A stretch of 64,000 nucleotides of DNA. Source: Silvibacterium acidisoli (lineage in GTDB: Bacteria > Acidobacteriota > Terriglobia > Terriglobales > Acidobacteriaceae). Positions 1 through 64,000 of this stretch are shown one piece after another. Location of the stretch: positions 2,046,001 through 2,110,000 of the forward strand of contig CP085323.1 of assembly GCA_022870745.1 (NCBI GenBank). Reading direction: 5' to 3'. The notes beneath the pieces were generated by a model. The model saw nothing but the letters and a program-made list of their open reading frames with translations, was not told where the DNA came from and ran no database searches. Both the position numbers and the translations under genes were made by a program. Position 1 is the stretch's first letter. Each line of letters begins with the position of its first letter.

Positions 1-1
1 C

Positions 2-196
2 ATGCGCTACGCCAAGATCGCGCTCTGCACCTTCGATGACGAAAATCCTACCCGCCGCAGCATGCAGTGGCGGATCGGCGGCCTGCTGTTTTCGGCACTG
101 CCTTTGGGGCTTGGCTTTCTCTGGACGCTCTTCGATGAGGATCGCCTGGGCTGGCATGACCGCATCACGCATACTTACCAGAGAAGCTACCGGTAG
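2..196 (+). CDS. RDD family membrane protein, C-terminal end (partial)
   Basis: This is the last 64 residues of a protein that begins before the window; the frame is open to the left edge. It contains one hydrophobic segment (about residues 24-43) followed by a D-x-L-G-W-H-D-R-I-T-x-T block, which is the typical end of RDD-domain proteins, small polytopic inner-membrane proteins of mostly unknown function. A bidirectional hairpin terminator follows about 75 bp downstream. The family call rests only on this short tail, so the full architecture is unknown. Confidence 0.6.
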   Translation: MRYAKIALCTFDDENPTRRSMQWRIGGLLFSALPLGLGFLWTLFDEDRLGWHDRITHTYQRSYR

Positions 197-272
197 TTTG
201 GGGATGGATGGGCAGGTCGCGGCTTTCGCCGTGCCCTGCCAATGAACCGACCATCTCTTGAGCGATGAAAAG

Positions 273-301
273 AAAACGGCCACCCAGAAGGTGGCCGTTT
301 T
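273..301. terminator. Bidirectional rho-independent terminator
   Basis: A 12-bp perfect stem (273-284 with 290-301) encloses the 5-nt loop CAGAA. The outer A/T pairs give a T-run on either strand. It lies between the convergent RDD gene and ROK-family gene and could end both transcripts. Confidence 0.85.
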
Positions 302-314
302 TATGCCTAAGTGT

Positions 315-1232
315 TTATAAAGTCGTATGAAGTGCAACGGTTCCCGCGCCGATGACCGAAATGGTCGGGTCCGGCGGATAGACTTCAACGGTATAGCTCT
401 GGAAGGGGCTCATCTTCACGCTTTCCCACAGATATTCCTTGAGCAGCGGAAGATCGAGGCGCTGAATATCCCGGCCGGTGAAGTAGAAGCGTCCCGGTCC
501 TTCAAGATGAATCTGGGTCGCGGTAGCCGCCGCCAGCGCGCGATGCCAGAGTTCGACAAAGTCGCGGCAGCGCTTATCGCCCTTGCGGGCAGCGGCGAAG
601 ATTTCGTCCGGCTCCATGTCGAGGAAGCGGAGGCGCATGGCGCGGTGGCCGGTAATGCCTTCCAGGTGCCCTTTTCCACCGCATGCACAGTAGTTTTCCT
701 TGGGGTCGAGCGAAACGACCGTGTGGCCGCCTTCCCAGGGACCACCCGTGTAAGGGAAGCGCCCAAAGCCGATACCGTTACCGATCGTCCAGACGCGAGT
801 CAGCTTGTCCAGCTGCCCGCGTGTTGCCGCCAGACCCGCCGCCTCGGCGTCTGCATCGTTCATGACCGTTACGGTCGCCTTGCAGCCGCGCGCGGCAAGC
901 AGCTCCTCGATCATGCTGCGAATGCGTGCGCCCTTCATCTGTTGCAGGTTCGGGGAGTCTTCGACGACACCCTCGCGAACGATGCCTGGCAGGGCGATAC
1001 CCACGCTGCCGACCGAGGCTGTGTCGGGAACCAGCCTGCAGATCATGTCGCAAATTGCGGCGGCGATGGCATCGGAGGGCGTTTCTATCAGTTCCTGGTC
1101 GAACCCGCCCTCGTGGTGGGACGGAGAAGTACTTTCCGCGGGGAAATAAAGCAGGTCCCCTACGACCTTGCCTTCTTCAATAAGTCCGGCTGCGATCCGG
1201 CTCGTCATGACTACGCCAACGGTTTTTGCCAT
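315..1232 (-). CDS. ROK family protein (sugar kinase/regulator-like) with degenerate N-terminal phosphate motif
   Basis: A 305-residue ROK-family (repressor/ORF/kinase) protein. Family marks are LPG (81-83), NDAD with the presumed catalytic Asp (125-128), a glycine-rich GNGIGFG (151-157), E-G-G-H (167-170) and a zinc-type CACGGKGHLE block (182-191) in which the usual third Cys is His189. The N-terminal DxGGT ATP-phosphate motif is not recognisable: the equivalent stretch reads VVMTSR. There is no N-terminal HTH, so it is not a classical ROK repressor. ATG at 1232 was chosen over an upstream in-frame start at 1316 because the latter would overlap sthA by 52 bp and 1232 has an AGAGGAG-like site upstream. 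It lies 32 bp downstream of sthA on the same strand, probably co-transcribed. Kinase activity cannot be assumed. Confidence 0.8.
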   Translation of the reverse strand: MAKTVGVVMTSRIAAGLIEEGKVVGDLLYFPAESTSPSHHEGGFDQELIETPSDAIAAAICDMICRLVPDTASVGSVGIALPGIVREGVVEDSPNLQQMKGARIRSMIEELLAARGCKATVTVMNDADAEAAGLAATRGQLDKLTRVWTIGNGIGFGRFPYTGGPWEGGHTVVSLDPKENYCACGGKGHLEGITGHRAMRLRFLDMEPDEIFAAARKGDKRCRDFVELWHRALAAATATQIHLEGPGRFYFTGRDIQRLDLPLLKEYLWESVKMSPFQSYTVEVYPPDPTISVIGAGTVALHTTL

Positions 1233-1264
1233 CTGACAGGCCCCACTCTCCTCTACCGCCCTCT

Positions 1265-2656
1265 TCAAAAGCGTGAGAGGCGGTTCACTCCATTGAATGC
1301 TGCGGCCTTGTAGCACTCGGCCAGCGTGGGATAGTTGAACACGGTATCTATGAAGTAGTCCACGGTGCCGTTGAGGCTCATGACCGCCTGGCCGATATGC
1401 ACCAGCTCCGCGGCGCCTTCGCCGATGATGTGAACTCCAAGAATCTGCCGGTTTTCCCGATGGAAAATCAGCTTGAGGCGGCCGGTGGTATCGCCACGGA
1501 TCTGGCCGCGGGCGATTTCACGATAGTAGGCCACGCCCACTTCGTAGGGAACGTCCTCCTCCGTGAGCTGCTCCTCGGTCTTTCCGATGAACGAGATTTC
1601 CGGAATGGTGTAGATGCCGTACGGGTAGAAGCTGGGATTCGACTGTATGGTTTCTTCGCCAAAGGCGCGCTCTACGGCGATGCGGCCCTGCTCCATGGAA
1701 ACGGAAGCGAGGCTGGGGAAGCCGATGACATCGCCCACTGCAAAGATGTGGGGCACCTTGGTGCGGAAATCCTTGTCAACCGGGATGCGCCCGCGCGAGT
1801 CGGCCTCGATACCCGCTGCCGAGAGATTCAGCTCGTCGATATTTCCCTGCCGGCCCACGGCGTAGAGCAGGGCATCGCCGGAGATACGCTTCTTGCTCTC
1901 GAGATTCGCGATCACCGTGCCGTCGGCCTGTTCTTCCACACTTTCCACTTCTTCATTCAGGCGCATGGTCACGCGGCTGTCGCGCAGGTGGTAGCTCAGC
2001 GCTTCCACAATCTCCTGGTCGGCAAACTCGAGCAGCTTCGGACGCTTTTCCACCAGCGTGACGCGCACGCCCAGCGCCGAGAACATACAGGTGTACTCGA
2101 CGCCGATGACGCCGCCGCCGACCACAATCATGGTCTTCGGGAGTGCCTGCAGGTCAAGAATCTGGTCGCTGTTGATAATGGTGCGTCCGTTGATGGGAAC
2201 CTTGGTCGTAAAGGCAGGCTTGGTGCCGACGGCGATGACGATTTTGTCGGCTTCATGCACGGTGGCGCCACTCGTGCCGAGAACCCGGACGTGATGCTCG
2301 TCCTCAAAGCTGGCAACGCCGGTCAGTACATCTACGCCGTTGCGCGAGAGCTGCGCTTCGGTAACGTCCACCTCGGTCTTGATGACATGCTGAACACGGA
2401 AGGCGAGATCGGACATCGTGATCTTTTCCTTCACGCGGTAGTTCATGCCATAGATGGAACGGTAGTTGTAGCCGGAAAGGTGAAGGACGGCCTCCCGCAT
2501 CGTTTTGCTGGGGATGGTGCCGGTGTTGATACACACTCCGCCAACCACGTTACGCATCTCGACCAGCGCGACACGCTTCCCTTTCTTCACGGCCGAGACA
2601 GCCGCCCGCTGGCCGGAGGGCCCTGAACCGATCACCAAAAGATCAAAATGAGACAT
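1265..2656 (-). CDS. sthA: Soluble pyridine nucleotide transhydrogenase (SthA-like flavoprotein)
   Basis: A 463-residue FAD/NAD(P) disulfide-oxidoreductase-fold protein, close to the length of E. coli SthA. It starts with a dinucleotide-binding GSGPSG (10-15), has a second Rossmann motif VVGGGVIG near residue 180, and ends with a dimerisation domain. At the position of the redox-active Cys pair of dihydrolipoamide dehydrogenase it reads GGVCINTGTIPSK: Cys42 is present but the second Cys is Thr47. Loss of the disulfide, with the GTIPSK sequence, is the SthA signature. SthA enzymes exchange reducing equivalents between NADPH and NAD+ in the cytosol. It is divergent from the thiamine-phosphate-synthase-like gene and upstream of the ROK-family gene. 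Confidence 0.88.
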   Translation of the reverse strand: MSHFDLLVIGSGPSGQRAAVSAVKKGKRVALVEMRNVVGGVCINTGTIPSKTMREAVLHLSGYNYRSIYGMNYRVKEKITMSDLAFRVQHVIKTEVDVTEAQLSRNGVDVLTGVASFEDEHHVRVLGTSGATVHEADKIVIAVGTKPAFTTKVPINGRTIINSDQILDLQALPKTMIVVGGGVIGVEYTCMFSALGVRVTLVEKRPKLLEFADQEIVEALSYHLRDSRVTMRLNEEVESVEEQADGTVIANLESKKRISGDALLYAVGRQGNIDELNLSAAGIEADSRGRIPVDKDFRTKVPHIFAVGDVIGFPSLASVSMEQGRIAVERAFGEETIQSNPSFYPYGIYTIPEISFIGKTEEQLTEEDVPYEVGVAYYREIARGQIRGDTTGRLKLIFHRENRQILGVHIIGEGAAELVHIGQAVMSLNGTVDYFIDTVFNYPTLAECYKAAAFNGVNRLSRF

Positions 2657-2844
2657 CTAGGCCGCCATCCGCTGAAGTAGCGCGTTTTTTGCTCGCTCTC
2701 GACATCGAGACGAGGTTGTTGATGTTGAAGCTACCACTCGCACATCTTAACGCTCCAAGAAGAAGAGGTGGTAAAAAGCGGAGTGGACGGGATGATGAGC
2801 CAGGAACCCTTTACCTCTCGTTTGGAGCGTCTATAGTCAACAAA

Positions 2845-3489
2845 ATGCTGCTTTACGCGATCACTGACCGTAAGATGCTGCCTGGCAACGAGACGGAACG
2901 GCAGGCGGCACTCGTGAGCCTGGCGACAGCGTGGGCTCATCGGGGCGTCAATTATCTGCAGATTCGCGAAAAAGACCTGGAGCCTGCCGCATTGCTTCCC
3001 CTGGCGGCCCGCATCGTGCAGGCAGTGAGGGAGACCGGGGAGCAGGCCCACATCATGCTCAACGGACCTGCGCAGATCGCGCTGGAGTCCGGCTGCGACG
3101 GCGTGCATCTGCCAGGCAGCTCCACGCCGGGGGCGGCAGAACAGGTGCGGGATCTTTTTCGCGCATCGAGGTGCGACCCCATCGTCAGCGCGGCCTGCCA
3201 CAGCCTCGAAGAGGTGGAGCGATTGAGATCCTGTTCGCTGCTGCTCTTTGCGCCTGTGTTCGAAAAGCGCTTGTCCGGTGGAAATGCCCTGTCCGGCACG
3301 GGGATCGAAGAGCTGCATAAAGTCTGCCGGGCGGCCGAAACCACACCAGTTTTTGCCCTCGGAGGCGTGACCTGGGCAAACGCTCTCCAATGCATCAAGG
3401 CCGGAGCCACAGGTATCGCCGGAATTCGCCTCTTCCTGGACATGCCTCAAAACAAACTCGAACCAGGCAGCGAATCGAAAAGCCGTTAA
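2845..3489 (+). CDS. Thiamine phosphate synthase / TenI-like protein
   Basis: A 214-residue TIM-barrel protein of the ThiE/TenI family. Visible marks are YAITDRKML near the N-terminus, QIREKDL (strand 2 with the Arg-Lys used to bind diphosphate in ThiE), an Asn-containing MLNGP segment, DGVHLPGSS, and the C-terminal ALGGVTW...GATGIAGIR phosphate-binding end. ThiE joins HMP-pyrophosphate and the thiazole phosphate; TenI relatives are aromatases or orphan proteins, and sequence alone does not separate them here. No other thi genes are nearby. ATG 2845 was chosen because the upstream in-frame extension (from 2689) is basic and has no family similarity; the ribosome site is weak (GGAG about 17 nt upstream). 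Confidence 0.75.
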   Translation: MLLYAITDRKMLPGNETERQAALVSLATAWAHRGVNYLQIREKDLEPAALLPLAARIVQAVRETGEQAHIMLNGPAQIALESGCDGVHLPGSSTPGAAEQVRDLFRASRCDPIVSAACHSLEEVERLRSCSLLLFAPVFEKRLSGGNALSGTGIEELHKVCRAAETTPVFALGGVTWANALQCIKAGATGIAGIRLFLDMPQNKLEPGSESKSR

Positions 3490-3526
3490 GATAAAAGAGC
3501 CATCCAGCGGCTACGCCGCACACACG

Positions 3527-3602
<76 letters not shown>

Positions 3603-3640
3603 GCTTCCTTTTTTGACATCCGACGGTTTGGACTTGGTGG

Positions 3641-4303
3641 CTATCCTTCTTGCTGCTGCTTTGAGAGGATAAGCAGGCCGAAGGCGTCCGGTACGTGGAA
3701 GCTTGCGTGCCTGGTTGGTTGCCATGCCAGTTGCACGGGCTTTGTTCCCTGGCTGATAAACAGGTTCATGCGGAACCCCATGCCGGGAGCGGGTTGTGCG
3801 CAATCGAAGGCCGAAAAAGGGATGCGCATCGTGCTCAGCCATGTTTTCCCTGCTGGGTCGATCGACGCGGCAAAGTGCGCTTCTGCATGCAGCGGCCGGC
3901 CGACCGGTTGGCCGGGACTCCTCGTCTCGATCTCAAGCGCGATCCACTCTCCGCGAGGGGAGACTTCGAATTCCATGTAACGTAGCGGAGTACTCGCACC
4001 CGCGGCGATGAAAATTTCGGCGACATCGTTCAGCCAGAGTTCATCAGTGGGCGCATCGATGCGCGGTTCGCCCTCACGCAGATGTAATTGCTCGTACTGG
4101 CAGAGGAAAAGAAGATGCAGGGCGTCGTCGGTCCACGCCATGCGGACCTCAGTGTCGTTGCCCGTAACTGCATTCCCGTGAGCGTCGTGCCGCAGATGAA
4201 CCGGCACAGCATTCCGCCAGAAATCGGCTTTGGGGTCGAGTTGCGGAGAGATGTCAGTCGTAACGCAGGCGGCGTACGCAACGCGGTCAGGTGAAAAGTT
4301 CAT
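3641..4303 (-). CDS. CBM9-like / DOMON-type carbohydrate-binding family protein
   Basis: A 220-residue protein resembling stand-alone family 9 carbohydrate-binding-like domains: a WRNAVPVHL start, an AWTDDALHLLFLC strand, a Trp-Leu-Asn-Asp-(Val)-Ala-Glu-(Ile)-Phe-Ile block, MEFEVSPRGEW, and a C-terminal MNLFISQG...WQPTRHASFHVPDAFGLL that matches the usual W-x-P-T-x-(8-10)-F-G-x-L ending. No signal peptide is apparent from the predicted start. Its partner or substrate is unknown; such proteins are frequent in Acidobacteria and Bacteroidetes. It converges on the tRNA and lies downstream of the GGDEF-EAL gene with a 42-bp gap, so it may be read from that transcript. Confidence 0.72.
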   Translation of the reverse strand: MNFSPDRVAYAACVTTDISPQLDPKADFWRNAVPVHLRHDAHGNAVTGNDTEVRMAWTDDALHLLFLCQYEQLHLREGEPRIDAPTDELWLNDVAEIFIAAGASTPLRYMEFEVSPRGEWIALEIETRSPGQPVGRPLHAEAHFAASIDPAGKTWLSTMRIPFSAFDCAQPAPGMGFRMNLFISQGTKPVQLAWQPTRHASFHVPDAFGLLILSKQQQEG

Positions 4304-4345
4304 GTCAGTTTATTTTGACGCAGCCGCCGGTCTTTGCGAGAGCCG

Positions 4346-6193
4346 TTACAGCAGCGATTCGACGGGAGCCGGGTGGCCAAAGAGAAAGCCCTGGAAACAC
4401 TGGCAGCCGTCCAGTGCAAAGAAGTCTCTCTGTTCGACTGTTTCAATGCCCTCAACCGTGATTTGCAATCCGAGGCTATGACCGAGAGCGATAACGATTC
4501 GTGCAATTGACTGGTCTATCGGGTCCTTCAGCACATCGCGAACAAGAGAGCGATCGATCTTGAGGTGATCGAAAGACAAGCGTTTGAGATAAGTGAGTGA
4601 GGAGTATCCGGTGCCGAAGTCATCGAGTGCGAAACTTACGCCACGGAGTTTCAGGTCGCGAATCTTCACGAGAGCCTCTTCCATGTGTTCGAGCACCACA
4701 GATTCGGTGACCTCCAGCATGAGTTTTCGGGGATCAGCGCCGATACGATCGATGGTGGCGAGAGTCTGTCTGACGAATTCCGGATGGAAGAATTCCTGCG
4801 CGCTGACGTTGATCGAAACGGTCAGGTGCGCAGTCGCGGGTTCGGAGCTCCAGGCTACGAGCTGTGCGCAGGCTGTTTCGAGAATCCACTGACCTAGCAG
4901 CCCTATCAGCCCCTTCTCCTGGGTGAGGGGAATGAACTCCTCCGGAAGAAGCAGGCCGCGAATGGGGTGTTCCCAGCGGACCAGCGCTTCCGCTCCAACC
5001 ATCTGTCCTTTGCCGTTCACCTGCCGCTGATAGCGAAGAACGAACTGTCTTCCCTCCAGGCCGCGGCGCAGGTCGCTTTCAAGCACGGCGCGGGCTGTCA
5101 CCGCAGCCTGCATCTCAGGATCGTAAAACTTGAGCGTACCGCGCCCTGCCCCTTTCGCCCGATAGAGGGCGAGATCCGCGTGCTTCAGCAATTCCTCAAC
5201 AGAGGTTTGTGTTCCGCTGTATAAGCTGATGCCTATGCTTCCGCTGCTTCGATAGTCGTGGCCCTCGAGCAGGTGTGGCATTTTCAGGAGGGTCAGAATT
5301 TTCTCCGCAGCGGCTCTTCCCTGAGAAACCGCTTCGAACTGGTTCTCGCTCAGATCCTGAAGCATGATGACGAATTCATCGCCGCCCAGGCGCGCCACGG
5401 TGTCACCTTCCCGTACGCTTGTCAGCAGCCGGTTGCCGACGCTTTTCAGCAGCAGGTCGCCGATGTCGTGGCCCTGGGTGTCGTTGAGGGTTTTGAAGTC
5501 ATCGAGGTCGATGAAAAGGACGGCTCCATGACGCTTTGTTCTGGAGCTTGAGGCCAGGGACTGCCGGAGGCGTTCCATGAGGAGTCTCCGGTTCGGCAGC
5601 TGGGTCAACGAATCGTAGAAGGCGAGGTTCTCAACCTCGGCTTCCGCGCGCTTGCTCTCGTTGATATCGATAAGCGTAACGCGAACCGTCACGGACCCAT
5701 CGCTGGCGATCACGCGTACGCAATTCATCTGAACGTGAAATGCGGAATCGCCCGGCCTGTTTAGCTTTAGAGCAATACTGTTCTGCTCGGTGCGTTTCAG
5801 CGCCCGGCTCAGGGCCTGATGGTAGCGGTCTCCGTCGTCAGGGGCGATAAACTTGCACAACGATCGCCGGAGCAGCCTGCTACGTTCACACCCCAGTAAG
5901 GCTGCGCCAGCTAAGTTGATCTCCTGGATGATACCTTTCTCGTCAAGAGTGAGATACCCAGCCGGAGCAAACTCGTATAAGTCGAGATAGCGGTCACGGG
6001 ACTCTTCGAGCGTTAGCTGGACGCGACGAAGCTCTTCGTTCTGAATCTCCAGTTCAATCTCACGGACGCGAAGTTCATGGAGGATATCTTCGAGAGTAGA
6101 AGCGTTGGGGACGGCATGCGCCGCTTGCCGTATATCGGGCGCAGAGCGCAGTCCTGACTGGCCTTGCCAGGCTCTCGGATGCATCTGCGCCAT
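4346..6193 (-). CDS. PAS-GGDEF-EAL cyclic di-GMP enzyme
   Basis: A 615-residue cytosolic signalling protein with no membrane segment. Order: a short coiled coil (about 35-70), a PAS domain (70-180, with DLYEFAPAGYLTLD), a GGDEF domain with the intact RLGGDEF motif (268-274), and an EAL domain with AEALVRWEHP (401-410), DDFGTGYSS and the loop-6 KIDRSLV. Both catalytic signatures look complete, so it could make or break down c-di-GMP; in such hybrids one activity often dominates. It starts 6 bp after the CheB-CheR gene, so the two are almost certainly one operon and the PAS domain may answer to the same input. Confidence 0.93.
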   Translation of the reverse strand: MAQMHPRAWQGQSGLRSAPDIRQAAHAVPNASTLEDILHELRVREIELEIQNEELRRVQLTLEESRDRYLDLYEFAPAGYLTLDEKGIIQEINLAGAALLGCERSRLLRRSLCKFIAPDDGDRYHQALSRALKRTEQNSIALKLNRPGDSAFHVQMNCVRVIASDGSVTVRVTLIDINESKRAEAEVENLAFYDSLTQLPNRRLLMERLRQSLASSSRTKRHGAVLFIDLDDFKTLNDTQGHDIGDLLLKSVGNRLLTSVREGDTVARLGGDEFVIMLQDLSENQFEAVSQGRAAAEKILTLLKMPHLLEGHDYRSSGSIGISLYSGTQTSVEELLKHADLALYRAKGAGRGTLKFYDPEMQAAVTARAVLESDLRRGLEGRQFVLRYQRQVNGKGQMVGAEALVRWEHPIRGLLLPEEFIPLTQEKGLIGLLGQWILETACAQLVAWSSEPATAHLTVSINVSAQEFFHPEFVRQTLATIDRIGADPRKLMLEVTESVVLEHMEEALVKIRDLKLRGVSFALDDFGTGYSSLTYLKRLSFDHLKIDRSLVRDVLKDPIDQSIARIVIALGHSLGLQITVEGIETVEQRDFFALDGCQCFQGFLFGHPAPVESLL

Positions 6194-6199
6194 AAAACC

Positions 6200-9130
6200 T
6201 CACTTCCTACTCGAGGGGGTGATCTCGATTGCAAGCAGGATGAGCTGGGTCTTTCCTCTTCGGCCCACGATGGGTCTGCCATTTAATAACACAGACTGTA
6301 CACCGTTGCCATGAATCTTATACTCAACTTGATAATTTTCGAAGCTTTGATTGAGCGGAAGTACTTTCTCCAGCAGTTCGCGCAACTGGGGTATATCCCA
6401 TTGACGATCGCCTAACTCATAGATAGAACTGCCGATGGTCTCTGCAGGAGCGAGACTGGAAAACTGGTAGAAGGAGCGGCTGGCGGATACGACCTTCAAT
6501 GCGCTATCGAGCACAACCAGCGATTCACGCACCGTATCGACAATCGCTTCAGCGAGATCGCGTGCCTCCTGCACCGCGATTTCCGCTTCCACGCGCTTGT
6601 TGATATCAGTAAACGTGAGTACGACGCCTTCAATCACATTGTCGAACGTCCTGTAAGGCTGTATTTTTGCGAGATACCATTGACCGGTAATCGTACTTAT
6701 CTCGCGCTCATAGGGCACCAGCGTTTCCAACACGTTTTCAGCTCGCTCGAGCAGGTCATCGCCTTCCAGGTTGGATCGAATATCGGCAAGCGGCCTGCCG
6801 ACATCCGAGGCAACCAGGCGATTGATACGCACCGCCTCACGCGTAAAGCGGCGTATGACCAGGTGCTGATCGAGAAAGATGGTTGCGACGTTGGTGCTGT
6901 CGAAGAGATTCTTCATATCGTTCTGCACGTCGGCCAGCTGTTCGATCTTGGCCTGCAATTCGGCATTCACGGTAATCAGCTCTTCGTTGACTGACTGCAG
7001 TTCTTCCTGCGATGTCTCGAGCTCTTCGTTTGTGGACTGCAGCTCTTCATTCATGGACTGCAGCTCTTCATTGGCCGACTTCAATTCCTCATTCGATGAC
7101 TGCTGGTCCGAGATGATGGACTCGATGTTTTCGCGGGTGCGCGACAGATCGCGCTCCAGCCCAAGGATGCGCTGATCGACCGCGGAGAGAGGTGAGTTCT
7201 CTTCGCCGGCTGTTGGCGGAACGGCGGCCTGCACTTCCCGGAAGCTGAGCAGCAGAAGATTCTCTGTCCAGTCCGGACCCGAGATCGGCCGGACACAGAG
7301 GCTTACGATTCTGGGACCGCCATCTGTCTCTATGGTGAACTCGCGGTCTGTTGTGACCAGCCCCTGACTCGCGGCGTTTTGAATGGCGGTGCGCAAATCC
7401 AGCTGCAGGCCCTCCCGTGCCATGTCTATCGCGTTGAAGCTCACATGCCCGGGCGCCGGACGGAAATACTTACCCGTTTCTCCATACACATAGAGAATGT
7501 TGCCCTTGGCGTCCGTGATGACCGAAGCGGGGGCGTAGAACTGCAGCAACATGCGCTTTGCGAGGTCGGCGATATTGAGTTCTTTTGGTTTCGTCGTCAT
7601 TTCATTGAGATCGTCATTGCCACGATGTACTGTCCATGAAAGGCCGCCTCCGGTCGGCGTTCGGCTAGGACTACTGGACAGGGAGGAACGATAAAGCTTC
7701 CACCTGTTACTTAGAGGCGTGAAAAGATCGGTCGCATTGCCTATGTTTTCAGATGAAGAGAGGAACAGGATGCCGCCGGGCTTCAGCGCGTAGTGGAACC
7801 TGGGAATCAGGGATGCCTGCAGTTCCGGTTCCAGATAGATCATCAGATTACGGCAGCTGATCAGATCCAGCTTGGTGAAGGGCGGATCCTTGATGATATT
7901 CTGCGTCGCGAAAACCACCAGCTCGCGGACATTTTTTCTGACCTGGTAGCCCTCAGGCTGTTTGGTGAAGAAGCGGCGCAGCCGTTCAGCGGAGACGTCC
8001 TCGGTGATATTCAGGGGATAGAATCCGGTCCGGGCGGTAGAGATGGCATCCTCATCAAGATCTGTGCTGTAGATCTGCACCTTGATTTCCGCCCGATGCT
8101 CCTCTATGTATTCCTGCAGGAGAATTGCAATCGAGTAGGCCTCTTCTCCAGTGGCGCATCCTGCGACCCATACACGAAAGACATACTCCGGGGGCTTGCC
8201 GGTGAGCACGGCAGACAGGCCATCTTTCTTGAGAGCTTCGAAGGCTTCAGGATCGCGAAAAAAGCTCGTTACGTTGATGAGCAGCTCCTTGAAAAGGTGT
8301 TGAATCTCGATTGGATGTTCCTTGAGATAGCGAGCGTATAGCTGCATGTCTGCAATGCTGTGCTGCACCATTCGCCGTTCGATACGACGCAGGACGGTGC
8401 TCTTCTTGTAGTGCGAAAAGTCGTGGCCGGTCCCCACGCGCAGCGACGAGATGATCTGCGTCAGCCCTTTGCTCTCATCCGGTAATGTTTCGCCGTTAGT
8501 GACAGGAGTTCGAAGGCCGGCAAGCAGAACTTCCGGCATCTTCTCGACAGGAAGAATGTGCGTGGCAAATCCCCCCTGAATCACGCTCTCGGGCATTCCG
8601 CTGTACTTTGCGGTGTCGGGCTGCTGGGCAATGGTAATTCCTCCGCTGCCTACAATCGCGCGCATGCCTTGGGTGCCATCCGTTCCCGTGCCGGAGAGGA
8701 TGATACCGATCGCCTGTTCTTTCTGATCCTCCGCCAGCGAGCGAAAGAAGTGATCGATCGGCATGCGGTGCCCGCGCGGCTCTTCGGGTGTCGTCAGCCG
8801 GAGAGTGCGATTGGTGATATCCATTTCGCGATTCGGCGGAATCACGTAGACGCTGTTCGGCGCCAGGACCATTTCATCCTCGGCCTCCACGACTGGCATC
8901 GTTGTGTTGCGCTGGAGGATTGCTGCCAGGATGCTGGTGTGGGTTGGATCGAGGTGCGGCACCAGGACAAATGCCATGCCACTGTCAACGGGAGCTTTGA
9001 TAAAAAACTGTTCGAAAACCTCGAGGCCACCGGCTGAAGCTCCCATGCCTACGATGGGAAAGCTCTCGGAGAGGTCATCCCTTGACCCTGGTGTCGGAGA
9101 AAGACTGCCGGGTGAGGCTGGTTTGTCCAC
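6200..9130 (-). CDS. CheB-CheR fusion with PAS domains
   Basis: About 976 residues. A CheB methylesterase-like domain comes first (Ser32 in GASAGGLE, His59 in PHLDPTHTS, Asp151 in GTGTDG form the presumed triad), with no receiver domain. Next is a CheR methyltransferase domain (about 225-490; SAM-binding GCATGEEAYS at 324-333), a PAS-like region, a long coiled coil (656-741) built of repeated N-E-E-L-x-S-x units, and two further PAS-like domains. The GTG at 9130 (GGGAAG six bases before it) is preferred because the in-frame extension to 9427 runs through the terminator of the upstream receptor gene; ATG 9184 is an alternative. No chemoreceptor or CheA lies nearby, so this is an orphan module, coupled to the downstream GGDEF-EAL gene. 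Confidence 0.9.
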   Translation of the reverse strand: MDKPASPGSLSPTPGSRDDLSESFPIVGMGASAGGLEVFEQFFIKAPVDSGMAFVLVPHLDPTHTSILAAILQRNTTMPVVEAEDEMVLAPNSVYVIPPNREMDITNRTLRLTTPEEPRGHRMPIDHFFRSLAEDQKEQAIGIILSGTGTDGTQGMRAIVGSGGITIAQQPDTAKYSGMPESVIQGGFATHILPVEKMPEVLLAGLRTPVTNGETLPDESKGLTQIISSLRVGTGHDFSHYKKSTVLRRIERRMVQHSIADMQLYARYLKEHPIEIQHLFKELLINVTSFFRDPEAFEALKKDGLSAVLTGKPPEYVFRVWVAGCATGEEAYSIAILLQEYIEEHRAEIKVQIYSTDLDEDAISTARTGFYPLNITEDVSAERLRRFFTKQPEGYQVRKNVRELVVFATQNIIKDPPFTKLDLISCRNLMIYLEPELQASLIPRFHYALKPGGILFLSSSENIGNATDLFTPLSNRWKLYRSSLSSSPSRTPTGGGLSWTVHRGNDDLNEMTTKPKELNIADLAKRMLLQFYAPASVITDAKGNILYVYGETGKYFRPAPGHVSFNAIDMAREGLQLDLRTAIQNAASQGLVTTDREFTIETDGGPRIVSLCVRPISGPDWTENLLLLSFREVQAAVPPTAGEENSPLSAVDQRILGLERDLSRTRENIESIISDQQSSNEELKSANEELQSMNEELQSTNEELETSQEELQSVNEELITVNAELQAKIEQLADVQNDMKNLFDSTNVATIFLDQHLVIRRFTREAVRINRLVASDVGRPLADIRSNLEGDDLLERAENVLETLVPYEREISTITGQWYLAKIQPYRTFDNVIEGVVLTFTDINKRVEAEIAVQEARDLAEAIVDTVRESLVVLDSALKVVSASRSFYQFSSLAPAETIGSSIYELGDRQWDIPQLRELLEKVLPLNQSFENYQVEYKIHGNGVQSVLLNGRPIVGRRGKTQLILLAIEITPSSRK

Positions 9131-9292
9131 GTGGTTCTTCCCTTTCGAGTGAAGACACCGTATGTCACCGAATTGTAGCTTCATTTCAAGAAAGCTGATG
9201 CCCTTCGATAGGCGCAGAGCAGGCTTTTCGATTACAGCTACAGTGTTCGAATGAAGGGGAGAGAAACGCAGCGGATTTGAGATTGATTTTGC

Positions 9293-9325
9293 AAAAAAAA
9301 TCATGCCGCCCAAAAGGCGGCATGA
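9293..9325 (-). terminator. Rho-independent terminator of the TonB-dependent receptor gene
   Basis: A 10-bp perfect stem (9301-9310 with 9316-9325), loop CAAAA, followed on the minus strand by eight T residues (complement of 9293-9300). It lies 20 bp after the receptor stop codon and separates that transcript from the CheB-CheR operon. Confidence 0.9.
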
Positions 9326-9345
9326 CTCTTTTTGCGTTTGGTTTG

Positions 9346-12300
9346 TTAGAACTGCAGCTTCAGAGACATCTGGATCTGACGCGGGAAGTTCTGCTGAGTG
9401 GAACCGATGGTGCCGTAGCCGGACCACGATCCGGGCTGATTGTCCGACGCCACGCTGGTATTGCGGGTTGGGGCTACGTCAGGCGAACCAGTATTCGGTC
9501 CTCCGAAGATAGCTGTATTAGTGATGTTGAAAGCCTCGGCCTTGTACTGCAGCGTTACGCCTTCGCGAATCAGGAATTTCTTCTCGAAACCGATAGCAGT
9601 CTGTTGGGCCCAGGGGTCGAGGACCTTCGTCGAGATCGGGACCTGAGTTACAGCCGTGTACTCGGGGAATGTCTGGAAGCAGTTGTTTTGCGTGTTGTTG
9701 AGGTAGCTCTTCCAGCTGCGGTGAGTCGCGACAATGTTGTAGTTTCCGCAGTTGAAGAGGTCGCCATTAGGATAACCGACCGGTTGGCCGCCATCATTCT
9801 GGAAGATCCAGTCCATCTGCCAGTCGTTGACAATCTGTCCGAGCAAGCCGTGCGCGTCGGAAAAGACTGCACCGCCACGACCGATTGGCAATCCCCAGAG
9901 TCCGCTGAAAGCGAGGTCCCAGGGGCGGTTGCTGCCGTCCGTGGTGTAGTAGGGCTCCGGATCAACCAGCCCGGCACCATTATTGTTGAGAAAACCCGTG
10001 GCTGATAGCAGGTGAGACCACGTGAACGAAGTCAGGAAGCTAAGTCCCTTGGAAAGAACACCGGTGCCGGAAAAGCGCTTTTCGAGCTTAGCCAGCAAGG
10101 CGTCGTAATTGCTGTAGCCACCAGGGAAGGTGTAGTCGTAGACGCCACCATCAAACTGCGGGTAGGGCACCTTGAGGTATTTCGCCTGAATGGTTGGATT
10201 CTGTCCAAGCGAGGTGTTCGGGTCGATCGCTCCATAGAACGGGTTGGGAACCTGCTGATCCAGGTAGTTGGGATTGGCGTGTCCGAGGGCGAAGTCTGTC
10301 GCGCTGATCGGATCAAGCTGCTTCGATGCGCGCAGGTTGCTCGCGTGGTTGCCGAGATAGGTGATTTCGCCAACCATCTGGAAGGGCAGGGCTTGTTGGA
10401 TGCCGACGGTCCACTCTTGCACGTGAATGATTTTGCGGTCGCGAAGATCGATGCCGAAGTTGGATCCCACGAGCGCAAGGCCACCGAGAGACGAACCCGG
10501 CGGTGTGACATAGCCATTCGGATACGGAATACCACTGTTGAAGGCACCGCTCGGATGCAGGCCGCCGTCGGGCGAAGAGTTATAGCTGGTGGTCTGGTTC
10601 CATGCGGAGGCGCCACCAAGCTCAATACCGAATGCCTTGGTGATGAGGTAGCCGCCATGGATGACGGTATTCTTGTTCGGACCCCATGAGATACCGATCT
10701 TCGGCTGCCAGTATCCTGTGTTGTTCGGATATGCCGGCTGGTTGGGACCGGCAAAGAGTACCTCGCCATACATCGGAGCGAGCGAAGGCACGAGAGACGA
10801 TACGGGGTTGATGCAGGTGAAGCACATACCTGCGAGAAGCCGGTTGTGGCGCTCGATGGGCGAGAATTCTGCGTCCCAACGGATGCCCGCGTTTACGGTG
10901 ATGTTGCGGCGGACCTTCCAGTCATCCTGAACAAACGCACCGGTGTAGCGATACGACTCATAGGGTGCGATGTTGTAATCTACGCCGCCACCGGAAGAGT
11001 AGCCCATGAGCAGGTCGGCAACGACAGAACCATCTCCATTATTCTGCACGAATGGGTCTTTCTGCGTGAAGCCATCGCTGAAGCTGAAGTAGCCACTCGG
11101 ACGGCCGATGCCGGATGGAACGTCATGGTATAGAGACCACTCCGCACCATAGTGCAGGTTGTGGTTGCCAAGTACCTGCGTGATGGACGGACCTATGTCA
11201 TAAGTTTCGAAGACATTCGGATCGGCGGAGTTACCAATGACGCTGGGGAGGTTGTCACCGAGATCGATTTCCGGAGCCCAGTTTCTGTTCGATGTGGGGA
11301 TACTCGGCATCGTCAGACCAAGGTCTCCGGGTGTCAGCTGATCAATACCGGCAGACACGGTTCCATTCGGGGCAATCGTCCAGTAACGGTTAAACGATGC
11401 GCGGACGTCTCCGATAAGTCTCGGGCTGAAAGTGTGAGTCAGATCGAGAACCTGGGTGATGCCGGAGCGATAGTTGTTGATGTTACCCATGATCGCCGGG
11501 CCAGTGAGACCGTTGCCATTACGGTATTCCGTGCCAGACCACCAGCTAAAGATGCCGTAGAGTTTGGTCCTGTCCGTGAAGTCATAATCGGCACGGCCGG
11601 TGTAGATGTTGTACTTGTAGCGGTCCTTGCCATTGAAGACGTAATTGTTGGTATAGCCGGGCCGATTAGGTGCGGGAAACAGCTTCATGATGCTCAGACC
11701 GATCGGGCTGATGCGGTTTGCCGGGATGATATTGCCCGGGAACATCTGGCGAGTGTAATTTGCGCACGTTGCATCGGTGCACGTAGTGGTGTTCGGATCG
11801 TAAATGCCAGCCTTGTTTTGAGACGCCAGATAGCTGGAGAGGTTTACCGAGCCGTCGGGGCCAGGGTACATATCAGCGGTCGGAACAGTGGTGTTGACGC
11901 CTGCAGGAAGAACCTGCCGATATCCTTCATAGCTGAAGAAGAAGAAACCCTTGTTGTTCCTGGTAAATGGTCCACCCAGCGTGCCACCAAACTGATGTTC
12001 GTTGTGGAAGGGTTTGGCTTCATTCACCTGGTTCAGGTTGAAGGTGTTGGCGTCAAGGATCGAATTTTTCCAGAAATCGTATGCCGTGCCGTGAAAGTGC
12101 GGCGTGCCGTTCTTAAGGATGATGTTGACCGCACCGCCGCCGACGCGCCCATACTGAGCATCGAAGGTGATGGTCATGATCTTGAACTCCTGGATGCCAT
12201 CAATTGACGGAGCAACGGTCCAGGTGCCGGCGGGTCCGCCGCCCTGAATCGAGATCGGAGCGCCATTCAGCAGGAACTGGTTGGTCGAACCAGGCAGGCC

Positions 12301-12897
12301 ACTGATGGAGTAGGCATTCGAGACGTCCCAGCCGCGGGTACCGGAATAGCCGCCGGGACCGAATTGTGTCTGCGTGAAGCGGACGCCGGGAGTGAGCTCC
12401 ATCAGCATGTAAACCTGGCGGCCGTTCAAAGGCAGGTTCTGCACTTTATCTGGGTCGATGACGCTGCCACCGGAAGCGTCAGCCGTGCTCAACTCCAGCG
12501 GGTTTTCGGTCACGGAGACGGTCTCGCTGACTGCGCCGACGGGCATGACGAAGTTTTCCGAAATCTTCGCGGAAACATCGATGGTGACATCAGTGTGTTC
12601 GACGGACTTGAATCCCGGTGCATCGACCTTGATCGAATAGGTGCCGGGCTGGACGTATGGAATGTAAAAACTGCCTTTGCTGTCTGACTTGCCGTTGTAA
12701 GTGTGTTCCGGGCTCTTGACGACGATCCTGGCGTTCTGGATTACGCTGCCCTCTGAATCAGCTACGACGCCGGTTACGGTGCCGCGGTACTCCTGTCCGA
12801 AGCCGCGAACGGCCGGCAGAAGAACCAGGAGAGCGACAAGCATTTTGAGGTGGTTAGAGGTGAGGGCGGTTTGTATTTTTAGTACCGCTTCTGACAT
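9346..12897 (-). CDS. TonB-dependent receptor, Oar-like, with carboxypeptidase-regulatory-like domain
   Basis: About 1,183 residues. A signal peptide with hydrophobic core MLVALLVLLPAV ends near an FGQ; a carboxypeptidase-regulatory-like (Ig-like) domain follows (YRGTVTGVVADSEGS...GTYSIKVDAPGF), then a plug domain (QNLPLNGRQVYMLMELTPGV) and a very long beta-barrel. The final residue is Phe in MSLKLQF, as expected for BAM-inserted barrels. This oversized Oar-type receptor is expanded in Acidobacteria, where it is thought to import oligosaccharides or other bulky substrates; the ligand is unknown. ATG 12897 is preferred over 12942 because it places the signal peptide near the N-terminus. It has its own terminator and probably its own promoter in the AT-rich stretch upstream. 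Confidence 0.92.
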   Translation of the reverse strand: MSEAVLKIQTALTSNHLKMLVALLVLLPAVRGFGQEYRGTVTGVVADSEGSVIQNARIVVKSPEHTYNGKSDSKGSFYIPYVQPGTYSIKVDAPGFKSVEHTDVTIDVSAKISENFVMPVGAVSETVSVTENPLELSTADASGGSVIDPDKVQNLPLNGRQVYMLMELTPGVRFTQTQFGPGGYSGTRGWDVSNAYSISGLPGSTNQFLLNGAPISIQGGGPAGTWTVAPSIDGIQEFKIMTITFDAQYGRVGGGAVNIILKNGTPHFHGTAYDFWKNSILDANTFNLNQVNEAKPFHNEHQFGGTLGGPFTRNNKGFFFFSYEGYRQVLPAGVNTTVPTADMYPGPDGSVNLSSYLASQNKAGIYDPNTTTCTDATCANYTRQMFPGNIIPANRISPIGLSIMKLFPAPNRPGYTNNYVFNGKDRYKYNIYTGRADYDFTDRTKLYGIFSWWSGTEYRNGNGLTGPAIMGNINNYRSGITQVLDLTHTFSPRLIGDVRASFNRYWTIAPNGTVSAGIDQLTPGDLGLTMPSIPTSNRNWAPEIDLGDNLPSVIGNSADPNVFETYDIGPSITQVLGNHNLHYGAEWSLYHDVPSGIGRPSGYFSFSDGFTQKDPFVQNNGDGSVVADLLMGYSSGGGVDYNIAPYESYRYTGAFVQDDWKVRRNITVNAGIRWDAEFSPIERHNRLLAGMCFTCINPVSSLVPSLAPMYGEVLFAGPNQPAYPNNTGYWQPKIGISWGPNKNTVIHGGYLITKAFGIELGGASAWNQTTSYNSSPDGGLHPSGAFNSGIPYPNGYVTPPGSSLGGLALVGSNFGIDLRDRKIIHVQEWTVGIQQALPFQMVGEITYLGNHASNLRASKQLDPISATDFALGHANPNYLDQQVPNPFYGAIDPNTSLGQNPTIQAKYLKVPYPQFDGGVYDYTFPGGYSNYDALLAKLEKRFSGTGVLSKGLSFLTSFTWSHLLSATGFLNNNGAGLVDPEPYYTTDGSNRPWDLAFSGLWGLPIGRGGAVFSDAHGLLGQIVNDWQMDWIFQNDGGQPVGYPNGDLFNCGNYNIVATHRSWKSYLNNTQNNCFQTFPEYTAVTQVPISTKVLDPWAQQTAIGFEKKFLIREGVTLQYKAEAFNITNTAIFGGPNTGSPDVAPTRNTSVASDNQPGSWSGYGTIGSTQQNFPRQIQMSLKLQF

Positions 12898-12942
12898 CGT
12901 TGTCAAAACACAACGTGTCGCGTCTGGCCTTTGGTCTGCCAT

Positions 12943-13600
12943 CGGGGGTAGCCTCCACTTTCAGCCGACCAATATATCTCAGCAATGATTGGAAATGGAA
13001 CAAGGAATTAACGCTCTAGATAACATCGGGGCTTCAAACGAATTAATATCCAACGCGTTTGTTTGTATATGCTTAAGGGGCTTTGACGGGATCGAAGCCT
13101 CACCCTGCCCGAGAGTAACGTGATTTAGTCGGCTTATCAGACCAATAACACCCCCTGCCCGGTTTCTCGATGCATGCCCGTCGCTGCGGTCTCGGGTGTT
13201 CGCCCCGGCCACCACTAACCAGTCGTGGCACGAATGCTGGCCGTTGCAGCGTTGCATCCGAGATACGGCATGCAGTTTTCGGAGTCACGCTCACCTGAAG
13301 ATTGCAGAATTGCAACTTGGCGGGCGGCGGGTCGTCTGCTACATTTAGTTCGCCTTCATTCCTCCGCCTTTCCTGGCCGTCTGCTGCGTCGTCTGGTTGG
13401 AGTGGCAACATGCTGCGCCGGAGCTTGCCGTGAAGTCTCCGCCCCGCATGACAGACGATCGCCGGGCTCACTGATTGTCAGCAAAGAGTCTGCGACGTTC
13501 GAAGTTGCATCGGCCAGAGGGAGAGTAAGAGGCCCTGCGATGAGCCCTTGGCCCCGATTTCTCATTACCCCGAAAGCTCCAGATAGAGGGCTTCCTGAAT
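12943..13600. other. Intergenic region between divergent receptor and sigma-54 activator genes
   Basis: About 660 bp without a convincing gene. The first 130 bp are AT-rich and probably hold the receptor promoter. Farther on there is a small TTGCA-N4-TGCAA dyad (13302-13314). Open frames that cross this stretch in several phases lack ribosome sites and family similarity. Confidence 0.5.
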
Positions 13601-13601
13601 T

Positions 13602-14684
13602 TTGCGATCACGCACGTCTTCGTGCGCGGATGGGGGCATTGTGCGAGAGGATCTCACGGGTTCGGATTTACGGAAGGTTTTCGAGCAGCATGGATTTGTA
13701 ACCGGTTCTGACTGTCTTCTTCCACTGCTTCGGAGAGCGATCAAGGCCGCAGAGGTAAGCGACGTAACCACGCTGATCGAAGGGGAAACCGGGACAGGCA
13801 AACAGGTTCTTGCCCAGGCGATCCATTCGCTCGATGGTAAGCGGAAGAACAACGCCTTCGTTACGGTTCACTGCAGCACTGTCAGCGAATCGTTGGCTGA
13901 AAGCGAGCTCTTCGGCCATCAGCGCGGAGCGTTTTCGGGCGCGTTCGCAAACCGCCGCGGACTCTTCCAGGCGGCGCGAAACGGCACGCTGTTTCTCGAC
14001 GACGTGAACGATCTGCCGCTCGTCCTGCAACCAAAACTGCTCGATGTTCTGCAGCGTGGGACGGTGCGTCCGGTAGGTTCGGACTTCGAGGTGCCGATCG
14101 ATGTGCGAATCATCGCCGCAGCGAACCGGCCACTGGAACCGCTGGTGAAAGAGGGCCGCTTCCGGCAGGATCTCTATCATCGCCTCAACGTGGTGCGGCT
14201 GGAACTGCCGCCGCTGCGTGAACGCCCCGCCGACTTCGCCAGCCTCATGCTGACCTTTGCGTGCCGCCATGCGGGGCTTTACCGCCCGATCCTCTCTGTC
14301 GATCCTGAGCTGCTGCGCTTCCTTGAATCGCAGCCAATCCTGGGCAATGTGCGCGAGTTGGAGAATGCAGTTCAGCGCATGCTGTTCCTGAAGACTGAAG
14401 GCGCATCGTTGACGCTTGAGGACTGGACGCGGCAGGTCAGCACGGAAGCGCCAGGCGAAAAGATCGACCTGATGGCGCAGACCGCAAACGCAGTCTGGCG
14501 CACGATTTCAAACGGCGAGTGCGGATACGGGCAGGCGCTGCAGGAACTAGAGAAGCGCGTACTGGAAGCAGCAATGAGCGTGCCTGGTTCGACGAGACGC
14601 AAGGTGGCGAAGCAGCTTCACATCAGTGAACGGGCGCTTTACTACAAGATGCGCGCGTGCGGCATCGCCAGCCGCATTCGATAG
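13602..14684 (+). CDS. Sigma-54-dependent transcriptional activator without sensor domain
   Basis: A 360-residue bacterial enhancer-binding protein of PspF-like layout. The AAA+ domain begins almost at once (Walker A GETGTGKQ, 61-68), with the sigma-54 contact loop GAFSGA (109-114), Walker B LFLDDVNDL (130-138) and a conserved arginine-rich FRQDLYHRLNVVRLELPPLRER segment. It ends in a Fis-type helix-turn-helix (about 333-356). There is no receiver, GAF or PAS domain. Two positions are unusual: GAFTGA is GAFSGA, and the Walker B Asp-Glu is Asp-Asp. No in-frame ATG exists near the start; TTG 13602 or GTG 13641 are possible. It lies directly upstream of the injection-system genes on the same strand, so it is the likely activator of that operon. 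Confidence 0.88.
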   Translation: MRSRTSSCADGGIVREDLTGSDLRKVFEQHGFVTGSDCLLPLLRRAIKAAEVSDVTTLIEGETGTGKQVLAQAIHSLDGKRKNNAFVTVHCSTVSESLAESELFGHQRGAFSGAFANRRGLFQAARNGTLFLDDVNDLPLVLQPKLLDVLQRGTVRPVGSDFEVPIDVRIIAAANRPLEPLVKEGRFRQDLYHRLNVVRLELPPLRERPADFASLMLTFACRHAGLYRPILSVDPELLRFLESQPILGNVRELENAVQRMLFLKTEGASLTLEDWTRQVSTEAPGEKIDLMAQTANAVWRTISNGECGYGQALQELEKRVLEAAMSVPGSTRRKVAKQLHISERALYYKMRACGIASRIR

Positions 14685-14702
14685 ATTCGTCTGCACTGCT
14701 TT

Positions 14703-14727
14703 GGGTCCGCACGTCGGCAGCGGACCC
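14703..14727. promoter_or_regulatory. Inverted repeat, candidate activator site 1 (or terminator of the regulator gene)
   Basis: GGGTCCGC (14703-14710), 9-nt spacer, GCGGACCC (14720-14727). It shares the half-sites GTCCGC and GCGGAC with the dyad at 14861-14880. The following bases (TATTTC) make only a poor T-run, so a terminator is possible but weak. A binding site for the upstream enhancer-binding protein is proposed. Confidence 0.45.
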
Positions 14728-14860
14728 TATTTCTGCGCGCTGAAGCGCGCTGCATAAATCTTCACCTGCCATGCAAAACCGGGCAGCGCGTTCCTGCGCA
14801 GGCACAGCAAGGTCTTCATCCATTCCGCTGCATGCAGGATGGCCTTGTGCTGCTCATTCC

Positions 14861-14880
14861 GTCCGCAACATCTTGCGGAC
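14861..14880. promoter_or_regulatory. Inverted repeat, candidate activator site 2
   Basis: GTCCGCAA (14861-14868), spacer CATC, TTGCGGAC (14873-14880): a perfect 8-bp dyad. Its centre is about 155 bp from the first dyad and about 170 bp upstream of the start site predicted from the -24/-12 candidate, a usual distance for enhancer sites of sigma-54 activators. Confidence 0.5.
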
Positions 14881-15011
14881 ATGGTGCAGCTTGCGCTTCA
14901 CGCGATCTCTGGCCCTGCATCGCATGACAGCTTTGACAAGCGATGAAATTTGAATCGGTTACATGGCGGAGCCGCGCATATTCCACAAGCCTTGTACACG
15001 CATGCTTCATT

Positions 15012-15027
15012 TGGCTTGCCTCGTGCA
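15012..15027 (+). promoter_or_regulatory. Candidate sigma-54 (-24/-12) promoter of the injection-system operon
   Basis: TGGCTTG-N4-GTGCA compared with consensus TGGCACG-N4-TTGCA. The invariant GG (15013-15014) and GC (15025-15026) are separated by exactly 10 nt, and TGGC, the following G and the final TGCA match. Transcription would begin near 15038, between the activator gene and the first operon gene. The match is by eye and has three mismatches to consensus. Confidence 0.5.
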
Positions 15028-15080
15028 TACACGTATGCGCTTGCGACGGTTACTGCGAGCGGCTGGATGAAGGGGGCCAT

Positions 15081-15323
15081 CTGATAAGCCTCGGCGACAC
15101 TGTCCGGTTTCGCAGTATGGACATCTTTCTGCCGCTCGCGGATGAACTGCCTGGTGTGTTGAAGGAAAGTCCAGAGCTTGAAGGAACGATTCTGAGCTTT
15201 TCGGATTCAAGCCAGGAGCCTCGCGTGTTTGCAGTGGTAGAGGTTGTCATGCGCCGCAGTGTGGTGGTGCCGGTTGTGAAGCTGAAGTTGGTAGAAGCAG
15301 GCGACTCGACCGAGGACGGTTGA
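15081..15323 (+). CDS. Small hypothetical protein, first gene of the injection-system operon
   Basis: The frame is open from ATG 14943, which would give 126 residues, but the part before residue 47 is Cys-rich, lacks a ribosome site and would lie upstream of the predicted sigma-54 transcript start. A strong AGGGGG (15071-15076) precedes residue 47 (CTG at 15081), giving about 80 residues beginning L-I-S-L-G-D-T-V-R-F. The body alternates hydrophobic and charged residues in strand-like fashion (FAVVEVVMRRSVVVPVVKLKLVE). No family was recognised. Its place just before the sheath suggests a structural or assembly role (inference). Use of a CTG start is uncertain; ATG 15117 is another possibility. 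Confidence 0.5.
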   Translation: MISLGDTVRFRSMDIFLPLADELPGVLKESPELEGTILSFSDSSQEPRVFAVVEVVMRRSVVVPVVKLKLVEAGDSTEDG

Positions 15324-15372
15324 AGGTAGCGGGAATTTCAAGGGCATTTGTTGGAGAAAGGGAGAAGCATTT

Positions 15373-17376
15373 ATGCCAGTCACTCCTACATATCCGGGCG
15401 TCTACATCCAGGAGCTGCCGAGTCCGGTGCACTCGATTGCAGCCGTGGCGACGTCCATCACAGCATTTGTGGGCTACACCGCGCGCGGTATCGATAACCG
15501 GGCCGAAGAGATCTTCAGCTTCTCCGATTTCGAGAGGCTCTTCGGCGGTATTGCCTCGAACAGCGAACTGAGCTACGCCGTGCAGCAGTTCTTTCAGAAT
15601 GGAGGTGCGCAGGCATACGTAGTGCGAACTCCTGCGACTTCTCTTGGCGCTGCAAGTGCTTCGGTCACATTCGATGGCATAGAGTTCCTAGCACTGAGTA
15701 GCGGAACATGGGCAGACGGTGAGCTACTGGTAGACATCGATACGATCGGCGTAGATCTCACGGCGGATCCGCTGGCCTTCAACGTAACGATCACTGACCT
15801 GGCCGACAACACGACCGAGTACTTTCCCAGCGTGACGCTCGCCAGCGCAAAGAGCAACTTCATTACGGCGATCCTGAACGATCCGGATAATGGATCGCAA
15901 CTGGTGAAGGTTTCCTTTCCGGGAGCTACACCTACAACCGCCCCCACGGTCAGTGGAGTGACCGGCGCAGCAATCACCACAGCCTCGGTGAACACGGCGG
16001 TTGCAGGAAGCGCTACCGGGGCGACAGCGACGCAGGACTTCAGCCTGAAGGTAAGCACGAGCTTTCCTGCAACGGCTCCGGCACCGATGCCCATTACGGT
16101 GAAAGTTTTCGGAAGCGGGAGCGCCGTGCCGCAAACACTTGCCGGACTCGCTTCGAAGGTGCAGCAGGCGATGAATGCAGTACTCGCAGTGCAGATGCCG
16201 GGGGCCAGCGTGCAATGCACCGTTGCGCCGAGCGGAACTGGGCAGGCCCTGCGCATCAATGCCCTGCTTCCGCAAAATCCTGATGCGGTCGTTACGTTCG
16301 CGAGCACGGGAAGCGGCGGCGATGCATCGGCTGCGCTGGGACTCTCGGCGCCGGTGGTAGCCAATGTTGCGCACTACACAATCGGATCGGGCAACGCGCA
16401 TGGAGCCCAGACGGCGTCAGTCAAAGGAAAAGACGGAACAGGCTTACCGCAGACTGCAGACATCATCGGTGACCATGCGACTTTCACCGGCATCTACGCG
16501 CTCGATAAGGTGGACCTGTTCAATCTGCTGAGCATTCCCGATGCGGCGCGCGCGTTGGCAAGCGACCCCAACGCGGCAGATCCGAGCATCAATGCGCTGG
16601 CGATCTACAGTGCCGCGATTACGATGTGCGACCAGCGGCGTGCGTTCCTTTTGTGCGATCCTCCGCCTAACGTCAACTCTGTATTGGGAGCCGTGGACTG
16701 GATATCGGATAACCTTGGCGTGATCGATCCCAACGGCGCTGCGTTCTTCCCCCGGCTGCGATTGGCCGACCCCGCAAATAACTATCAGCTTCGCACCTTT
16801 GCACCTTCTGGTGTGGTGGCAGGGGTGTATGCGAGCATCGACGGCTCGCGTGGGGTATGGAAGGCGCCCGCAGGAATCGAAGCCACGCTGAACGGCGTAC
16901 AGAGCATGACTTACAAACTGAGCGATCCCGAAAACGGTGTGCTCAATCCGCTGGGACTGAACTGCTTCCGTAACTTTCCTGTTTATGGATCGGTGCTTTG
17001 GGGCGCCCGGACACTGGTCGGCGCCGATGCGATGACGAATCAGTGGAAGTATGTTCCGGTGCGGCGCATGGCGCTGTTCCTCGAAGAGAGCCTGTATCGG
17101 GGCACGAAATGGGTGGTCTTCGAGCCGAATGACGAACCGCTATGGGCTGCAATTCGTTTGAACATCGGCGCGTTCATGCAGACCTATTTTCTAAAAGGCG
17201 CATTCCAGGGGCAGACGCCGGACCAGGCCTACTTTGTGAAGTGTGACAGTGAGACGACTACGCAGACCGACATCGACAACGGCGTAGTGAACATCCTCGT
17301 CGGCTTTGCTCCGTTAAAGCCGGCGGAGTTTGTGGTGATCCAGATCGAGCAGCTAACCGGGCAGGCCCAGAGTTAA
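15373..17376 (+). CDS. Contractile tail sheath protein
   Basis: A 667-residue sheath protein. The N-terminus (PTYPGVYIQELPSP, then ITAFVGYTARG) is the classic sheath start that donates the strand linking neighbouring subunits. The C-terminal third (RRMALFLEESLYRGTKWVVFEPNDEPLW, then NIGAFMQTYFLKGAFQG) is the conserved core common to phage, T6SS-like and eCIS sheaths. Between about residues 95 and 365 is a large Ala/Thr/Gly-rich beta-type insertion, making it longer than Afp/PVC sheaths. On contraction the sheath drives the inner tube out of the particle. It is the only sheath gene in the locus; Afp and PVC carry three. A GGGAG lies about 9 nt before the ATG, and the tube gene follows 12 bp later. 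Confidence 0.95.
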   Translation: MPVTPTYPGVYIQELPSPVHSIAAVATSITAFVGYTARGIDNRAEEIFSFSDFERLFGGIASNSELSYAVQQFFQNGGAQAYVVRTPATSLGAASASVTFDGIEFLALSSGTWADGELLVDIDTIGVDLTADPLAFNVTITDLADNTTEYFPSVTLASAKSNFITAILNDPDNGSQLVKVSFPGATPTTAPTVSGVTGAAITTASVNTAVAGSATGATATQDFSLKVSTSFPATAPAPMPITVKVFGSGSAVPQTLAGLASKVQQAMNAVLAVQMPGASVQCTVAPSGTGQALRINALLPQNPDAVVTFASTGSGGDASAALGLSAPVVANVAHYTIGSGNAHGAQTASVKGKDGTGLPQTADIIGDHATFTGIYALDKVDLFNLLSIPDAARALASDPNAADPSINALAIYSAAITMCDQRRAFLLCDPPPNVNSVLGAVDWISDNLGVIDPNGAAFFPRLRLADPANNYQLRTFAPSGVVAGVYASIDGSRGVWKAPAGIEATLNGVQSMTYKLSDPENGVLNPLGLNCFRNFPVYGSVLWGARTLVGADAMTNQWKYVPVRRMALFLEESLYRGTKWVVFEPNDEPLWAAIRLNIGAFMQTYFLKGAFQGQTPDQAYFVKCDSETTTQTDIDNGVVNILVGFAPLKPAEFVVIQIEQLTGQAQS

Positions 17377-17388
17377 GAAAGGTGACCT

Positions 17389-17916
17389 ATGGCGAATTTT
17401 GTCGTCAATGCGCAGCGCTTTGATCCCTATAAGAACTTCAAGTTCCGGCTTAAGTGGGATAACCATTACGTCGCCGGCATAAGCAAAGTCAGCGGTCTTA
17501 AGCGGACCACGGAAGTTGTGAAGCATCGCGAAGGTGGCGACCCCAGCACGAGTCGCAAGTCGCCGGGCCGCACCGAATATGACGCGATCACGCTTGAGCG
17601 CGGCGTCACTCATGACCTTGATTTCGAAGCCTGGGCAACGAAGGTGTGGCAGTTGAATGCGACGCTCGGATCGGAAGTCTCGCTCGCGGATTTTCGTAAG
17701 GAGATGATTCTCGAGTTCTACAACGAAGCGGGACAGCTTGCGATCAGTTACAAGATCCATCGCGCCTGGGTGTCGGAGTTCCAGGCCCTTCCCGATCTCG
17801 ATGCGAATGCGAATGCCGTGGCAATACAGCACATAAAGCTAGAGAACGAAGGATGGGAGCGGGACACGGCGGTCACTGAACCTACCGAGCAGGTTTTGAC
17901 ACCACCACGCGGATAG
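17389..17916 (+). CDS. Tail tube protein (gp19/Hcp-like)
   Basis: A 175-residue tube subunit of the conserved phage-tail tube family: the start NAQRFDPYKNFKFRLKW, the VAGISKVSGLKRTTEVVKHREGG block typical of eCIS tubes, and a C-terminal NANAVAIQHIKLENEGWERD. Hexameric rings of this protein would stack to form the hollow inner tube through which cargo passes. A clear AAGGTG ribosome site precedes the ATG. Only one copy is present, directly after the sheath, as in the simpler cyanobacterial and actinobacterial systems rather than the multi-tube Afp/PVC systems. Confidence 0.95.
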   Translation: MANFVVNAQRFDPYKNFKFRLKWDNHYVAGISKVSGLKRTTEVVKHREGGDPSTSRKSPGRTEYDAITLERGVTHDLDFEAWATKVWQLNATLGSEVSLADFRKEMILEFYNEAGQLAISYKIHRAWVSEFQALPDLDANANAVAIQHIKLENEGWERDTAVTEPTEQVLTPPRG

Positions 17917-17948
17917 ATGTCGGCTGAGTTTCCTGGAGATGACGGAAG

Positions 17949-18653
17949 ATGCGGGCCTTGAACGGAGAATTGCTGCTGCGGGCGTGGGATGAAGGCGCGG
18001 AGAGAGATGATCTTCTTCGCGGCATGATCATGCTGTCGCTTGCATTGGATGAAGAAGACCCGGGCAGACCGCTGAACCTGCCATTGCCGGAGTGCAATCG
18101 GTTGTTGCTGCAACTGCGCGAAATCAGTTTTGGGCCGATTCTGGAGGGCTTTCACCGCTGCCCGGAATGCGGTGAGGCTTCTGAGTTCTCAATCCCTATC
18201 GCCGTGCTGCGAAGTGAGCTTGGCAGCAACAGAGAGCTGGCAGAGGCGTCATGGGAAGAAGGCGGAGCAAGATATCGCATGCGGCAGGCAACACCGGACG
18301 ACATGCTGGCGGTGCGGAATATCGCAGATGCCGAAGAGGCGCAGGCGGCCCTCATCCATCGATGCCTGCTTGAGGGCGAAATGCCCAGCGAGCAGGCGCC
18401 ACTCGTGGAACGTTTTGAAGCGCTGCATAAGGGAGCAGAGATGAGCTGCATGCTGGTTTGCCCGGCGTGTGCGCATAAGGGCGGGTTCGACCTGGACATC
18501 ATGCGCTTTCTCTGGAGAGAAACCAGGGCGGCTGCGTTGCGGCTGCTCGAAGAAGTGCACGATCTGGCATGGGCATACGGCTGGAGTGAAGCGTCGATTG
18601 TGAGTATGAGTGGTGTTCGTCGCGCTGCCTATCTTGAGATGGTGCGCGCATGA
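17949..18653 (+). CDS. T4 gp26-like baseplate hub assembly protein with two CxxC pairs
   Basis: A 234-residue protein resembling the T4 baseplate-hub-assembly chaperone family (gp26-like) found after the tube gene in many contractile tail loci. Characteristic features are the N-terminal LLLRAWDEG...RGMIMLSLA helix region and the C-terminal AWAYGWSEASIVSMS...RAAYLEMV segment. Two CPxC pairs (C71/C74 and C171/C174), a hundred residues apart, probably bind one zinc ion together. Its last bases overlap the next start (ATGA, 18650-18653), implying translational coupling. The exact role in eCIS is not established; chaperone or hub assembly is inferred from the family. Confidence 0.75.
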   Translation: MRALNGELLLRAWDEGAERDDLLRGMIMLSLALDEEDPGRPLNLPLPECNRLLLQLREISFGPILEGFHRCPECGEASEFSIPIAVLRSELGSNRELAEASWEEGGARYRMRQATPDDMLAVRNIADAEEAQAALIHRCLLEGEMPSEQAPLVERFEALHKGAEMSCMLVCPACAHKGGFDLDIMRFLWRETRAAALRLLEEVHDLAWAYGWSEASIVSMSGVRRAAYLEMVRA

Positions 18654-19366
18654 GTGGACTGATACAGCGAATGATTCAGCGGGCAAACGGTCCTGTTCCT
18701 GGTATCGAACCGCTCATGCTGCCAAAGTATGCACGAGGCCGTGAAGAAGCGGGCGAGGCATTTTCCGTATCTGGTAGCGGAGATGCCAAAAACGTAACGA
18801 TTGCTGAGGCAAATATCCGAAACCATTCTTCACATTTATTTTCGGAGGCTTCGCATGGTTTGCGAATTCATACCGCGGAGAGCGATGTCGAGAAATCTTC
18901 GAAGAGTACCGGGTTGCTGCCCAAAGATAACATCGCTCAGCAAACGTCTGGCAAGCCTCAGTCCCGGCCTGATGCACCTGTAATTGCATCGGCGAGGAAA
19001 GAGTTGCCTGCCGAGAAAAAAAAGGAGCAGCCGGGAGATGAAGTTGCGGTAAAGCCAACCGGCAGGGATGAGAAGAGTGGCAGGCAGGAAGCCACATCGC
19101 GCGAAGTTTTTCTCAAGAGAATCGAGGCCTCGCCAGACACCACCACTAGAAGAACGGAGGCCGTATCCAGTTCGCCGAAGCAAGCATTGCGCAAAGAGGT
19201 GGTGAGAGCCGATGTCTCGATACAAGCACGACCGGTCACGATTTCTATTGGGCATATCGAGGTGCGAGCAACGCAGCAACCTGCCGTTTCGCCCCGCAAG
19301 CCTGCTTTCCAGCCCGGCGTCTCGCTTGCGCATTTTCTAAAGCGTGAAGGCGGTGCTCGCTCATGA
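18650..19366 (+). CDS. Disordered linker-like protein of the injection-system operon
   Basis: A 238-residue protein with no recognised domain. Nearly the whole length is polar and probably disordered (runs rich in Lys, Glu, Ser, Pro). Only the C-terminus looks ordered: a strand VTISIGHIEVRA, a Pro-rich spacer and PGVSLAHFLKREGGAR, an arrangement often seen in small proteins at this position in contractile-tail loci. The 5' third is distinctly AT-rich (line 18781-18840 is 38% GC by hand count) against its neighbours. It overlaps both neighbours by ATGA. Possible roles are a sheath/cap adaptor or tube-length determinant; neither is demonstrated. Confidence 0.65.
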   Translation: MSGLIQRMIQRANGPVPGIEPLMLPKYARGREEAGEAFSVSGSGDAKNVTIAEANIRNHSSHLFSEASHGLRIHTAESDVEKSSKSTGLLPKDNIAQQTSGKPQSRPDAPVIASARKELPAEKKKEQPGDEVAVKPTGRDEKSGRQEATSREVFLKRIEASPDTTTRRTEAVSSSPKQALRKEVVRADVSIQARPVTISIGHIEVRATQQPAVSPRKPAFQPGVSLAHFLKREGGARS

Positions 19367-20601
19367 GCGATTACCTCGCAGTTGGAGGAGTGACTGCTGT
19401 GCTTTGTTCGCTGCTCAATACGGCGCTCACCAGCGGAGGGCCAAGTTCTCTGCTCGGCTCGTCGTCACCCGGCGTGACGGCGGTTTCGCCGGACCTGATC
19501 AAGACCGGCCCTGACGAGCAGCCGCAACTGAACCTCTTCATGTACTACGCCAGTCTCAATCCGGCATTACGAAATGTGGGCATGCCGTCGGTCAGCGCGC
19601 AGGGAGGCAAACTCAGCAATCCTCCGCTGGCGATCAACCTGCACTACCTGGTATCCGCATACGGGGCGCATCAGTTCGATTCGGAGATCTTGCTGGGTTG
19701 GGCGATGCAGGTGTTTCATGACAACCCTGTTGTGCCGCGCGCAACCATGCAGAGTGCGCTGACGGATTTGCTTGCGCATGTGAGTCCGGAGACGCAACTG
19801 GTGAGCGGGAGTACATTGCCGGATCAGCTTGAACATATCCGCATCACGCCTGAAGCTCTTACGACGGAAGAGATCTATCGCCTCTGGACGGCTTTCCAGA
19901 CGAGCTATCGTCCGACGACTTCCTATCAGGTTTCTGTCGTGGTGATACAGGACACGCAGTCTTATAAATCGAATCTTCCCGTGCAGAAGCGCGCGCTGGT
20001 TGCGTTACCGCTGCAGGCCCCGATTGTAGAGACGATTACTCCGGTGAAGGCGATTGCCGGTCAGGTCATCACGCTCACCGGAAGCAACTTCCTTGGGGAC
20101 TCGCCCGCCGATACGACCGTCTCATTCGACCAGGGCGCCGGCATAAGTCCAAACACGCTTACCGGCAACTCGCTGACGGTCACGCTGCCTGCTTCACTGC
20201 AGGCGGGAACTCGAACGCTTCGCGTGCTGCGCAGCGTTACCTATCCCGGCTCTACAACACCGCATCCCGGTTTCAGTTCCAGTGCCGCGGTATTTCAGCT
20301 CATTCCGGCGATCCAGGGCTCCTCTCCGTTTACTGCGACGAGAGGAGCGGATTTTACGGTGACGATCTCTCCGCCGGTTGGCAGTGCGCAGCAGGCTGTG
20401 CTCTATGTCGGGGACGATGCCATCCCGATCCAGGAGCGGTCTGCTACCGGCCCGGCCACTTCGACCACGCTCAAATTCCCTATTCCATCCACGTTTGCAG
20501 CCGGGCTCTACCCATTGCGCGTGGAAATCGACGGCGCACAGAGCGCGCTTACAGCCGACAGCAGCGGCAAGTTCCATCCGCAATTGCAGGTGAACGTATG
20601 A
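19363..20601 (+). CDS. DUF4255 (Pvc16-like) cap protein with IPT/TIG domain
   Basis: A 412-residue protein. The N-terminal 195 residues match DUF4255/Pvc16-type proteins: VGGVTAVLCSLLNTAL at the start, then LNLFMYYASLNPALRN, LAINLHYLVSAYG, and SEILLGWAMQVFHDNPV. In Afp/PVC particles this domain forms the terminator cap that closes the distal end of tube and sheath. It continues with an IPT/TIG immunoglobulin-like domain (about 222-295, ITPVKAIAGQVITLTGSNF) and a second Ig-like region to the C-terminus, presumably displayed at the tip. ATGA overlaps join it to both neighbours. Confidence 0.85.
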   Translation: MSDYLAVGGVTAVLCSLLNTALTSGGPSSLLGSSSPGVTAVSPDLIKTGPDEQPQLNLFMYYASLNPALRNVGMPSVSAQGGKLSNPPLAINLHYLVSAYGAHQFDSEILLGWAMQVFHDNPVVPRATMQSALTDLLAHVSPETQLVSGSTLPDQLEHIRITPEALTTEEIYRLWTAFQTSYRPTTSYQVSVVVIQDTQSYKSNLPVQKRALVALPLQAPIVETITPVKAIAGQVITLTGSNFLGDSPADTTVSFDQGAGISPNTLTGNSLTVTLPASLQAGTRTLRVLRSVTYPGSTTPHPGFSSSAAVFQLIPAIQGSSPFTATRGADFTVTISPPVGSAQQAVLYVGDDAIPIQERSATGPATSTTLKFPIPSTFAAGLYPLRVEIDGAQSALTADSSGKFHPQLQVNV

Positions 20602-22493
20602 GCACCGCTTTCGCTGGCGTACACTGCGCCTCGCTCGCCGAAGAGTTGGAGCGTGTCTACCGGATGCTTGCGGACGCATCTGGAGCGTTGAAGGGAGAAG
20701 CCGGATCGCTGTCATCGACAGGGCCGTGCCATGCGCTTGAACACGTGGAGCGCGCGTTCGCACTGAGCAGGTTTGAGCGGGATCTCTTGCTTCTGTGCGC
20801 AGGTGCGAGTCTTGAAAGCCGTTTTGCCGCGGCTTGCTCAGTTCTTCATCAGTGCAAGGAGGCGGCATGGCCGACGCTGGGCCTGGCGCTTTCGACACTT
20901 GAAGAGCCGCACTGGAGCGCGATCAGCCGCGCCCGGCCGCTTCGCTACTGGAAGCTCATCGAGGTGGGCAGCGGCCCGCTGTTACAGGCGCCGCTGCGCA
21001 TTGACGAACGCCTGCTGCAATTTCTGATGGATGTTCCAGCGGTGGAAGAGCGGCTGGAGGCGGTAGTTCGGCCGATGGAAATGGAAGCCGCTACCGGGAG
21101 TGCGCACGAGCAGGTTCGCGCCGCGCTTGCTCATTGGAGAACTTCACGAGGGACTCCGGTTCTGCTGATCAGCAGTGCGTCTTCGGTGCGGCGTGCGTTT
21201 TTTCTCGAGATGTGTCGCGCGGCCGGCTGCGAGCCTTACATGCTGCGTGCTTCCTCGATCCCAGCCGCAGCGGCGGAGCGCGAGCTGCTGGCAAGGATCT
21301 GGACGCGTGAGTACGCGCTGACAGGAAAAGCATTGTTTGTGCGCGCGGATGAGTCGGAAAATGTGCGCCACCTCGAATCCTTTTTTGAAATGGTGGACGC
21401 GCCGGTTGCCGTGGAAGTTCAGCCCGGCTCAGCGGAAGAACATCTTGAAGGATTGCGTTTGACGTTACGAGCCAGCTCCGCCACAGAACGAAGGAAGCTG
21501 TGGGTCGCCGAACTTGGTCCAGCGGCTGCAGCGCAAATGAACGGAAGCCTTGACCGTATCGTGGACCAGTTCCAGCTGGATGCGCAGGCGATTCGTCATT
21601 CGGTGTCCGCAGCGCTCCGTGAAAATGACGGAGATGTCGCGGCAAAACTCTGGACGATATGCCGGCAGCACTCGCGACGGGCGCTGGATCACGTTGCGCA
21701 GCGGCTCGAGCCGCGCACCGCCTGGCAGGATCTGGTTCTGCCACCTCAGCAGACAGAGATGCTGCGCCAGGTGGCGATTCACGTACGGCGCCGTGCGACC
21801 GTGAACGAAGCGTGGGGGTTTGCCGGGCGCTATGAACGAGGCCTTGGCCTTTGCGTGCTTCTATCCGGGCCGACGGGTACGGGCAAGACGATGGCAGCAG
21901 AGACGATTGCCGGTGAGTTGGATCTCGATCTTTATCGTGTCGATCTCTCGTGTGTGGTGAGCAAGTATATCGGGGAAACGGAGAAGAATCTGCGTCGCAT
22001 CTTCGACGCGGCAGAGGAAAGCAGCGCCATTCTGCTTTTCGATGAAGCCGATGCGATTTTCGGCAAGCGCAGCGAGGTGCATGACAGCCATGATCGCTAT
22101 GCCAATCTCGAAATCAGCTATCTCCTGCAACGCATTGAAGCCTATCGCGGTATCGCCATTCTGACCACGAACATGCAACACGCACTTGATTCTGCTTTCA
22201 CGCGGCGCATTCGCTTCATCGTGAACTTTCCATTTCCTGATCCTGCTGCGCGCAGGCGTATCTGGGAGGGAATCTATCCGGCACAGGCGCCGAGAGGAGA
22301 GATCGACTACGAGAAGCTTGCACAGTTGAATGTGTCTGGCGGGGTTATCCGTAACATTGCGATGCATGCGGCATATCTTGCTGCAGACGATCACGATGCG
22401 ATTCAGATGGCGCACCTGCTTACGGCTGCACGGACAGAGTATTCAAAGATGAATCGCCTGTTGACTGCGGCGGAGATACGAGGCTGGGCATGA
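20598..22493 (+). CDS. AAA+ ATPase of the contractile injection system
   Basis: A 631-residue protein. The N-terminal 400 residues are helical and specific to this family. The AAA+ module has Walker A GPTGTGKT (about 424-431), Walker B LLFDEADAIFGKR (about 479-491), sensor ILTTN and an arginine-finger-like FTRRIRF. It corresponds to the ATPase found in almost every eCIS locus (Afp15/Pvc15), which is needed for particle assembly or stability rather than for sheath recycling as with ClpV. It overlaps the cap gene upstream and the small gene downstream by ATGA. Confidence 0.92.
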   Translation: MSTAFAGVHCASLAEELERVYRMLADASGALKGEAGSLSSTGPCHALEHVERAFALSRFERDLLLLCAGASLESRFAAACSVLHQCKEAAWPTLGLALSTLEEPHWSAISRARPLRYWKLIEVGSGPLLQAPLRIDERLLQFLMDVPAVEERLEAVVRPMEMEAATGSAHEQVRAALAHWRTSRGTPVLLISSASSVRRAFFLEMCRAAGCEPYMLRASSIPAAAAERELLARIWTREYALTGKALFVRADESENVRHLESFFEMVDAPVAVEVQPGSAEEHLEGLRLTLRASSATERRKLWVAELGPAAAAQMNGSLDRIVDQFQLDAQAIRHSVSAALRENDGDVAAKLWTICRQHSRRALDHVAQRLEPRTAWQDLVLPPQQTEMLRQVAIHVRRRATVNEAWGFAGRYERGLGLCVLLSGPTGTGKTMAAETIAGELDLDLYRVDLSCVVSKYIGETEKNLRRIFDAAEESSAILLFDEADAIFGKRSEVHDSHDRYANLEISYLLQRIEAYRGIAILTTNMQHALDSAFTRRIRFIVNFPFPDPAARRRIWEGIYPAQAPRGEIDYEKLAQLNVSGGVIRNIAMHAAYLAADDHDAIQMAHLLTAARTEYSKMNRLLTAAEIRGWA

Positions 22494-22813
22494 GACACAA
22501 GCCGTCGATGCCGCCGGGCCTTCAAGGCCGGCCCGCGACCGCGCTGTCCTCCGCACCATTGCGTGTAGAGATAGGCAGGCTCACGATCGAAGGCTATACA
22601 CGGCTACAGCAACGGCTCTTTACGGAGTCATTCCACCAGAGTCTGCGGACGATGATGGCATCGCTCGACTCGACACAAGCCAGTGTGAATCGGGCGATAA
22701 GACGGCTCGATATTGGAAGTCTTCAGATGGGCACGTCCGCGAAAGAAGCGGGAGATGAAGTGGCCCGCCGGATTGTTTCCTCCATCTTCAAAAGCTCCGG
22801 GAGGAAGATCTGA
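22490..22813 (+). CDS. Small conserved-type protein of the injection-system operon
   Basis: A 107-residue basic protein without a recognised family. A Pro-rich N-terminus is followed by the strand LRVEIGRLTIEGY and two amphipathic helices (LQQRLFTESFHQSLRTMMASL and DEVARRIVSSIF). Small proteins of the form 'hydrophobic strand plus I-x-R-L-x-I/V-x-G, then helices' occur beside the ATPase in other eCIS loci, where their role is unknown. It starts in an ATGA overlap with the ATPase and shares one base with the next gene, so it is surely translated as part of the set. Confidence 0.7.
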   Translation: MRHKPSMPPGLQGRPATALSSAPLRVEIGRLTIEGYTRLQQRLFTESFHQSLRTMMASLDSTQASVNRAIRRLDIGSLQMGTSAKEAGDEVARRIVSSIFKSSGRKI

Positions 22814-23415
22814 TGTCGAATATTTCACCTCGCCTGCAGAAGGGCGCGCTGCTCACATTCGATCCCATCCTGGGCATTCCGCTCAACACGATCATGCTGC
22901 AGTACAACCCGGAGACGTTGAGCAGATCGCTCAAGCCGCAGAGTGTGGGAGATGAGCCGGACCGTACCGAGATCCTGCGCCTGAAAGGGCCGCCGGTCGA
23001 AACGATCAAGTGCGATGTGGAACTCGACGCCACCGATCAGTTGGCAAATTCGGATGCGACTACGATCGCGCTGGGAATACAGCCGCAACTTTCAGTGCTG
23101 GAGCTGCTGGTGTATCCATCCAGCGCGGTGTTGATCGCGAACGAAGTGCTTTCGCTCCTCGGCACGGTGGAAATACTGCCCATGGAATCAGCACTCACGG
23201 TATTCGCATGGAGCAAGAGCCGCATTACGCCGGTGCGCATCACGGATCTCGAAATTACGGAAGAAGCCTTCGACCCGCAGTTGAATCCGATTCGCGCGAA
23301 GATTTCGCTGGGCATGCGTGTGCTCAGCGTCAACGATGTGGGATTCCTGACACCGGCCGGAGCGCTCTACATGATTTACCAGCTCACAAAGGAGTCGCTG
23401 GCGCAGCGCGCCTGA
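22813..23415 (+). CDS. CIS tube-initiator/gp53-like baseplate protein (Afp7/Pvc7-type)
   Basis: A 200-residue protein of the contractile-injection-system tube-protein N-terminal-domain family: FDPILGIPLNTIMLQYNPETLSRSLKPQ at the start, the LKGPPVETIKCDVELDATDQL block and a C-terminal ITDLEITEEAFDPQLNPIRAKISLGMRVL. In PVC/Afp this family joins the tube to the spike and baseplate and carries a LysM domain at its C-terminus. Here the LysM-like part is encoded separately by the next gene. It starts within TGATG, with a good GAGGAAG site. Confidence 0.82.
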   Translation: MSNISPRLQKGALLTFDPILGIPLNTIMLQYNPETLSRSLKPQSVGDEPDRTEILRLKGPPVETIKCDVELDATDQLANSDATTIALGIQPQLSVLELLVYPSSAVLIANEVLSLLGTVEILPMESALTVFAWSKSRITPVRITDLEITEEAFDPQLNPIRAKISLGMRVLSVNDVGFLTPAGALYMIYQLTKESLAQRA

Positions 23416-23429
23416 GGGGAGACGAGAAG

Positions 23430-23795
23430 ATGGACAACGCACTCGCATCGCTGATCACCTCCGCCGCTGGCACTGGCGGCCCTACGAATCCCAGCAGCCG
23501 CTATTACGGCTCGCCGATTGAGGACTACACGCTGACGGATGGCACTCCGGTGAAGTACCTGGCGCGCAGGATTCTGCCTTCCGCTTCGATCTACACATCG
23601 GTACAGAATTACACGGTCGTCGACGGAGATCGTATCGATAACCTTGCAGCGAAATTTCTTGGTGATCCGCTGCTGTACTGGATGATCTGCGATGCCAACG
23701 GCACCACGGACCCGGATGAATTAACGGCCGAGGTGGGACGCACGATCCTGATTCCCCTTGCTTCGAAGCTGCCTGCGGGAGCGCGCAATGGCTAG
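23430..23795 (+). CDS. LysM/gp53-like baseplate protein
   Basis: A 121-residue protein. Its second half is LysM-like: YTVVDGDRIDNLAAKFLGDPLLYWMICDANG, then a Pro/Leu-type VGRTILIPL ending. In T4 and eCIS the gp53/LysM module clamps wedges around the hub. ATG 23430 is chosen because it has an upstream GAGAAG and begins right after the previous stop; a longer in-frame extension back to 23010 would overlap the preceding gene by 400 bp. The 3' end overlaps the hub gene by 8 bp. Confidence 0.82.
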   Translation: MDNALASLITSAAGTGGPTNPSSRYYGSPIEDYTLTDGTPVKYLARRILPSASIYTSVQNYTVVDGDRIDNLAAKFLGDPLLYWMICDANGTTDPDELTAEVGRTILIPLASKLPAGARNG

Positions 23796-24924
23796 TCCAC
23801 TTTACCTGACGATGCTCGCCGGACCTGTTGAGGCGTTTCCGGTTCCGAAGCCATTGGTCGATGCACTTTCTTCGGTCGAGGTTACGGAGTCGGCAACCGG
23901 GCGCAGCGGTTTTCAGCTCACCTTCACGCTGGCGGATGATTCGATTCTGCAGACCTTTTTCCTGTTGGCGGCTGGGTCTCCGCTACCAGTGCTGCGCGTG
24001 ATTCTGCTGGTGACTTTCGCAGGGCTGCCGCAGGTGATCATGGATGGTGTCATCCTGCACCACGAAGTTGTTCCCGATGCGATGCAGGGCTCGTCGAAGC
24101 TGGTGGTGACTGGGGAAGATCTGACGGCGCTGATGGGCCTGATCGATTTTTCGGGACTGCCGTATCCGGGCATGAGTCCCGATCTACGGGTAGAGACGAT
24201 CCTCGCCAAGTACGCAGCTTTTGGCGTCGTTCCTGCTGTGATACCGGTACCCGCGCCCGACATACAGGTGCCTATCGATCGCACACCTTCGCAGAAGAAG
24301 ACAGATCTTGAGTACATCCAGCATCTTGCCGACGAAGTGGGTTACGTCTTTTACCTGACGCCGGGTCCACTGCCTGGCATGAGCGAAGCCTATTGGGGAC
24401 CGCAGGTGCGTGTTGGGATTCCGCAGCCGGCGCTCAATGTGAACCTCGACTCATGGACGAATGTCGAGAGCCTGCATTTTCGCTATCAGCCACAGACGTC
24501 CGTGACTCCGCTGGTCTTTCTGCAGGATGAGTTCAGCAAGGTCGTTATTCCGCTGCCGATTCCGCCGGTGACACCCTTCAATCCTCCTCTTGGCGTCGTG
24601 GTGCCTTTGCCGCAAAAGGTGGAGCAGATGACCTCTACCGCGAAGCTGCCGGTGGCGCAGGCGCTGATGAAGGGAATGGCACGCTCGGTGCAGACAGCAG
24701 ACGTGGTGACCGGTGAGGGCAGTCTCGATGTACTGCGTTATGGGCAGCCACTGCGCGCGCGGAGCCTGGTGGGAGTGCGCGGCGCCGGTGTGGCCTTCGA
24801 TGGAATGCATTTCGTCGATAGCGCTACGCATCGGTTGAAGCCGGGCGAATACAAACAGAGTTTCGTACTGAAGAGGAATGCGCTGATAGCGGATACGCCG
24901 TTGGTTCCAGCTATGCCGTATTGA
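23788..24924 (+). CDS. gp27/gpD-like baseplate hub protein (N-terminal half of a VgrG)
   Basis: A 378-residue hub protein. It begins with a pair of phage-late-control-D type strands (FPVPKPLVDALSSVEVTESATGRSGFQLTFTL) and contains KKTDLEYIQHLADEVGYVFYL, the most conserved helix of the VgrG/gp27 fold that marks the second pseudo-barrel. It has no OB-fold or needle, which are on the next gene. A trimer would form the hub on which tube and baseplate assemble. ATG 23788 is preferred over 23758 because the latter adds a Cys/Arg-rich tail unlike the family. Confidence 0.85.
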   Translation: MASPLYLTMLAGPVEAFPVPKPLVDALSSVEVTESATGRSGFQLTFTLADDSILQTFFLLAAGSPLPVLRVILLVTFAGLPQVIMDGVILHHEVVPDAMQGSSKLVVTGEDLTALMGLIDFSGLPYPGMSPDLRVETILAKYAAFGVVPAVIPVPAPDIQVPIDRTPSQKKTDLEYIQHLADEVGYVFYLTPGPLPGMSEAYWGPQVRVGIPQPALNVNLDSWTNVESLHFRYQPQTSVTPLVFLQDEFSKVVIPLPIPPVTPFNPPLGVVVPLPQKVEQMTSTAKLPVAQALMKGMARSVQTADVVTGEGSLDVLRYGQPLRARSLVGVRGAGVAFDGMHFVDSATHRLKPGEYKQSFVLKRNALIADTPLVPAMPY

Positions 24925-24935
24925 GGGAGTAAAAG

Positions 24936-25445
24936 ATGGCAATCGAAAAGTATTACGGCAAGTATCGAGGGACAGTGCTCGACAACATCGACCCTCTGCA
25001 GATCGGGAGATTGATGGTCTTCATTCCGGACGTGTCGAATATTCTGCCATCGACATGGGCCACGCCATGCGTTCCTTTTGCGGGTATTCAATCAGGCTTT
25101 CATGCTGTGCCTGAAGTGGGCTCGGGCGTGTGGGTGGAGTTCGAGCAGGGCGACCCGGATTTTCCTATCTGGGTTGGCTCGTACTGGGGCGCGGCGGAAG
25201 AGGTTCCGGTGCTTGCGTTGGCTGCACAGGGCCTGCAGCAGGTGACGATCCAGACGACAGGCCAGAACACGCTGATTGTGAGTGACGTGCCAGGCCCGAC
25301 TGGAGGCATCTTGTTGAAGGCTGCAACTGGCGCGTTCATTTCCATCTCCGATGTGGGCATCACGATCAGCAACGGGCAGGGCGCAACCATCGTCATGACA
25401 GGGCCCGCGGTCACGGTGAACGAAGGCGCGATGGAGGTCATCTGA
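24936..25445 (+). CDS. gp5/VgrG-like central spike protein (OB-fold)
   Basis: A 169-residue spike protein. The N-terminal 85 residues form the gpV/gp5 OB-fold: YRGTVLDNIDPLQIGRLMVFIPDV, TPCVPFAG, then PEVGSGVWVEFEQGDPDFPIWVGSYWG, the standard signature. The rest has the repeating short-strand pattern of a trimeric beta-helix needle (QQVTIQTTGQNTLIVSD, GGILLKAATGAFISISDVGITISNG). It has no lysozyme or other effector domain. With the preceding gp27-like gene it makes a complete but split VgrG. Confidence 0.92.
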   Translation: MAIEKYYGKYRGTVLDNIDPLQIGRLMVFIPDVSNILPSTWATPCVPFAGIQSGFHAVPEVGSGVWVEFEQGDPDFPIWVGSYWGAAEEVPVLALAAQGLQQVTIQTTGQNTLIVSDVPGPTGGILLKAATGAFISISDVGITISNGQGATIVMTGPAVTVNEGAMEVI

Positions 25446-25446
25446 C

Positions 25447-25764
25447 ATGCCTGGATTCCTGATCCAGCAGGGAGCGACGGTGTTATGCATGCATGCAGGG
25501 CAGGCGAATGCGGTGGTGCCGAATCCTCGCGTGATGTTGAGTGGCATGTCGAGCTGCCTGATGACAGCGCCGTGGCTTGTGGCCGGTTGCCCGGGTATTC
25601 CGCCGGCCGTTCCTCCGTGCGTGACAGCGACATGGCTTACGGGAAGCGTGCGCGTGACCTCGAATGGACAACCGCTGCTGGTGCAGAGCAGCCAGGCGAT
25701 ATGCGCGCCCACAGGCACGCCGCTTCTGCCGATCTTGACGCAAACCCGAGTGATGGCAACGTGA
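25447..25764 (+). CDS. PAAR-like spike tip protein
   Basis: A 105-residue protein beginning FLIQQGATVLCMHAG, then a Cys/Pro-rich middle (SGMSSCL...VAGCPGIPPAVPPCVTATWLTGSVRV) and an ending of the NGQPLLVQSSQAICAPTGTPL type. This is the short PAAR-like/DUF4280-type tip found after the spike gene in eCIS loci. It should cap the trimeric spike with a sharp cone and may bind a metal through Cys and His. It starts one base after the spike stop codon. No toxin extension is fused to it. Confidence 0.82.
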   Translation: MPGFLIQQGATVLCMHAGQANAVVPNPRVMLSGMSSCLMTAPWLVAGCPGIPPAVPPCVTATWLTGSVRVTSNGQPLLVQSSQAICAPTGTPLLPILTQTRVMAT

Positions 25765-25771
25765 GGAAATG

Positions 25772-26137
25772 ATGAACCTGGCCTATCCTTACAATTTCGA
25801 CGCGACGGGACACACAGCGCAGACCGACCTGTTGACGCATGTCCGCGACATGATCGAGCAGGTTCTCTTTACGTCGCCGGGGGAGCGCGTGAATCGCCCG
25901 ACGTTCGGCAGCGGCACGGCGCAGCTGGTCTTCGCGCCGAACAGCGACGTGCTTGCAGGAGTACAGCAGCAGGCGATACAGGCGGGCCTGCAGCAATGGC
26001 TATCGGATCTGATACGCGTTTTGTCCGTCGATGTGGAAGCGATTGACGCAACGCTGCAGATCACGGTGGTCTACTCCGTTTTGCAGACACAGCAGCAACA
26101 GACGCAACAGTTTGTTTATGGCGGGGTGAGCGCATGA
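25772..26137 (+). CDS. gp25-like baseplate wedge protein
   Basis: A 121-residue protein of the gp25/GPW family (T6SS TssE): FTSPGERVNRPTFGSGTAQLVF contains the family's ERVNRPxFG motif, followed by helices and a C-terminal strand. gp25 forms the wedge core that templates the first sheath ring. Two adjacent ATG codons occur (25769 and 25772); GAGGA sits better for the second. The stop overlaps the next start (ATGA at 26134). Confidence 0.92.
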   Translation: MNLAYPYNFDATGHTAQTDLLTHVRDMIEQVLFTSPGERVNRPTFGSGTAQLVFAPNSDVLAGVQQQAIQAGLQQWLSDLIRVLSVDVEAIDATLQITVVYSVLQTQQQQTQQFVYGGVSA

Positions 26138-28593
26138 TCTATTTCTGCTCACAGAAAAATCGCCGGTCGCTGGTATTACAAAGTCCAAGGCTCAACGGCA
26201 TCGACTATCTAGAAGTTGTGGGGCCGGCAGGGTGCGGAAAGCAACTGGAACTCACCCTGCTGAAGGATGCAAGACCGCTGAATCTCTCGCCGAATAACAT
26301 CACGATCACTGGCGGTTCTGCGGTTACGGTTGCGTCTGTTACCGGAGCAAGCGATGACAGCCCCCTGGTGGTGACACTGTGGCTGAACGCTACTGGCGAC
26401 TTCTCCACATACACGCTTTCGCTGGTTGCGGGCGAAGGCATTATCGACCCTCCTGATGGTTTCGATCCTCAACTTTCATCAGTGACCTTTTCATTCAAGG
26501 CAGGATGCCCGACACCATCCGATTGCCGCGTCGAGAATTGTTGTCCACAACCGAGAAGCCCAGCGCCGGATATCAACTATCTCGCGAAGGACTATGAAGG
26601 GTTCCGGCAACTGATGTTGGATCGACTGGCCACGCTCTCTCCCGCTTCAATGGAGTCGCATGCGGCAGACATAGGCATGGCAATGGTAGAGACGCTTGCC
26701 TACGCAGCCGACCATCTTAGCTACCAGCAGGACTCCGTCAGCACCGAGGCCTACATCGGAACAGCGCGCAGCCGCATCTCTTTGCGTCGTCATGCGCGCC
26801 TGATGGATTACCGCGTGGCCGAAGGCAGCAATGCGCGGTGCTGGGTGGCGATCACGGCGGGCCGCGATGATGTTCTGTTGCCGGAAGGCACCCTCTTTTA
26901 TGTTCGAGTGCCCGGCCTGCCATCGGCTGCAAAAGCGGGGGATGCGGTTGCGCAACAGCTTTCGAAAACTGCCCATCCTGTATTCAGATCGATGCGCGAC
27001 ACCACGATCTATCTCGAGCAGAACAGCATCGATTTTTATACCTGGGGCGATGCAAACTGCTGCCTGCCGGCAGGCTCCACGGGGGCGACGCTGTTCGGCA
27101 GCCTGAGTTCTTTGCAGGCCGGCGGCGTGCTGATCTTCGAGGAGGTTCTGGGCCCGTTAACAGCGGACGCACCCGATGCAAATCCAGCGAACCGTTGCGC
27201 CGTGTTGCTGACCGGTGTTCGCACCGTCGATTACCTGGGCCGTGTGCTCGTCGATCCGCTGAATGGCCAGGCGATCACGGAGATTACATGGGCTGAAGCA
27301 GATGCTTTGCCGTTTCCACTTTGCCTGTCTTCCACGACCGATGCAGAGCACGGCTCAATACCGGTATTTGGCGTATCGGTGGCGCGCGGCAACATTGTTC
27401 CCGCAGACCATGGCGTGTGGATCGACAACGAGTCGCTAGGGGAAGTTCCTGTGGCGCCACCGTCACCTGTCACAACAGGAGGATGCAATTGCAGCGCAGA
27501 CGCATCAGCTGAGACTGCGCGGCCGCGTTTCAACCCGAGCCTTGCTTCAGCTCCGCTCACTTTCAGTGCAGCCTTTAGCGGCATGACCTCCGCCGCCGCA
27601 TTTCTTGTACAAGACGAAGCGCAGATCGCACCGCAGATCGCCCTGACGAGCGACGATGGCCTCGCATGGACTCCGCAGCGTGATCTGCTTTCCAGCGATG
27701 GCACTGATCATGTGTTTCTTGCAGAGATCGAACACGATGGCACAGTCTTTCTTCGATTCGGTGATGGCCAGTATGGAGCAGCGCCGGATACAGGCGTTAC
27801 CTTCACTGCGACTTATCGTATCGGCAACGGAGCCATCGGAAATATCGGACGCGATTCACTTGCGCACGCCGTCTTGCCTGGCGACTTCATGCCTCCATTG
27901 CAGAGCGTTGCTGCCGTGCGAAATCCGCTGGCGGCCGCGGGCGGAGTCGATGCCGAAGAGATGGCGCACATTGTGCAGTACGCGCCATTCAGCTACCAGT
28001 CGCAGATGCGCTGCGTGACCGAATCGGACTACGGCGAGATGGCGGCGCAGATTGCCGGCGTTCGTGAAGCGCGTGGCACGCTGCGCTGGACAGGCAGCTG
28101 GTATACCGCGTTTGTGTCAGTAGACGCAACGAACATGCTTACGCCGCAACTCATTAACGGTACAAAACAGAGCCTGAACCTGTTGCGGATGATGGGTACA
28201 GATCTCGAAGTCGAAGGGGCTGTAGTGGTGGGCCTGCGCATTCGCATGGAGATCTGCGTAGATCCGGCTCATTTCCAGGGGGATGTGTACGAGGCCCTGC
28301 TCGAGGTTTTTGTAACAGGCAACCGTTGCAGTGGCGCAAGCGGCCTGCTGAACGCGAGTAATTTCTTCTTCGGCGAGACGGTGTATGCCAGCCCCTTGAT
28401 AGCGGCTGCCCAGGCAGTTGATGGTGTGCTCGCGGCGACGCTTCTTGTCTTTTCACGGATGGGGGATGAAGGAGGCGACGGCGTGAGCCAGGGATATCTG
28501 ACGATGGGACCACTTGAAGTTCCTCGTTGCGACAACGATCCGAACCGCATGGATCACGGACTCTTCGAGCTCCAGATGGACGGTGGAAGATGA
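26134..28593 (+). CDS. Baseplate J-like wedge protein 1 (gp6-like)
   Basis: An 819-residue putative baseplate assembly protein. After a beta-rich first 125 residues it carries a Cys cluster (C125, C131, C136, C137) just before PDINYLAKDYEGFRQLMLDRL, the hallmark of this eCIS baseplate family. The centre contains the J-like signature EHDGTVFLRFGDGQYGAAPDTG and the segment EEMAHIVQYAPFSYQSQMRCVTESDYGEMA. T4 gp6 relatives form the ring that holds wedges together and undergo the main rearrangement at firing. It is joined to both neighbours by ATGA overlaps. Confidence 0.9.
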   Translation: MIYFCSQKNRRSLVLQSPRLNGIDYLEVVGPAGCGKQLELTLLKDARPLNLSPNNITITGGSAVTVASVTGASDDSPLVVTLWLNATGDFSTYTLSLVAGEGIIDPPDGFDPQLSSVTFSFKAGCPTPSDCRVENCCPQPRSPAPDINYLAKDYEGFRQLMLDRLATLSPASMESHAADIGMAMVETLAYAADHLSYQQDSVSTEAYIGTARSRISLRRHARLMDYRVAEGSNARCWVAITAGRDDVLLPEGTLFYVRVPGLPSAAKAGDAVAQQLSKTAHPVFRSMRDTTIYLEQNSIDFYTWGDANCCLPAGSTGATLFGSLSSLQAGGVLIFEEVLGPLTADAPDANPANRCAVLLTGVRTVDYLGRVLVDPLNGQAITEITWAEADALPFPLCLSSTTDAEHGSIPVFGVSVARGNIVPADHGVWIDNESLGEVPVAPPSPVTTGGCNCSADASAETARPRFNPSLASAPLTFSAAFSGMTSAAAFLVQDEAQIAPQIALTSDDGLAWTPQRDLLSSDGTDHVFLAEIEHDGTVFLRFGDGQYGAAPDTGVTFTATYRIGNGAIGNIGRDSLAHAVLPGDFMPPLQSVAAVRNPLAAAGGVDAEEMAHIVQYAPFSYQSQMRCVTESDYGEMAAQIAGVREARGTLRWTGSWYTAFVSVDATNMLTPQLINGTKQSLNLLRMMGTDLEVEGAVVVGLRIRMEICVDPAHFQGDVYEALLEVFVTGNRCSGASGLLNASNFFFGETVYASPLIAAAQAVDGVLAATLLVFSRMGDEGGDGVSQGYLTMGPLEVPRCDNDPNRMDHGLFELQMDGGR

Positions 28594-31397
28594 GCGGCGG
28601 GTGCCTGCTTCCTGATGAAGAGCTTTGCGGCTGCTGCGCAGGTGTGGAGCAGGAGACGCCGCAGGTCATCTCCAACAGGCCGGCGTTGTCGTCCATCGCT
28701 TATCGCGCCGGTACGTATTCAACCTTCAATGCCAGTATGCTGGCCGCGCTCTCCGACCCGGAGTACCCGCTGCTTGGGCTGCTGCGTACACGCGATGCGT
28801 CAGACTTTAGCATCGCGCTGCTCGATGCGTGGGCGGTAACGCTCGATGTGCTCACCTTCTACCAGGAGCGTTTTGCGAACGAAGCTTATCTGCGCACGGC
28901 CGTGGATCAGAGATCGGTCTTTGAACTGGCGCGGCTGGTTGGTTATGTGCCGTCTCCCGGCGTGGCTGCATCCGCGGTCCTGGCCTTTACCTTGATGAGC
29001 GCCAGCGGCTCGCCTGACAACGTGCGTATTCCTGCCGGAACGCGGGTGCAGAGCGTGCCTGGTCCAGGCGAGACGCCGCAGACCTTCGAAACATCGCAGG
29101 ACCTGACCGCGGTGATTGCGTTGAACGCATTGCCCGCGCAGACGACGATTCCGTGGCAACTCGTGGGCAGCGACACCAGTGCCTGGATTTCAGGAACCGC
29201 AAACAACATCAATGCGGGCGATGCATTGCTCTTTCTCACGGCGCAGAACGGTGCGCCGGTGACGAACGGTCCGGCAGATGTCCATTATGTAACGGCTGTC
29301 GTAACAGATACTGCGTCGGGCAATACGAACGTCAGCTGGGATCAGCCGCTCTCGGCGAACTTTGCCGCCGAAGCCACGGCGGATGATGTATGCGTGTATG
29401 TCTTCCGGAAAAAGGCTGCTCTCTATGGCGTGCAGGCGCCGAATCCTCTGTCTTTAGGAAGCTTAACTTCGAACCCGAATCTCGCGAACATCCCGGGTTA
29501 TCCGTCATCGATCGGTCCGGGCTCTGACTGGAACTTTATCTACGATGAGGACAGTTACCAGGTTCATCTGGACGCGTCTTATCCGGGACTTGCACCACAG
29601 TCAGGAGTGACGCAGTTCGCGATTCTTACCGGGCTCGGTTACACCTCGTATTTCACTATCAACGCGGCGAGCGAATCGAATCCCAACCGCTACACGCTCA
29701 CGACGAAGACAACCCAGCTTACGTTGGGATGGGGAGGCATTCTTGCGGGCGACCCTTATCTGTCGCTTAACTCTCTGCTCTGGGAATTTGTGCAGGAGAC
29801 CCGCAATATCACGGCTTACGTGCAGAGCGTGCAACTATCGCTTCCGGATATTCCGCTCGCCGCATCCAGCTTCGGTGGTGTCCGCATTGTGCCCGGCATG
29901 AGCCTGCCTGTGCAGGGATCGTCAATTACGCTCGTGGGTGGCCAGCAGATCGCTTCGAGTCAGCCAATAGGCGTCTCAGGCAGGCGAACACGGCTGCAGG
30001 TGCTTCATGGAGATCAGGCGGTGTTTATACCTGCGAGCTCTGATGCAGTACTTGTTGTGACCGACAATCAGCTCTTCGTTGTCGATAGTTATCCGCCAGG
30101 AACAGATTCCGTGACCGCTCTGCCTGAGTGGAGCGTTATCACGGTCGCGGGAATTGCCGGCACACTTGTCGCCGACTCGACCAATGTTCTGCTCGTGCCC
30201 TCTGCAAAGCAGGACGCCGTCGTTAGTGAAGCTGCACAGGTGAATGGAGTCGTAGTCGCGGGTGATCTTACGACACTGAGCCTGCTCGCACCACTTACCC
30301 GGATCTACGATGCACCGACAGTGGCGGTAAATGCGAATGCGGTTGAAGCGACCAACGGCGAGACCGTTCAGGAGATTCTAGGCAGCGGCGACGCTGGCAA
30401 TGACGCGCTGCAGTTCACCCTCAAGCAAACCCCGCTCACCTACATCACATCGCCTTCCGGAAATGGTTCGCAGAGCACGCTCGAGGTGTGGGTAAACAAT
30501 CTGCGCTGGCAGGAGGTGTCTAACCTTCTCTCTTCGAGTCCGGCTGACCGTGTGTATGTAACGCGAACCAATGCGCAGGGGAAAACAGTCATCCAGTTCG
30601 GAAACGGATCGCAGGGGGCGATTCCTCCAACCGGGCAGGCAAATATCCGTGCTGTCTACCGTAAGGGAATTGGCCTTGGAGGCATGGTCAACGCTGGCCA
30701 GCTCTCGCAGCCGATTGATCGCCCTCAAGGATTAAAGACGGTGAGCAATCCTGGCCCTGCTACCGGGGCCGCGGATCCAGCTACGCCAGCCGATGCACGC
30801 CGGAGTGCTCCCATGCCCACGCTGACAATTGGGCGCGTAGTTTCTCTGGAGGACTACCAGAACTTCGCGCTCGCTTTTGCAGGCATCGCGAAGGCGCTGG
30901 CTACGTGGACGTGGTTCGGAAACATTCGCGGTGTCTTTCTTTCGATCGCAGGCGAGAACGGCGCGACATTCCAGAAGATCGATCCGATTGTTACGAATCT
31001 TGTTAAGGCGCTTCAGTCGAACGGAAATCCTTACGTGCCGTTGCAGGTGGCATCGTATGCGCCTGTGCTCTTTGAGTTTGCAGCGAACGTAAATATCGAT
31101 CAGGAGCGGTACGACCCGAAGCTGGTACTCGAACAGGTGTGGCAGAACGTGACCTCAGCATTCGCTTTTGCGCAGCGTGACCTTGCACAGAATGTCGCGG
31201 CGAGCGAGGTAACAAGCATTCTTCAGAGCACGTCCGGAGTGATCGCGGTTCAACTGAAGAGTCTCTCGCTCAGCGGCCAGCCCTTGTCTGCTGCGATCCC
31301 CATGCAGCTTTGCGCTTCTGGCCCATTACCGCCTCAAGGCGCGCAGATGTTGGTGCTCGATCCGCAGACGCGGGGGAATCTTGGAGTATGGTCATGA
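28590..31397 (+). CDS. Baseplate J-like wedge protein 2
   Basis: A 935-residue second putative baseplate assembly protein, unlike the first in sequence. The N-terminus is Cys-rich (C5, C13, C15, C16) and is followed by PALSSIAYRAGTYSTFNASMLAAL and by DAWAVTLDVLTFYQERFANEAYLRTA, both strongly typical. A J-like core lies near the C-terminal third (KTVIQFGNGSQGAIPPTGQANIRAVYRKGIGLGGMVNAGQ, then a helical region). Long beta-rich stretches lie between. Two J-type proteins in tandem also occur in other eCIS loci, where the second resembles gp7/Afp12. ATG 28590 overlaps the previous stop by ATGA. Confidence 0.88.
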   Translation: MSGGCLLPDEELCGCCAGVEQETPQVISNRPALSSIAYRAGTYSTFNASMLAALSDPEYPLLGLLRTRDASDFSIALLDAWAVTLDVLTFYQERFANEAYLRTAVDQRSVFELARLVGYVPSPGVAASAVLAFTLMSASGSPDNVRIPAGTRVQSVPGPGETPQTFETSQDLTAVIALNALPAQTTIPWQLVGSDTSAWISGTANNINAGDALLFLTAQNGAPVTNGPADVHYVTAVVTDTASGNTNVSWDQPLSANFAAEATADDVCVYVFRKKAALYGVQAPNPLSLGSLTSNPNLANIPGYPSSIGPGSDWNFIYDEDSYQVHLDASYPGLAPQSGVTQFAILTGLGYTSYFTINAASESNPNRYTLTTKTTQLTLGWGGILAGDPYLSLNSLLWEFVQETRNITAYVQSVQLSLPDIPLAASSFGGVRIVPGMSLPVQGSSITLVGGQQIASSQPIGVSGRRTRLQVLHGDQAVFIPASSDAVLVVTDNQLFVVDSYPPGTDSVTALPEWSVITVAGIAGTLVADSTNVLLVPSAKQDAVVSEAAQVNGVVVAGDLTTLSLLAPLTRIYDAPTVAVNANAVEATNGETVQEILGSGDAGNDALQFTLKQTPLTYITSPSGNGSQSTLEVWVNNLRWQEVSNLLSSSPADRVYVTRTNAQGKTVIQFGNGSQGAIPPTGQANIRAVYRKGIGLGGMVNAGQLSQPIDRPQGLKTVSNPGPATGAADPATPADARRSAPMPTLTIGRVVSLEDYQNFALAFAGIAKALATWTWFGNIRGVFLSIAGENGATFQKIDPIVTNLVKALQSNGNPYVPLQVASYAPVLFEFAANVNIDQERYDPKLVLEQVWQNVTSAFAFAQRDLAQNVAASEVTSILQSTSGVIAVQLKSLSLSGQPLSAAIPMQLCASGPLPPQGAQMLVLDPQTRGNLGVWS

Positions 31398-33691
31398 GCC
31401 TGAGCGCCGATCAGCTGTTTGCGCTGCTGCCAGCCGTTTATCGTGATCGCGATGCGCTCAATGGTGGCCCCCTTGAAGCGATCTTCTCCATTCTTGCTGC
31501 CCAGGCCGGGATCGTTGAAGACAATATTCAGCAGCTCTACGACGATCAGTTCATCGAGACCTGCGCGTCATGGGTGATTCCCTATATCGGCGATCTGCTC
31601 GGCTACAACTCGATTTACGAGGTTACAGGCGCAAGCTTCGACAGCCGCGCCGAGGTCGCGAACACGATCAGCTACCGCAGGCGCAAAGGAACTCTCATCG
31701 CGCTCGAACAATTGACGATGGATGTTTCGGGGCGCGCTTCCATGGTCGTTGAAGAGTTCAAGCGGCTTATCACGACTGAGAGCATGCGCCATGTACGGGC
31801 AAGGCACAAGGCTACAGTCAGCGTTCGCCGTCTTGAGCCCTGGAAGCTTGAAGAGAATGCATTCGAGCACGCGAACTATAACGTAGACGTACGCCGTATC
31901 GCACCACGCACGCGAGTGGCGGCAAGCCCTGATGCGACACCTCTCGATATTGCATTGCATGGTCCGGGGCGGTTCAACATACCTGATATTGCGATTCATC
32001 TTTGGCGGCTTCGGAGCTGGCCCGTGAGAAATGCTCCGGTAGTTTCGTCGGGCGAAGGCTGTTACCTGTTCAGTCCCTTCGGGTTCGAGATGCCCTTGTT
32101 CTCGCAACCGGCGCCGCGTGATTCCTTCGAGCGCCTTACCGGGCGCATCGATGTGCCGCAGCCGATCGGCCGGATGGAGTTTCGAGATAGTCTTGCGGAT
32201 GCAAACGCACCTCAGTTCTATGGCCCGGGCGCAAGCGTCCTGCTGATTGCCGATGGCATGCCCGTCGATGGTTCGATGATCCGGTCTGCGAACCTCACGG
32301 GAAGCCAAAGATGCAATGTTCCTCACGGCTGTATCGCTGTCGATCCACAGGCAGGGAGAATTCAGTATGCCGATGATCTCGAATTGCCGCTCGAACTGCG
32401 CGTGAACTACTCCTACGGCTTTGCGGGTGAGATCGGTGGCGGACCCTACGATCGCTCGGCTTCGCTGTCATCGTTGAAGCCTGCTCAGGTGGAATTGTTT
32501 GCGGTAGTAGGTTCCCTTGAATACCCCACTGTAAGCGACGCGGTCGTTGCATGGAACATGTTGGCTCCAGGAGCGAGCGGGATCATCGTGCTTCCCGCCT
32601 TCGAGCGCCACGCCATAGACCTTACCGAAGCAGGAGCGATTGAACTGCCGGCGGGGAGCAGCCTGACGATTGCTTCGGGCGTTCCGATTCCACAAGGTGG
32701 CCCACTGGATGTGGTCTGGAACAATGCGTGCGCCACGCTCATCGGCAACATGGAAGTTCGCGGGACCATCGGGCGAGTGTTGCTCGAAGGAGAAATAGAG
32801 CCGGCCGGCTCGCTGCTGTTGAGCGGTGTGTGGATTGCCGGGCAGATCACTCTGAGCGGCCTCACTTCTAATGTGCAGCTGATGGATAGCACGCTGGTTC
32901 CCGGCCTGGCGCTGAATAATCATCTGCAGCCTGTTGCGCCGGGTGAGCCGAGCGTCATCGTGACAGCGGCAGAAGCAAGCCTTTCGCTCGTGCGTTGTGT
33001 CTGTGGACCGGTTGCCGCCAATGCCGGCGGGTCTGCGCGCATCTGCTCGAGCATCGTCGATGCTACCTCGCCATGTTGCGTGGCATACGCTGCACCGGAC
33101 ATGGCCTCAGCCGGTGCCGATCTTCACATAGAAGACAGCACGGTTATCGGCAAGGTCCACGCGCGGACGCTGCCATTGGCGTCGAATACGCTTTTCTACG
33201 CTCACCAGCCGCGCCGGGATCCATGGGCGGCTCCAGTATGGATCAGCCGCAAGCAGACTGGCTGCGTGCGTTTCTGCTGGCTGCCGTTCAACTCGATTAC
33301 ACCGCGCCGCTACGAATGCCTGCCGCCAGGCTCCGACACGCAGGCCGCATTGGAGCCGCGTTTTATATCGCTGCGTTATGGGCGGCCGGGATACGGCATG
33401 TTCAGCGGAGATGTTCCTCTCGCCATCTGGAATGGAGCCGATAACGGCTCGCAGATCGGTGTCTACCTGCAGATCCAGGAAAGCGAAGCGGTGAGAAATG
33501 TCCAGCTCCGTGCACCGGAATACTTACCCATCGGGCTGGAGAGTGGAATCTTCCTGCACCCGTCGCGCTGTGTCCTTGAAGAGGCGCCCGCGCCGGTCTT
33601 TGTTTACGGAAAGGCAATTCATCCTCGTGGCTGCGGCTGCGAACAAGAGGAGCGCCCGCAGTGGGCCGGCATCGGCGGCGGGCTTATGTAG
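31394..33691 (+). CDS. gpI-like tail protein fused to a beta-rich, partly beta-helical region
   Basis: A 765-residue protein. The N-terminal 160 residues resemble phage tail protein I (LFALLPAVYRDRDALNGGPLEAIFSILAAQ, then WVIPYIGDLLG and SRAEVANTISYRRRKGTLIALEQL), a wedge component. The remaining 600 residues are beta-rich. From about 380 to 600 short strands with repeated Gly/Ser turns (for example SLSLVRCVCGPVAANAGGSARICSSIVDA) look like a right-handed beta-helix, a fold common in receptor-binding fibres. The C-terminus has a CGC motif. The fusion may place a target-binding element directly on the wedge. It starts in an ATGA overlap with the preceding gene. Confidence 0.82.
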   Translation: MSLSADQLFALLPAVYRDRDALNGGPLEAIFSILAAQAGIVEDNIQQLYDDQFIETCASWVIPYIGDLLGYNSIYEVTGASFDSRAEVANTISYRRRKGTLIALEQLTMDVSGRASMVVEEFKRLITTESMRHVRARHKATVSVRRLEPWKLEENAFEHANYNVDVRRIAPRTRVAASPDATPLDIALHGPGRFNIPDIAIHLWRLRSWPVRNAPVVSSGEGCYLFSPFGFEMPLFSQPAPRDSFERLTGRIDVPQPIGRMEFRDSLADANAPQFYGPGASVLLIADGMPVDGSMIRSANLTGSQRCNVPHGCIAVDPQAGRIQYADDLELPLELRVNYSYGFAGEIGGGPYDRSASLSSLKPAQVELFAVVGSLEYPTVSDAVVAWNMLAPGASGIIVLPAFERHAIDLTEAGAIELPAGSSLTIASGVPIPQGGPLDVVWNNACATLIGNMEVRGTIGRVLLEGEIEPAGSLLLSGVWIAGQITLSGLTSNVQLMDSTLVPGLALNNHLQPVAPGEPSVIVTAAEASLSLVRCVCGPVAANAGGSARICSSIVDATSPCCVAYAAPDMASAGADLHIEDSTVIGKVHARTLPLASNTLFYAHQPRRDPWAAPVWISRKQTGCVRFCWLPFNSITPRRYECLPPGSDTQAALEPRFISLRYGRPGYGMFSGDVPLAIWNGADNGSQIGVYLQIQESEAVRNVQLRAPEYLPIGLESGIFLHPSRCVLEEAPAPVFVYGKAIHPRGCGCEQEERPQWAGIGGGLM

Positions 33692-33728
33692 CAACTGTAG
33701 TTACAAATAAGAAATGGCCAGGTGAGCG

Positions 33729-36344
33729 ATGAAAGGCGACTTCAGCCGGATACGGTTTAACCCAGGCAGTCATTACACGGCTGTTCTAGAACAGCAGGGC
33801 CGTGTTGCACTCGATGCTGACGCGAATGAGAGATCTGCGATCCAGGCGTATCTTCGCAAGACCGAGACGATTGACGTAGTCGGCGAATATGGCGCGCCTG
33901 CAGATGTGGCAGGTTTCGCCATCACTCTTTCAGGCACCACGATCGTTATCGGCGCCGGACGCTACTACGTGCAGGGACTGCTGTGTGAAAACAGCCAGGA
34001 TGGTCTGGCGTACGGCAGCCAGCCATACCTGATTCATCCATCAGTCAGTGACGGCTCTCTGATTGGCCAGCTGGCGCAAAGCGGTGGCGCCGTGCAGGTT
34101 TTTCTTGAGGTGTGGCAGCGTGTTGTGACGGCACTCGACGATGCCTGCCTGCGTGAGCCTGCATTGGGACAGGCCGACAGCACCGCGCGATTACAGACGG
34201 TCTGGCGCGTGGTTGCAGAATATGTGCAGCCCGCATCGGGCTTTTCCAGGAATGCTGAAACGGCCGCAGGCCACAGGTTGCCGCTCCGGCCACTCCAGGC
34301 CGCTTCTATCGATCGTTCCTCCGCGGTGAAGATGCAGGCGGCGTTGCGGCAAAAGACTTCGTCCGTTGTTGCCAGGCAACGGCTCGCCGCCACGCTCGCA
34401 GGAATTGAAGCTGAGAGAGGGACTCTTGCGAGCAGCGCTTCCGAAGCGCCAGCAGCGACGGTGGGACCGAATGTCACCGCGGACTGCTGCAGCCAGATGT
34501 ACGCGGCGACCCCGTTCGTCAGCACGGGAACCATGTGCGCCGCGACAAACCAGGGAGCATCCGATTGCTCGTGCCAGCCGGTTGCAGCTGCCGGATACCA
34601 GGGGCTGGAGAATCAACTTTATCGTGTCGAGATTCATCGTTCCGGCGATGAATTGACGGCCATGTTCAAGTGGTCGCGCGAGAATGCGTCGGTCGTTACA
34701 GCCATCAACAGCGTGAACGGCGCGACGGTCTGGGTGGATTCGCTGGGGCCGGATGCAAATCTCGGCTTCCAGGTGAATCAATGGGTCGAGGTCTATGACG
34801 ACAGCGCGATCTTCGGGCAGATACCGAACCAACCCGGTCTGCTCTACCAGATTCTGAGCATCGATCCAACCGGCCCGTCGGTAACCTTCACCTCGCCGGT
34901 CGTCGGAGTGGATACATCGCTGCATGCGCGCATGCGCAGATGGGACCAGTCTGGCGGAGCAGATACCATGGACGGCATCCCCCTGCCGGTCAATTCGTGG
35001 GCGACACTTGAGAATGGCATCCAGGTTAGTTTCGGAGCCGGCACCTACCAGGCGGGAGATTACTGGACGATCCCCGCGCGCACGGCATCGGGCACGATTG
35101 AATGGCCGCCATGCGGCAGCGATGGCAGCCTGTATCAACCTGCTCACGCAAACCCTGTCTATCGCGCTCCTCTTGCGTGCATTCACTGGAGTGATCTGAC
35201 CGGGGCACCGCTGATTGAATCCTGCCGGCGCATCTTTTATCCGCTCACATCTCTGGCTCCAGGAGCTTCACAAGGTTCGATCCACATCTCGGCCTATAGC
35301 TGGCAGAACGATGATGTGATGACGTTCGATCAACTTCTCGCATCCGGACTCTCGCTGACGGTCGATCAACTGCCAACGTCTCCGCTGAGCGGATCGAGCA
35401 TGATCGTGAGCATCGAGACGGTGAACACATCCATACTGAGTTCCAACAACCAGGAGGCGCGGGCAGCCGCTTCGAATACATCTGCGAAGCCGCTGTCTAC
35501 GCTGATTAACTATGCGGAGCTGGTAAAAACTCTTCCCCTGCTTTCTTCCATCCTTGACTGGGATCTGTCGTTGAACATCAGCACCATGCAGATTCAGTGG
35601 ATGCTGCCGAGTCTCGATCTCGACGGTGTTCGCGGTCTCTATCTCCAGATGATCAACCAGAACCTGCTGGGTCTGCTGGCAACCTTCGGGCTTGCTGCAC
35701 GCGCGCGTGTAAAGCTTCTGGGTTCGGCGATCTTTGCGCAGAATGGAAACAACACCGCATATCTCGACGGCGAAAGTGCCGGTATTCCGTCGCTGCAGCA
35801 GGATGGAAAGACCCCATGCATTGCACTGCAGATGCCTTCGGGGAGCGGCCGAAAGACGAGTGATTTCGAAGGGTGGTTTTACCTCGCGCCTTACAACGAT
35901 GTAGTGAATCTTTCGATGAACGCCACCTCTCTCACGATCGTGCTGTCACAGTTCGGCACGGTCTCAGGAGTTGTCACGGGGGATCCTCCCCAGGCGGTTA
36001 CGCCACAGCTCACGGTACAGCTCACTTATCCGGCTGCATTGGCTGCGGGCGCCGCGGTGGATCTCTCGCTGACGGCAATTACAGCGGGCGTCAATCCAGG
36101 CAGCTATGTGAGCCTGGAAACAACCCGGCTCCTGATTCCAAAAGGACAGGATTCCGGCGCGGTCAATCTCAATGTGTTCGGCAATCCCGGTGAGGGCAAC
36201 ACTTACAACTTCCAGGTTGCGGCAGTTGCGGAGTTCGCCTTTGGATCTCCGGTTACGAAGATGGTTACGTTCAGCCTGATCGGTGTTCAGGGCGGCATCT
36301 CGGTTTTTCCGATCGGCAGAGCGCCGATCATTCCGGTTCTGTAG
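33729..36344 (+). CDS. DUF6519-type tail-associated protein
   Basis: An 871-residue protein. Its start, MKGDFSRIRFNPGSHYTAVLEQQGRVALDADANE, is the hallmark of DUF6519-type proteins found next to eCIS and phage-tail baseplate genes. A Cys cluster lies at C253, C254, C270, C280, C282. Residues 291-470 are beta-rich (YRVEIHRSGD...TAMFKWSRENASVV), a helical stretch follows (about 590-660), and the last 150 residues look like Ig-type strands. It may be a fibre or baseplate-attached target-recognition protein; this is inferred from position and size. AGGTGAGCG precedes the ATG, 37 bp after the previous stop. Confidence 0.78.
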   Translation: MKGDFSRIRFNPGSHYTAVLEQQGRVALDADANERSAIQAYLRKTETIDVVGEYGAPADVAGFAITLSGTTIVIGAGRYYVQGLLCENSQDGLAYGSQPYLIHPSVSDGSLIGQLAQSGGAVQVFLEVWQRVVTALDDACLREPALGQADSTARLQTVWRVVAEYVQPASGFSRNAETAAGHRLPLRPLQAASIDRSSAVKMQAALRQKTSSVVARQRLAATLAGIEAERGTLASSASEAPAATVGPNVTADCCSQMYAATPFVSTGTMCAATNQGASDCSCQPVAAAGYQGLENQLYRVEIHRSGDELTAMFKWSRENASVVTAINSVNGATVWVDSLGPDANLGFQVNQWVEVYDDSAIFGQIPNQPGLLYQILSIDPTGPSVTFTSPVVGVDTSLHARMRRWDQSGGADTMDGIPLPVNSWATLENGIQVSFGAGTYQAGDYWTIPARTASGTIEWPPCGSDGSLYQPAHANPVYRAPLACIHWSDLTGAPLIESCRRIFYPLTSLAPGASQGSIHISAYSWQNDDVMTFDQLLASGLSLTVDQLPTSPLSGSSMIVSIETVNTSILSSNNQEARAAASNTSAKPLSTLINYAELVKTLPLLSSILDWDLSLNISTMQIQWMLPSLDLDGVRGLYLQMINQNLLGLLATFGLAARARVKLLGSAIFAQNGNNTAYLDGESAGIPSLQQDGKTPCIALQMPSGSGRKTSDFEGWFYLAPYNDVVNLSMNATSLTIVLSQFGTVSGVVTGDPPQAVTPQLTVQLTYPAALAAGAAVDLSLTAITAGVNPGSYVSLETTRLLIPKGQDSGAVNLNVFGNPGEGNTYNFQVAAVAEFAFGSPVTKMVTFSLIGVQGGISVFPIGRAPIIPVL

Positions 36345-36366
36345 AGACGGTTAAGGGGGAGCCGTA

Positions 36367-37299
36367 ATGCGTGCAGTGTGGTCGTTCTGGAGCAAGCCGT
36401 TCCGGGAGTACAAGGGGCGTATCTGGTACAGCCCGCTGCATCACCTGCTGGCATGGGGGCTGTCACAGCGGGCCGCGCGCAGGCATCATCCGGAGACCGT
36501 TCTGATTACCGACAGCGCCGGCAAGGCGCTGCTGGTCAATTGCCTGGGATTGTCCTTCGATCATGTTTCTACGGAGTTGGACACGCTCCACTCCGTCGAT
36601 CCTGGCTGGTGGGCGCTCGGCAAACTGGTGGCCTATTCCCTGCAGGACAAACCATTCGTCCACCTCGATACTGATGTCTTTCTGTGGAAGGCCTTACCGC
36701 AGTCGCTGCTGTGTGCCGATGTTTTCTCGCAGTGCCCCGAAGATCATCCGCCGCTGGCGGAATGGTGCACGCCCGGTGACGTTGAGCATGCCTTCGAGCG
36801 GCAGGGCGCCACGCTGCCGGTGGAGTGGGAGTGGTCGCGTTCGCGCGGGCTGCGTTATTATCGCGAGGCTAACTGCGGCATATTCGGCGGCAATCGGGTC
36901 GACTTCATTCGCTATTATTCGAACCTGGCGATTGATCTCGTCCTGAACCCGGAGCATGCAGCCGCGTGGAACAGCTTTCACGACAGGTCCGGATTCAACA
37001 TGGTGGTGGAGCAGTTTCTTGCGCAGTCCTGCGTGGACTTTCACCGCTCCCACCCCGACTCTCCTTTTCGCGGCGTGAGCATGCGGTATCTCTTCCAGAG
37101 TCTTGAAGAAGCCTTTCATCCCGATTCGGCGGTAAGAGCCGGTTTCACGCATTTGCTGGGCGACGCAAAGCGTGACACGTCGATCGCCTCCCGGATTGAA
37201 CAGCGATGCCTCGACGAGGACAGGGATTTCTATCGGCATTGCGTGCAGCTTTCGCGCAGCGAAGCCGTTATGAATCCCGCGGGCTTGCAAGCCCGATGA
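36367..37299 (+). CDS. DUF6734-like protein with glycosyltransferase-type DxD motif
   Basis: A 310-residue protein beginning MRAVWSFWSKPF, as in DUF6734 proteins. LITDSAGKALL near residue 46 and FVHLDTDVFLW with Asp101-x-Asp103 resemble the nucleotide-sugar and metal-binding parts of GT-A glycosyltransferases; WWALGKLVAYSLQ sits between them. A later YREANCGIFGGN fits the acceptor-side loop of such folds. No signal peptide or membrane segment is seen. It follows the DUF6519 gene by 22 bp with GGGGGAG before the ATG, so it belongs to the operon. Two readings are open: an injected cargo enzyme that glycosylates a target, or an enzyme that decorates the particle or cell. The last codons contain a perfect 16-bp palindrome (37280-37295). 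Confidence 0.72.
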   Translation: MRAVWSFWSKPFREYKGRIWYSPLHHLLAWGLSQRAARRHHPETVLITDSAGKALLVNCLGLSFDHVSTELDTLHSVDPGWWALGKLVAYSLQDKPFVHLDTDVFLWKALPQSLLCADVFSQCPEDHPPLAEWCTPGDVEHAFERQGATLPVEWEWSRSRGLRYYREANCGIFGGNRVDFIRYYSNLAIDLVLNPEHAAAWNSFHDRSGFNMVVEQFLAQSCVDFHRSHPDSPFRGVSMRYLFQSLEEAFHPDSAVRAGFTHLLGDAKRDTSIASRIEQRCLDEDRDFYRHCVQLSRSEAVMNPAGLQAR

Positions 37300-37302
37300 T
37301 CT

Positions 37303-38337
37303 TTAGAACAGGGAGTTCTGCTTGCGGGGCAACGGCAGTCCGAAGTGCTCGTAAGCGAGCCGGGTGGCCACGCGGCCACGTGGCGTGCGGTCGAGAAAGC
37401 CATGCTGGATCAGGAACGGCTCGTAGACCTCTTCAAGAGCGTCCTGCTCTTCGGCCAGAGTGGCGGCAAGGGTATTCAGGCCGACCGGCCCTCCGTCGTA
37501 TTTCTCAATGATGGTCAGCAGAAGGCGGCGATCGAGCTCGTCGAAGCCGTGAGCATCGACTTCCAGCATCTTGAGTGCATGCTGCGCTGTGGCGCGGTCG
37601 ATCTGCCCGGAGCCGCGTACCTGGGCGTAGTCTCGCACACGACGCAGCAGACGATTCGCAATGCGCGGTGTGCCGCGTGAGCGCATGGCGATCTCGGCTG
37701 CGCCGTCCTGGTCTATGGGCACGCCCAGCACCTCGGCGGATCGTTCGACGACATAGCGAAGGTCGTCGTCAGAATAAAACTCCAGCCGCAGCAGGATGCC
37801 GAAGCGCGAGCGCAGAGGCGAAGAAAGCAGGCCGGGCCGCGTTGTCGCGGCGACGAATGTGAATGGGCGGATGTCCATCACATGTGTGCGTGCGGCGGGA
37901 CCCTGGCCGATGATGATGTCGAGCTTGTAATCCTCCAGCGCCGTGTACAGCTTTTCCTCAAGCACCGGTTGCAGGCGGTGGATTTCATCGAGAAAAAGCA
38001 CCTGCTTTTCGCGCAGGTTGGTCAGGATCGCCGTAAGATCACCCTGGATTTGCAGAGCCGGACCGGAAGTCTGTTGAAAACCGACATCCAGCTCGTTGGC
38101 GATGATCGTGGCCAGCGTCGTCTTGCCCAGGCCGGGAGGCCCGAAGAGCAGCACATGATCCAGCGCTTCGCCGCGCGACTTTGCAGCTTCGAGCGCGATG
38201 GCAAGCTGCTCCTTGGCCTTTTCCTGCCCGATGAACTCCTGCAGGCGCCGCGGACGCAGCTTCAGCTCGAACTGGTTTTCGTCTTCCGAACGCGCCGCAC
38301 TTACCAGCCGTTCAGGATCGTCTTTCCGCTGGGCCAT
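37303..38337 (-). CDS. ruvB: Holliday junction branch migration ATPase RuvB
   Basis: A 344-residue RuvB, close to the usual length. Visible are [19 protein letters not shown] at the N-terminus, Walker [12 protein letters not shown], Walker [11 protein letters not shown], the sensor region [17 protein letters not shown] with the arginine finger, and the C-terminal winged helix ending [13 protein letters not shown]. With RuvA it moves Holliday junctions during recombination repair. ruvA and ruvC are not adjacent. It converges on the injection-system operon with only 3 bp between stop codons. Confidence 0.97.
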
Positions 38338-38354
38338 TTGTATCGGAGTCTAAA

Positions 38355-39431
38355 TCATTTGGCGGCGTCTTCGAGGACCTTGCCCCCATACGCTTGTTCC
38401 GCCGCCTGCTCATTGCCGGGCTGGGAAGCACTCTGCAGCCTGCGGGCTTTCATCCGCCGGTCTCTGAAGGCCAGGACGGGCTTTTCGACGAGATAGTAGC
38501 TCGCGCAGGCAAACAGAAATGCCATGGCGAAGTTGGCGGGAAATCTGGTCCACCACCCGTGGAGCGAACGAACAAAAAGAAACGGCTCCTGCCACAGATA
38601 GAGGCTGTAACTAAGGCGTCCGATCCACTCGATCGGAGGATTGTTCAGAAGTCTGTAGGGATGGCGAATGAAATGGTCGACTGAGAGCGTGATGCCGACA
38701 TTGAGCAACGTGAAAAGGACCAGGGGCTGGAATCCGTGTGGATAAGGCAGCGCCAGCATGACGACGGTCAGGACAACGATCGGAATGATCAAGCGATCGA
38801 TCCACTTCCGGAAGGGATCCAGCCTTGTTCCCAGCACGGCCAGCAGGCAGCCGGTTGCAAGCGCATCTTCCATCGACGGAAACCATTGAAGCATCGAAGG
38901 ATAGTGCAGAACATACGCCAGCCCGCGAAAGATCGGACTGATGGCGATGCCGGCTATCAGGATTCCGGTTCGTCTACGCGGAAACAGCAGGAAGAGCAAC
39001 GGCCATATCAGGTAGAACTGCTCTTCGATGGAGAGAGACCAAAGATGCCAGAAAATCGGCGCATGGCTGGAGTAGTTCTGGACGTAAAAAATCGCTACCA
39101 GGAAGTCTTTTAACCTGGCCAGGTGATGGCCGAAAAGCGCTACGGCAAGGATAAAAACGTATGCCGCCGGAAAAATTCGGTAGCTGCGGCGAATGTAAAA
39201 GCTCTTGAGGGAGATGGTTCCTGTTTTTTCCTCTTCGCGGAGCAGCAGGGTGGTAATCAGATATCCGGAGATGACGAAAAAGATCCGTACGCCAAAACCG
39301 CCGTAGGGTGATGGCAACGCCATCCAGTGCGGAAATCCATCGCTCTCGCTGGCATGGAAGACAAGCACGAGAAGGATGGCAATTGCGCGAAGTCCATCAA
39401 GCGAGGCAATGCGTCGGATTTGGTTGCTCAT
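38355..39431 (-). CDS. Acyltransferase family 3 (OafA/YrhL-like) membrane protein
   Basis: A 358-residue polytopic membrane protein. IASLDGLRAIAILLVLVFHAS at the N-terminus carries the conserved Arg and the catalytic-type His of acyltransferase-3 enzymes, and FFVISGYLITTLLLRE and LWSLSIEEQFYLIWPLLF are the next family blocks. About ten transmembrane segments are visible. Such enzymes acetylate or succinylate surface polysaccharides or lipids. It has no C-terminal SGNH domain. It lies upstream of ruvB on the same strand (17-bp gap) and downstream of a GT-C-like gene, suggesting envelope glycan modification. Confidence 0.9.
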   Translation of the reverse strand: MSNQIRRIASLDGLRAIAILLVLVFHASESDGFPHWMALPSPYGGFGVRIFFVISGYLITTLLLREEEKTGTISLKSFYIRRSYRIFPAAYVFILAVALFGHHLARLKDFLVAIFYVQNYSSHAPIFWHLWSLSIEEQFYLIWPLLFLLFPRRRTGILIAGIAISPIFRGLAYVLHYPSMLQWFPSMEDALATGCLLAVLGTRLDPFRKWIDRLIIPIVVLTVVMLALPYPHGFQPLVLFTLLNVGITLSVDHFIRHPYRLLNNPPIEWIGRLSYSLYLWQEPFLFVRSLHGWWTRFPANFAMAFLFACASYYLVEKPVLAFRDRRMKARRLQSASQPGNEQAAEQAYGGKVLEDAAK

Positions 39432-39485
39432 TTACTTCTCGGAAATAGGGATGGGCCGCGTTAACTCCGTTGACAATGGCGGCTG

Positions 39486-40664
39486 TCAAATTATTGTACC
39501 GGGCAGCAGTTTCAATCCTGCAATGCAAAGTGCAGCCTGCGCCAGCACCATCGCCACAGTGAGCCACAGGAACCAGCGGCGGTAGCGGGTTTCGAGCACG
39601 TCGGCGTAGACGCCGCCTGCGAAGGTCAGAAGAAACGGAATGGCCCAGAGCCAGGGTTCTGAGGTCACCCCGGTTGTAGTCAGCAGCAGAAGCAGCACGC
39701 TGACCGCCAGCGGCGAAGTGTTGCCGAAGTAGCGTGACCGCCGCGTGATGGCATACAGGCCGAGCGCTCCAGCCAGGGCAATCGTCAATCCGGCGTTCAC
39801 GAGGTTCGAAAACAGTATGCGTGAACCGTCGAAGGAAAAACTCATCGCTGCGGCTTCGCTGCGGAAGACATAGCTGAAGGCATCCGGACGGAAGCCGTAG
39901 CAGGCAAAGAGGATCAGCATTGCCCCCAGCACCCACAGAATCAGCAGTGTGGGCAGGTAGGCGCGCTTGCCCTCGGCCAGGTAGGCCATGAAGCCGAGCG
40001 CCAGCAGCAGCGCGACAAGAAATGCCGCCACATGCGATGCCGCGGCGATGCCGAAGATCACTGTCAGCAGCACAATCCGGGGACGCCATTTCCTGCGCGG
40101 TCCCTGCATGGCATGCGAGACGCCAATGGCGGTATAGACAGCCGCAAAGAAGGCGAAGGCAGCCCAGATCTCGTTGTTCGGATAGGTAGCGGCGCGGACG
40201 ATGGGTGGCGAGAAGCAGTAAAGTGCCAGAGCCAGATAGCCGCCTTCGTTTCCGAAGAGTCTGCGCGTTACCCACCAGAGGCAGCCGCCGAGTGCAAGCG
40301 CGGCAAACATGAACGGCAGCCGCAGCAGGATGCCGATATAGCTCAGCTCGTGGCGCATCTCCCAGGTCGAGGTAGAGGCTTCCTGTCCGGCGAAGATGCG
40401 TTCGATGGTCAGCGGAAGCCCGGCGGCGCGGTAGGCAAGCGTGCCGTCGTGAATGTTGCCGCAGCTGGTGAAATATCCAGCCAGAGGAGAGGGCTTTTCC
40501 CACATCTCCCGGCCGCAGCGCGCGTACTGGTAGTCGTCTTCAGAGAGCGAACGGTGCGCGATTACCCACAGACACTGGGCCAGCAGAAGGGTCAACAAAA
40601 GGGCCGCGATCTGTTGAGGCCGGTTGAATCGGAATTTACGCAGGCGTTGTTCGGAAGACGACAT
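39486..40664 (-). CDS. GT-C-like polytopic membrane protein
   Basis: A 392-residue membrane protein with about ten hydrophobic segments. After the first segment comes SLSEDDYQYARCG: an acidic pair followed by Tyr in the first periplasmic loop, as in GT39/ArnT-type glycosyltransferases that use lipid-linked sugar donors. The rest (LRLPFMFAALALGGCLWWVTRRLFG..., LALALYCFSPPIVRAATYPNNEIWAAFAFF) fits the same fold. The substrate is unknown. A 54-bp gap separates it from the downstream acyltransferase; both could act on one glycan. Divergent from gyrA. Confidence 0.7.
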   Translation of the reverse strand: MSSSEQRLRKFRFNRPQQIAALLLTLLLAQCLWVIAHRSLSEDDYQYARCGREMWEKPSPLAGYFTSCGNIHDGTLAYRAAGLPLTIERIFAGQEASTSTWEMRHELSYIGILLRLPFMFAALALGGCLWWVTRRLFGNEGGYLALALYCFSPPIVRAATYPNNEIWAAFAFFAAVYTAIGVSHAMQGPRRKWRPRIVLLTVIFGIAAASHVAAFLVALLLALGFMAYLAEGKRAYLPTLLILWVLGAMLILFACYGFRPDAFSYVFRSEAAAMSFSFDGSRILFSNLVNAGLTIALAGALGLYAITRRSRYFGNTSPLAVSVLLLLLTTTGVTSEPWLWAIPFLLTFAGGVYADVLETRYRRWFLWLTVAMVLAQAALCIAGLKLLPGTII

Positions 40665-40911
40665 TTTCTTCAGGATAGAACCGATACTTCTGTTGCTTTT
40701 CTAAACTTCGGCCTAAAAAATCTGCTGTCAGTGTATATGTCTGCGGATGCCCTTTCAGTGCCCCCCGCAAACCGTTCATTACATGGGTTTAAAGTCCGTT
40801 GTCGCAGCCTAAATCTTACCGTATCATAGAGATAACTCTATTTGGCAGCCTTGAGCGCAGCTTCCCTGTCTCAGTTTCTACACGCGCGGCGTGCTGAAAG
40901 AACAACTATCT

Positions 40912-43572
40912 ATGGCAGACGATCAGAACCCAGAACTCCCCCTTGGCGGCAATGGATCGAGCGGTGCGGGTGACCCCACCGGGGCCGCAAGCATTGTTCC
41001 TATCAACATTGAAGAAGAGATGCGCAAGTCGTATCTCGATTACTCGATGTCGGTCATCATTGGCCGCGCGTTGCCTGACGTGCGCGACGGGCTGAAGCCC
41101 GTACATCGCCGCATCATGGTCGCGATGGATCGCGAAGGCATGCAGTACAACAAGCGCTACTCCAAGTGCGCCGGTGTGGTGGGCGAGTGCCTGAAGAAAT
41201 ACCACCCGCACGGTGACAGCGCTGTATACGATGCCCTGGTGCGCATGGCGCAGCCCTGGGCGCTTCGCTACACGCTTGTCGACGGACAGGGTAATTTCGG
41301 CTCGGTCGATGGCGACCCGCCGGCGGCCTATCGTTATACCGAGTGCCGCATGATGAAGATCGGCAGCGAGATGATGGCCGACATCGATATGGAGACCGTG
41401 GACATGGTCGCCAACTTCGATGAAAGCACCACCGAGCCGGTCGTTCTGCCCACGCGTATTCCTAACCTTATCGTCAACGGGTCGAATGGAATTGCGGTCG
41501 GTATGGCGACGAACATCCCCCCGCACAACCTGACCGAGATCGTGAATGCGACGATCGAGCTGGTGAACAACCCGCAGGCGGGTCTGCTCGAAGTGCTTCG
41601 TCACGTGCAGGGGCCGGACTTCCCGACCGGCGGCTTCATCTATGGCCGCAGCGGCATTGCCAACGCCTACAAGACCGGCCGCGGCCGCTTCCTCATGCGC
41701 GCCAAGTGCGCCATCGAGAACATGAACCAGGGCCGCCAGGCGATCATCGTCAGCGAGATCCCCTACCAGGTGAACAAGTCGAAGCTGATCGAGCGCATCG
41801 CCGATCTCGTTAATGAAAAGGTCATCGACGACATCTCCGACGTGCGCGATGAGAGCGATCGCGACGGCATGCGCATCATGATCGAGCTGAAGCGCGGCGC
41901 CGAAGCCCAGATCGTACTCAACCAGCTTTACAAGCACACCCAGATGCAGGACAGCTTCTCGATGATCTTCCTGGCTGTCGTCAATGGCCAGCCGAAGGAG
42001 CTTCCGCTCGACCAGGCGATTCACCACTTCATCGATCACCGCATCGACGTGGTGCGCCGCCGCACGGCCTTCCTGCTGCGCAAGGCGCGCGAGCGCGAGC
42101 ACATACTGCTCGGCTACCAGATTGCGCTCGACCACCTCGACAACGTCATCAAGATCATTCGCGGATCGAGCAGCCGCGCCGATGCCCGCGAGAACCTCTT
42201 CCAGTTCTTCTCCGGCCGCACCATCACGGTGCGCGACCAGGCGCTGACCGGCGTCACGCTCGACCCGGCTAAGTACAACATCGACCCGGCGACGATCATC
42301 ACGGCCACGCTCACGCTGAGCTACCGCCAGATCGACGCCATCCTCGAACTGCAGCTCTATCGCCTCACCCAGCTCTCGATCGACGAACTGCTTAAGGAAC
42401 TCGCGCAGGTGCGCGAGAACATCGCCGAGTACGAGTCGATCCTGGCTTCTGAGAAGAAGCTTCGCGCGGTGATCGTGAAGGAGCTGGAAGCGGTCCGCAA
42501 GGAATACGGAGACGACCGTCGCACGCAGATCCTCGACGAAGCAGCCGAACTGCAGCTCGAAGATCTGATCGCCGACGAGCAGGTCGCCGTGACGGTTTCA
42601 CATTCGAGCTACCTCAAGCGGACGCCGATCTCTACCTATCGCCAGCAGCGGCGTGGCGGCACGGGACGCATCGGCATGAAGACGCGCGAAGAGGATTTCG
42701 TCTCGCAGCTCATCATCGATTCGACCCACGCCTACCTGCTCTGCTTCACCAATACGGGGCGCGTCTACTGGCTCAAGGTCTACGAGATTCCAGACGTAGG
42801 CGCGGCGGGCAAGGGCAAGTCCATGGCCAGCCTGCTGAATCTGCAGCCGGGCGAGACGGTTCGCAACATCCTGCCGGTTCGCAATCTCGAGGAAGAGGGC
42901 AAGTTCATCTTCTTCGCGACGCGCAACGGCACGGTGAAGAAGACGCCGCTCAAGGACTTCTGCAACGTCATGGCACGTGGCATTATCGCCATCGGCATCG
43001 ACGACGAAGATGAGCTGATCGGCGCGCGACTGACCGACGGCAACCAGGTTGTCTTCCTCGCCACGCACGAAGGCATGGCCATCCGCTTCGACGAGAACGA
43101 TGTGCGCTCCATGGGGCGTCCGGCTCGCGGTGTACGCGGCATTGACCTCGGCAAGAAGGACTATGTGGTCGGCATCGCTGTAACTCCCAAGGAACGCAAG
43201 GTCGATGGCGAGGGTGCTTCCTGTGCCTGCCTCATCCTCTCGGTGACCGAGCAGGGCTTTGGCAAGCGCACCGATGTGGACGAGTACCGTCTGCAGACTC
43301 GTGGCGGCAAGGGCGTGATCAATCTGAAGACGACCTCGCGCAACGGCAAGGTCAGCTCGATTCAGCTGGTGGACGAAACGTCGGAGCTGATGGTGATCAG
43401 CCAGTACGGCAAGATCATCCGCATCGACACCAAGACCATCCGCGCCGCAGGCCGCTCAACCCAGGGGGTCAAGCTGCTGAACCTCGAAGAAGAGGACAAG
43501 GTAGCCGCGGCCATGGTCATCCCACCGGAAGAAGCCAAGACGGAGCCGGAAAACGGCACGCTGCTTCAGTAA
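40912..43572 (+). CDS. gyrA: DNA gyrase subunit A
   Basis: An 886-residue GyrA. The breakage-reunion domain has [32 protein letters not shown], the quinolone-resistance region [33 protein letters not shown] (Ser and Asp at the common resistance positions, i.e. wild-type-like) and the active-site Tyr within [10 protein letters not shown]. The GyrA box QRRGGTG in the C-terminal domain identifies it as gyrase rather than topoisomerase IV. ATG 40912 was chosen over an upstream in-frame GTG (40891) because it begins MADDQNP; neither has a strong ribosome site. gyrB is not in the window. A terminator follows the stop. Confidence 0.97.
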
Positions 43573-43575
43573 ATA

Positions 43576-43601
43576 AAAGGGCGCTCGTGAGAGCGCCCTT
43601 T
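43576..43601. terminator. Rho-independent terminator after gyrA
   Basis: An 11-bp stem (43576-43586 with 43591-43601), loop GTGA, followed by CGTTTTA on the plus strand. It lies between gyrA and the convergent GH140-like gene and can serve both, as the left flank is A-rich. Confidence 0.88.
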
Positions 43602-43605
43602 CGTT

Positions 43606-45126
43606 TTACCCCTTCACAAGTCCAATCCCCGGCACGCCATATCCTACATCCGCATCATCGAGCACCAGCACCCAGTCCGGCCCGTACGGCGGAGTTTTGA
43701 AATTCGCCTGCTCGGAATACGTCTCAACCCCGATCGGCTTCGCAAAACCGGTTCGCGTGTCGTACCACCAGGCGCGCAGGTGGCGTGTGCGCAGCTTTGC
43801 GAGATTCAGCCTGACTTCCTGGTCGTGCATGGGGATGTAGATCATCGCGAAGCTGCCGTCGCGGTCTCGTGTGGCCTGCATGTGCAGGATGCCCTGTCCT
43901 CCGTCATCGACTAAAAGCGACGGATCGGGAATGCGCGTGAAGTATGGACGTGACTCGATCAGTTGCCGCAGAAAGATCATCTGCCGTCCTGTCGGGCGTT
44001 CGAGCGCCGTCACCCAGTCCATATCGGCGTGGTTGATGATGCCGTTGCGCGCGTCGGCGAACTGCCAGATGGCGTGGTGTCCGTAGGTGACGCCGCATCC
44101 CCCTGCGAAGACCGAGCGATAGACCTGCTTGCGAACATCGTGATCGCGGAAGTATCCGGTTGCCGGATCCCAGCTCGGCCATGGGCTGAAAGGATGGTCC
44201 TCATAGTTCGGTTCAAGATCGAGCGTGGGCTTGGCCGGAGTCAGTGTATAGTCACGCGCAATCTGGTTCCAGATATCTGCATCATGCGCGCTGTGTCCGC
44301 TCTGAATGCCGTTCACCGAAAGCCAGGTCTCCTTATGCAGGAAGACTGAGGAAGATTCGGATCCGCCGGAAGGATGATAAAGAATCAGCGGCTCTGTCTC
44401 GCTTCCGTCTTTGAGCCCCCTGGCGAGCGCACGCCAGATCGGCTTCCAGTCGGTGTCGGCAGGCCAGCCCTGCCTCGCAGCGCGTTCGAGCATGCCCTTG
44501 TCCTGAATGCCTGTGAGTTGCGGTGGGCGATCTCCGCCGAGAATCCAAACGACGTTGGGCTCTCCGCGCATGCGATTGGCAAGGTAGCGGGTGTAAGCCT
44601 CAGCGTCTGCGAGATTGTCATTGCGAAAGATCTTTGGGCCCGCGCCCCACGGAGCCGTAAGCTTATCGCCCCATACCGGCACCAGCGCTACATAGAGTCC
44701 GCGCGATCCTGCTTCGCGGACGATCTCAACCACGCGGTCGAAGTACGCATCGACGGGTCTGCGCGGATCATCGTTCTCGAAGGGGCGCATGCCGAGCGGC
44801 GTCTCTTTCCGGATGCCGTCCATCTCTGCGAGTACGACGGTCTGAAAGATGCTGTAGCCCTGCCGCGCACGGGTCTGCAGATAGTGCGAGCATTCTTCGC
44901 GGGTGGTGCTGGCGATCAACTGCCATGCGGTGTCGCCCAGCCAGAAGAATGGTTTTCCGTCTTCGGTTTCGAGCAGATGCCCATCGTTGTGAACACGGAT
45001 GCGAGGAAGCCTGGCGGGCTTCTCACTCGTCTGTACATTGGCAAAAGCGGGAGAAGCCGTAGCGGACGCGGCCAAAAAAGCTGCCGTTCCGGCTTTCAGG
45101 AAACCTCGTCGCGTGGGTGATTCCAA
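43606..45126 (-). CDS. GH140/DUF4038-like glycoside hydrolase with Tat signal
   Basis: A 506-residue exported enzyme. The N-terminus TRRGFLKAGTAAFLAASATASPAFA is a twin-arginine signal peptide. The catalytic part has a DUF4038 start (GKPFFWLGDTAWQLI) and the TIM-barrel blocks GYSIFQTVVLAEMDG, YFDRVVEIVREAGSRGLYVALVPVWG, YLANRMRGEPNVVWILGGDRP and LEPNYEDHPF, ending in a beta domain with a Trp-Tyr-Asp motif (WWYDTRTG). GH140 members include an apiosidase that removes branches from rhamnogalacturonan II; related enzymes act on other plant glycans. This fits a plant-polymer-degrading soil bacterium. The exact substrate is unknown. Confidence 0.87.
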   Translation of the reverse strand: MESPTRRGFLKAGTAAFLAASATASPAFANVQTSEKPARLPRIRVHNDGHLLETEDGKPFFWLGDTAWQLIASTTREECSHYLQTRARQGYSIFQTVVLAEMDGIRKETPLGMRPFENDDPRRPVDAYFDRVVEIVREAGSRGLYVALVPVWGDKLTAPWGAGPKIFRNDNLADAEAYTRYLANRMRGEPNVVWILGGDRPPQLTGIQDKGMLERAARQGWPADTDWKPIWRALARGLKDGSETEPLILYHPSGGSESSSVFLHKETWLSVNGIQSGHSAHDADIWNQIARDYTLTPAKPTLDLEPNYEDHPFSPWPSWDPATGYFRDHDVRKQVYRSVFAGGCGVTYGHHAIWQFADARNGIINHADMDWVTALERPTGRQMIFLRQLIESRPYFTRIPDPSLLVDDGGQGILHMQATRDRDGSFAMIYIPMHDQEVRLNLAKLRTRHLRAWWYDTRTGFAKPIGVETYSEQANFKTPPYGPDWVLVLDDADVGYGVPGIGLVKG

Positions 45127-45151
45127 GAGAGACCTCGCAGGGAAAATGGCG

Positions 45152-45173
45152 TCGCGAAAGAAGCCTTTCGCGA
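45152..45173. promoter_or_regulatory. Hairpin in the divergent GH140/GlcG intergenic region
   Basis: TCGCGAAAG (45152-45160), AAGC loop, CTTTCGCGA (45165-45173): a perfect 9-bp stem between two divergent genes. It has no T-run, so an operator or 5'-UTR fold is more likely than a terminator. Function unknown. Confidence 0.4.
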
Positions 45174-45264
45174 ACAGCGGCCATTAAACAGCCTTATGTG
45201 AATCCTCTGCAACTGGACCCTCCTCGCTTGCGCCATGTAGCATCCCAGACCTGAGGAGAAGACA

Positions 45265-45678
45265 ATGCCCGTAACTGTTGAGACCGTAAACCTTGCCGAC
45301 GCCCGACGAATCATCGCCGCGGCTGAGAAGAAAGCCGCTGAAATCGGTCAGCCCATGAATATCGCCGTCGCCGATGCGGGCGGTAATCTCGTTGCTCACG
45401 TGCGCATGGATGGAGCCTGGCTCGGCTCCGTGGATATCTCGATCAAGAAGGCCTTTACCTCGCGCGCCTTCGATATCCAGACCAAAGATCTGGCCGAGCA
45501 TTCGCAGTCAGGCAAACAGTTCTTCGGCATCCATGCTTCGAATGACGGGAAGATCATGATCTTTGCCGGAGGCATTCCGTTGAAGAAGGGCGACAAGGTA
45601 ATTGGAGCCATCGGCGTAAGCGGCGGCTCAGGCGACCAGGATCATGCAGTGGCCGAAGCGGGAGCTGCGGCGCTCTAA
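45265..45678 (+). CDS. GlcG/HbpS family protein (DUF336)
   Basis: A 137-residue protein of the GlcG/HbpS (DUF336) family: ARRIIAAAEKKAAEIGQPMNIAVADAGGNLVAHVRMDGAWLGSVDISIKKA and GGIPLKKGDKVIGAIGVSGGSGDQDHAVAEAG are the standard family blocks. HbpS binds heme; GlcG is carried in glycolate operons; the role here is undefined. No signal peptide is present. GAGGAG lies just before the ATG. It is a single-gene transcript divergent from the GH140-like gene. Confidence 0.88.
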   Translation: MPVTVETVNLADARRIIAAAEKKAAEIGQPMNIAVADAGGNLVAHVRMDGAWLGSVDISIKKAFTSRAFDIQTKDLAEHSQSGKQFFGIHASNDGKIMIFAGGIPLKKGDKVIGAIGVSGGSGDQDHAVAEAGAAAL

Positions 45679-45685
45679 AAAGAAA

Positions 45686-45706
45686 GGGCGCAGAGTTTCT
45701 GCGCCC
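45686..45706 (-). terminator. Rho-independent terminator of the DUF5715 gene
   Basis: An 8-bp perfect stem GGGCGCAG/CTGCGCCC with loop AGTTT. Read on the minus strand it is followed by TTTCTTTTT. It lies between two convergent genes, 26 bp after the DUF5715 stop codon, and could also weakly stop the plus-strand gene. Confidence 0.85.
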
Positions 45707-45731
45707 CTGACAAGCAAATCGATTTTGGTAT

Positions 45732-46628
45732 CTAGCGAACGCGGGCTGCGACCAGCAAACCCGCGTTGTGCCGTGCCGGCGCATGAGGCTTCGCAACTGC
45801 AGCCGGAGCATACGAGCGATAGACCGAGATATGGAAGCACGACTGGTAGAACTCTTCCTCTACATCGAGCTTGCCGGCGGCCTGCAATGGGAAAAGATAG
45901 CCGCGCATCCAGGCGATCTCGGTGACAGAAAGACCCTTTTTCGCGATGTCCACTGCTGCGCCGGTCAGGTGTGGAGAGGCGATATCGCCATCGGCCGGAG
46001 CCGCGTTGCCGTTGATCTCCAGCAGATGACGCTGGTAGGCGACGGTGCGTACGGCCGAGTTCACCTGCAATGGCCGGTGGAAACGGGCGTAGTGAGCACG
46101 CGAGAGATCGGACAGGAACTTCGCTGTCCACGGACGGGTGTAGCGCCGGTTCATCGGCAGTCCGTCATTGACACGCAGGGTATAGCTGGCTGGCAGCAGT
46201 ACCAGCGCTTTCGATGCCCGCAGGCTGTTCAGCTCGGCATCGTCTTCGATGCGGTCGAGCCCATCGGCTTCGGTGCGCACATTCTGGCGAACCAGTGAGG
46301 CATGCGTGCCAACGAGCGGCAGCAGGTCCATCCGGACTCTCTGAACGGGAACGGGATCGATCTGTTCGGGCACGGAGGCATCCGCGACGGCAACCGCCTG
46401 GTGGCGGCGTCGGCGTTCGTGGGCGCTTAGGTGCCGTGGCGTGGCAGCGTTTCGGCGGCGAACCGCGAGCGTGGCCTCTACTGGGTGGGCGGTGTGATGG
46501 CTTGAAACTGCGCGAGCGCGCCTGACGGCACGTTTGGGAGCCAGCCGGGAGTGTTTCGTTACGGCGACAGCAGGCATCGCCAGTCCGAAAACCAGGGCAA
46601 GTACGACAACAAGTTGGATACGACGCAT
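45732..46628 (-). CDS. DUF5715 protein, M15-like peptidase fold
   Basis: A 298-residue exported protein. A signal peptide (MRRIQLVVVLALVFGLAMPAVA) is followed by a basic, disordered stretch rich in Arg and His (about 24-80). The C-terminal half has S218-x-H220-x2-G-x-A-x-D227, the zinc motif of M15/VanY-type D,D-carboxypeptidases, preceded by NSAVRTVAYQRHL and followed by a helix and the sequence CFHISVY with the presumed third ligand His266. It should trim cell-wall peptides or bind peptidoglycan. ATG 46628 is preferred over 46808, which would precede the signal peptide by 60 residues. A terminator follows it. Confidence 0.82.
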   Translation of the reverse strand: MRRIQLVVVLALVFGLAMPAVAVTKHSRLAPKRAVRRARAVSSHHTAHPVEATLAVRRRNAATPRHLSAHERRRRHQAVAVADASVPEQIDPVPVQRVRMDLLPLVGTHASLVRQNVRTEADGLDRIEDDAELNSLRASKALVLLPASYTLRVNDGLPMNRRYTRPWTAKFLSDLSRAHYARFHRPLQVNSAVRTVAYQRHLLEINGNAAPADGDIASPHLTGAAVDIAKKGLSVTEIAWMRGYLFPLQAAGKLDVEEEFYQSCFHISVYRSYAPAAVAKPHAPARHNAGLLVAARVR

Positions 46629-46845
46629 GAAGGTGGACCGCGGAGAAGCGAGTCCAGAGCTTCCCCAGCATATCGAACCCTGAAGACCGAAAAAAGTAGC
46701 CAGTAGGGTTCCCCGGCAGGAAAAGGTCGAAAGAATTTGTGACCGGTGGCAGGGCGTGCACAGCGGAATTTCATGGGCTTTCCTGCCTGAGGGAGTAAAA
46801 TCCCGCAAAGACAGAAACGCCGTTTAACCAGATTCCCGAGGCATT

Positions 46846-47574
46846 ATGAACGAAGCCATTGTTGCCGCCCCCGCTCTGACCGAAACCCAGCGCGTCGTCG
46901 ATACTTTCGTCGCACCGTCGAAGACCTTTACCGACCTGCTGCGCAAGGCGACCTTCTGGGGTCCGCTGATCATCATGATTGTAGTGGGCGTTATGTTCTC
47001 TTTCTCCGTGCAGCAGAAGGTCGGCTGGGAAAAGGTGACAGAGAACAACATGCACCAGTCGCAGAAGCAGGAAGAGAACTGGGAAAAAATGCCGCCCAAT
47101 GCAAAAGTGATCACGGAGAAGATCACTGCCGGCATCACCTACGGCTACATCGTGATGGTGCTGATATTTACGGCGATCATCGTGCTGCTGGTGTGGGTTA
47201 CGGTGAACTTCGGATTCGCCGGGACCGCGAAGTTCGGACAGGTATTCGCCGTCTACATGTATGCCAACCTGGTGATGAACATCAAGTTCCTGCTGGCGAT
47301 CATCGCGCTGTTTGCCGGCGTGGCGCCCGATTCGTTCCTGCTATCGAACCCTGTCGGAACCAATATCGGTTACTACCTTGGCACCGACATGCCGAAAGCC
47401 CTGCTGGCCTTCGCGAACCATGTCGATCTGTTTGAAATCTGGTCCCTCATCCTTTGCGTGATCGGAGTTTCGATCGTCGCGAAGGTTTCCCGTGGCAAGG
47501 CAGCCGCAGCGGTTGTCGGTTGGTGGCTGATCATTGTGCTGGTCGGCGTCGCGGTCGCCGGAGCCCAGAGCTAA
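46846..47574 (+). CDS. YIP1 family membrane protein
   Basis: A 242-residue protein with five or so transmembrane segments. It starts with VDTFVAPSKTFTDLLRKATFWGPLIIM, the usual start of bacterial YIP1-domain proteins, has an extracytoplasmic loop (about 55-90), and ends VGWWLIIVLVGVAVAGA. The function of bacterial YIP1 proteins is unknown. It stands alone, with a GAGG near the start, and converges with recQ leaving 3 bp between stops. Confidence 0.8.
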   Translation: MNEAIVAAPALTETQRVVDTFVAPSKTFTDLLRKATFWGPLIIMIVVGVMFSFSVQQKVGWEKVTENNMHQSQKQEENWEKMPPNAKVITEKITAGITYGYIVMVLIFTAIIVLLVWVTVNFGFAGTAKFGQVFAVYMYANLVMNIKFLLAIIALFAGVAPDSFLLSNPVGTNIGYYLGTDMPKALLAFANHVDLFEIWSLILCVIGVSIVAKVSRGKAAAAVVGWWLIIVLVGVAVAGAQS

Positions 47575-47577
47575 AAT

Positions 47578-49638
47578 CTAGCCTTCGGTGCAGATCGAAC
47601 AGATCTCTGTGCCGAAGCGCGAGGCCTTTTCCGGGCCGATGCCGGATATCTGCAGCAGGTCGTCCATCGTCCGCGGCCTTTCGAGCACGATGGCACGCAG
47701 GGTTTTATCTCCAAAGATGCGGAAGGCGGGGAAGCCATGCTTCTTCGCCTCGCCGGACCGCCAGGCGCGCAGGCGCTTCTCGCGTTCAGCCTCGGCCGGA
47801 GAAAACGGCGTCTCGTCGTCTGCTGGAGCAGCCGAGGATGGCGCCGCTGCCTTGCCGGACGAACTCTTCTTCGCGCTGCGTGCAGGCTTGCGGCTGCGAT
47901 CCTGCGTCTCGGTTCCCGAGGCGTCTGGCAGCAACAGTTCGGGTGGCGTTTCGGTCAGCTCTTCACCTTCGGAGGTAAGGCCGACTTTGCGGTAAGGAAT
48001 GGTGCGGCCATCCGTCTCGAACGTAGCCTCTTCCATGGTCGCGTAACCGCCGCGGGCCAGCGAAACCAGCAGCGTCTCGAACTCGTCACGGTCCATCTGC
48101 TCGCGGGGAAAGAGCTGCTTGTGCAGCTTGCCGACGGACGAGCCGCGCGTGCCGCGCAGCGTGCGGATCACGTCCATCACCGTCCGCTGTTCGAGATCGG
48201 TCAGCGGGCGGAAGACCTGCGCAATTGCCTGTTCCGGCGCACAGAAGTCGCAGATGCCGCATAGCCGCCCGGAGTCTTCCTCATCACCGAAGTGCTCGAT
48301 CAGAGCGGCCATGCGGCAGCGCGCGCCTTCGGTAAAGCGCATCATCTTTTCCACCTGTGCCTGCCGGTTCGAGCTTTGCGCGGAGTAGGGTGCACGCCAG
48401 GTGGTGTTGCCCCTGGTGACGTTGCCTTCAAAATCGATAACGGCGCCGCCGTGCGCCGCCAGCTTGTCCAGCGCCTTACCGAAGACTTCGGCATCCATCT
48501 TCAGAGCGTCGCGGACTTCGTCTGCGGGACGTGGCTCGGCCTTCAGCGATTTCACGATCCGGTCGAGGATATCGAGCTCGGGGTAGTCGCGCTGGTAGAA
48601 GAAGTCATGCGTGCGCCGGTCGGCGTAGGAGTGCATCAGGATCGTCCGGCTCGGCTTGCCGTCGCGTCCGGCGCGGCCGATCTCCTGGTAGTAGCCCTCG
48701 AGCGCGGCGGGAAGCGCGATGTGGATCACCGTGCGGACATCCGCCTTGTCGATACCCATGCCAAAGGCAATGGTCGCGACCACGACCTGAACAGCTCCCT
48801 CGATGAAGTGCCGCTGGATCCGTTCGCGGGTTTCGGGGTCGAGCCCGGCGTGATAGGCGGCAGCCGGGAAGGCCTCGCCCAGTACGCGCGCGGTCTCCTC
48901 GGCCTCTTTGCGTGTGGGTGCATAGACGATGGCCGGTCTGCGCTCCTCGCGCGTGAGCAGTTCGCGGGCAAGCTGGGCGCGGCGGGGCTTTGAAACCTCG
49001 ACGGCTTCGATGGCGAGATTTTTTCTGCGGAAGCCGTGGATGAAGCGGGCGGCATTCTTCAGGTGGAGCTGATTGAGAATGTCGTCCTGAACGACCGGCG
49101 TCGCCGTAGCCGTAAGCGCTATCACTGGCGCGGGCCGCAGTGCCTGCAGTGATTCACCCAGCAGGCGGTAGTCAGGGCGAAAATCGTGTCCCCAGCCGGA
49201 GATGCAATGGGCTTCGTCGATGGCGATCAGGTTCGGCTTGCGCTTGGCCAGCATCTCGACGAAGCCGGGCACGCGCAGCCGTTCCGGCGCGAGGAAGAAG
49301 AACTGCAGGTTGCCGTCGAGGTAGTCGCGGCAGACAGCGCGCGAAGCCTCGCGGTCGAGTCCCGAGTGAATGCGCCCCACCCGCAGTCCTAAAGCCGCCA
49401 GCTTCGAGGACTGGTCTTCCATCAGCGCAATCAGTGGACTCACCACCAGCGCCGTACCGCCCCGCGCCAGCGCAGGGAGCTGGTAGCAGAGCGATTTGCC
49501 CGCACCCGTAGGCATAACCAGCAGCACGTCGCGGCCGGAGATGGCAGCGCGGCATACCTCTTCCTGGTTGGCACGGAAGTCCGGAAAACCGAAGACCTGC
49601 CGGAGAACGTCAATGGGGGCTCGCACTGCCTGATTCAT
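47578..49638 (-). CDS. recQ: RecQ family ATP-dependent DNA helicase
   Basis: A 686-residue RecQ helicase, slightly longer than the E. coli protein. Motif 0 is present near FGFPDFRANQEEVC, Walker A MPTGAGKS is at 42-49, DEAH is at 141-144, and a QEIGRAGRDG motif VI is visible. A four-Cys zinc motif (CRMAALIEHFGDEEDSGRLCGICDFC) follows, then the RQC winged helix and, after a disordered Ser/Lys/Pro-rich linker (about 585-610), an HRDC domain at the C-terminus. It unwinds 3'-5' in recombination repair. Confidence 0.95.
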   Translation of the reverse strand: MNQAVRAPIDVLRQVFGFPDFRANQEEVCRAAISGRDVLLVMPTGAGKSLCYQLPALARGGTALVVSPLIALMEDQSSKLAALGLRVGRIHSGLDREASRAVCRDYLDGNLQFFFLAPERLRVPGFVEMLAKRKPNLIAIDEAHCISGWGHDFRPDYRLLGESLQALRPAPVIALTATATPVVQDDILNQLHLKNAARFIHGFRRKNLAIEAVEVSKPRRAQLARELLTREERRPAIVYAPTRKEAEETARVLGEAFPAAAYHAGLDPETRERIQRHFIEGAVQVVVATIAFGMGIDKADVRTVIHIALPAALEGYYQEIGRAGRDGKPSRTILMHSYADRRTHDFFYQRDYPELDILDRIVKSLKAEPRPADEVRDALKMDAEVFGKALDKLAAHGGAVIDFEGNVTRGNTTWRAPYSAQSSNRQAQVEKMMRFTEGARCRMAALIEHFGDEEDSGRLCGICDFCAPEQAIAQVFRPLTDLEQRTVMDVIRTLRGTRGSSVGKLHKQLFPREQMDRDEFETLLVSLARGGYATMEEATFETDGRTIPYRKVGLTSEGEELTETPPELLLPDASGTETQDRSRKPARSAKKSSSGKAAAPSSAAPADDETPFSPAEAEREKRLRAWRSGEAKKHGFPAFRIFGDKTLRAIVLERPRTMDDLLQISGIGPEKASRFGTEICSICTEG

Positions 49639-49863
49639 GCGGATCGTTACTTATGAGTTTATCGCGAGGGTAGCCTGTGCGGGTTTGACCGGTCCGGCCT
49701 GCTACACGATGGTTCCGGATCAAAGACTACGGCGCCACCATGCCATTTTGGGAAGCATAAGGTATTGCCTCAACGCGCAATGAACATTCTCGTCTAGTGT
49801 GTCTCCGGAAAATACGGTGAGTAGTAGAGGATTCATTTAAGCGGCCAACTTGGTCGCTAAATG

Positions 49864-49895
49864 GCGAAAGCCTCGGTGGCCACCGAGGCTTTCGC
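49864..49895. repeat. Perfect 32-bp palindrome upstream of a small gene
   Basis: Left arm 49864-49879 and right arm 49880-49895 are exact reverse complements with no spacer. It ends eight bases before the AGGAGGT ribosome site of the 40-codon gene. There is no T-run, so it is unlikely to be a terminator. The outer ten bases of the left arm (GCGAAAGCCT) recur within the gene at 49965-49974. Confidence 0.75.
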
Positions 49896-49913
49896 TCAAC
49901 TAAGGAGGTAGGG

Positions 49914-50036
49914 ATGGAGAAATCATCCTCACCAGACCGTAGGCCCGCTCAGGTTACAGCCTGGGCGAAAGCCTTGTGGGTTGTTGTGAAAGTCGGTGCC
50001 GATATCTGGCGCCTTATCTGGCGCCTGTTTCACTAG
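49914..50036 (+). CDS. Small 40-residue Trp-rich hydrophobic/amphipathic protein
   Basis: A 40-codon gene with an excellent ribosome site (TAAGGAGGT at 49901-49909, 4 nt before ATG). The first 12 residues are polar (with DRRP); the remaining part is one predicted helix with four Trp (17, 22, 32, 36), several Val/Leu/Ile, and Lys/Arg on one face. An in-frame 12-bp tandem repeat TATCTGGCGCCT (50003-50014, 50015-50026) gives an IWRL repeat. The design resembles small membrane-binding peptides such as type I toxin or regulatory proteins, but no family was recognised. It is flanked by hairpins on both sides and stands alone between recQ and fabF. Confidence 0.6.
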   Translation: MEKSSSPDRRPAQVTAWAKALWVVVKVGADIWRLIWRLFH

Positions 50037-50051
50037 ACCCTGAATCACTAG

Positions 50052-50084
50052 CCCCGGTCTGCCAGCAGGAACTGGCAGGCCGGG
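50052..50084. terminator. Hairpin downstream of the small gene, possible terminator
   Basis: A stem of about 13 bp (50053-50065 with 50072-50084, one G-T pair) with a 6-nt loop. The downstream sequence (CTTATGTAATTA) is only moderately T-rich. It may end the small-gene transcript, or protect the 3' end of fabF mRNA from the other side. Confidence 0.45.
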
Positions 50085-50149
50085 CTTATGTAATTATCGT
50101 CGGCTTATTTTTTACAGGTGTCAATTCAAAATCTGTGACGCCTGTTGCA

Positions 50150-51397
50150 CTATTCCTGCCAGCGGCGGAAGACAAGCGATCCGTTGATGCCGCCGAAGCC
50201 GAAGGAGTTCGACAGCGCGGCGTTGATGGTCATCTCGCGTGCCACATTGGGAATGTAATCCAGCTTGCACTCGGGATCGACGTTGTCGAGGTTGATCGTC
50301 GGTGGAGCCTTCTGGTTGATCAGCGACAGCACCGTGATGCCTGCCTCCAGGCCGCCGGCGCCACCGAGCAGGTGCCCGGTCATCGACTTGGTCGAGCTCA
50401 CCTTGAGCTTGTGGCTTGTGGCATGCTCGCCGAAGACGATCTCGATCGCGCGCGACTCGTTTCCGTCGCCCAGAGGCGTAGAGGTGGCGTGCGCGTTCAC
50501 GTAATCAATTTCGGTCGGGTTGATCTTCGCATCGCGTAGAGCTGCGCGCATGCTGCGCTGGGCGCCTTCACCGTCGGGCGCGATGCCCGTCATGTGGTAA
50601 GCGTCCGCGCTCATGCCGTAGCCGCAGAGCTCAGCGAGGATCTTCGCGCCGCGTGCCTTGGCGAACTCCAGCTCTTCCAGAACCAGGATGCCCGCGCCTT
50701 CGCCCACCACGAATCCGTCGCGGTCCTTGTCGAAAGGACGGCTAGCCTTGGAAGGGGCTTCGTTCCGGGTGGAAAGGGCGCGCATGGCAGCGAATCCGCC
50801 GACAGACATCGGCGTTACCGCGGCTTCGGAACCACCTGCGATCATCACGTCGGCATCGCCGTGCTCGATGATGCGGAAGGCGTCGCCGATGGAGTTTGCG
50901 CTGGTGGTGCAGGCGGTGGCCGTCGCCGAGATCGGTCCCTTGGCGCCGTACTTGATGCTCACATGACCGGCTGCCATGTTAACGATGGCTGCCGGAATGA
51001 AGAAAGGCGATATCTTGCGCGGGCCGCCGGAAAGGAGGTTCGAGTGTTCGCGCTCGATGACCTCAAATCCGCCGATTCCCGAACCGATGTATGTGCCCAC
51101 ACGGTCGGCGATCTCCGGCGTAATCTTCAGGCCGGAGTGCTCGATCGCTTCCTGTGAGGCAGCAATCGCAAGATGGATGAAACGGCCCATCTTGCGTGCT
51201 TCTTTCTTGTCGATGAACTGCAGCGGATCGAAGTTTTTCACTTCGGCTGCAAAGGTCACGGAAAAACCGGTCGTGTCGAACTGGGTAATGGGAGCAATAC
51301 CGCCCTTGCCGGCCGACAGGTTCGCCCAGACTTCGGGCGCCGTGTTACCGACCCCGCAGTTCAGTCCCAATCCTGTGACTACAACACGCCGTTGCAA
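50150..51397 (-). CDS. fabF: Beta-ketoacyl-ACP synthase II
   Basis: A 415-residue KAS II, the usual FabF length. The active-site Cys163 lies in TATACTTSANS, with His303 (NAHATSTPLGD) and His342 (STKSMTGHLLGGAGG) completing the Cys-His-His triad. The start RRVVVTGLGLNCGVGN and GVGTYIGSGIGG-like block are canonical. It elongates acyl-ACP in type II fatty acid synthesis. It lies 2 bp downstream of acpP; the acpP-fabF pairing is a standard operon. Confidence 0.97.
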   Translation of the reverse strand: MQRRVVVTGLGLNCGVGNTAPEVWANLSAGKGGIAPITQFDTTGFSVTFAAEVKNFDPLQFIDKKEARKMGRFIHLAIAASQEAIEHSGLKITPEIADRVGTYIGSGIGGFEVIEREHSNLLSGGPRKISPFFIPAAIVNMAAGHVSIKYGAKGPISATATACTTSANSIGDAFRIIEHGDADVMIAGGSEAAVTPMSVGGFAAMRALSTRNEAPSKASRPFDKDRDGFVVGEGAGILVLEELEFAKARGAKILAELCGYGMSADAYHMTGIAPDGEGAQRSMRAALRDAKINPTEIDYVNAHATSTPLGDGNESRAIEIVFGEHATSHKLKVSSTKSMTGHLLGGAGGLEAGITVLSLINQKAPPTINLDNVDPECKLDYIPNVAREMTINAALSNSFGFGGINGSLVFRRWQE

Positions 51398-51399
51398 AG

Positions 51400-51645
51400 T
51401 TACTTGCCGCCCTTCGCGTTCTTATCGATGTAATCGACTGCGTCCTTGACCGTCTTGATCTTCTCGGCGTCTTCGTCCGGAATCTCGATGTCGAAGGCTT
51501 CTTCGAACTGCATGACCAGCTCGACGACGTCGAGCGAATCCGCGCCCAGGTCTTCCTGGAAGGAGGCGCCAGGCGTTACCTCGGCCTCATCCACCTGCAA
51601 TTGCTCGACGATGATCTGTTTTACCTTTTCTTCCACTGCTGCCAT
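51400..51645 (-). CDS. acpP: Acyl carrier protein
   Basis: An 81-residue acidic protein with the phosphopantetheine site Ser37 in [18 protein letters not shown], and the four-helix pattern [14 protein letters not shown]...[19 protein letters not shown]. It carries growing acyl chains in fatty acid synthesis. It is the first gene of the acpP-fabF pair. The 220-bp region upstream, shared with divergent rmuC, should hold its promoter. Confidence 0.98.
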
Positions 51646-51869
51646 GCCTGTCTCCTCTTACAACTGAATAAATGCTAAAAACCAAAACCCTTGGGACCCG
51701 GAAATAAGCACTGTTGCCGGGAGGCACAGCCCATAATAGCCCCGAAATTCCAAGTCTACTAACCGCCTGAAATCGTGTAAAGCGGACGGGGAAGCTTTCT
51801 TTTCAAGGATTCACATGCGGACAAAGGGATTCACAGGGCATACCGATTTTCCCGGCGGTATATTCAGGC

Positions 51870-53417
51870 ATGGTCCTCGAAATCCTCCTCGCCTTGCTGG
51901 GCGGCGCTGCCGTCGGCGCGGCCCTCGTATGGGCTCTTGCCGCTGGCCGCTCGCGCACCCACGAGACTGAGATGCGCGTTGCCTCCGAGCGGCTTACCGC
52001 CGAACTTGCTTCAGAAAAACAGCGCGCCACTGTCCTCCAGGCGGAACGCTCAGCCTACGCCGAACGAGACGCAGCCCAGGGGCGGCAGCTCACCCAGCTC
52101 GAATCCGACCGCGCCGGCCTTGAAAGCAGTGTTCGCCACCTGACTGACGCCGCGGCCCAGCAAAAGATAGCTCTTGAAGCCGCCGCAACCTCTCATAGCG
52201 AATTGCGAACCCAGAATGCCGAGCTGGGAGCTCAGGTAGCCCGGCTCCGTACCGCCTTTGAGGCAGAACAGAAGAATGCCAAGGAGAAGCTCGAAACCCT
52301 GACTGCCGCAAAGCAGGACATGGCGAACCAGTTCGAAGCGCTGGCCAACAAGATCCTCGATGAGAAGTCCAAAAAATTCACCGAGCAGAACCAGGCGAAC
52401 CTCGGCAACCTGATCGCCCCGATCAAGGAAAAGTTCAGCGAGTTCCAGCAGAAGGTTGAGAGCCTGGAAAAGGACGGCATCGCCGGGCGTTCCGAACTGA
52501 AAACGGAAATCGCCCAGCTCCGCACCCTCAACGAGCGCCTCTCGCAGGAGGCGAACAATCTCGCCGGTGCGCTCAAGGGCTCGTCGAAGACGCAGGGCGA
52601 CTGGGGTGAATACGTGCTCGAGAGCATCCTCGAAGCCTCGGGCCTGCGCAAGGGACATGAGTACCGTGTGCAAAAGAGTTACGCCCAGTCGGAAGATGCC
52701 GACCGTGCAAACGCGCGGCCCGATTTGATTCTCGATTTGCCAGGAAAGCGAAACTTGATACTCGATGCCAAAGTTTCGCTGAATCAGTACAGCACGTACT
52801 GCAATACCGAGGACGGACAGGAGCGGGAAGTAGCCCTCAAACAGCACCTCAGCTCAGTTCGGAAGCACATTCGTGACTTATCCGATCGTAATTATCAGAA
52901 GCTTTACGACATCAATACGCCAGATTTTGTAGTGATGTTCGTGCCGATAGAACCTGCCTTCATGCTGGCGATCTCTCATGACGGTAACCTTTGGCAGGAG
53001 GCGTGGGACAAGAACATTTTGCTAGTAAGCCCGAGTACTCTTTTGTTCGTCCTGCGCACCGTCTCGCACCTTTGGCGGCAGGAGCTACAAGCGAAGAGTA
53101 TTCAAGACATAGTTAAGAAAGGTGGTGCCCTGTACGACAAACTTGCGGGCGTTCTTGAAGATCTAACGCAGGTGGGTGACAGGCTAGGCAAAGCACAAGA
53201 AGCCTATGAAAGTGCGTATAAGAAGCTGGCGCTGGGTCAAAATAACGCTCTTCAGCAGGCTGAAGCTTTCAAAAAATTAGGGGTGAAGCCAACTAAATCC
53301 ATAATAAAAGCTCTTCCACAAAAGATTGCCGAGGTAGTCGACCTCGACGCCGTCCCCGTGCAGGAAGAGCTGCTGGAACTGGCAGCGGCGGAAGAGAACG
53401 ACTCCGCCAAAAGCTGA
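51870..53417 (+). CDS. rmuC: DNA recombination protein RmuC
   Basis: A 515-residue RmuC. An N-terminal transmembrane helix (LEILLALLGGAAVGAALVWALA) is followed by a long coiled coil (about 30-215, rich in Glu/Lys/Gln) and the RmuC nuclease-like domain beginning QGDWGEYVLESILEASGL, with PDLILDLPGKRNLILDAKVSL containing the PD-(D/E)XK-like residues. It is implicated in limiting inversions and genome rearrangement. Odd point: about 52680-53335 is AT-rich (42-48% GC on most lines by hand count, one line 58%) whereas flanking parts of the same gene are 62-65%. Confidence 0.93.
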   Translation: MVLEILLALLGGAAVGAALVWALAAGRSRTHETEMRVASERLTAELASEKQRATVLQAERSAYAERDAAQGRQLTQLESDRAGLESSVRHLTDAAAQQKIALEAAATSHSELRTQNAELGAQVARLRTAFEAEQKNAKEKLETLTAAKQDMANQFEALANKILDEKSKKFTEQNQANLGNLIAPIKEKFSEFQQKVESLEKDGIAGRSELKTEIAQLRTLNERLSQEANNLAGALKGSSKTQGDWGEYVLESILEASGLRKGHEYRVQKSYAQSEDADRANARPDLILDLPGKRNLILDAKVSLNQYSTYCNTEDGQEREVALKQHLSSVRKHIRDLSDRNYQKLYDINTPDFVVMFVPIEPAFMLAISHDGNLWQEAWDKNILLVSPSTLLFVLRTVSHLWRQELQAKSIQDIVKKGGALYDKLAGVLEDLTQVGDRLGKAQEAYESAYKKLALGQNNALQQAEAFKKLGVKPTKSIIKALPQKIAEVVDLDAVPVQEELLELAAAEENDSAKS

Positions 53418-53424
53418 AAGACGT

Positions 53425-53504
53425 TCACCGCAAAGACGCAAAGGCCGCAAAGTCTCGTAACCTTTGCGGCTTTTCTTTGCGCTCTTAGCGTCTTCGCGGT
53501 GAAT
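53425..53504. repeat. Large imperfect inverted repeat (TTCACCGCAAAGACGCAAAG type)
   Basis: TTCACCGCAAAGACGCAAAG begins the left arm at 53425 and CGTCTTCGCGGTGAA ends the right arm at 53504; inner segments CCGCAAAG and CTTTGCGG pair at the centre. It sits between the convergent rmuC gene and the outer-membrane barrel gene. Elements of this wording are scattered between genes in several bacterial phyla, which suggests a mobile or REP-like intergenic repeat; it may also stop transcription. Confidence 0.6.
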
Positions 53505-53557
53505 GATTTACCTGTGCTCGCAGCAAAGCGACTTACTGTGCTCTGAGCCCTGTACTC

Positions 53558-55123
53558 TCAAAAACTGAACACCGGCCCAAGCTGCACCTGTACGCCGCCG
53601 CGATTGATAAAGTCCTCATGCGAGAGCCAGGTCAGGTAGGGCGGTTTGCCGATTCCCGGGTCTTGCGTGCATGCGGTACCGTGGTTCAGCCATTGCAGGG
53701 ATGTCGCAAGGCCGATGCCTGAGCCATCCAGGCACGCCTGCCGGTAGCGGACCAGCGTATCGCCCACGCCCGCGCGAAGAGCGAATTTCTTCGAGAGTTT
53801 GTAGTCCGCAGTCAGCATGAAGTTCCACGCGAAGTGCGTAATCGTGCCCTGCTGCGGAGCCGGTTCATCCGGCTGCGGACTGGTTTCGTAAGCATCGTCG
53901 AACTGCACAAAGCCGGGCCGCACTGCGATGTTCAATGCGTAGTTCTGCGTGTTGATACCGGTGCGGATTCCGAAGAAGCCTGTCGTCATGTTGCCGCCCG
54001 CGCGATCCGAAGGCAGCGGGCTCGCCGATGGCTGGTGTGATACATCCGCATCGGCGTAGAACGGGCCAGCCAGCCTGTACGACACTTCCACGCCTGCTCC
54101 GATGGCCGTACCGCGACAGTATTCGCAGCCCTCTTTCGTGATCGTCGTCGAGAGCGAAGTGAAGTGTGGCGAGATCTGGAAGCGCGGCCATTCGACCTGG
54201 GGGACGTCCGGCATAAAGTGAACGGCGTAGTAGCTGCCGTCGACAGTGTCGTCGCCGTACTCTGCGTCGCGGTACCATGGCAGCCGCCAGCGCAGCGCAT
54301 TGCTGAAGGTGCGCGTCGGGTTCAGGGCGCCGCGAATGGCCTTGGCATAGCGCTTGCCTCCGGTGCGTTCCTGGATGCGCTTGCCTATCTCCTTATCGAT
54401 CACGTCTTCCCCAACAGACCAGAGGGTTCCGACGGTTGGCGTGATGATGAAGTCCACCCAGCCCGTGTTGTTGGTGTACTTGTTGTTCGGCGGCAGGAAG
54501 TTCTGCGCGTTGCAGTGCATCTGGCAGCTCACGCCATAGGTGTAGCCGCCTTCATTGCCGAGTCCTGCTTCACCAGTTGGCCCAATCTCGGAGTAAGTGC
54601 TGTACGCTGCCGACCAGAGCAACGCTTTGAAGCGTGACATGGTGTATCCCGGATCTCCAAACTCGAGGCGTGCCTGCGCTGGGCTGTTCTGGATCTCGAT
54701 GAAGGATGTGACCGCACCCTGCATGGGATGGCCGATGTAGTTCACGAGGAAGTCGTCGCCGTCGTTCCAGCGACGCATGTTGAACTGGTGCAACGAGGCG
54801 ATGTAGTCGTGCCAGTAGGGCTTGGTGTACGTGACCTGACGCAGGGTGTTGTCGCTGAGCAGGCGAAAGCCGTCCTCGACCACGTTGAACTCGAAGGATT
54901 GGATCAGCAGGCCTTTCCAGTTATAACTAGCGTCTGGCGGACTTGGCGGCCGAGGAGCAGAAGGGTCCTGCGTGTCCAGATCGAAGCGCATACCTCCCGC
55001 GCGGGGGAGGTCCGGCGTAAAGCCTTCTGCATGGAACCGCGGTGCAAACTGGGCCAACCCGGGTAAGACAAAAATCAGACTGAGAACAAAAAGCCAGCGC
55101 CTGCGCAACAATCCTGCCATCAC
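53558..55123 (-). CDS. Putative outer-membrane beta-barrel protein
   Basis: A 521-residue exported protein of no recognised family. A signal peptide (LLRRRWLFVLSLIFVLPGLAQ) is followed by a mainly helical/loop domain (about 60-300) and a C-terminal half of alternating strands (EVSYRLAGPFYADADVS, NYALNIAVRPGFVQFD, HFAWNFMLTADYKLSKKFALRAGVGDTLVRYR). The final residues PVFSF end in Phe, as for BAM substrates. Two Cys lie in CEYC and two more in CQMHC. Ligand and role are unknown; several acidobacterial genomes carry large unannotated barrels of this style (general knowledge). It is not in an evident operon. Confidence 0.65.
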   Translation of the reverse strand: MMAGLLRRRWLFVLSLIFVLPGLAQFAPRFHAEGFTPDLPRAGGMRFDLDTQDPSAPRPPSPPDASYNWKGLLIQSFEFNVVEDGFRLLSDNTLRQVTYTKPYWHDYIASLHQFNMRRWNDGDDFLVNYIGHPMQGAVTSFIEIQNSPAQARLEFGDPGYTMSRFKALLWSAAYSTYSEIGPTGEAGLGNEGGYTYGVSCQMHCNAQNFLPPNNKYTNNTGWVDFIITPTVGTLWSVGEDVIDKEIGKRIQERTGGKRYAKAIRGALNPTRTFSNALRWRLPWYRDAEYGDDTVDGSYYAVHFMPDVPQVEWPRFQISPHFTSLSTTITKEGCEYCRGTAIGAGVEVSYRLAGPFYADADVSHQPSASPLPSDRAGGNMTTGFFGIRTGINTQNYALNIAVRPGFVQFDDAYETSPQPDEPAPQQGTITHFAWNFMLTADYKLSKKFALRAGVGDTLVRYRQACLDGSGIGLATSLQWLNHGTACTQDPGIGKPPYLTWLSHEDFINRGGVQVQLGPVFSF

Positions 55124-55200
55124 TCTTTCATTGTTTGAATATTCGCCGCAGTACTGAAGTACGAGCGATGCCTGGATCTCGACGCAGGCCGAGGCCTGGT

Positions 55201-55428
55201 TTAACGGGTCTGCTTCCCTGTGCCTGTGAAGGAGCCTGTGGAATGCTGACCAGCAGGCGTATCGGGATGCCGTTCTTCCTGGCCCCTGTCGACGTTATCC
55301 TGCAGCGCTTCATGCTGCGCCTGCTTCTTGCCGGCCGGATGCCCGTGCTCAGTCTCAGTCGGTTGAACGCTGGCAGGGTTCGAGTGCTTCGCAGCTTCGG
55401 AAGGATGATCGTGGTTTTTTGTTGTCAT
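55201..55428 (-). CDS. Small hydrophilic, probably disordered protein
   Basis: 75 residues, very rich in His, Gln, Glu, Lys, Pro and Thr, with no hydrophobic core; it ends in GSFTGTGKQTR. Such proteins are often stress-linked or unassigned. ATG 55428 has AAGG six bases before it and is preferred over the in-frame start 55512, which would overlap the HIT gene. No family was recognised. Confidence 0.5.
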   Translation of the reverse strand: MTTKNHDHPSEAAKHSNPASVQPTETEHGHPAGKKQAQHEALQDNVDRGQEERHPDTPAGQHSTGSFTGTGKQTR

Positions 55429-55492
55429 CGCAAACCTTCTGCCGTCAGAAGACGGTCTAGTGATTTGGATGCAACTTTCAGGAGCGCAAGCG

Positions 55493-56059
55493 TTACTCTC
55501 GGGCAAAAGCATCCCGAAAACGCTGCCAGGTCGCGGACAGTTCTTCCGGTAGTACGCGCGTTTCGGCTATCACGGTCATAAAGTTCGCATCGCCGGTCCA
55601 GCGCGGCAGAGCGTGCAGATGCAGATGTTCCGTGACCCCGGCGCCTGCGGCTTTACCCAGGTTTAGCCCCATGTTGATGCCATTCGGTCGATACAGGTCT
55701 TTCAGAACGAGTTCCACTCGCTGAGCCAGTGCGATGAATTCCTGCGATGTCTCCAGATCGAGCGCTGCCAGCGACTTCTCATGCAGGTACGGGAGCACCA
55801 TAACATGACCGCCGTTGTACGGATAGCGGTTCAGGCACAGGAAGACCCTTTCCCCGCGATAGACAATGCCTGCCGCCTTTTCCGCGTCATCCACCGGCAT
55901 ACCATGCTCGATTGCATAGTCTGCCGAAGCGATCATGTTGCAGAACACACATTGCAGATCGCCGGGCCACGCAGAGAGTTCCGGAGCCACCCCTTTGCGA
56001 GGGTCGGGTTCGGTATCGGATACATAGGCGTAACGCCACGGCGTCCAGAGGTGGTCCAT
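55493..56059 (-). CDS. HIT family hydrolase (Ap4A phosphorylase-like)
   Basis: A 188-residue HIT protein. The start MDHLWTPWRYAYVSD and the following CVFC pair match the HIT branch related to Ap4A phosphorylase. The nucleotide-binding signature is GVTEHLHLHALPRW, i.e. the H-x-H-x-H triad with the nucleophilic His in the middle. It should hydrolyse or phosphorolyse dinucleoside polyphosphates or similar nucleotides. It is separated from metK upstream by a terminator and therefore probably has its own promoter. Confidence 0.9.
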   Translation of the reverse strand: MDHLWTPWRYAYVSDTEPDPRKGVAPELSAWPGDLQCVFCNMIASADYAIEHGMPVDDAEKAAGIVYRGERVFLCLNRYPYNGGHVMVLPYLHEKSLAALDLETSQEFIALAQRVELVLKDLYRPNGINMGLNLGKAAGAGVTEHLHLHALPRWTGDANFMTVIAETRVLPEELSATWQRFRDAFARE

Positions 56060-56102
56060 AGCAGCAGTGTAACGGGCGGCAGGCTGACGTCGAATGACAA
56101 AG

Positions 56103-56132
56103 AAAAACTCCCTGCCTGGGCAGGGAGTTTTT
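56103..56132 (-). terminator. Rho-independent terminator after metK
   Basis: A stem of about 13 bp with a 4-nt loop: AAAAACTCCCTGC pairs with GCAGGGAGTTTTT. On the minus strand it is followed by CTTTG after five T. It lies 21 bp after the metK stop. Confidence 0.9.
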
Positions 56133-56152
56133 CTTTACGGTGCTAAAGCAGG

Positions 56153-57325
56153 CTAGCGTGCAGCTTTGACTCCGGCAGCGGCCTGTTCCTTCAGGGCAGC
56201 GGCCTTGTCGGTCGCCTCCCAGGTGAAGCTGGGCTCGGTGCGTCCGAAGTGTCCGTAGGCCGCGGTCTGCTGATAGACAGGACGGCGCAGGTCCAGGCTC
56301 TCGATGATGCCCTTCGGTGTGAGATGGAAGTTCTCACGAACCAAGTGCTCGAGATCTTCCTCGGAGACCTTGCCGGTTCCGAAAGTGTCGACCAGGACGC
56401 TGACAGGCTCGGCTACGCCGATGGCGTAAGCAAGCTGAACCTCGGCACGGTCGGCCAGGCCGGACGCGACGATGTTCTTGGCGATATAGCGGGCCATGTA
56501 TGCAGCAGAGCGATCGACCTTTGTCGGATCCTTGCCCGAGAACGCGCCTCCGCCGTGACGGCCTGCGCCGCCGTAGGTGTCGACGATGATCTTGCGGCCG
56601 GTCAGTCCGGTGTCGCCCATCGGTCCGCCGATAACAAAGCGGCCGGTCGGGTTGATGTGGTACTTGGTGTTCTCGTCGAGCAGCTCGGCGGGAAGAACGG
56701 CCTGGATGACTTCCTTCAGGATGTCGGCGCGAAGCTGTTCGGTGGTGATTTCCTCGGCGTGCTGGGTCGAAATGACAACTGCATCGATGCGGACCGGCTT
56801 GTGGTTCGCGTCGTATTCCACCGTCACCTGGCTCTTGCCGTCAGGACGCAGATAAGCGAGCTTGCCGTTCTTGCGAACTTCCGAGAGCTTGCGGGTGAGC
56901 TTGTGGGCCAGCGAAATGGCTACCGGCATCAGCTCTTCGGTCTCGTTGGTCGCGTAGCCGAACATCATGCCCTGGTCGCCGGCGCCGCCGGTGTCCACGC
57001 CCATGGCAATATCGCCGGACTGCTTGTTGATCGAGGAGATTACAGCGCAGGTGTTCGAATCGAAGCCGTAAGTGGCGTCGTTGTAACCAATGCCGTCAAC
57101 GACCTTACGCACCAGCGTCTGGAAGTCGACATAAGCATTGGTCGTGATTTCACCGGCGATGACTACGAGGCCGGTAGCGGTCAGCGTTTCGCAGGCAACA
57201 CGGCTCTTGGGATCCTGTTCAAGGCAGGCGTCCAGAATGGCATCGGAAATCTGGTCAGCAATCTTATCGGGGTGACCCTCGGTCACCGATTCAGACGTGA
57301 ACAGGAACTTCTCACGTGCGGACAA
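56153..57325 (-). CDS. metK: S-adenosylmethionine synthase
   Basis: A 390-residue Met[41 protein letters not shown] and [19 protein letters not shown] are the ATP, phosphate and metal-binding signatures. It makes S-adenosylmethionine from methionine and ATP. Translation starts at TTG (57325) after a strong GGAGG seven bases upstream; no better in-frame ATG exists. A leader of about 200 bp (57326-57531) separates it from the MFS gene; it holds GC-rich short repeats, but I could not match it to a known SAM riboswitch. Confidence 0.97.
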
Positions 57326-57531
57326 ATTAAAACCTCCGTTTAAGGATGGCTCCCGGTTGCCGCAATCGAAAATTCCGGTTGTGCCGGCGCGACAAGGTAG
57401 AACCGAAGAAAAACATCCAACGTAATGGTACTAAACCGGACTGCACAGGGGCAAAGAAAGCTCCTTCGGGCGGGAATTTTGCCCCTCAGCGGCAGATATT
57501 CGCAGCGAATGGGGAATTTACCGCAGAGCAT

Positions 57532-58776
57532 TTACTCCACTGTTTCACTGGCCATGAAGTTATCCATCAACGTCAGTTGTTTCGTTTGAACGGCGCTGTT
57601 GTTTCTGCGGGTTTCAGGCAGAAAGCCTGTGAGCAGGCCGATGGCTGGCAGGAAGGAGCACACTTTATAAACGAAATCGATGCTGGTGTGGTCCGCGAGC
57701 CTGCCGAGCACGGCTGCACCAAGGCCACCCAGTCCAAAAGCCAATCCAAAAAACAATCCTGAAACCATGCCGACTCGCCCAGGCAGCAACTCCTGCGCAT
57801 ACACCAGGATGGCAGAGAAGGCAGAGGCGATGACGAGGCCGATCAGAACGCTGAGCACGATTGTCGCCGGCAATGACACATAGGGCAGAAGAAGAGTCAT
57901 CGGCAGCACGCCCAGGATCGAGATCCAGATCACTCTCTTGCGGCCGATCCTATCGCCCACCGGCCCGCCAATGACTGTGCCGGCAGCAACCGCCGCCAGA
58001 AAGAAGAACAGGTCAAGTTGAGCGTCCCGCTGCGACAGGCGGAAGTGGCGCATCAGGTAGAAAACGTAGTAACTCGTGATGCTGGCCAGATAGAAGTACT
58101 TCGAGAGAGTAAGCATTATCAGCACGGTGAGAGCACCGCCGATCCGCTTCCGGCTAAGGGTGTGGGGTATCTCTGCCGAAAGCCGATTCTGGCTAACACG
58201 ATCCTGCTTTCGATACCAGTAACCCAATCCTGTCAGCAGGACGATCCCGAACAATGCCGCGAGGGTGAACCAGGCGAGGCTCTGCTGGCCGCGCGGCAAG
58301 ACGACAAAGGCGATCAGAAGAGGCCCGATCGACTGGCCGAAGTTGCCGCCGACCTGGAAGATGGATTGCGCCATCCCATGCGCTCCCCCTGACGCCAGGC
58401 GCGCAATACGTGAGGTCTCCGGGTGAAAAATCGATGAGCCGATGCCAAGCAACGCGCCGCCGACAAGCAGCATGGAGTAGTGTTGCGCGAAGGCAAGCAC
58501 CAGTAGTCCGCTCATGGAGGTAGCCATGCCAAACGGCAAGCCAAATGGTTTAGGCCGCTTGTCTGTATAGAGCCCCACCAGGGGTTGCAACAGCGATGCC
58601 GTGAGCTGGAAGACCAGGGTCAGCGTTCCAATCTGCGCGAAGGAGAGGTGGAAGTTGCCCTTGAATAGCGGGTACGCGGCGATAAACAGGGACTGCAGCA
58701 TGTCGTTCAACATGTGGCAAAGGCTCGCTGCTCCCAGCACTGTGTAGACGGCGCTATTTTCCTTCGGCTGCTTCAT
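57532..58776 (-). CDS. MFS transporter, fosmidomycin-resistance (Fsr)-like
   Basis: A 414-residue protein of 12 transmembrane segments. The block SLCHMLNDMLQSLFIAAYPLFKGNFHLSFAQIGTL is the signature of the Fsr branch; LGIGSSIFHPETSRIARLASGG and the loop-8 GGPVGDRIGRKRVI follow. Fsr-type pumps export fosmidomycin and related small molecules. ATG 58776 (after GAGAGA) is preferred over 58788. It is divergent from an AraC regulator, an arrangement seen for AraC-controlled efflux genes, so inducible efflux is likely. Confidence 0.9.
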   Translation of the reverse strand: MKQPKENSAVYTVLGAASLCHMLNDMLQSLFIAAYPLFKGNFHLSFAQIGTLTLVFQLTASLLQPLVGLYTDKRPKPFGLPFGMATSMSGLLVLAFAQHYSMLLVGGALLGIGSSIFHPETSRIARLASGGAHGMAQSIFQVGGNFGQSIGPLLIAFVVLPRGQQSLAWFTLAALFGIVLLTGLGYWYRKQDRVSQNRLSAEIPHTLSRKRIGGALTVLIMLTLSKYFYLASITSYYVFYLMRHFRLSQRDAQLDLFFFLAAVAAGTVIGGPVGDRIGRKRVIWISILGVLPMTLLLPYVSLPATIVLSVLIGLVIASAFSAILVYAQELLPGRVGMVSGLFFGLAFGLGGLGAAVLGRLADHTSIDFVYKVCSFLPAIGLLTGFLPETRRNNSAVQTKQLTLMDNFMASETVE

Positions 58777-58869
58777 GATTTCTCTCATCGCGTTTGTTCT
58801 CGATTAGCCTCATCTCGAACAGTACAATCCCATGGAAGCGGCCCACAACTTTGGATGGGACAAAATCTT

Positions 58870-59703
58870 ATGCGATTGGGCCATCGATTCAGCACCGGCA
58901 TAGACAAATACTTCGTAGACTCCTCACGGCCTGTGCTGGCGTTGGGCGGAACGTATCCGGTCTCTCATCACGTGGGACTTCACAGTCATCGGCGCAGCCA
59001 GCTTTTCTGTCCGTTATCCGGAATTGCCATGGCATCGACTTCGCAGGGTGCGTGGGCCGTTCCTGCCGGTCGCGGGCTATGGATCCCCGCGGGAGTGCGT
59101 CACGAGCTTCGTATGCAGGGAACTGTGCAGATGCAGAGCCTTTACATCGACCCTGCAGTTCTGGCAGAGATGCCGAATCGCTGTCGTGTTCTCGGCATAT
59201 CGCCTCTTATGCGAAGCCTCATGACAGAGGCCGTGGTTTTGCCAGTTCGGTATGAGCACGGAGGACGCGCTGAAGCGCTGATGCGTCTTATTCAGTTCGA
59301 GATCAACATGCTGGCGGAACTGCCGCTCTCGCTTCCGTTGCCTATCGATAAAAAACTCGCGCGCCTGTGCCGGAAGTTTCTTCGCCGCCCCAATGTCACG
59401 GACGGCATCAACGACTGGGCTGAAGCGCTTCACATGAGCCGCCGCACCTTCACCCGCCTGTTCCGCAGTGAAACAGGTCTGAGCTTCGTAGCCTGGCGTC
59501 AGCAGGCCTGTATTCTGGCAGCGTTACCGAAGCTCGCCAGCGGTGTATCCGTGACCAGGACAGCTCTCGATCTTGGATATGAGAATCCGGCCGCATTCAC
59601 AATGCTTTTTAAGCGAGTTCTCGGGGAGTCTCCCAGGTCGTACAACGCTTCGCCGGGTCATGGATCGACCTCGTTTTCCAGCAGAGAAAACGGAGACGGT
59701 TGA
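58870..59703 (+). CDS. AraC family transcriptional regulator with cupin-like sensor
   Basis: About 277 residues. An N-terminal cupin-like sensor domain (VSHHVGLHSHRRSQLFCPLSG, with His-x-His, then WAVPAGRGLWIPAGVRHEL) is followed by a double helix-turn-helix AraC DNA-binding domain ending LDLGYENPAAFTMLFKRVLGESPRSY, the family signature. It resembles NimR-type regulators that control a neighbouring efflux gene. The start may be 58855 or 58870; both have weak ribosome sites. It is divergent from the Fsr-like transporter and probably controls it and itself from the 93-bp intergenic stretch. Confidence 0.9.
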   Translation: MRLGHRFSTGIDKYFVDSSRPVLALGGTYPVSHHVGLHSHRRSQLFCPLSGIAMASTSQGAWAVPAGRGLWIPAGVRHELRMQGTVQMQSLYIDPAVLAEMPNRCRVLGISPLMRSLMTEAVVLPVRYEHGGRAEALMRLIQFEINMLAELPLSLPLPIDKKLARLCRKFLRRPNVTDGINDWAEALHMSRRTFTRLFRSETGLSFVAWRQQACILAALPKLASGVSVTRTALDLGYENPAAFTMLFKRVLGESPRSYNASPGHGSTSFSSRENGDG

Positions 59704-59774
59704 GCGCGGCACTCACTCTCTGCACGATCAGTGATTCGCAATCGTTTCCAGGCGCGTGCGGTGCGGTCAATCGA

Positions 59775-60272
59775 TCAGGCGAGGGTGTTTTTGAAGCGCG
59801 GCGATGAAACGCAGGTATGGGAGACGCCCGTTACATGGAGCGCTCCCTCCTCGGAGATTCTGCCGTGGACATAACGCCAGACAAACCAGCCCAGCCCAAC
59901 CAGGATAAGCAGAAGTACGGCTACCCCGGCCCAGCGTAGTTTTCTGGCGGGGCGGATGTCTTCTTCGATTTCGCGCGTCTTGCTGACGTTTTCAGCGAAG
60001 GCGATCCAGTCGGCGTCGTCGAATTTGAGCTTGCCGCTCTGCTGGTATGCCGCCATGTAGCGGTTGACCCACTCTTCCTCGTCGAGGCCGACGATGCGGG
60101 CGTAGCTGCGGACGATTCCCTTATTAAAAACACCACCGGGTAGCCGCTCGAAGTTTTCCTCTTCGAGCGCCACAAGATAACGGTTGCTTATTTTTGTGCT
60201 GTTGCTGATGGAGTCGAGCCCTATGCCGCGGCTTTCGCGTTCCATCCGCAACTGACTGCCAAATTCGCCCAT
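59775..60272 (-). CDS. RodZ-like helix-turn-helix membrane protein, short form
   Basis: A 165-residue protein. Residues 3-70 form the RodZ-type helix-turn-helix (GSQLRMERESRGIGLDSISNSTKISNRYLVALEEENFERLPGGVFNKGIVRSYARIVGLD). After a 40-residue acidic linker comes one transmembrane helix (AGVAVLLLILVGLGWFVWRYV), then only about 30 residues outside. RodZ is usually much longer, with a periplasmic beta domain (DUF4115); this one lacks it. RodZ links MreB to the cell-wall machinery; the short form may have kept only MreB or DNA contact. Confidence 0.8.
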   Translation of the reverse strand: MGEFGSQLRMERESRGIGLDSISNSTKISNRYLVALEEENFERLPGGVFNKGIVRSYARIVGLDEEEWVNRYMAAYQQSGKLKFDDADWIAFAENVSKTREIEEDIRPARKLRWAGVAVLLLILVGLGWFVWRYVHGRISEEGALHVTGVSHTCVSSPRFKNTLA

Positions 60273-60602
60273 GCTTCTGATCCGCCCATAAGCTGGCTAT
60301 ATCAATTTCGGCTAAACTGCAGTGGGTCCTAGGTTTAAAGCCAACCATAAAGCCACCAGATCAGCTCAGTCAAAAGAATTTTGCAATTTTTCGGCTCAAT
60401 TGCCTGTTTGCACGTTACTTTTTGCTGCTTTTCCGGGCCCTTGTCCCATGATGAGACGGGCACAGCGTCGATGACAACCCTTACAGATCAATTTTCTGGG
60501 CGATAATTTCGCTTTGTTACACTCAGCTAAGAATGTTTTCGATGCGGGAAAGGAGGCCTGAAAATAGCCAACTTCCGGCCGAAAGCATCATAAAAATGTC
60601 TT
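60273..60602. other. Intergenic region between divergent HTH and ABC permease genes
   Basis: About 330 bp, AT-richer than its surroundings. A strong AAGGAGG occurs at 60551-60557, but no usable start codon follows in a long frame: the ATA at 60564 reaches a stop after nine codons. No RNA family was recognised. Promoters for both neighbours presumably lie here. Confidence 0.4.
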
Positions 60603-61706
60603 ATGAATAAGCTGGTTATCGGCAACATCCTTCATCGTCCCCTGCGCACCGCAATTAGCGTCGTTGCCGTCGCGATCGAAGTGGTCATGATCCTGTCGAT
60701 CGTCGCCATCATGGTGGGTAAGGTCTCCGGAGCCAGCGAACAGACCAATGGCATCGGTGGAGACATTATTGTCCGCCCCCCGAACGCCAGCTTCATCTCC
60801 TCTATCGGCGGCGCGCCGGTCCCGGCTAAAATCGCCGAGGTGTTGCGCAAGCTGCCCCACGTGCAGGTAGCAGCTCCGGCGATCGCGGACCTGAATATTG
60901 CCGGCGGCGTCGAAACCCTGTGGGGTATCGACTTTGAGAGCTATAACGCCCTCCGGCCTTTCGAATTCCTAGAAGGCGGCCCCTTTACCGGTCCGAAGGA
61001 CGTCATCGTCGACGAGCTTTACGCACGCTCCAAGCCCGGACGGACCCTCGGAGCGACCGTGCAGGTGCTGAACCATCCCTTCCGGATCTGCGGCATCGTG
61101 CAGCATGGCAAGGGAGGACGCGTCTTCCTGCCGATTCGTACGCTTGGCTCGCTGCTCGGCACACCCGACAATGCGACCCTCTTCTACATCAAGAGTGACG
61201 ATCTCAAGAACCAGGATCTGATCCGTCAGGAGATCAAATCCACGCCCGGCCTGGCGCTCTACCAGGTGCAGACCATCCAGGAATGGACGTCGCTGATGAC
61301 TCCTGAGCACCTTCCCGGCTTCAACATCGCCCTGAACGTGGTCATCGCCATCGCCACCATCGTCGGTTTCCTGGTGATCTTCCAGTCGATGTACACCGCC
61401 GTGCTTGAGCGTACGCGCGAGATTGGCATCTTGAAGTCGATGGGAGCCTCGAAGACCTACATCGTCAACGTGGTGCTGCGTGAGACGGGAATGATCGCCA
61501 TTGTCGGGATCATTGTGGGCATTCTTTTCACCGAAGCCCTGCGCCTTATCCTCTCTTACCGTTTTCCGACGCTGCCTTTTCCGGTCACCATGGAATGGCG
61601 GCTGCGTGGCGCAGTGATTGCCTTCGTCGGTGCGCTTCTCGGAGCTATTTATCCGGCGTGGAAAGCAGCGCGCAAGGATCCCATTGACGCTCTGGCCTAC
61701 GATTAG
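60603..61706 (+). CDS. ABC transporter permease, MacB/FtsX type
   Basis: A 367-residue permease. N-terminal transmembrane helix (TAISVVAVAIEVVMILSIVAIMV), a MacB-type periplasmic core domain (about 40-225: GGDIIVRPPNASFI..., VQVAAPAIADLNIAGG, VIVDELYARSK) and a C-terminal FtsX domain with three helices (LNVVIAIATIVGFLVIFQSMYTAVLERTREIGILKSMGASKTYIVNVVLRE..., ending AIYPAWKAARKDPIDALAYD). The REIGILKSMGAS coupling segment is canonical. No ATPase gene lies beside it in this window, so its partner may be elsewhere. Confidence 0.92.
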   Translation: MNKLVIGNILHRPLRTAISVVAVAIEVVMILSIVAIMVGKVSGASEQTNGIGGDIIVRPPNASFISSIGGAPVPAKIAEVLRKLPHVQVAAPAIADLNIAGGVETLWGIDFESYNALRPFEFLEGGPFTGPKDVIVDELYARSKPGRTLGATVQVLNHPFRICGIVQHGKGGRVFLPIRTLGSLLGTPDNATLFYIKSDDLKNQDLIRQEIKSTPGLALYQVQTIQEWTSLMTPEHLPGFNIALNVVIAIATIVGFLVIFQSMYTAVLERTREIGILKSMGASKTYIVNVVLRETGMIAIVGIIVGILFTEALRLILSYRFPTLPFPVTMEWRLRGAVIAFVGALLGAIYPAWKAARKDPIDALAYD

Positions 61707-61758
61707 TCTGCGGGCATCGAAAAATCATTCCGCTTCGAAAGAGGCACGCTGAGTTTTG

Positions 61759-63330
61759 ATGAAGCAGAGTCTTCTCCTTCGGCAGTCCCTTTTCTGGCTG
61801 TGGATCGCGGCCATTGTTGTCCTGTTTGCGCTCCACGTGGTGCATCTGCGCGCCGACTTCCCCAACTTCTCACCGTGGATGGATTATTCGAAGTACACGG
61901 ATGAAGGCTGGTATGGAAAAGCCGCCATCGAGCACTACGTGCTCGGCCACTGGAGAGTCGAGGGGGACTTCAATCCGTCGGTAGCGCTGCCGGTTTTCCC
62001 CTTCCTCGAACTGGTACTTTTCCACTTCACCGGGGTGAGTGTCGTTGCCGCCCGTTGCCTGATCCTTGCGGTATTCGCGGCCAACCTTTGGCTCGCTTAT
62101 CTTGTTGTGCGCACTCAGGTTAGCCGCTTATGGGCGGCGCTGGCAGTTACCCTGCTCGCGACCAGCGCTTTTCTCTACGCGTTCAGCCGGCTTGCGATTC
62201 TCGAGCCCCTGCTCACGACGTTCTGGCTGGCGTCGATGCTGGTCTGTTTACGGCTTCCGGAGCCGTCGAGGCCACGGGCGCGTATAGGGGCTCTGAGCGG
62301 TCTTGGCCTGCTGGTCTGCCTCATGATCCTGACCAAGACAACAGCCATTTTTCTGCTGCCATCCATCGTTTTCCTGCTGTGGAACTCCTGTGGAAAAAAG
62401 ACAGGCGAAAGTCTTCGCGCACTGTCGGTAACGCTGGTTGTGGCGGTCGTGCCCTTTACCGTCTACTACCTGAGTTTTGTGCGTCCTCGTTACCTCACGG
62501 ACTACGAATACCTGTTTACCGCGAACGAATGGCAAAACCCTGTCGGGCTGCGCGGGTATCTCGCAGCGTTCTGGTATGCGGTCCATGGCTTGCTCTGGAT
62601 CGACTATCGTCTCTGTGGATTGGTGTTGGTATTGCTGGGGCTGGCCGTTTTTGCAGGACGGTCTTTCTTCCGCAATCCATTGCTGATCGCGTCAGCCCTG
62701 GGTGTGGGCGGATTCGTCTTCTTCATCGGCTGGCACAACAACATGCAGCCCCGCTACTACGAGGTGCTGGCGTATCCGATGGTCTTTGCCGTGGTTCTGG
62801 CGGTGCAGGCGATCGCTGATTCGGCAAAAGGCCGCCCCTTGAGCCGCTGGCTTGTCACGTCGGCTGCTGTTGCCGGGCTGGTTATAGCTGTCCTTAATCT
62901 TCGCGAGGTCGTTTACTGGAACCGGCATCCCCAATACACCTGGGTTACCGCGGCTCGTCGACTGACCGACTATATCGACCAGCATCCCAATGGCAACCGG
63001 TTGCTGCTTTCTATAAGCGGCGACGAGATTACCCTGCTTACCCACCTGCCGGCGATCTGCGATGATTTCGGGACCTGGGATCTGCCCGATCGGGTGGCTC
63101 ACTACCAGCCCGGCTGGTATGCGGCGTGGAATGAACTGGATCCGGGCACGCTCGAAGACATTCACACCGGCTATTTTCTTGAGCAGGTGGCAGCCTTCCG
63201 GGCATTTGACGACGAGGACCGCAATCACCTGGTGCTTTACAAGCTTCATCCCATCGTTCCCGGCCAGCCGGTGAAGGATATTCGTACCCAGGAAGACGAT
63301 AACGGCGAGGGCGGAAGTGACGATCGGTAG
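61759..63330 (+). CDS. GT39/ArnT-like glycosyltransferase
   Basis: A 523-residue polytopic membrane protein. After the first helix it has YTDEGWYGKAAIEHYVLG: an Asp-Glu pair in the first periplasmic loop, the catalytic mark of GT-C enzymes (ArnT, PMT) that use polyprenyl-phosphate sugars. Further helices and a C-terminal soluble part (about 395-523) follow. ATG 61759 comes just after an in-frame TTG; the sequence MKQSLLLRQSLFW fits. It probably glycosylates a lipid or protein in the periplasm; the sugar is unknown. It follows the ABC permease gene by 52 bp. Confidence 0.85.
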   Translation: MKQSLLLRQSLFWLWIAAIVVLFALHVVHLRADFPNFSPWMDYSKYTDEGWYGKAAIEHYVLGHWRVEGDFNPSVALPVFPFLELVLFHFTGVSVVAARCLILAVFAANLWLAYLVVRTQVSRLWAALAVTLLATSAFLYAFSRLAILEPLLTTFWLASMLVCLRLPEPSRPRARIGALSGLGLLVCLMILTKTTAIFLLPSIVFLLWNSCGKKTGESLRALSVTLVVAVVPFTVYYLSFVRPRYLTDYEYLFTANEWQNPVGLRGYLAAFWYAVHGLLWIDYRLCGLVLVLLGLAVFAGRSFFRNPLLIASALGVGGFVFFIGWHNNMQPRYYEVLAYPMVFAVVLAVQAIADSAKGRPLSRWLVTSAAVAGLVIAVLNLREVVYWNRHPQYTWVTAARRLTDYIDQHPNGNRLLLSISGDEITLLTHLPAICDDFGTWDLPDRVAHYQPGWYAAWNELDPGTLEDIHTGYFLEQVAAFRAFDDEDRNHLVLYKLHPIVPGQPVKDIRTQEDDNGEGGSDDR

Positions 63331-63414
63331 TTCCGAATCGGGCCGGCACCGGTGGGACAGGCAACTTTTGGAACCTGACAAACTGCGCCGGCCAACGGTA
63401 TAAACAAGTCAGGA

Positions 63415-64000
63415 ATGCCCGACCGACCTCCAAGTAAGGCCGCAGCCGCCTTTCTCTCAAGCGACTTCCGTCTCTATCAGCTGGCTCGAGTGATGGTCAT
63501 CATCGGTGCCGAGGCGCAGGCCCTTGCCGTCGCCTGGCAGGTCTACCAGATAACGCACAAGGCCATCGATCTCGGATATACCGGCCTCGCGCTGTTCCTG
63601 CCGGGGCTGCTCTTTCTGCTGCCTGCGGGCCACGCGGCGGATCGCTTCGATCGCCGCCGCGTCATCATCCTCTGCTATTCGCTGCAGTGCGTCTGCACGC
63701 TGATTTTGTTTCTTTTCGCCTGGCATGGGCTCACCCGGATCTGGCCGGTCTACACCGTCCTGTTCCTGATCGGCGTGGGACGCGCCTTCAGCGGCCCGGC
63801 GAGTACCGCGCTCATTCCCCATCTTGTGCCCAAGGAGGATTTCGTTAACGCGGTCACCTGGGGCGCAACCATCTTCCAGATCGCGAATATCAGCGGTCCG
63901 GCGCTGGGCGGCGTTCTTTTTACCCTGCCGCTGCACTCGCGGCTGGCCGGGGCGCCGATCGTTTATCTCTTCACCATCCTGACGCTGATCTGGTTTGTGG
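63415..64000 (+). CDS. MFS transporter, EntS/enterobactin-exporter-like (3' truncated by window)
   Basis: The first 195 residues of a membrane protein that runs past the window end. After a short N-terminus it reads FLSSDFRLYQLARVMVIIGAEAQALAVAWQVYQIT, then ALFLPGLLFLLPAGHAADRFDRRRVI, the loop 2-3 MFS signature, and GVGRAFSGPASTALIPHLVPKEDFVNAVTW. This pattern matches EntS-like MFS_3 exporters. The ATG at 63415 is directly preceded by AGGA, which is too close for an ideal site, so an alternative start slightly downstream is possible. Confidence 0.85.
   Translation, partial: MPDRPPSKAAAAFLSSDFRLYQLARVMVIIGAEAQALAVAWQVYQITHKAIDLGYTGLALFLPGLLFLLPAGHAADRFDRRRVIILCYSLQCVCTLILFLFAWHGLTRIWPVYTVLFLIGVGRAFSGPASTALIPHLVPKEDFVNAVTWGATIFQIANISGPALGGVLFTLPLHSRLAGAPIVYLFTILTLIWFV

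What the first reader, a model, noticed from the sequence alone, without database searches (positions are those of the whole stretch)
13602..37299. A complete contractile injection system in an acidobacterial setting, with its own regulator
About 19 co-directional genes encode sheath, tube, cap, AAA+ ATPase, tube initiator, LysM-like protein, hub, spike, PAAR-like tip, gp25, two J-proteins, gpI and DUF6519, with no phage head, lysis or integration genes. Single sheath and single tube genes resemble the simpler cyanobacterial and actinobacterial layouts rather than Afp/PVC. Members of this lineage have, to my knowledge, little experimental characterisation, so target, location (extracellular or intracellular) and trigger are open.
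Basis: partly seen in the sequence, partly recalled or inferred. Interest (0 to 1): 0.9.

Follow-up and report, generated by a model that had tools for sequence, protein, structure and literature searches.

The report
Acidobacterial injection machine with built-in glycosyltransferase
An acidobacterium carries a complete phage-tail-like syringe whose last gene, kept in every relative of its lineage that was read, looks like a sugar-transferring enzyme, which suggests that these syringes sugar-coat one of their own parts or inject a sugar-adding enzyme.

Summary
The cluster is real: 18 collinear contractile-injection-system (CIS) genes at 15373-37299 in a complete 5.36-Mb acidobacterial genome, among housekeeping genes and not a prophage. 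The nearest solved sheath is the Streptomyces CIS. The DUF6519 gene is the published eBAP5 tail-fibre class, which favours release and attachment to a target.

It was found in 19 genomes (Acidobacteria, Dyella and relatives, Rhodanobacter, Paraburkholderia). In 19 of 19 it directly follows the fibre gene of this CIS, and its divergence tracks the core genes (r = 0.91). 15 of 19 family genomes with a sheath match lack it. The neighbouring sigma-54 regulator is not conserved (upstream in 0 of 18 relatives).

In 14 of 19 loci an eCIS_core (DUF4157) cargo gene follows DUF6734. The window has none there; its genome encodes two elsewhere, and an IcmF gene in the genome makes a T6SS a rival user.

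Best reading: an eBAP5-type eCIS whose lineage gained a glycosyltransferase, most likely decorating fibre or cargo in the producer. An injected-enzyme role is not excluded. New variant of a known kind.

The parts
13602..14684 (+). sigma-54 activator (AAA+ and Fis HTH, no receiver domain matched); adjacent, not a conserved part of the system
   Evidence: PF00158 5e-58, HTH_8 2e-6; upstream on the same strand in 0 of 18 lineage loci
14943..15323 (+). small ORF upstream of the sheath; no family; weak match upstream of the sheath in one outgroup locus (G032, 38% over 71 aa)
15373..17376 (+). sheath, 667 aa
   Evidence: PF17482 6e-11; PDB 8bky 1.9e-72
17389..17916 (+). inner tube
   Evidence: PF06841 5e-43; most conserved gene of the lineage, mean 0.90
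17949..18653 (+). T4-baseplate-like protein
   Evidence: PF12322 4e-7
18650..19366 (+). disordered-looking protein with a conserved C-terminal element (ISIGHIEVRA ... FxPxxSLxxFL)
   Evidence: ORF at this place in 19 of 19 loci, element read by eye
19363..20601 (+). cap protein (Pvc16_N and TIG domains)
   Evidence: PF14065 1e-44, PF01833 3e-7
20598..22493 (+). AAA+ ATPase with winged-helix domain (Pvc15 type by position)
   Evidence: PF00004 2e-26, PF22977 4e-15
22490..22813 (+). 107-aa protein in the slot that often holds cargo genes in other CIS; candidate plug
   Evidence: ORF at this place in 18 of 19 loci; function inferred
22813..23415 (+). tube initiator
   Evidence: PF19266 7e-4, below cut-off; 54-80% identity in 18 of 18 loci
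23430..23795 (+). LysM-like baseplate protein
   Evidence: phrog_7145 / phrog_232 3e-6; 43-76% in 18 of 18
23788..24924 (+). hub (gp27/VgrG-like)
   Evidence: NF033848 2e-4, below cut-off; 42-77% in 18 of 18
24936..25445 (+). spike
   Evidence: PF04717 5e-20
25447..25764 (+). PAAR-like tip (DUF4280)
   Evidence: PF14107 8e-4, below cut-off
25769..26137 (+). gp25 baseplate wedge
   Evidence: PF04965 6e-15
26134..28593 (+). baseplate J-type protein 1
   Evidence: TIGR02243 2e-66
28590..31397 (+). baseplate J-type protein 2
   Evidence: TIGR02243 5e-63
31388..33691 (+). gpI / Tail_P2_I-type protein, likely fibre adaptor
   Evidence: phrog_521 0.002; Tail_P2_I in 4 and Phage_Mu_Gp48 in 5 of 19 orthologues
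33729..36344 (+). tail fibre: DUF6519 (eBAP5) anchor, more variable C-terminal part
   Evidence: PF20129 1e-56 over residues 1-468; eBAP5 = DUF6519 in PMC12923769; conservation by decile
36367..37299 (+). DUF6734, GT-A-fold glycosyltransferase-like protein, last gene of the conserved block

Best explanation
It is a chromosomal, fibre-bearing contractile injection system of the eBAP5 type. The sheath-tube-baseplate particle is built in the cytoplasm with its AAA+ ATPase, is loaded with eCIS_core (DUF4157) cargo, is released, and attaches to a target cell through the DUF6519 fibre; contraction then drives tube and cargo in. In this lineage a glycosyltransferase-like enzyme, DUF6734, is a fixed component encoded right behind the fibre gene. 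It most likely acts inside the producer and adds a sugar to a particle protein (fibre first candidate, cargo second). Shown: gene content, order, linkage, predicted fold, invariant DxD. Inferred: enzyme activity, sugar and acceptor, release, target, and that the two remotely encoded eCIS_core proteins are this system's cargo.
Against: No activity or acceptor is known. A conserved last gene could equally be a core effector, and an Afp18-related eCIS toxin is a glycosyltransferase (PMC10598620 passage). The nearest solved sheath is from a cytoplasmic CIS. No lysis gene was seen, so release is unexplained. The fibre model is weak (pLDDT 68.1, pTM 0.48) and its fold matches are generic, query TM at most 0.14. 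Two distant DUF6734 homologues have no CIS beside them. The genome has a T6SS-type IcmF gene, and a same-genus genome without a sheath match has two eCIS_core genes in the same 16-kb stretch as a VgrG, so the remote cargo may serve a T6SS.
Confidence: 0.5

Rival explanations
1. DUF6734 is itself an injected effector: a glycosyltransferase delivered into the target, the one cargo kept by the whole lineage.
For: eCIS toxins tend to be encoded at the 3' end of the operon (PMC8213781 passages); a glycosyltransferase eCIS-associated toxin exists; in four of 19 genomes, the window's included, no intact eCIS_core gene lies in the cluster while DUF6734 remains.
Against: No leader or eCIS_core domain; conserved over its full length (47-60% to the window's copy) while the eCIS_core genes mostly share only that domain; an eCIS_core gene usually follows it (14 of 19).
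Confidence: 0.27
2. The system works inside its own cell, like the Streptomyces cytoplasmic CIS, and mediates cell death rather than attack.
For: Nearest solved sheath is S. coelicolor; no lysis gene seen; Deinococcota CIS of the same lineage as Roseiflexus (IId) were seen unattached in the cytoplasm (PMC12998442 passages).
Against: A DUF6519 fibre gene is present, whereas the Streptomyces clusters lack a conventional fibre; the C-terminal part of the fibre varies between relatives. A CisA-like membrane protein was not searched for.
Confidence: 0.2
3. The cluster is a decaying prophage tail or an R-type tailocin.
For: CIS derive from phage tails; a Phage_portal gene exists in the genome at 1,674,116.
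Against: That gene is about 384 kb away; scanned flanks are housekeeping genes; AAA+ ATPase and Pvc16_N cap are CIS markers; the ten phage sheaths listed are at most 34.3% identical; DUF6734 has no match in 50,697 phage records.
Confidence: 0.02

Closest known systems
eBAP5 (DUF6519) / Tail_P2_I eCIS subtype (PMC12923769, passages read)
   Same: DUF6519 fibre behind a gpI/Tail_P2_I-type gene; AAA+, Pvc16_N and CIS_tube set
   Different: Two TIGR02243 J-type proteins; DUF6734 behind the fibre; cargo behind DUF6734 or off the cluster. The paper's main text holds no 'Acidobacteri', and no paper of the library holds 'DUF6734'
Streptomyces coelicolor cytoplasmic CIS (8bky/8bl4; PMC10066040, passages read)
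   Same: Closest solved sheath; no Afp14-like tape measure there, none recognised here
   Different: A fibre gene here; one T4_gp19 tube gene rather than two tube homologues; a PAAR-like gene here, absent from S. coelicolor
AlgoCIS of Algoriphagus (PMC8894135, passages read)
   Same: DUF4157 cargo with disordered N-terminus and different C-termini; one of the window genome's two such proteins has two HExxH motifs, as Cgo1 has
   Different: Cargo lies in the AlgoCIS cluster, remote here; sheath more distant (7adz, E 1e-39; that 7adz is AlgoCIS is recalled)
Afp / PVC
   Same: Sheath homologous to Pvc2 (E 1e-47); Pvc16_N cap
   Different: Three sheath paralogues there (Pvc2-4), one here; DUF6519 fibre here rather than Afp13
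Glycogenin and other GT-A glycosyltransferases
   Different: About 14% identity; no sequence-level match to any solved protein at E 10; activity unknown

Membership tests
extracellular contractile injection system (eCIS) | sheath, tube, Pvc16_N cap, AAA+ ATPase, spike, PAAR-like tip, gp25 and J proteins in one cluster | tested here: met
   tube initiator, hub and PAAR-like matches are below curated cut-offs
extracellular contractile injection system (eCIS) | particle released and active outside the cell | not testable with these tools
   needs microscopy; the fibre gene is indirect support
eBAP5 fibre subtype | DUF6519 at the N-terminus of the fibre | tested here: met
   PF20129 1e-56, residues 1-468
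eBAP5 fibre subtype | Tail_P2_I adaptor gene upstream of the fibre | tested here: inconclusive
   Tail_P2_I in 4 of 19 orthologues, best E 0.0036, not in the window's own protein
Streptomyces-type cytoplasmic CIS (IId) | sheath groups with Streptomyces sheaths | tested here: inconclusive
   best PDB hit; no tree with reference clades was built
Streptomyces-type cytoplasmic CIS (IId) | no conventional tail fibre gene | tested here: not met
   DUF6519 fibre gene present
T6SS | IcmF (TssM) membrane-complex gene in the cluster | tested here: not met
   the only IcmF-related hit of the genome is at 5,036,518; TssJ and TssL not searched
contractile prophage | head, terminase, lysis or integration genes adjoining | tested here: not met
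   none among 20 flanking ORFs scanned with Pfam; only portal hit about 384 kb away
GT-A glycosyltransferase (DUF6734) | GT-A fold | tested here: met
GT-A glycosyltransferase (DUF6734) | DxD motif | tested here: met
   D101 and D103 invariant in 18 of 18 aligned of 19 found; the nineteenth, G017, also reads DTD; position at the metal site not checked residue by residue
GT-A glycosyltransferase (DUF6734) | sugar transfer activity | not testable with these tools
   needs an assay

The most novel reading that the evidence does not exclude
A lineage of contractile injection systems that glycosylates its own fibre (or cargo) with a dedicated enzyme, so that target recognition or cargo activity depends on a sugar; the module arose in Acidobacteria and crossed once into Proteobacteria.
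Probability: 0.38. Interest if true: 0.75.

Novelty: new variant of a known kind. Interest (0 to 1): 0.5.

Why it matters
No study of an acidobacterial CIS turned up in the held open-licence library ('contractile injection system' + 'Acidobacteria': 4 papers, none on such a system by title and abstract; one of them lists an acidobacterial sheath in a table), and 'DUF6734' is in none of its papers. If the enzyme decorates the particle, post-translational modification becomes a layer of CIS targeting or cargo control; if it is injected, it is a lineage-wide conserved effector. Either can be tested in named isolates that carry the module, such as Dyella or Edaphobacter strains.

Tried and rejected
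Sigma-54 promoter upstream of the sheath: 35 sites in the window against 34 expected, none between 14684 and 15373. The regulator as part of the module: upstream in 0 of 18 lineage loci; but a match to it lies upstream on the same strand in 7 of 15 other CIS loci (37-45% identity; two of the seven, L014 and L016, are near-copies), so sigma-54 control may recur outside the lineage; not tested against the background rate of such activators. Second sheath or tube in the genome: none. DUF6734 by sequence against solved structures: nothing at E 10. gpI and DUF6519 likewise: chance-level hits only. DUF6519 structure: low confidence, uninformative matches. Fibre length as a correlate of DUF6734: three of four DUF6734-less family loci have longer ORFs there (1187, 1244, 1307 aa against 521-992 in the lineage); the fourth (1109 aa, G109) overlaps gpI and may really be near 990, and starts were not checked, so this is only a hint. 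What follows the fibre in two such loci (G040, G102): a 287-aa ORF without family, a DUF2520 and a BshC gene; GH8 and GH115 genes. eCIS_core as a sure sign of a CIS: 2 of 15 family genomes with it lack a sheath match (G117, G028), and 6 of 19 with a sheath match lack it. The tree root rests on one long-branched row (G481), and the window's own placement is unsupported. Two of the 19 sheath matches are marginal (4.5e-4, 7.2e-4). That G088 and G121 are one genome is inferred from identical contig coordinates.

Full report
What is there. The window is bases 2,046,001-2,110,000 of a single-contig genome of 5,359,900 bases. It is acidobacterial: the same family holds G088, whose contig is that of L003, titled Acidobacteriaceae. 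From 15373 to 37299 run 18 co-directional genes, spaced from 10 bases overlapping to 37 apart: sheath, tube, T4-baseplate-like, a disordered-looking protein, Pvc16_N cap, AAA+ ATPase, a 107-aa protein, tube initiator, LysM-like protein, hub, spike, DUF4280 PAAR-like tip, gp25, two J-type proteins, gpI, DUF6519 and DUF6734. A sigma-54 activator (13602-14684) and a 126-aa ORF precede them. Flanks are chromosomal: an outer-membrane barrel, CheB/CheR-PAS and GGDEF/EAL proteins upstream; ruvB (convergent, 3 bases after DUF6734), an acyltransferase and a gyrase-A gene downstream.

Not a phage. In 27 genome loci found by the sheath, best-segment identity is 52-73%. The sheath matches 208 phage records, none over 80% of its length, and the ten listed are at most 34.3% identical. 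The only Phage_portal hit of the genome is about 384 kb away.

Relatives. In 120 genomes of the family the sheath matches in 19 (two marginal) and DUF6734 in 4, all four among those 19. DUF6734 is in 4 of 396 genomes of the phylum, 5 of 250 of the order of Dyella halodurans, and 12 of the 27 genomes fetched by sheath: 19 different genomes in all. I read the locus in 19 of 19 (window). In 19 of 19 the order from sheath to DUF6519 to DUF6734 is the same; G481 has an extra stretch of about 10 kb between ATPase and tube initiator. Eleven of the 19 were hit by the DUF6734 model itself, nine of them besides the two centre genomes, so the linkage is not only a product of searching by sheath. The gap between DUF6519 and DUF6734 is -4 to 23 bases in 17 loci, 43 and 110 in two.

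Fibre and location. PMC12923769 (passages read) names DUF6519 as eBAP5, a baseplate anchor of eCIS tail fibres. Across 19 loci the window's DUF6519 protein is conserved in its first 60% except one variable insert (decile 0.22) and less so in its last 40% (deciles 0.40-0.54). My model of it is poor. The nearest solved sheath is that of S. coelicolor, whose cluster lacks a conventional fibre. I favour an extracellular particle and hold an intracellular mode at 0.2.

Cargo. In 14 of 19 loci one to three eCIS_core (DUF4157, PF13699) genes follow DUF6734; in G481 they lie between ATPase and tube initiator; in G000 (window), G126, G140 and G146 no intact one lies in the cluster, G140 keeping fragments upstream of its sheath. 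Among 12 other CIS loci in which both ATPase and tube initiator were matched, eCIS_core matches lie between the two in nine; in G109 behind the fibre, in L017 and G040 none was found in the stretch read. In the lineage that slot holds the 107-aa ORF (18 of 19). All 19 genomes have at least one eCIS_core gene. The window's genome has two, at 2,382,201 and 4,121,023. The first (680 aa) shares the eCIS_core domain (56% over 84 aa) and a further region (28% over 250 columns) with the second gene behind DUF6734 in G120; that region has a sub-threshold deaminase match in the 680-aa protein (XOO_2897-deam, E 0.0037). The second (543 aa) has two HExxH motifs, as AlgoCIS Cgo1 has. In the family 13 of 15 eCIS_core genomes have a sheath match, and 6 of 19 sheath genomes have no eCIS_core. 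Against sole CIS use: the genome has an IcmF gene, and same-genus G117 has two eCIS_core genes in one 16-kb stretch with a VgrG, without a sheath match.

Regulator. Not conserved upstream in the lineage (0 of 18; two antisense matches downstream, G126 and G128), no promoter signal above chance; yet same-strand matches lie upstream in 7 of 15 other CIS loci.

Spread. In a seven-gene tree the eight proteobacterial loci form one group (SH-aLRT 100), inside the acidobacterial ones if G481 is the root; that row has a long branch, so the direction is tentative.

Papers. PMC8213781, PMC11297309, PMC12923769, PMC8894136, PMC10066040, PMC12998442, PMC10598620, PMC9230969 and PMC8894135 were seen as passages found by term, not read whole; all other papers only as search listings.

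Noticed in passing
genome position 5,036,518 (outside the window): A T6SS-type IcmF gene: the genome may carry a T6SS besides the CIS.
   Followed up: partly
genome position 1,674,116 (outside the window): A Phage_portal gene, so a prophage or remnant about 384 kb from the CIS.
   Followed up: no
L108 (G117): Same-genus genome without a sheath match has two eCIS_core proteins, one with a GNAT domain, in the same 16-kb stretch as a VgrG: eCIS_core cargo may be shared with T6SS.
   Followed up: partly
L097 and L098: Distant DUF6734 proteins on Bacteroidota plasmids next to VKOR genes, one stretch with a lantibiotic dehydratase and a peptidase ABC transporter.
   Followed up: partly
window 18650-19366 and 22490-22813: Two weakly conserved small proteins of the cluster share a similar short motif (ISIGHIEVRA and VEIGRLTIEG); ORFs at these places in 19 and 18 of 19 loci. 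Perhaps docking or plug elements.
   Followed up: partly
G124, G125, G126, G128, G143, G144, G582, G760 loci: A small protein upstream of the sheath shared by the eight proteobacterial loci, without a blastp match in the acidobacterial ones.
   Followed up: no
window 61756-63330: PMT_2-type mannosyltransferase-like protein in the same window; no evidence that it concerns the CIS.
   Followed up: no
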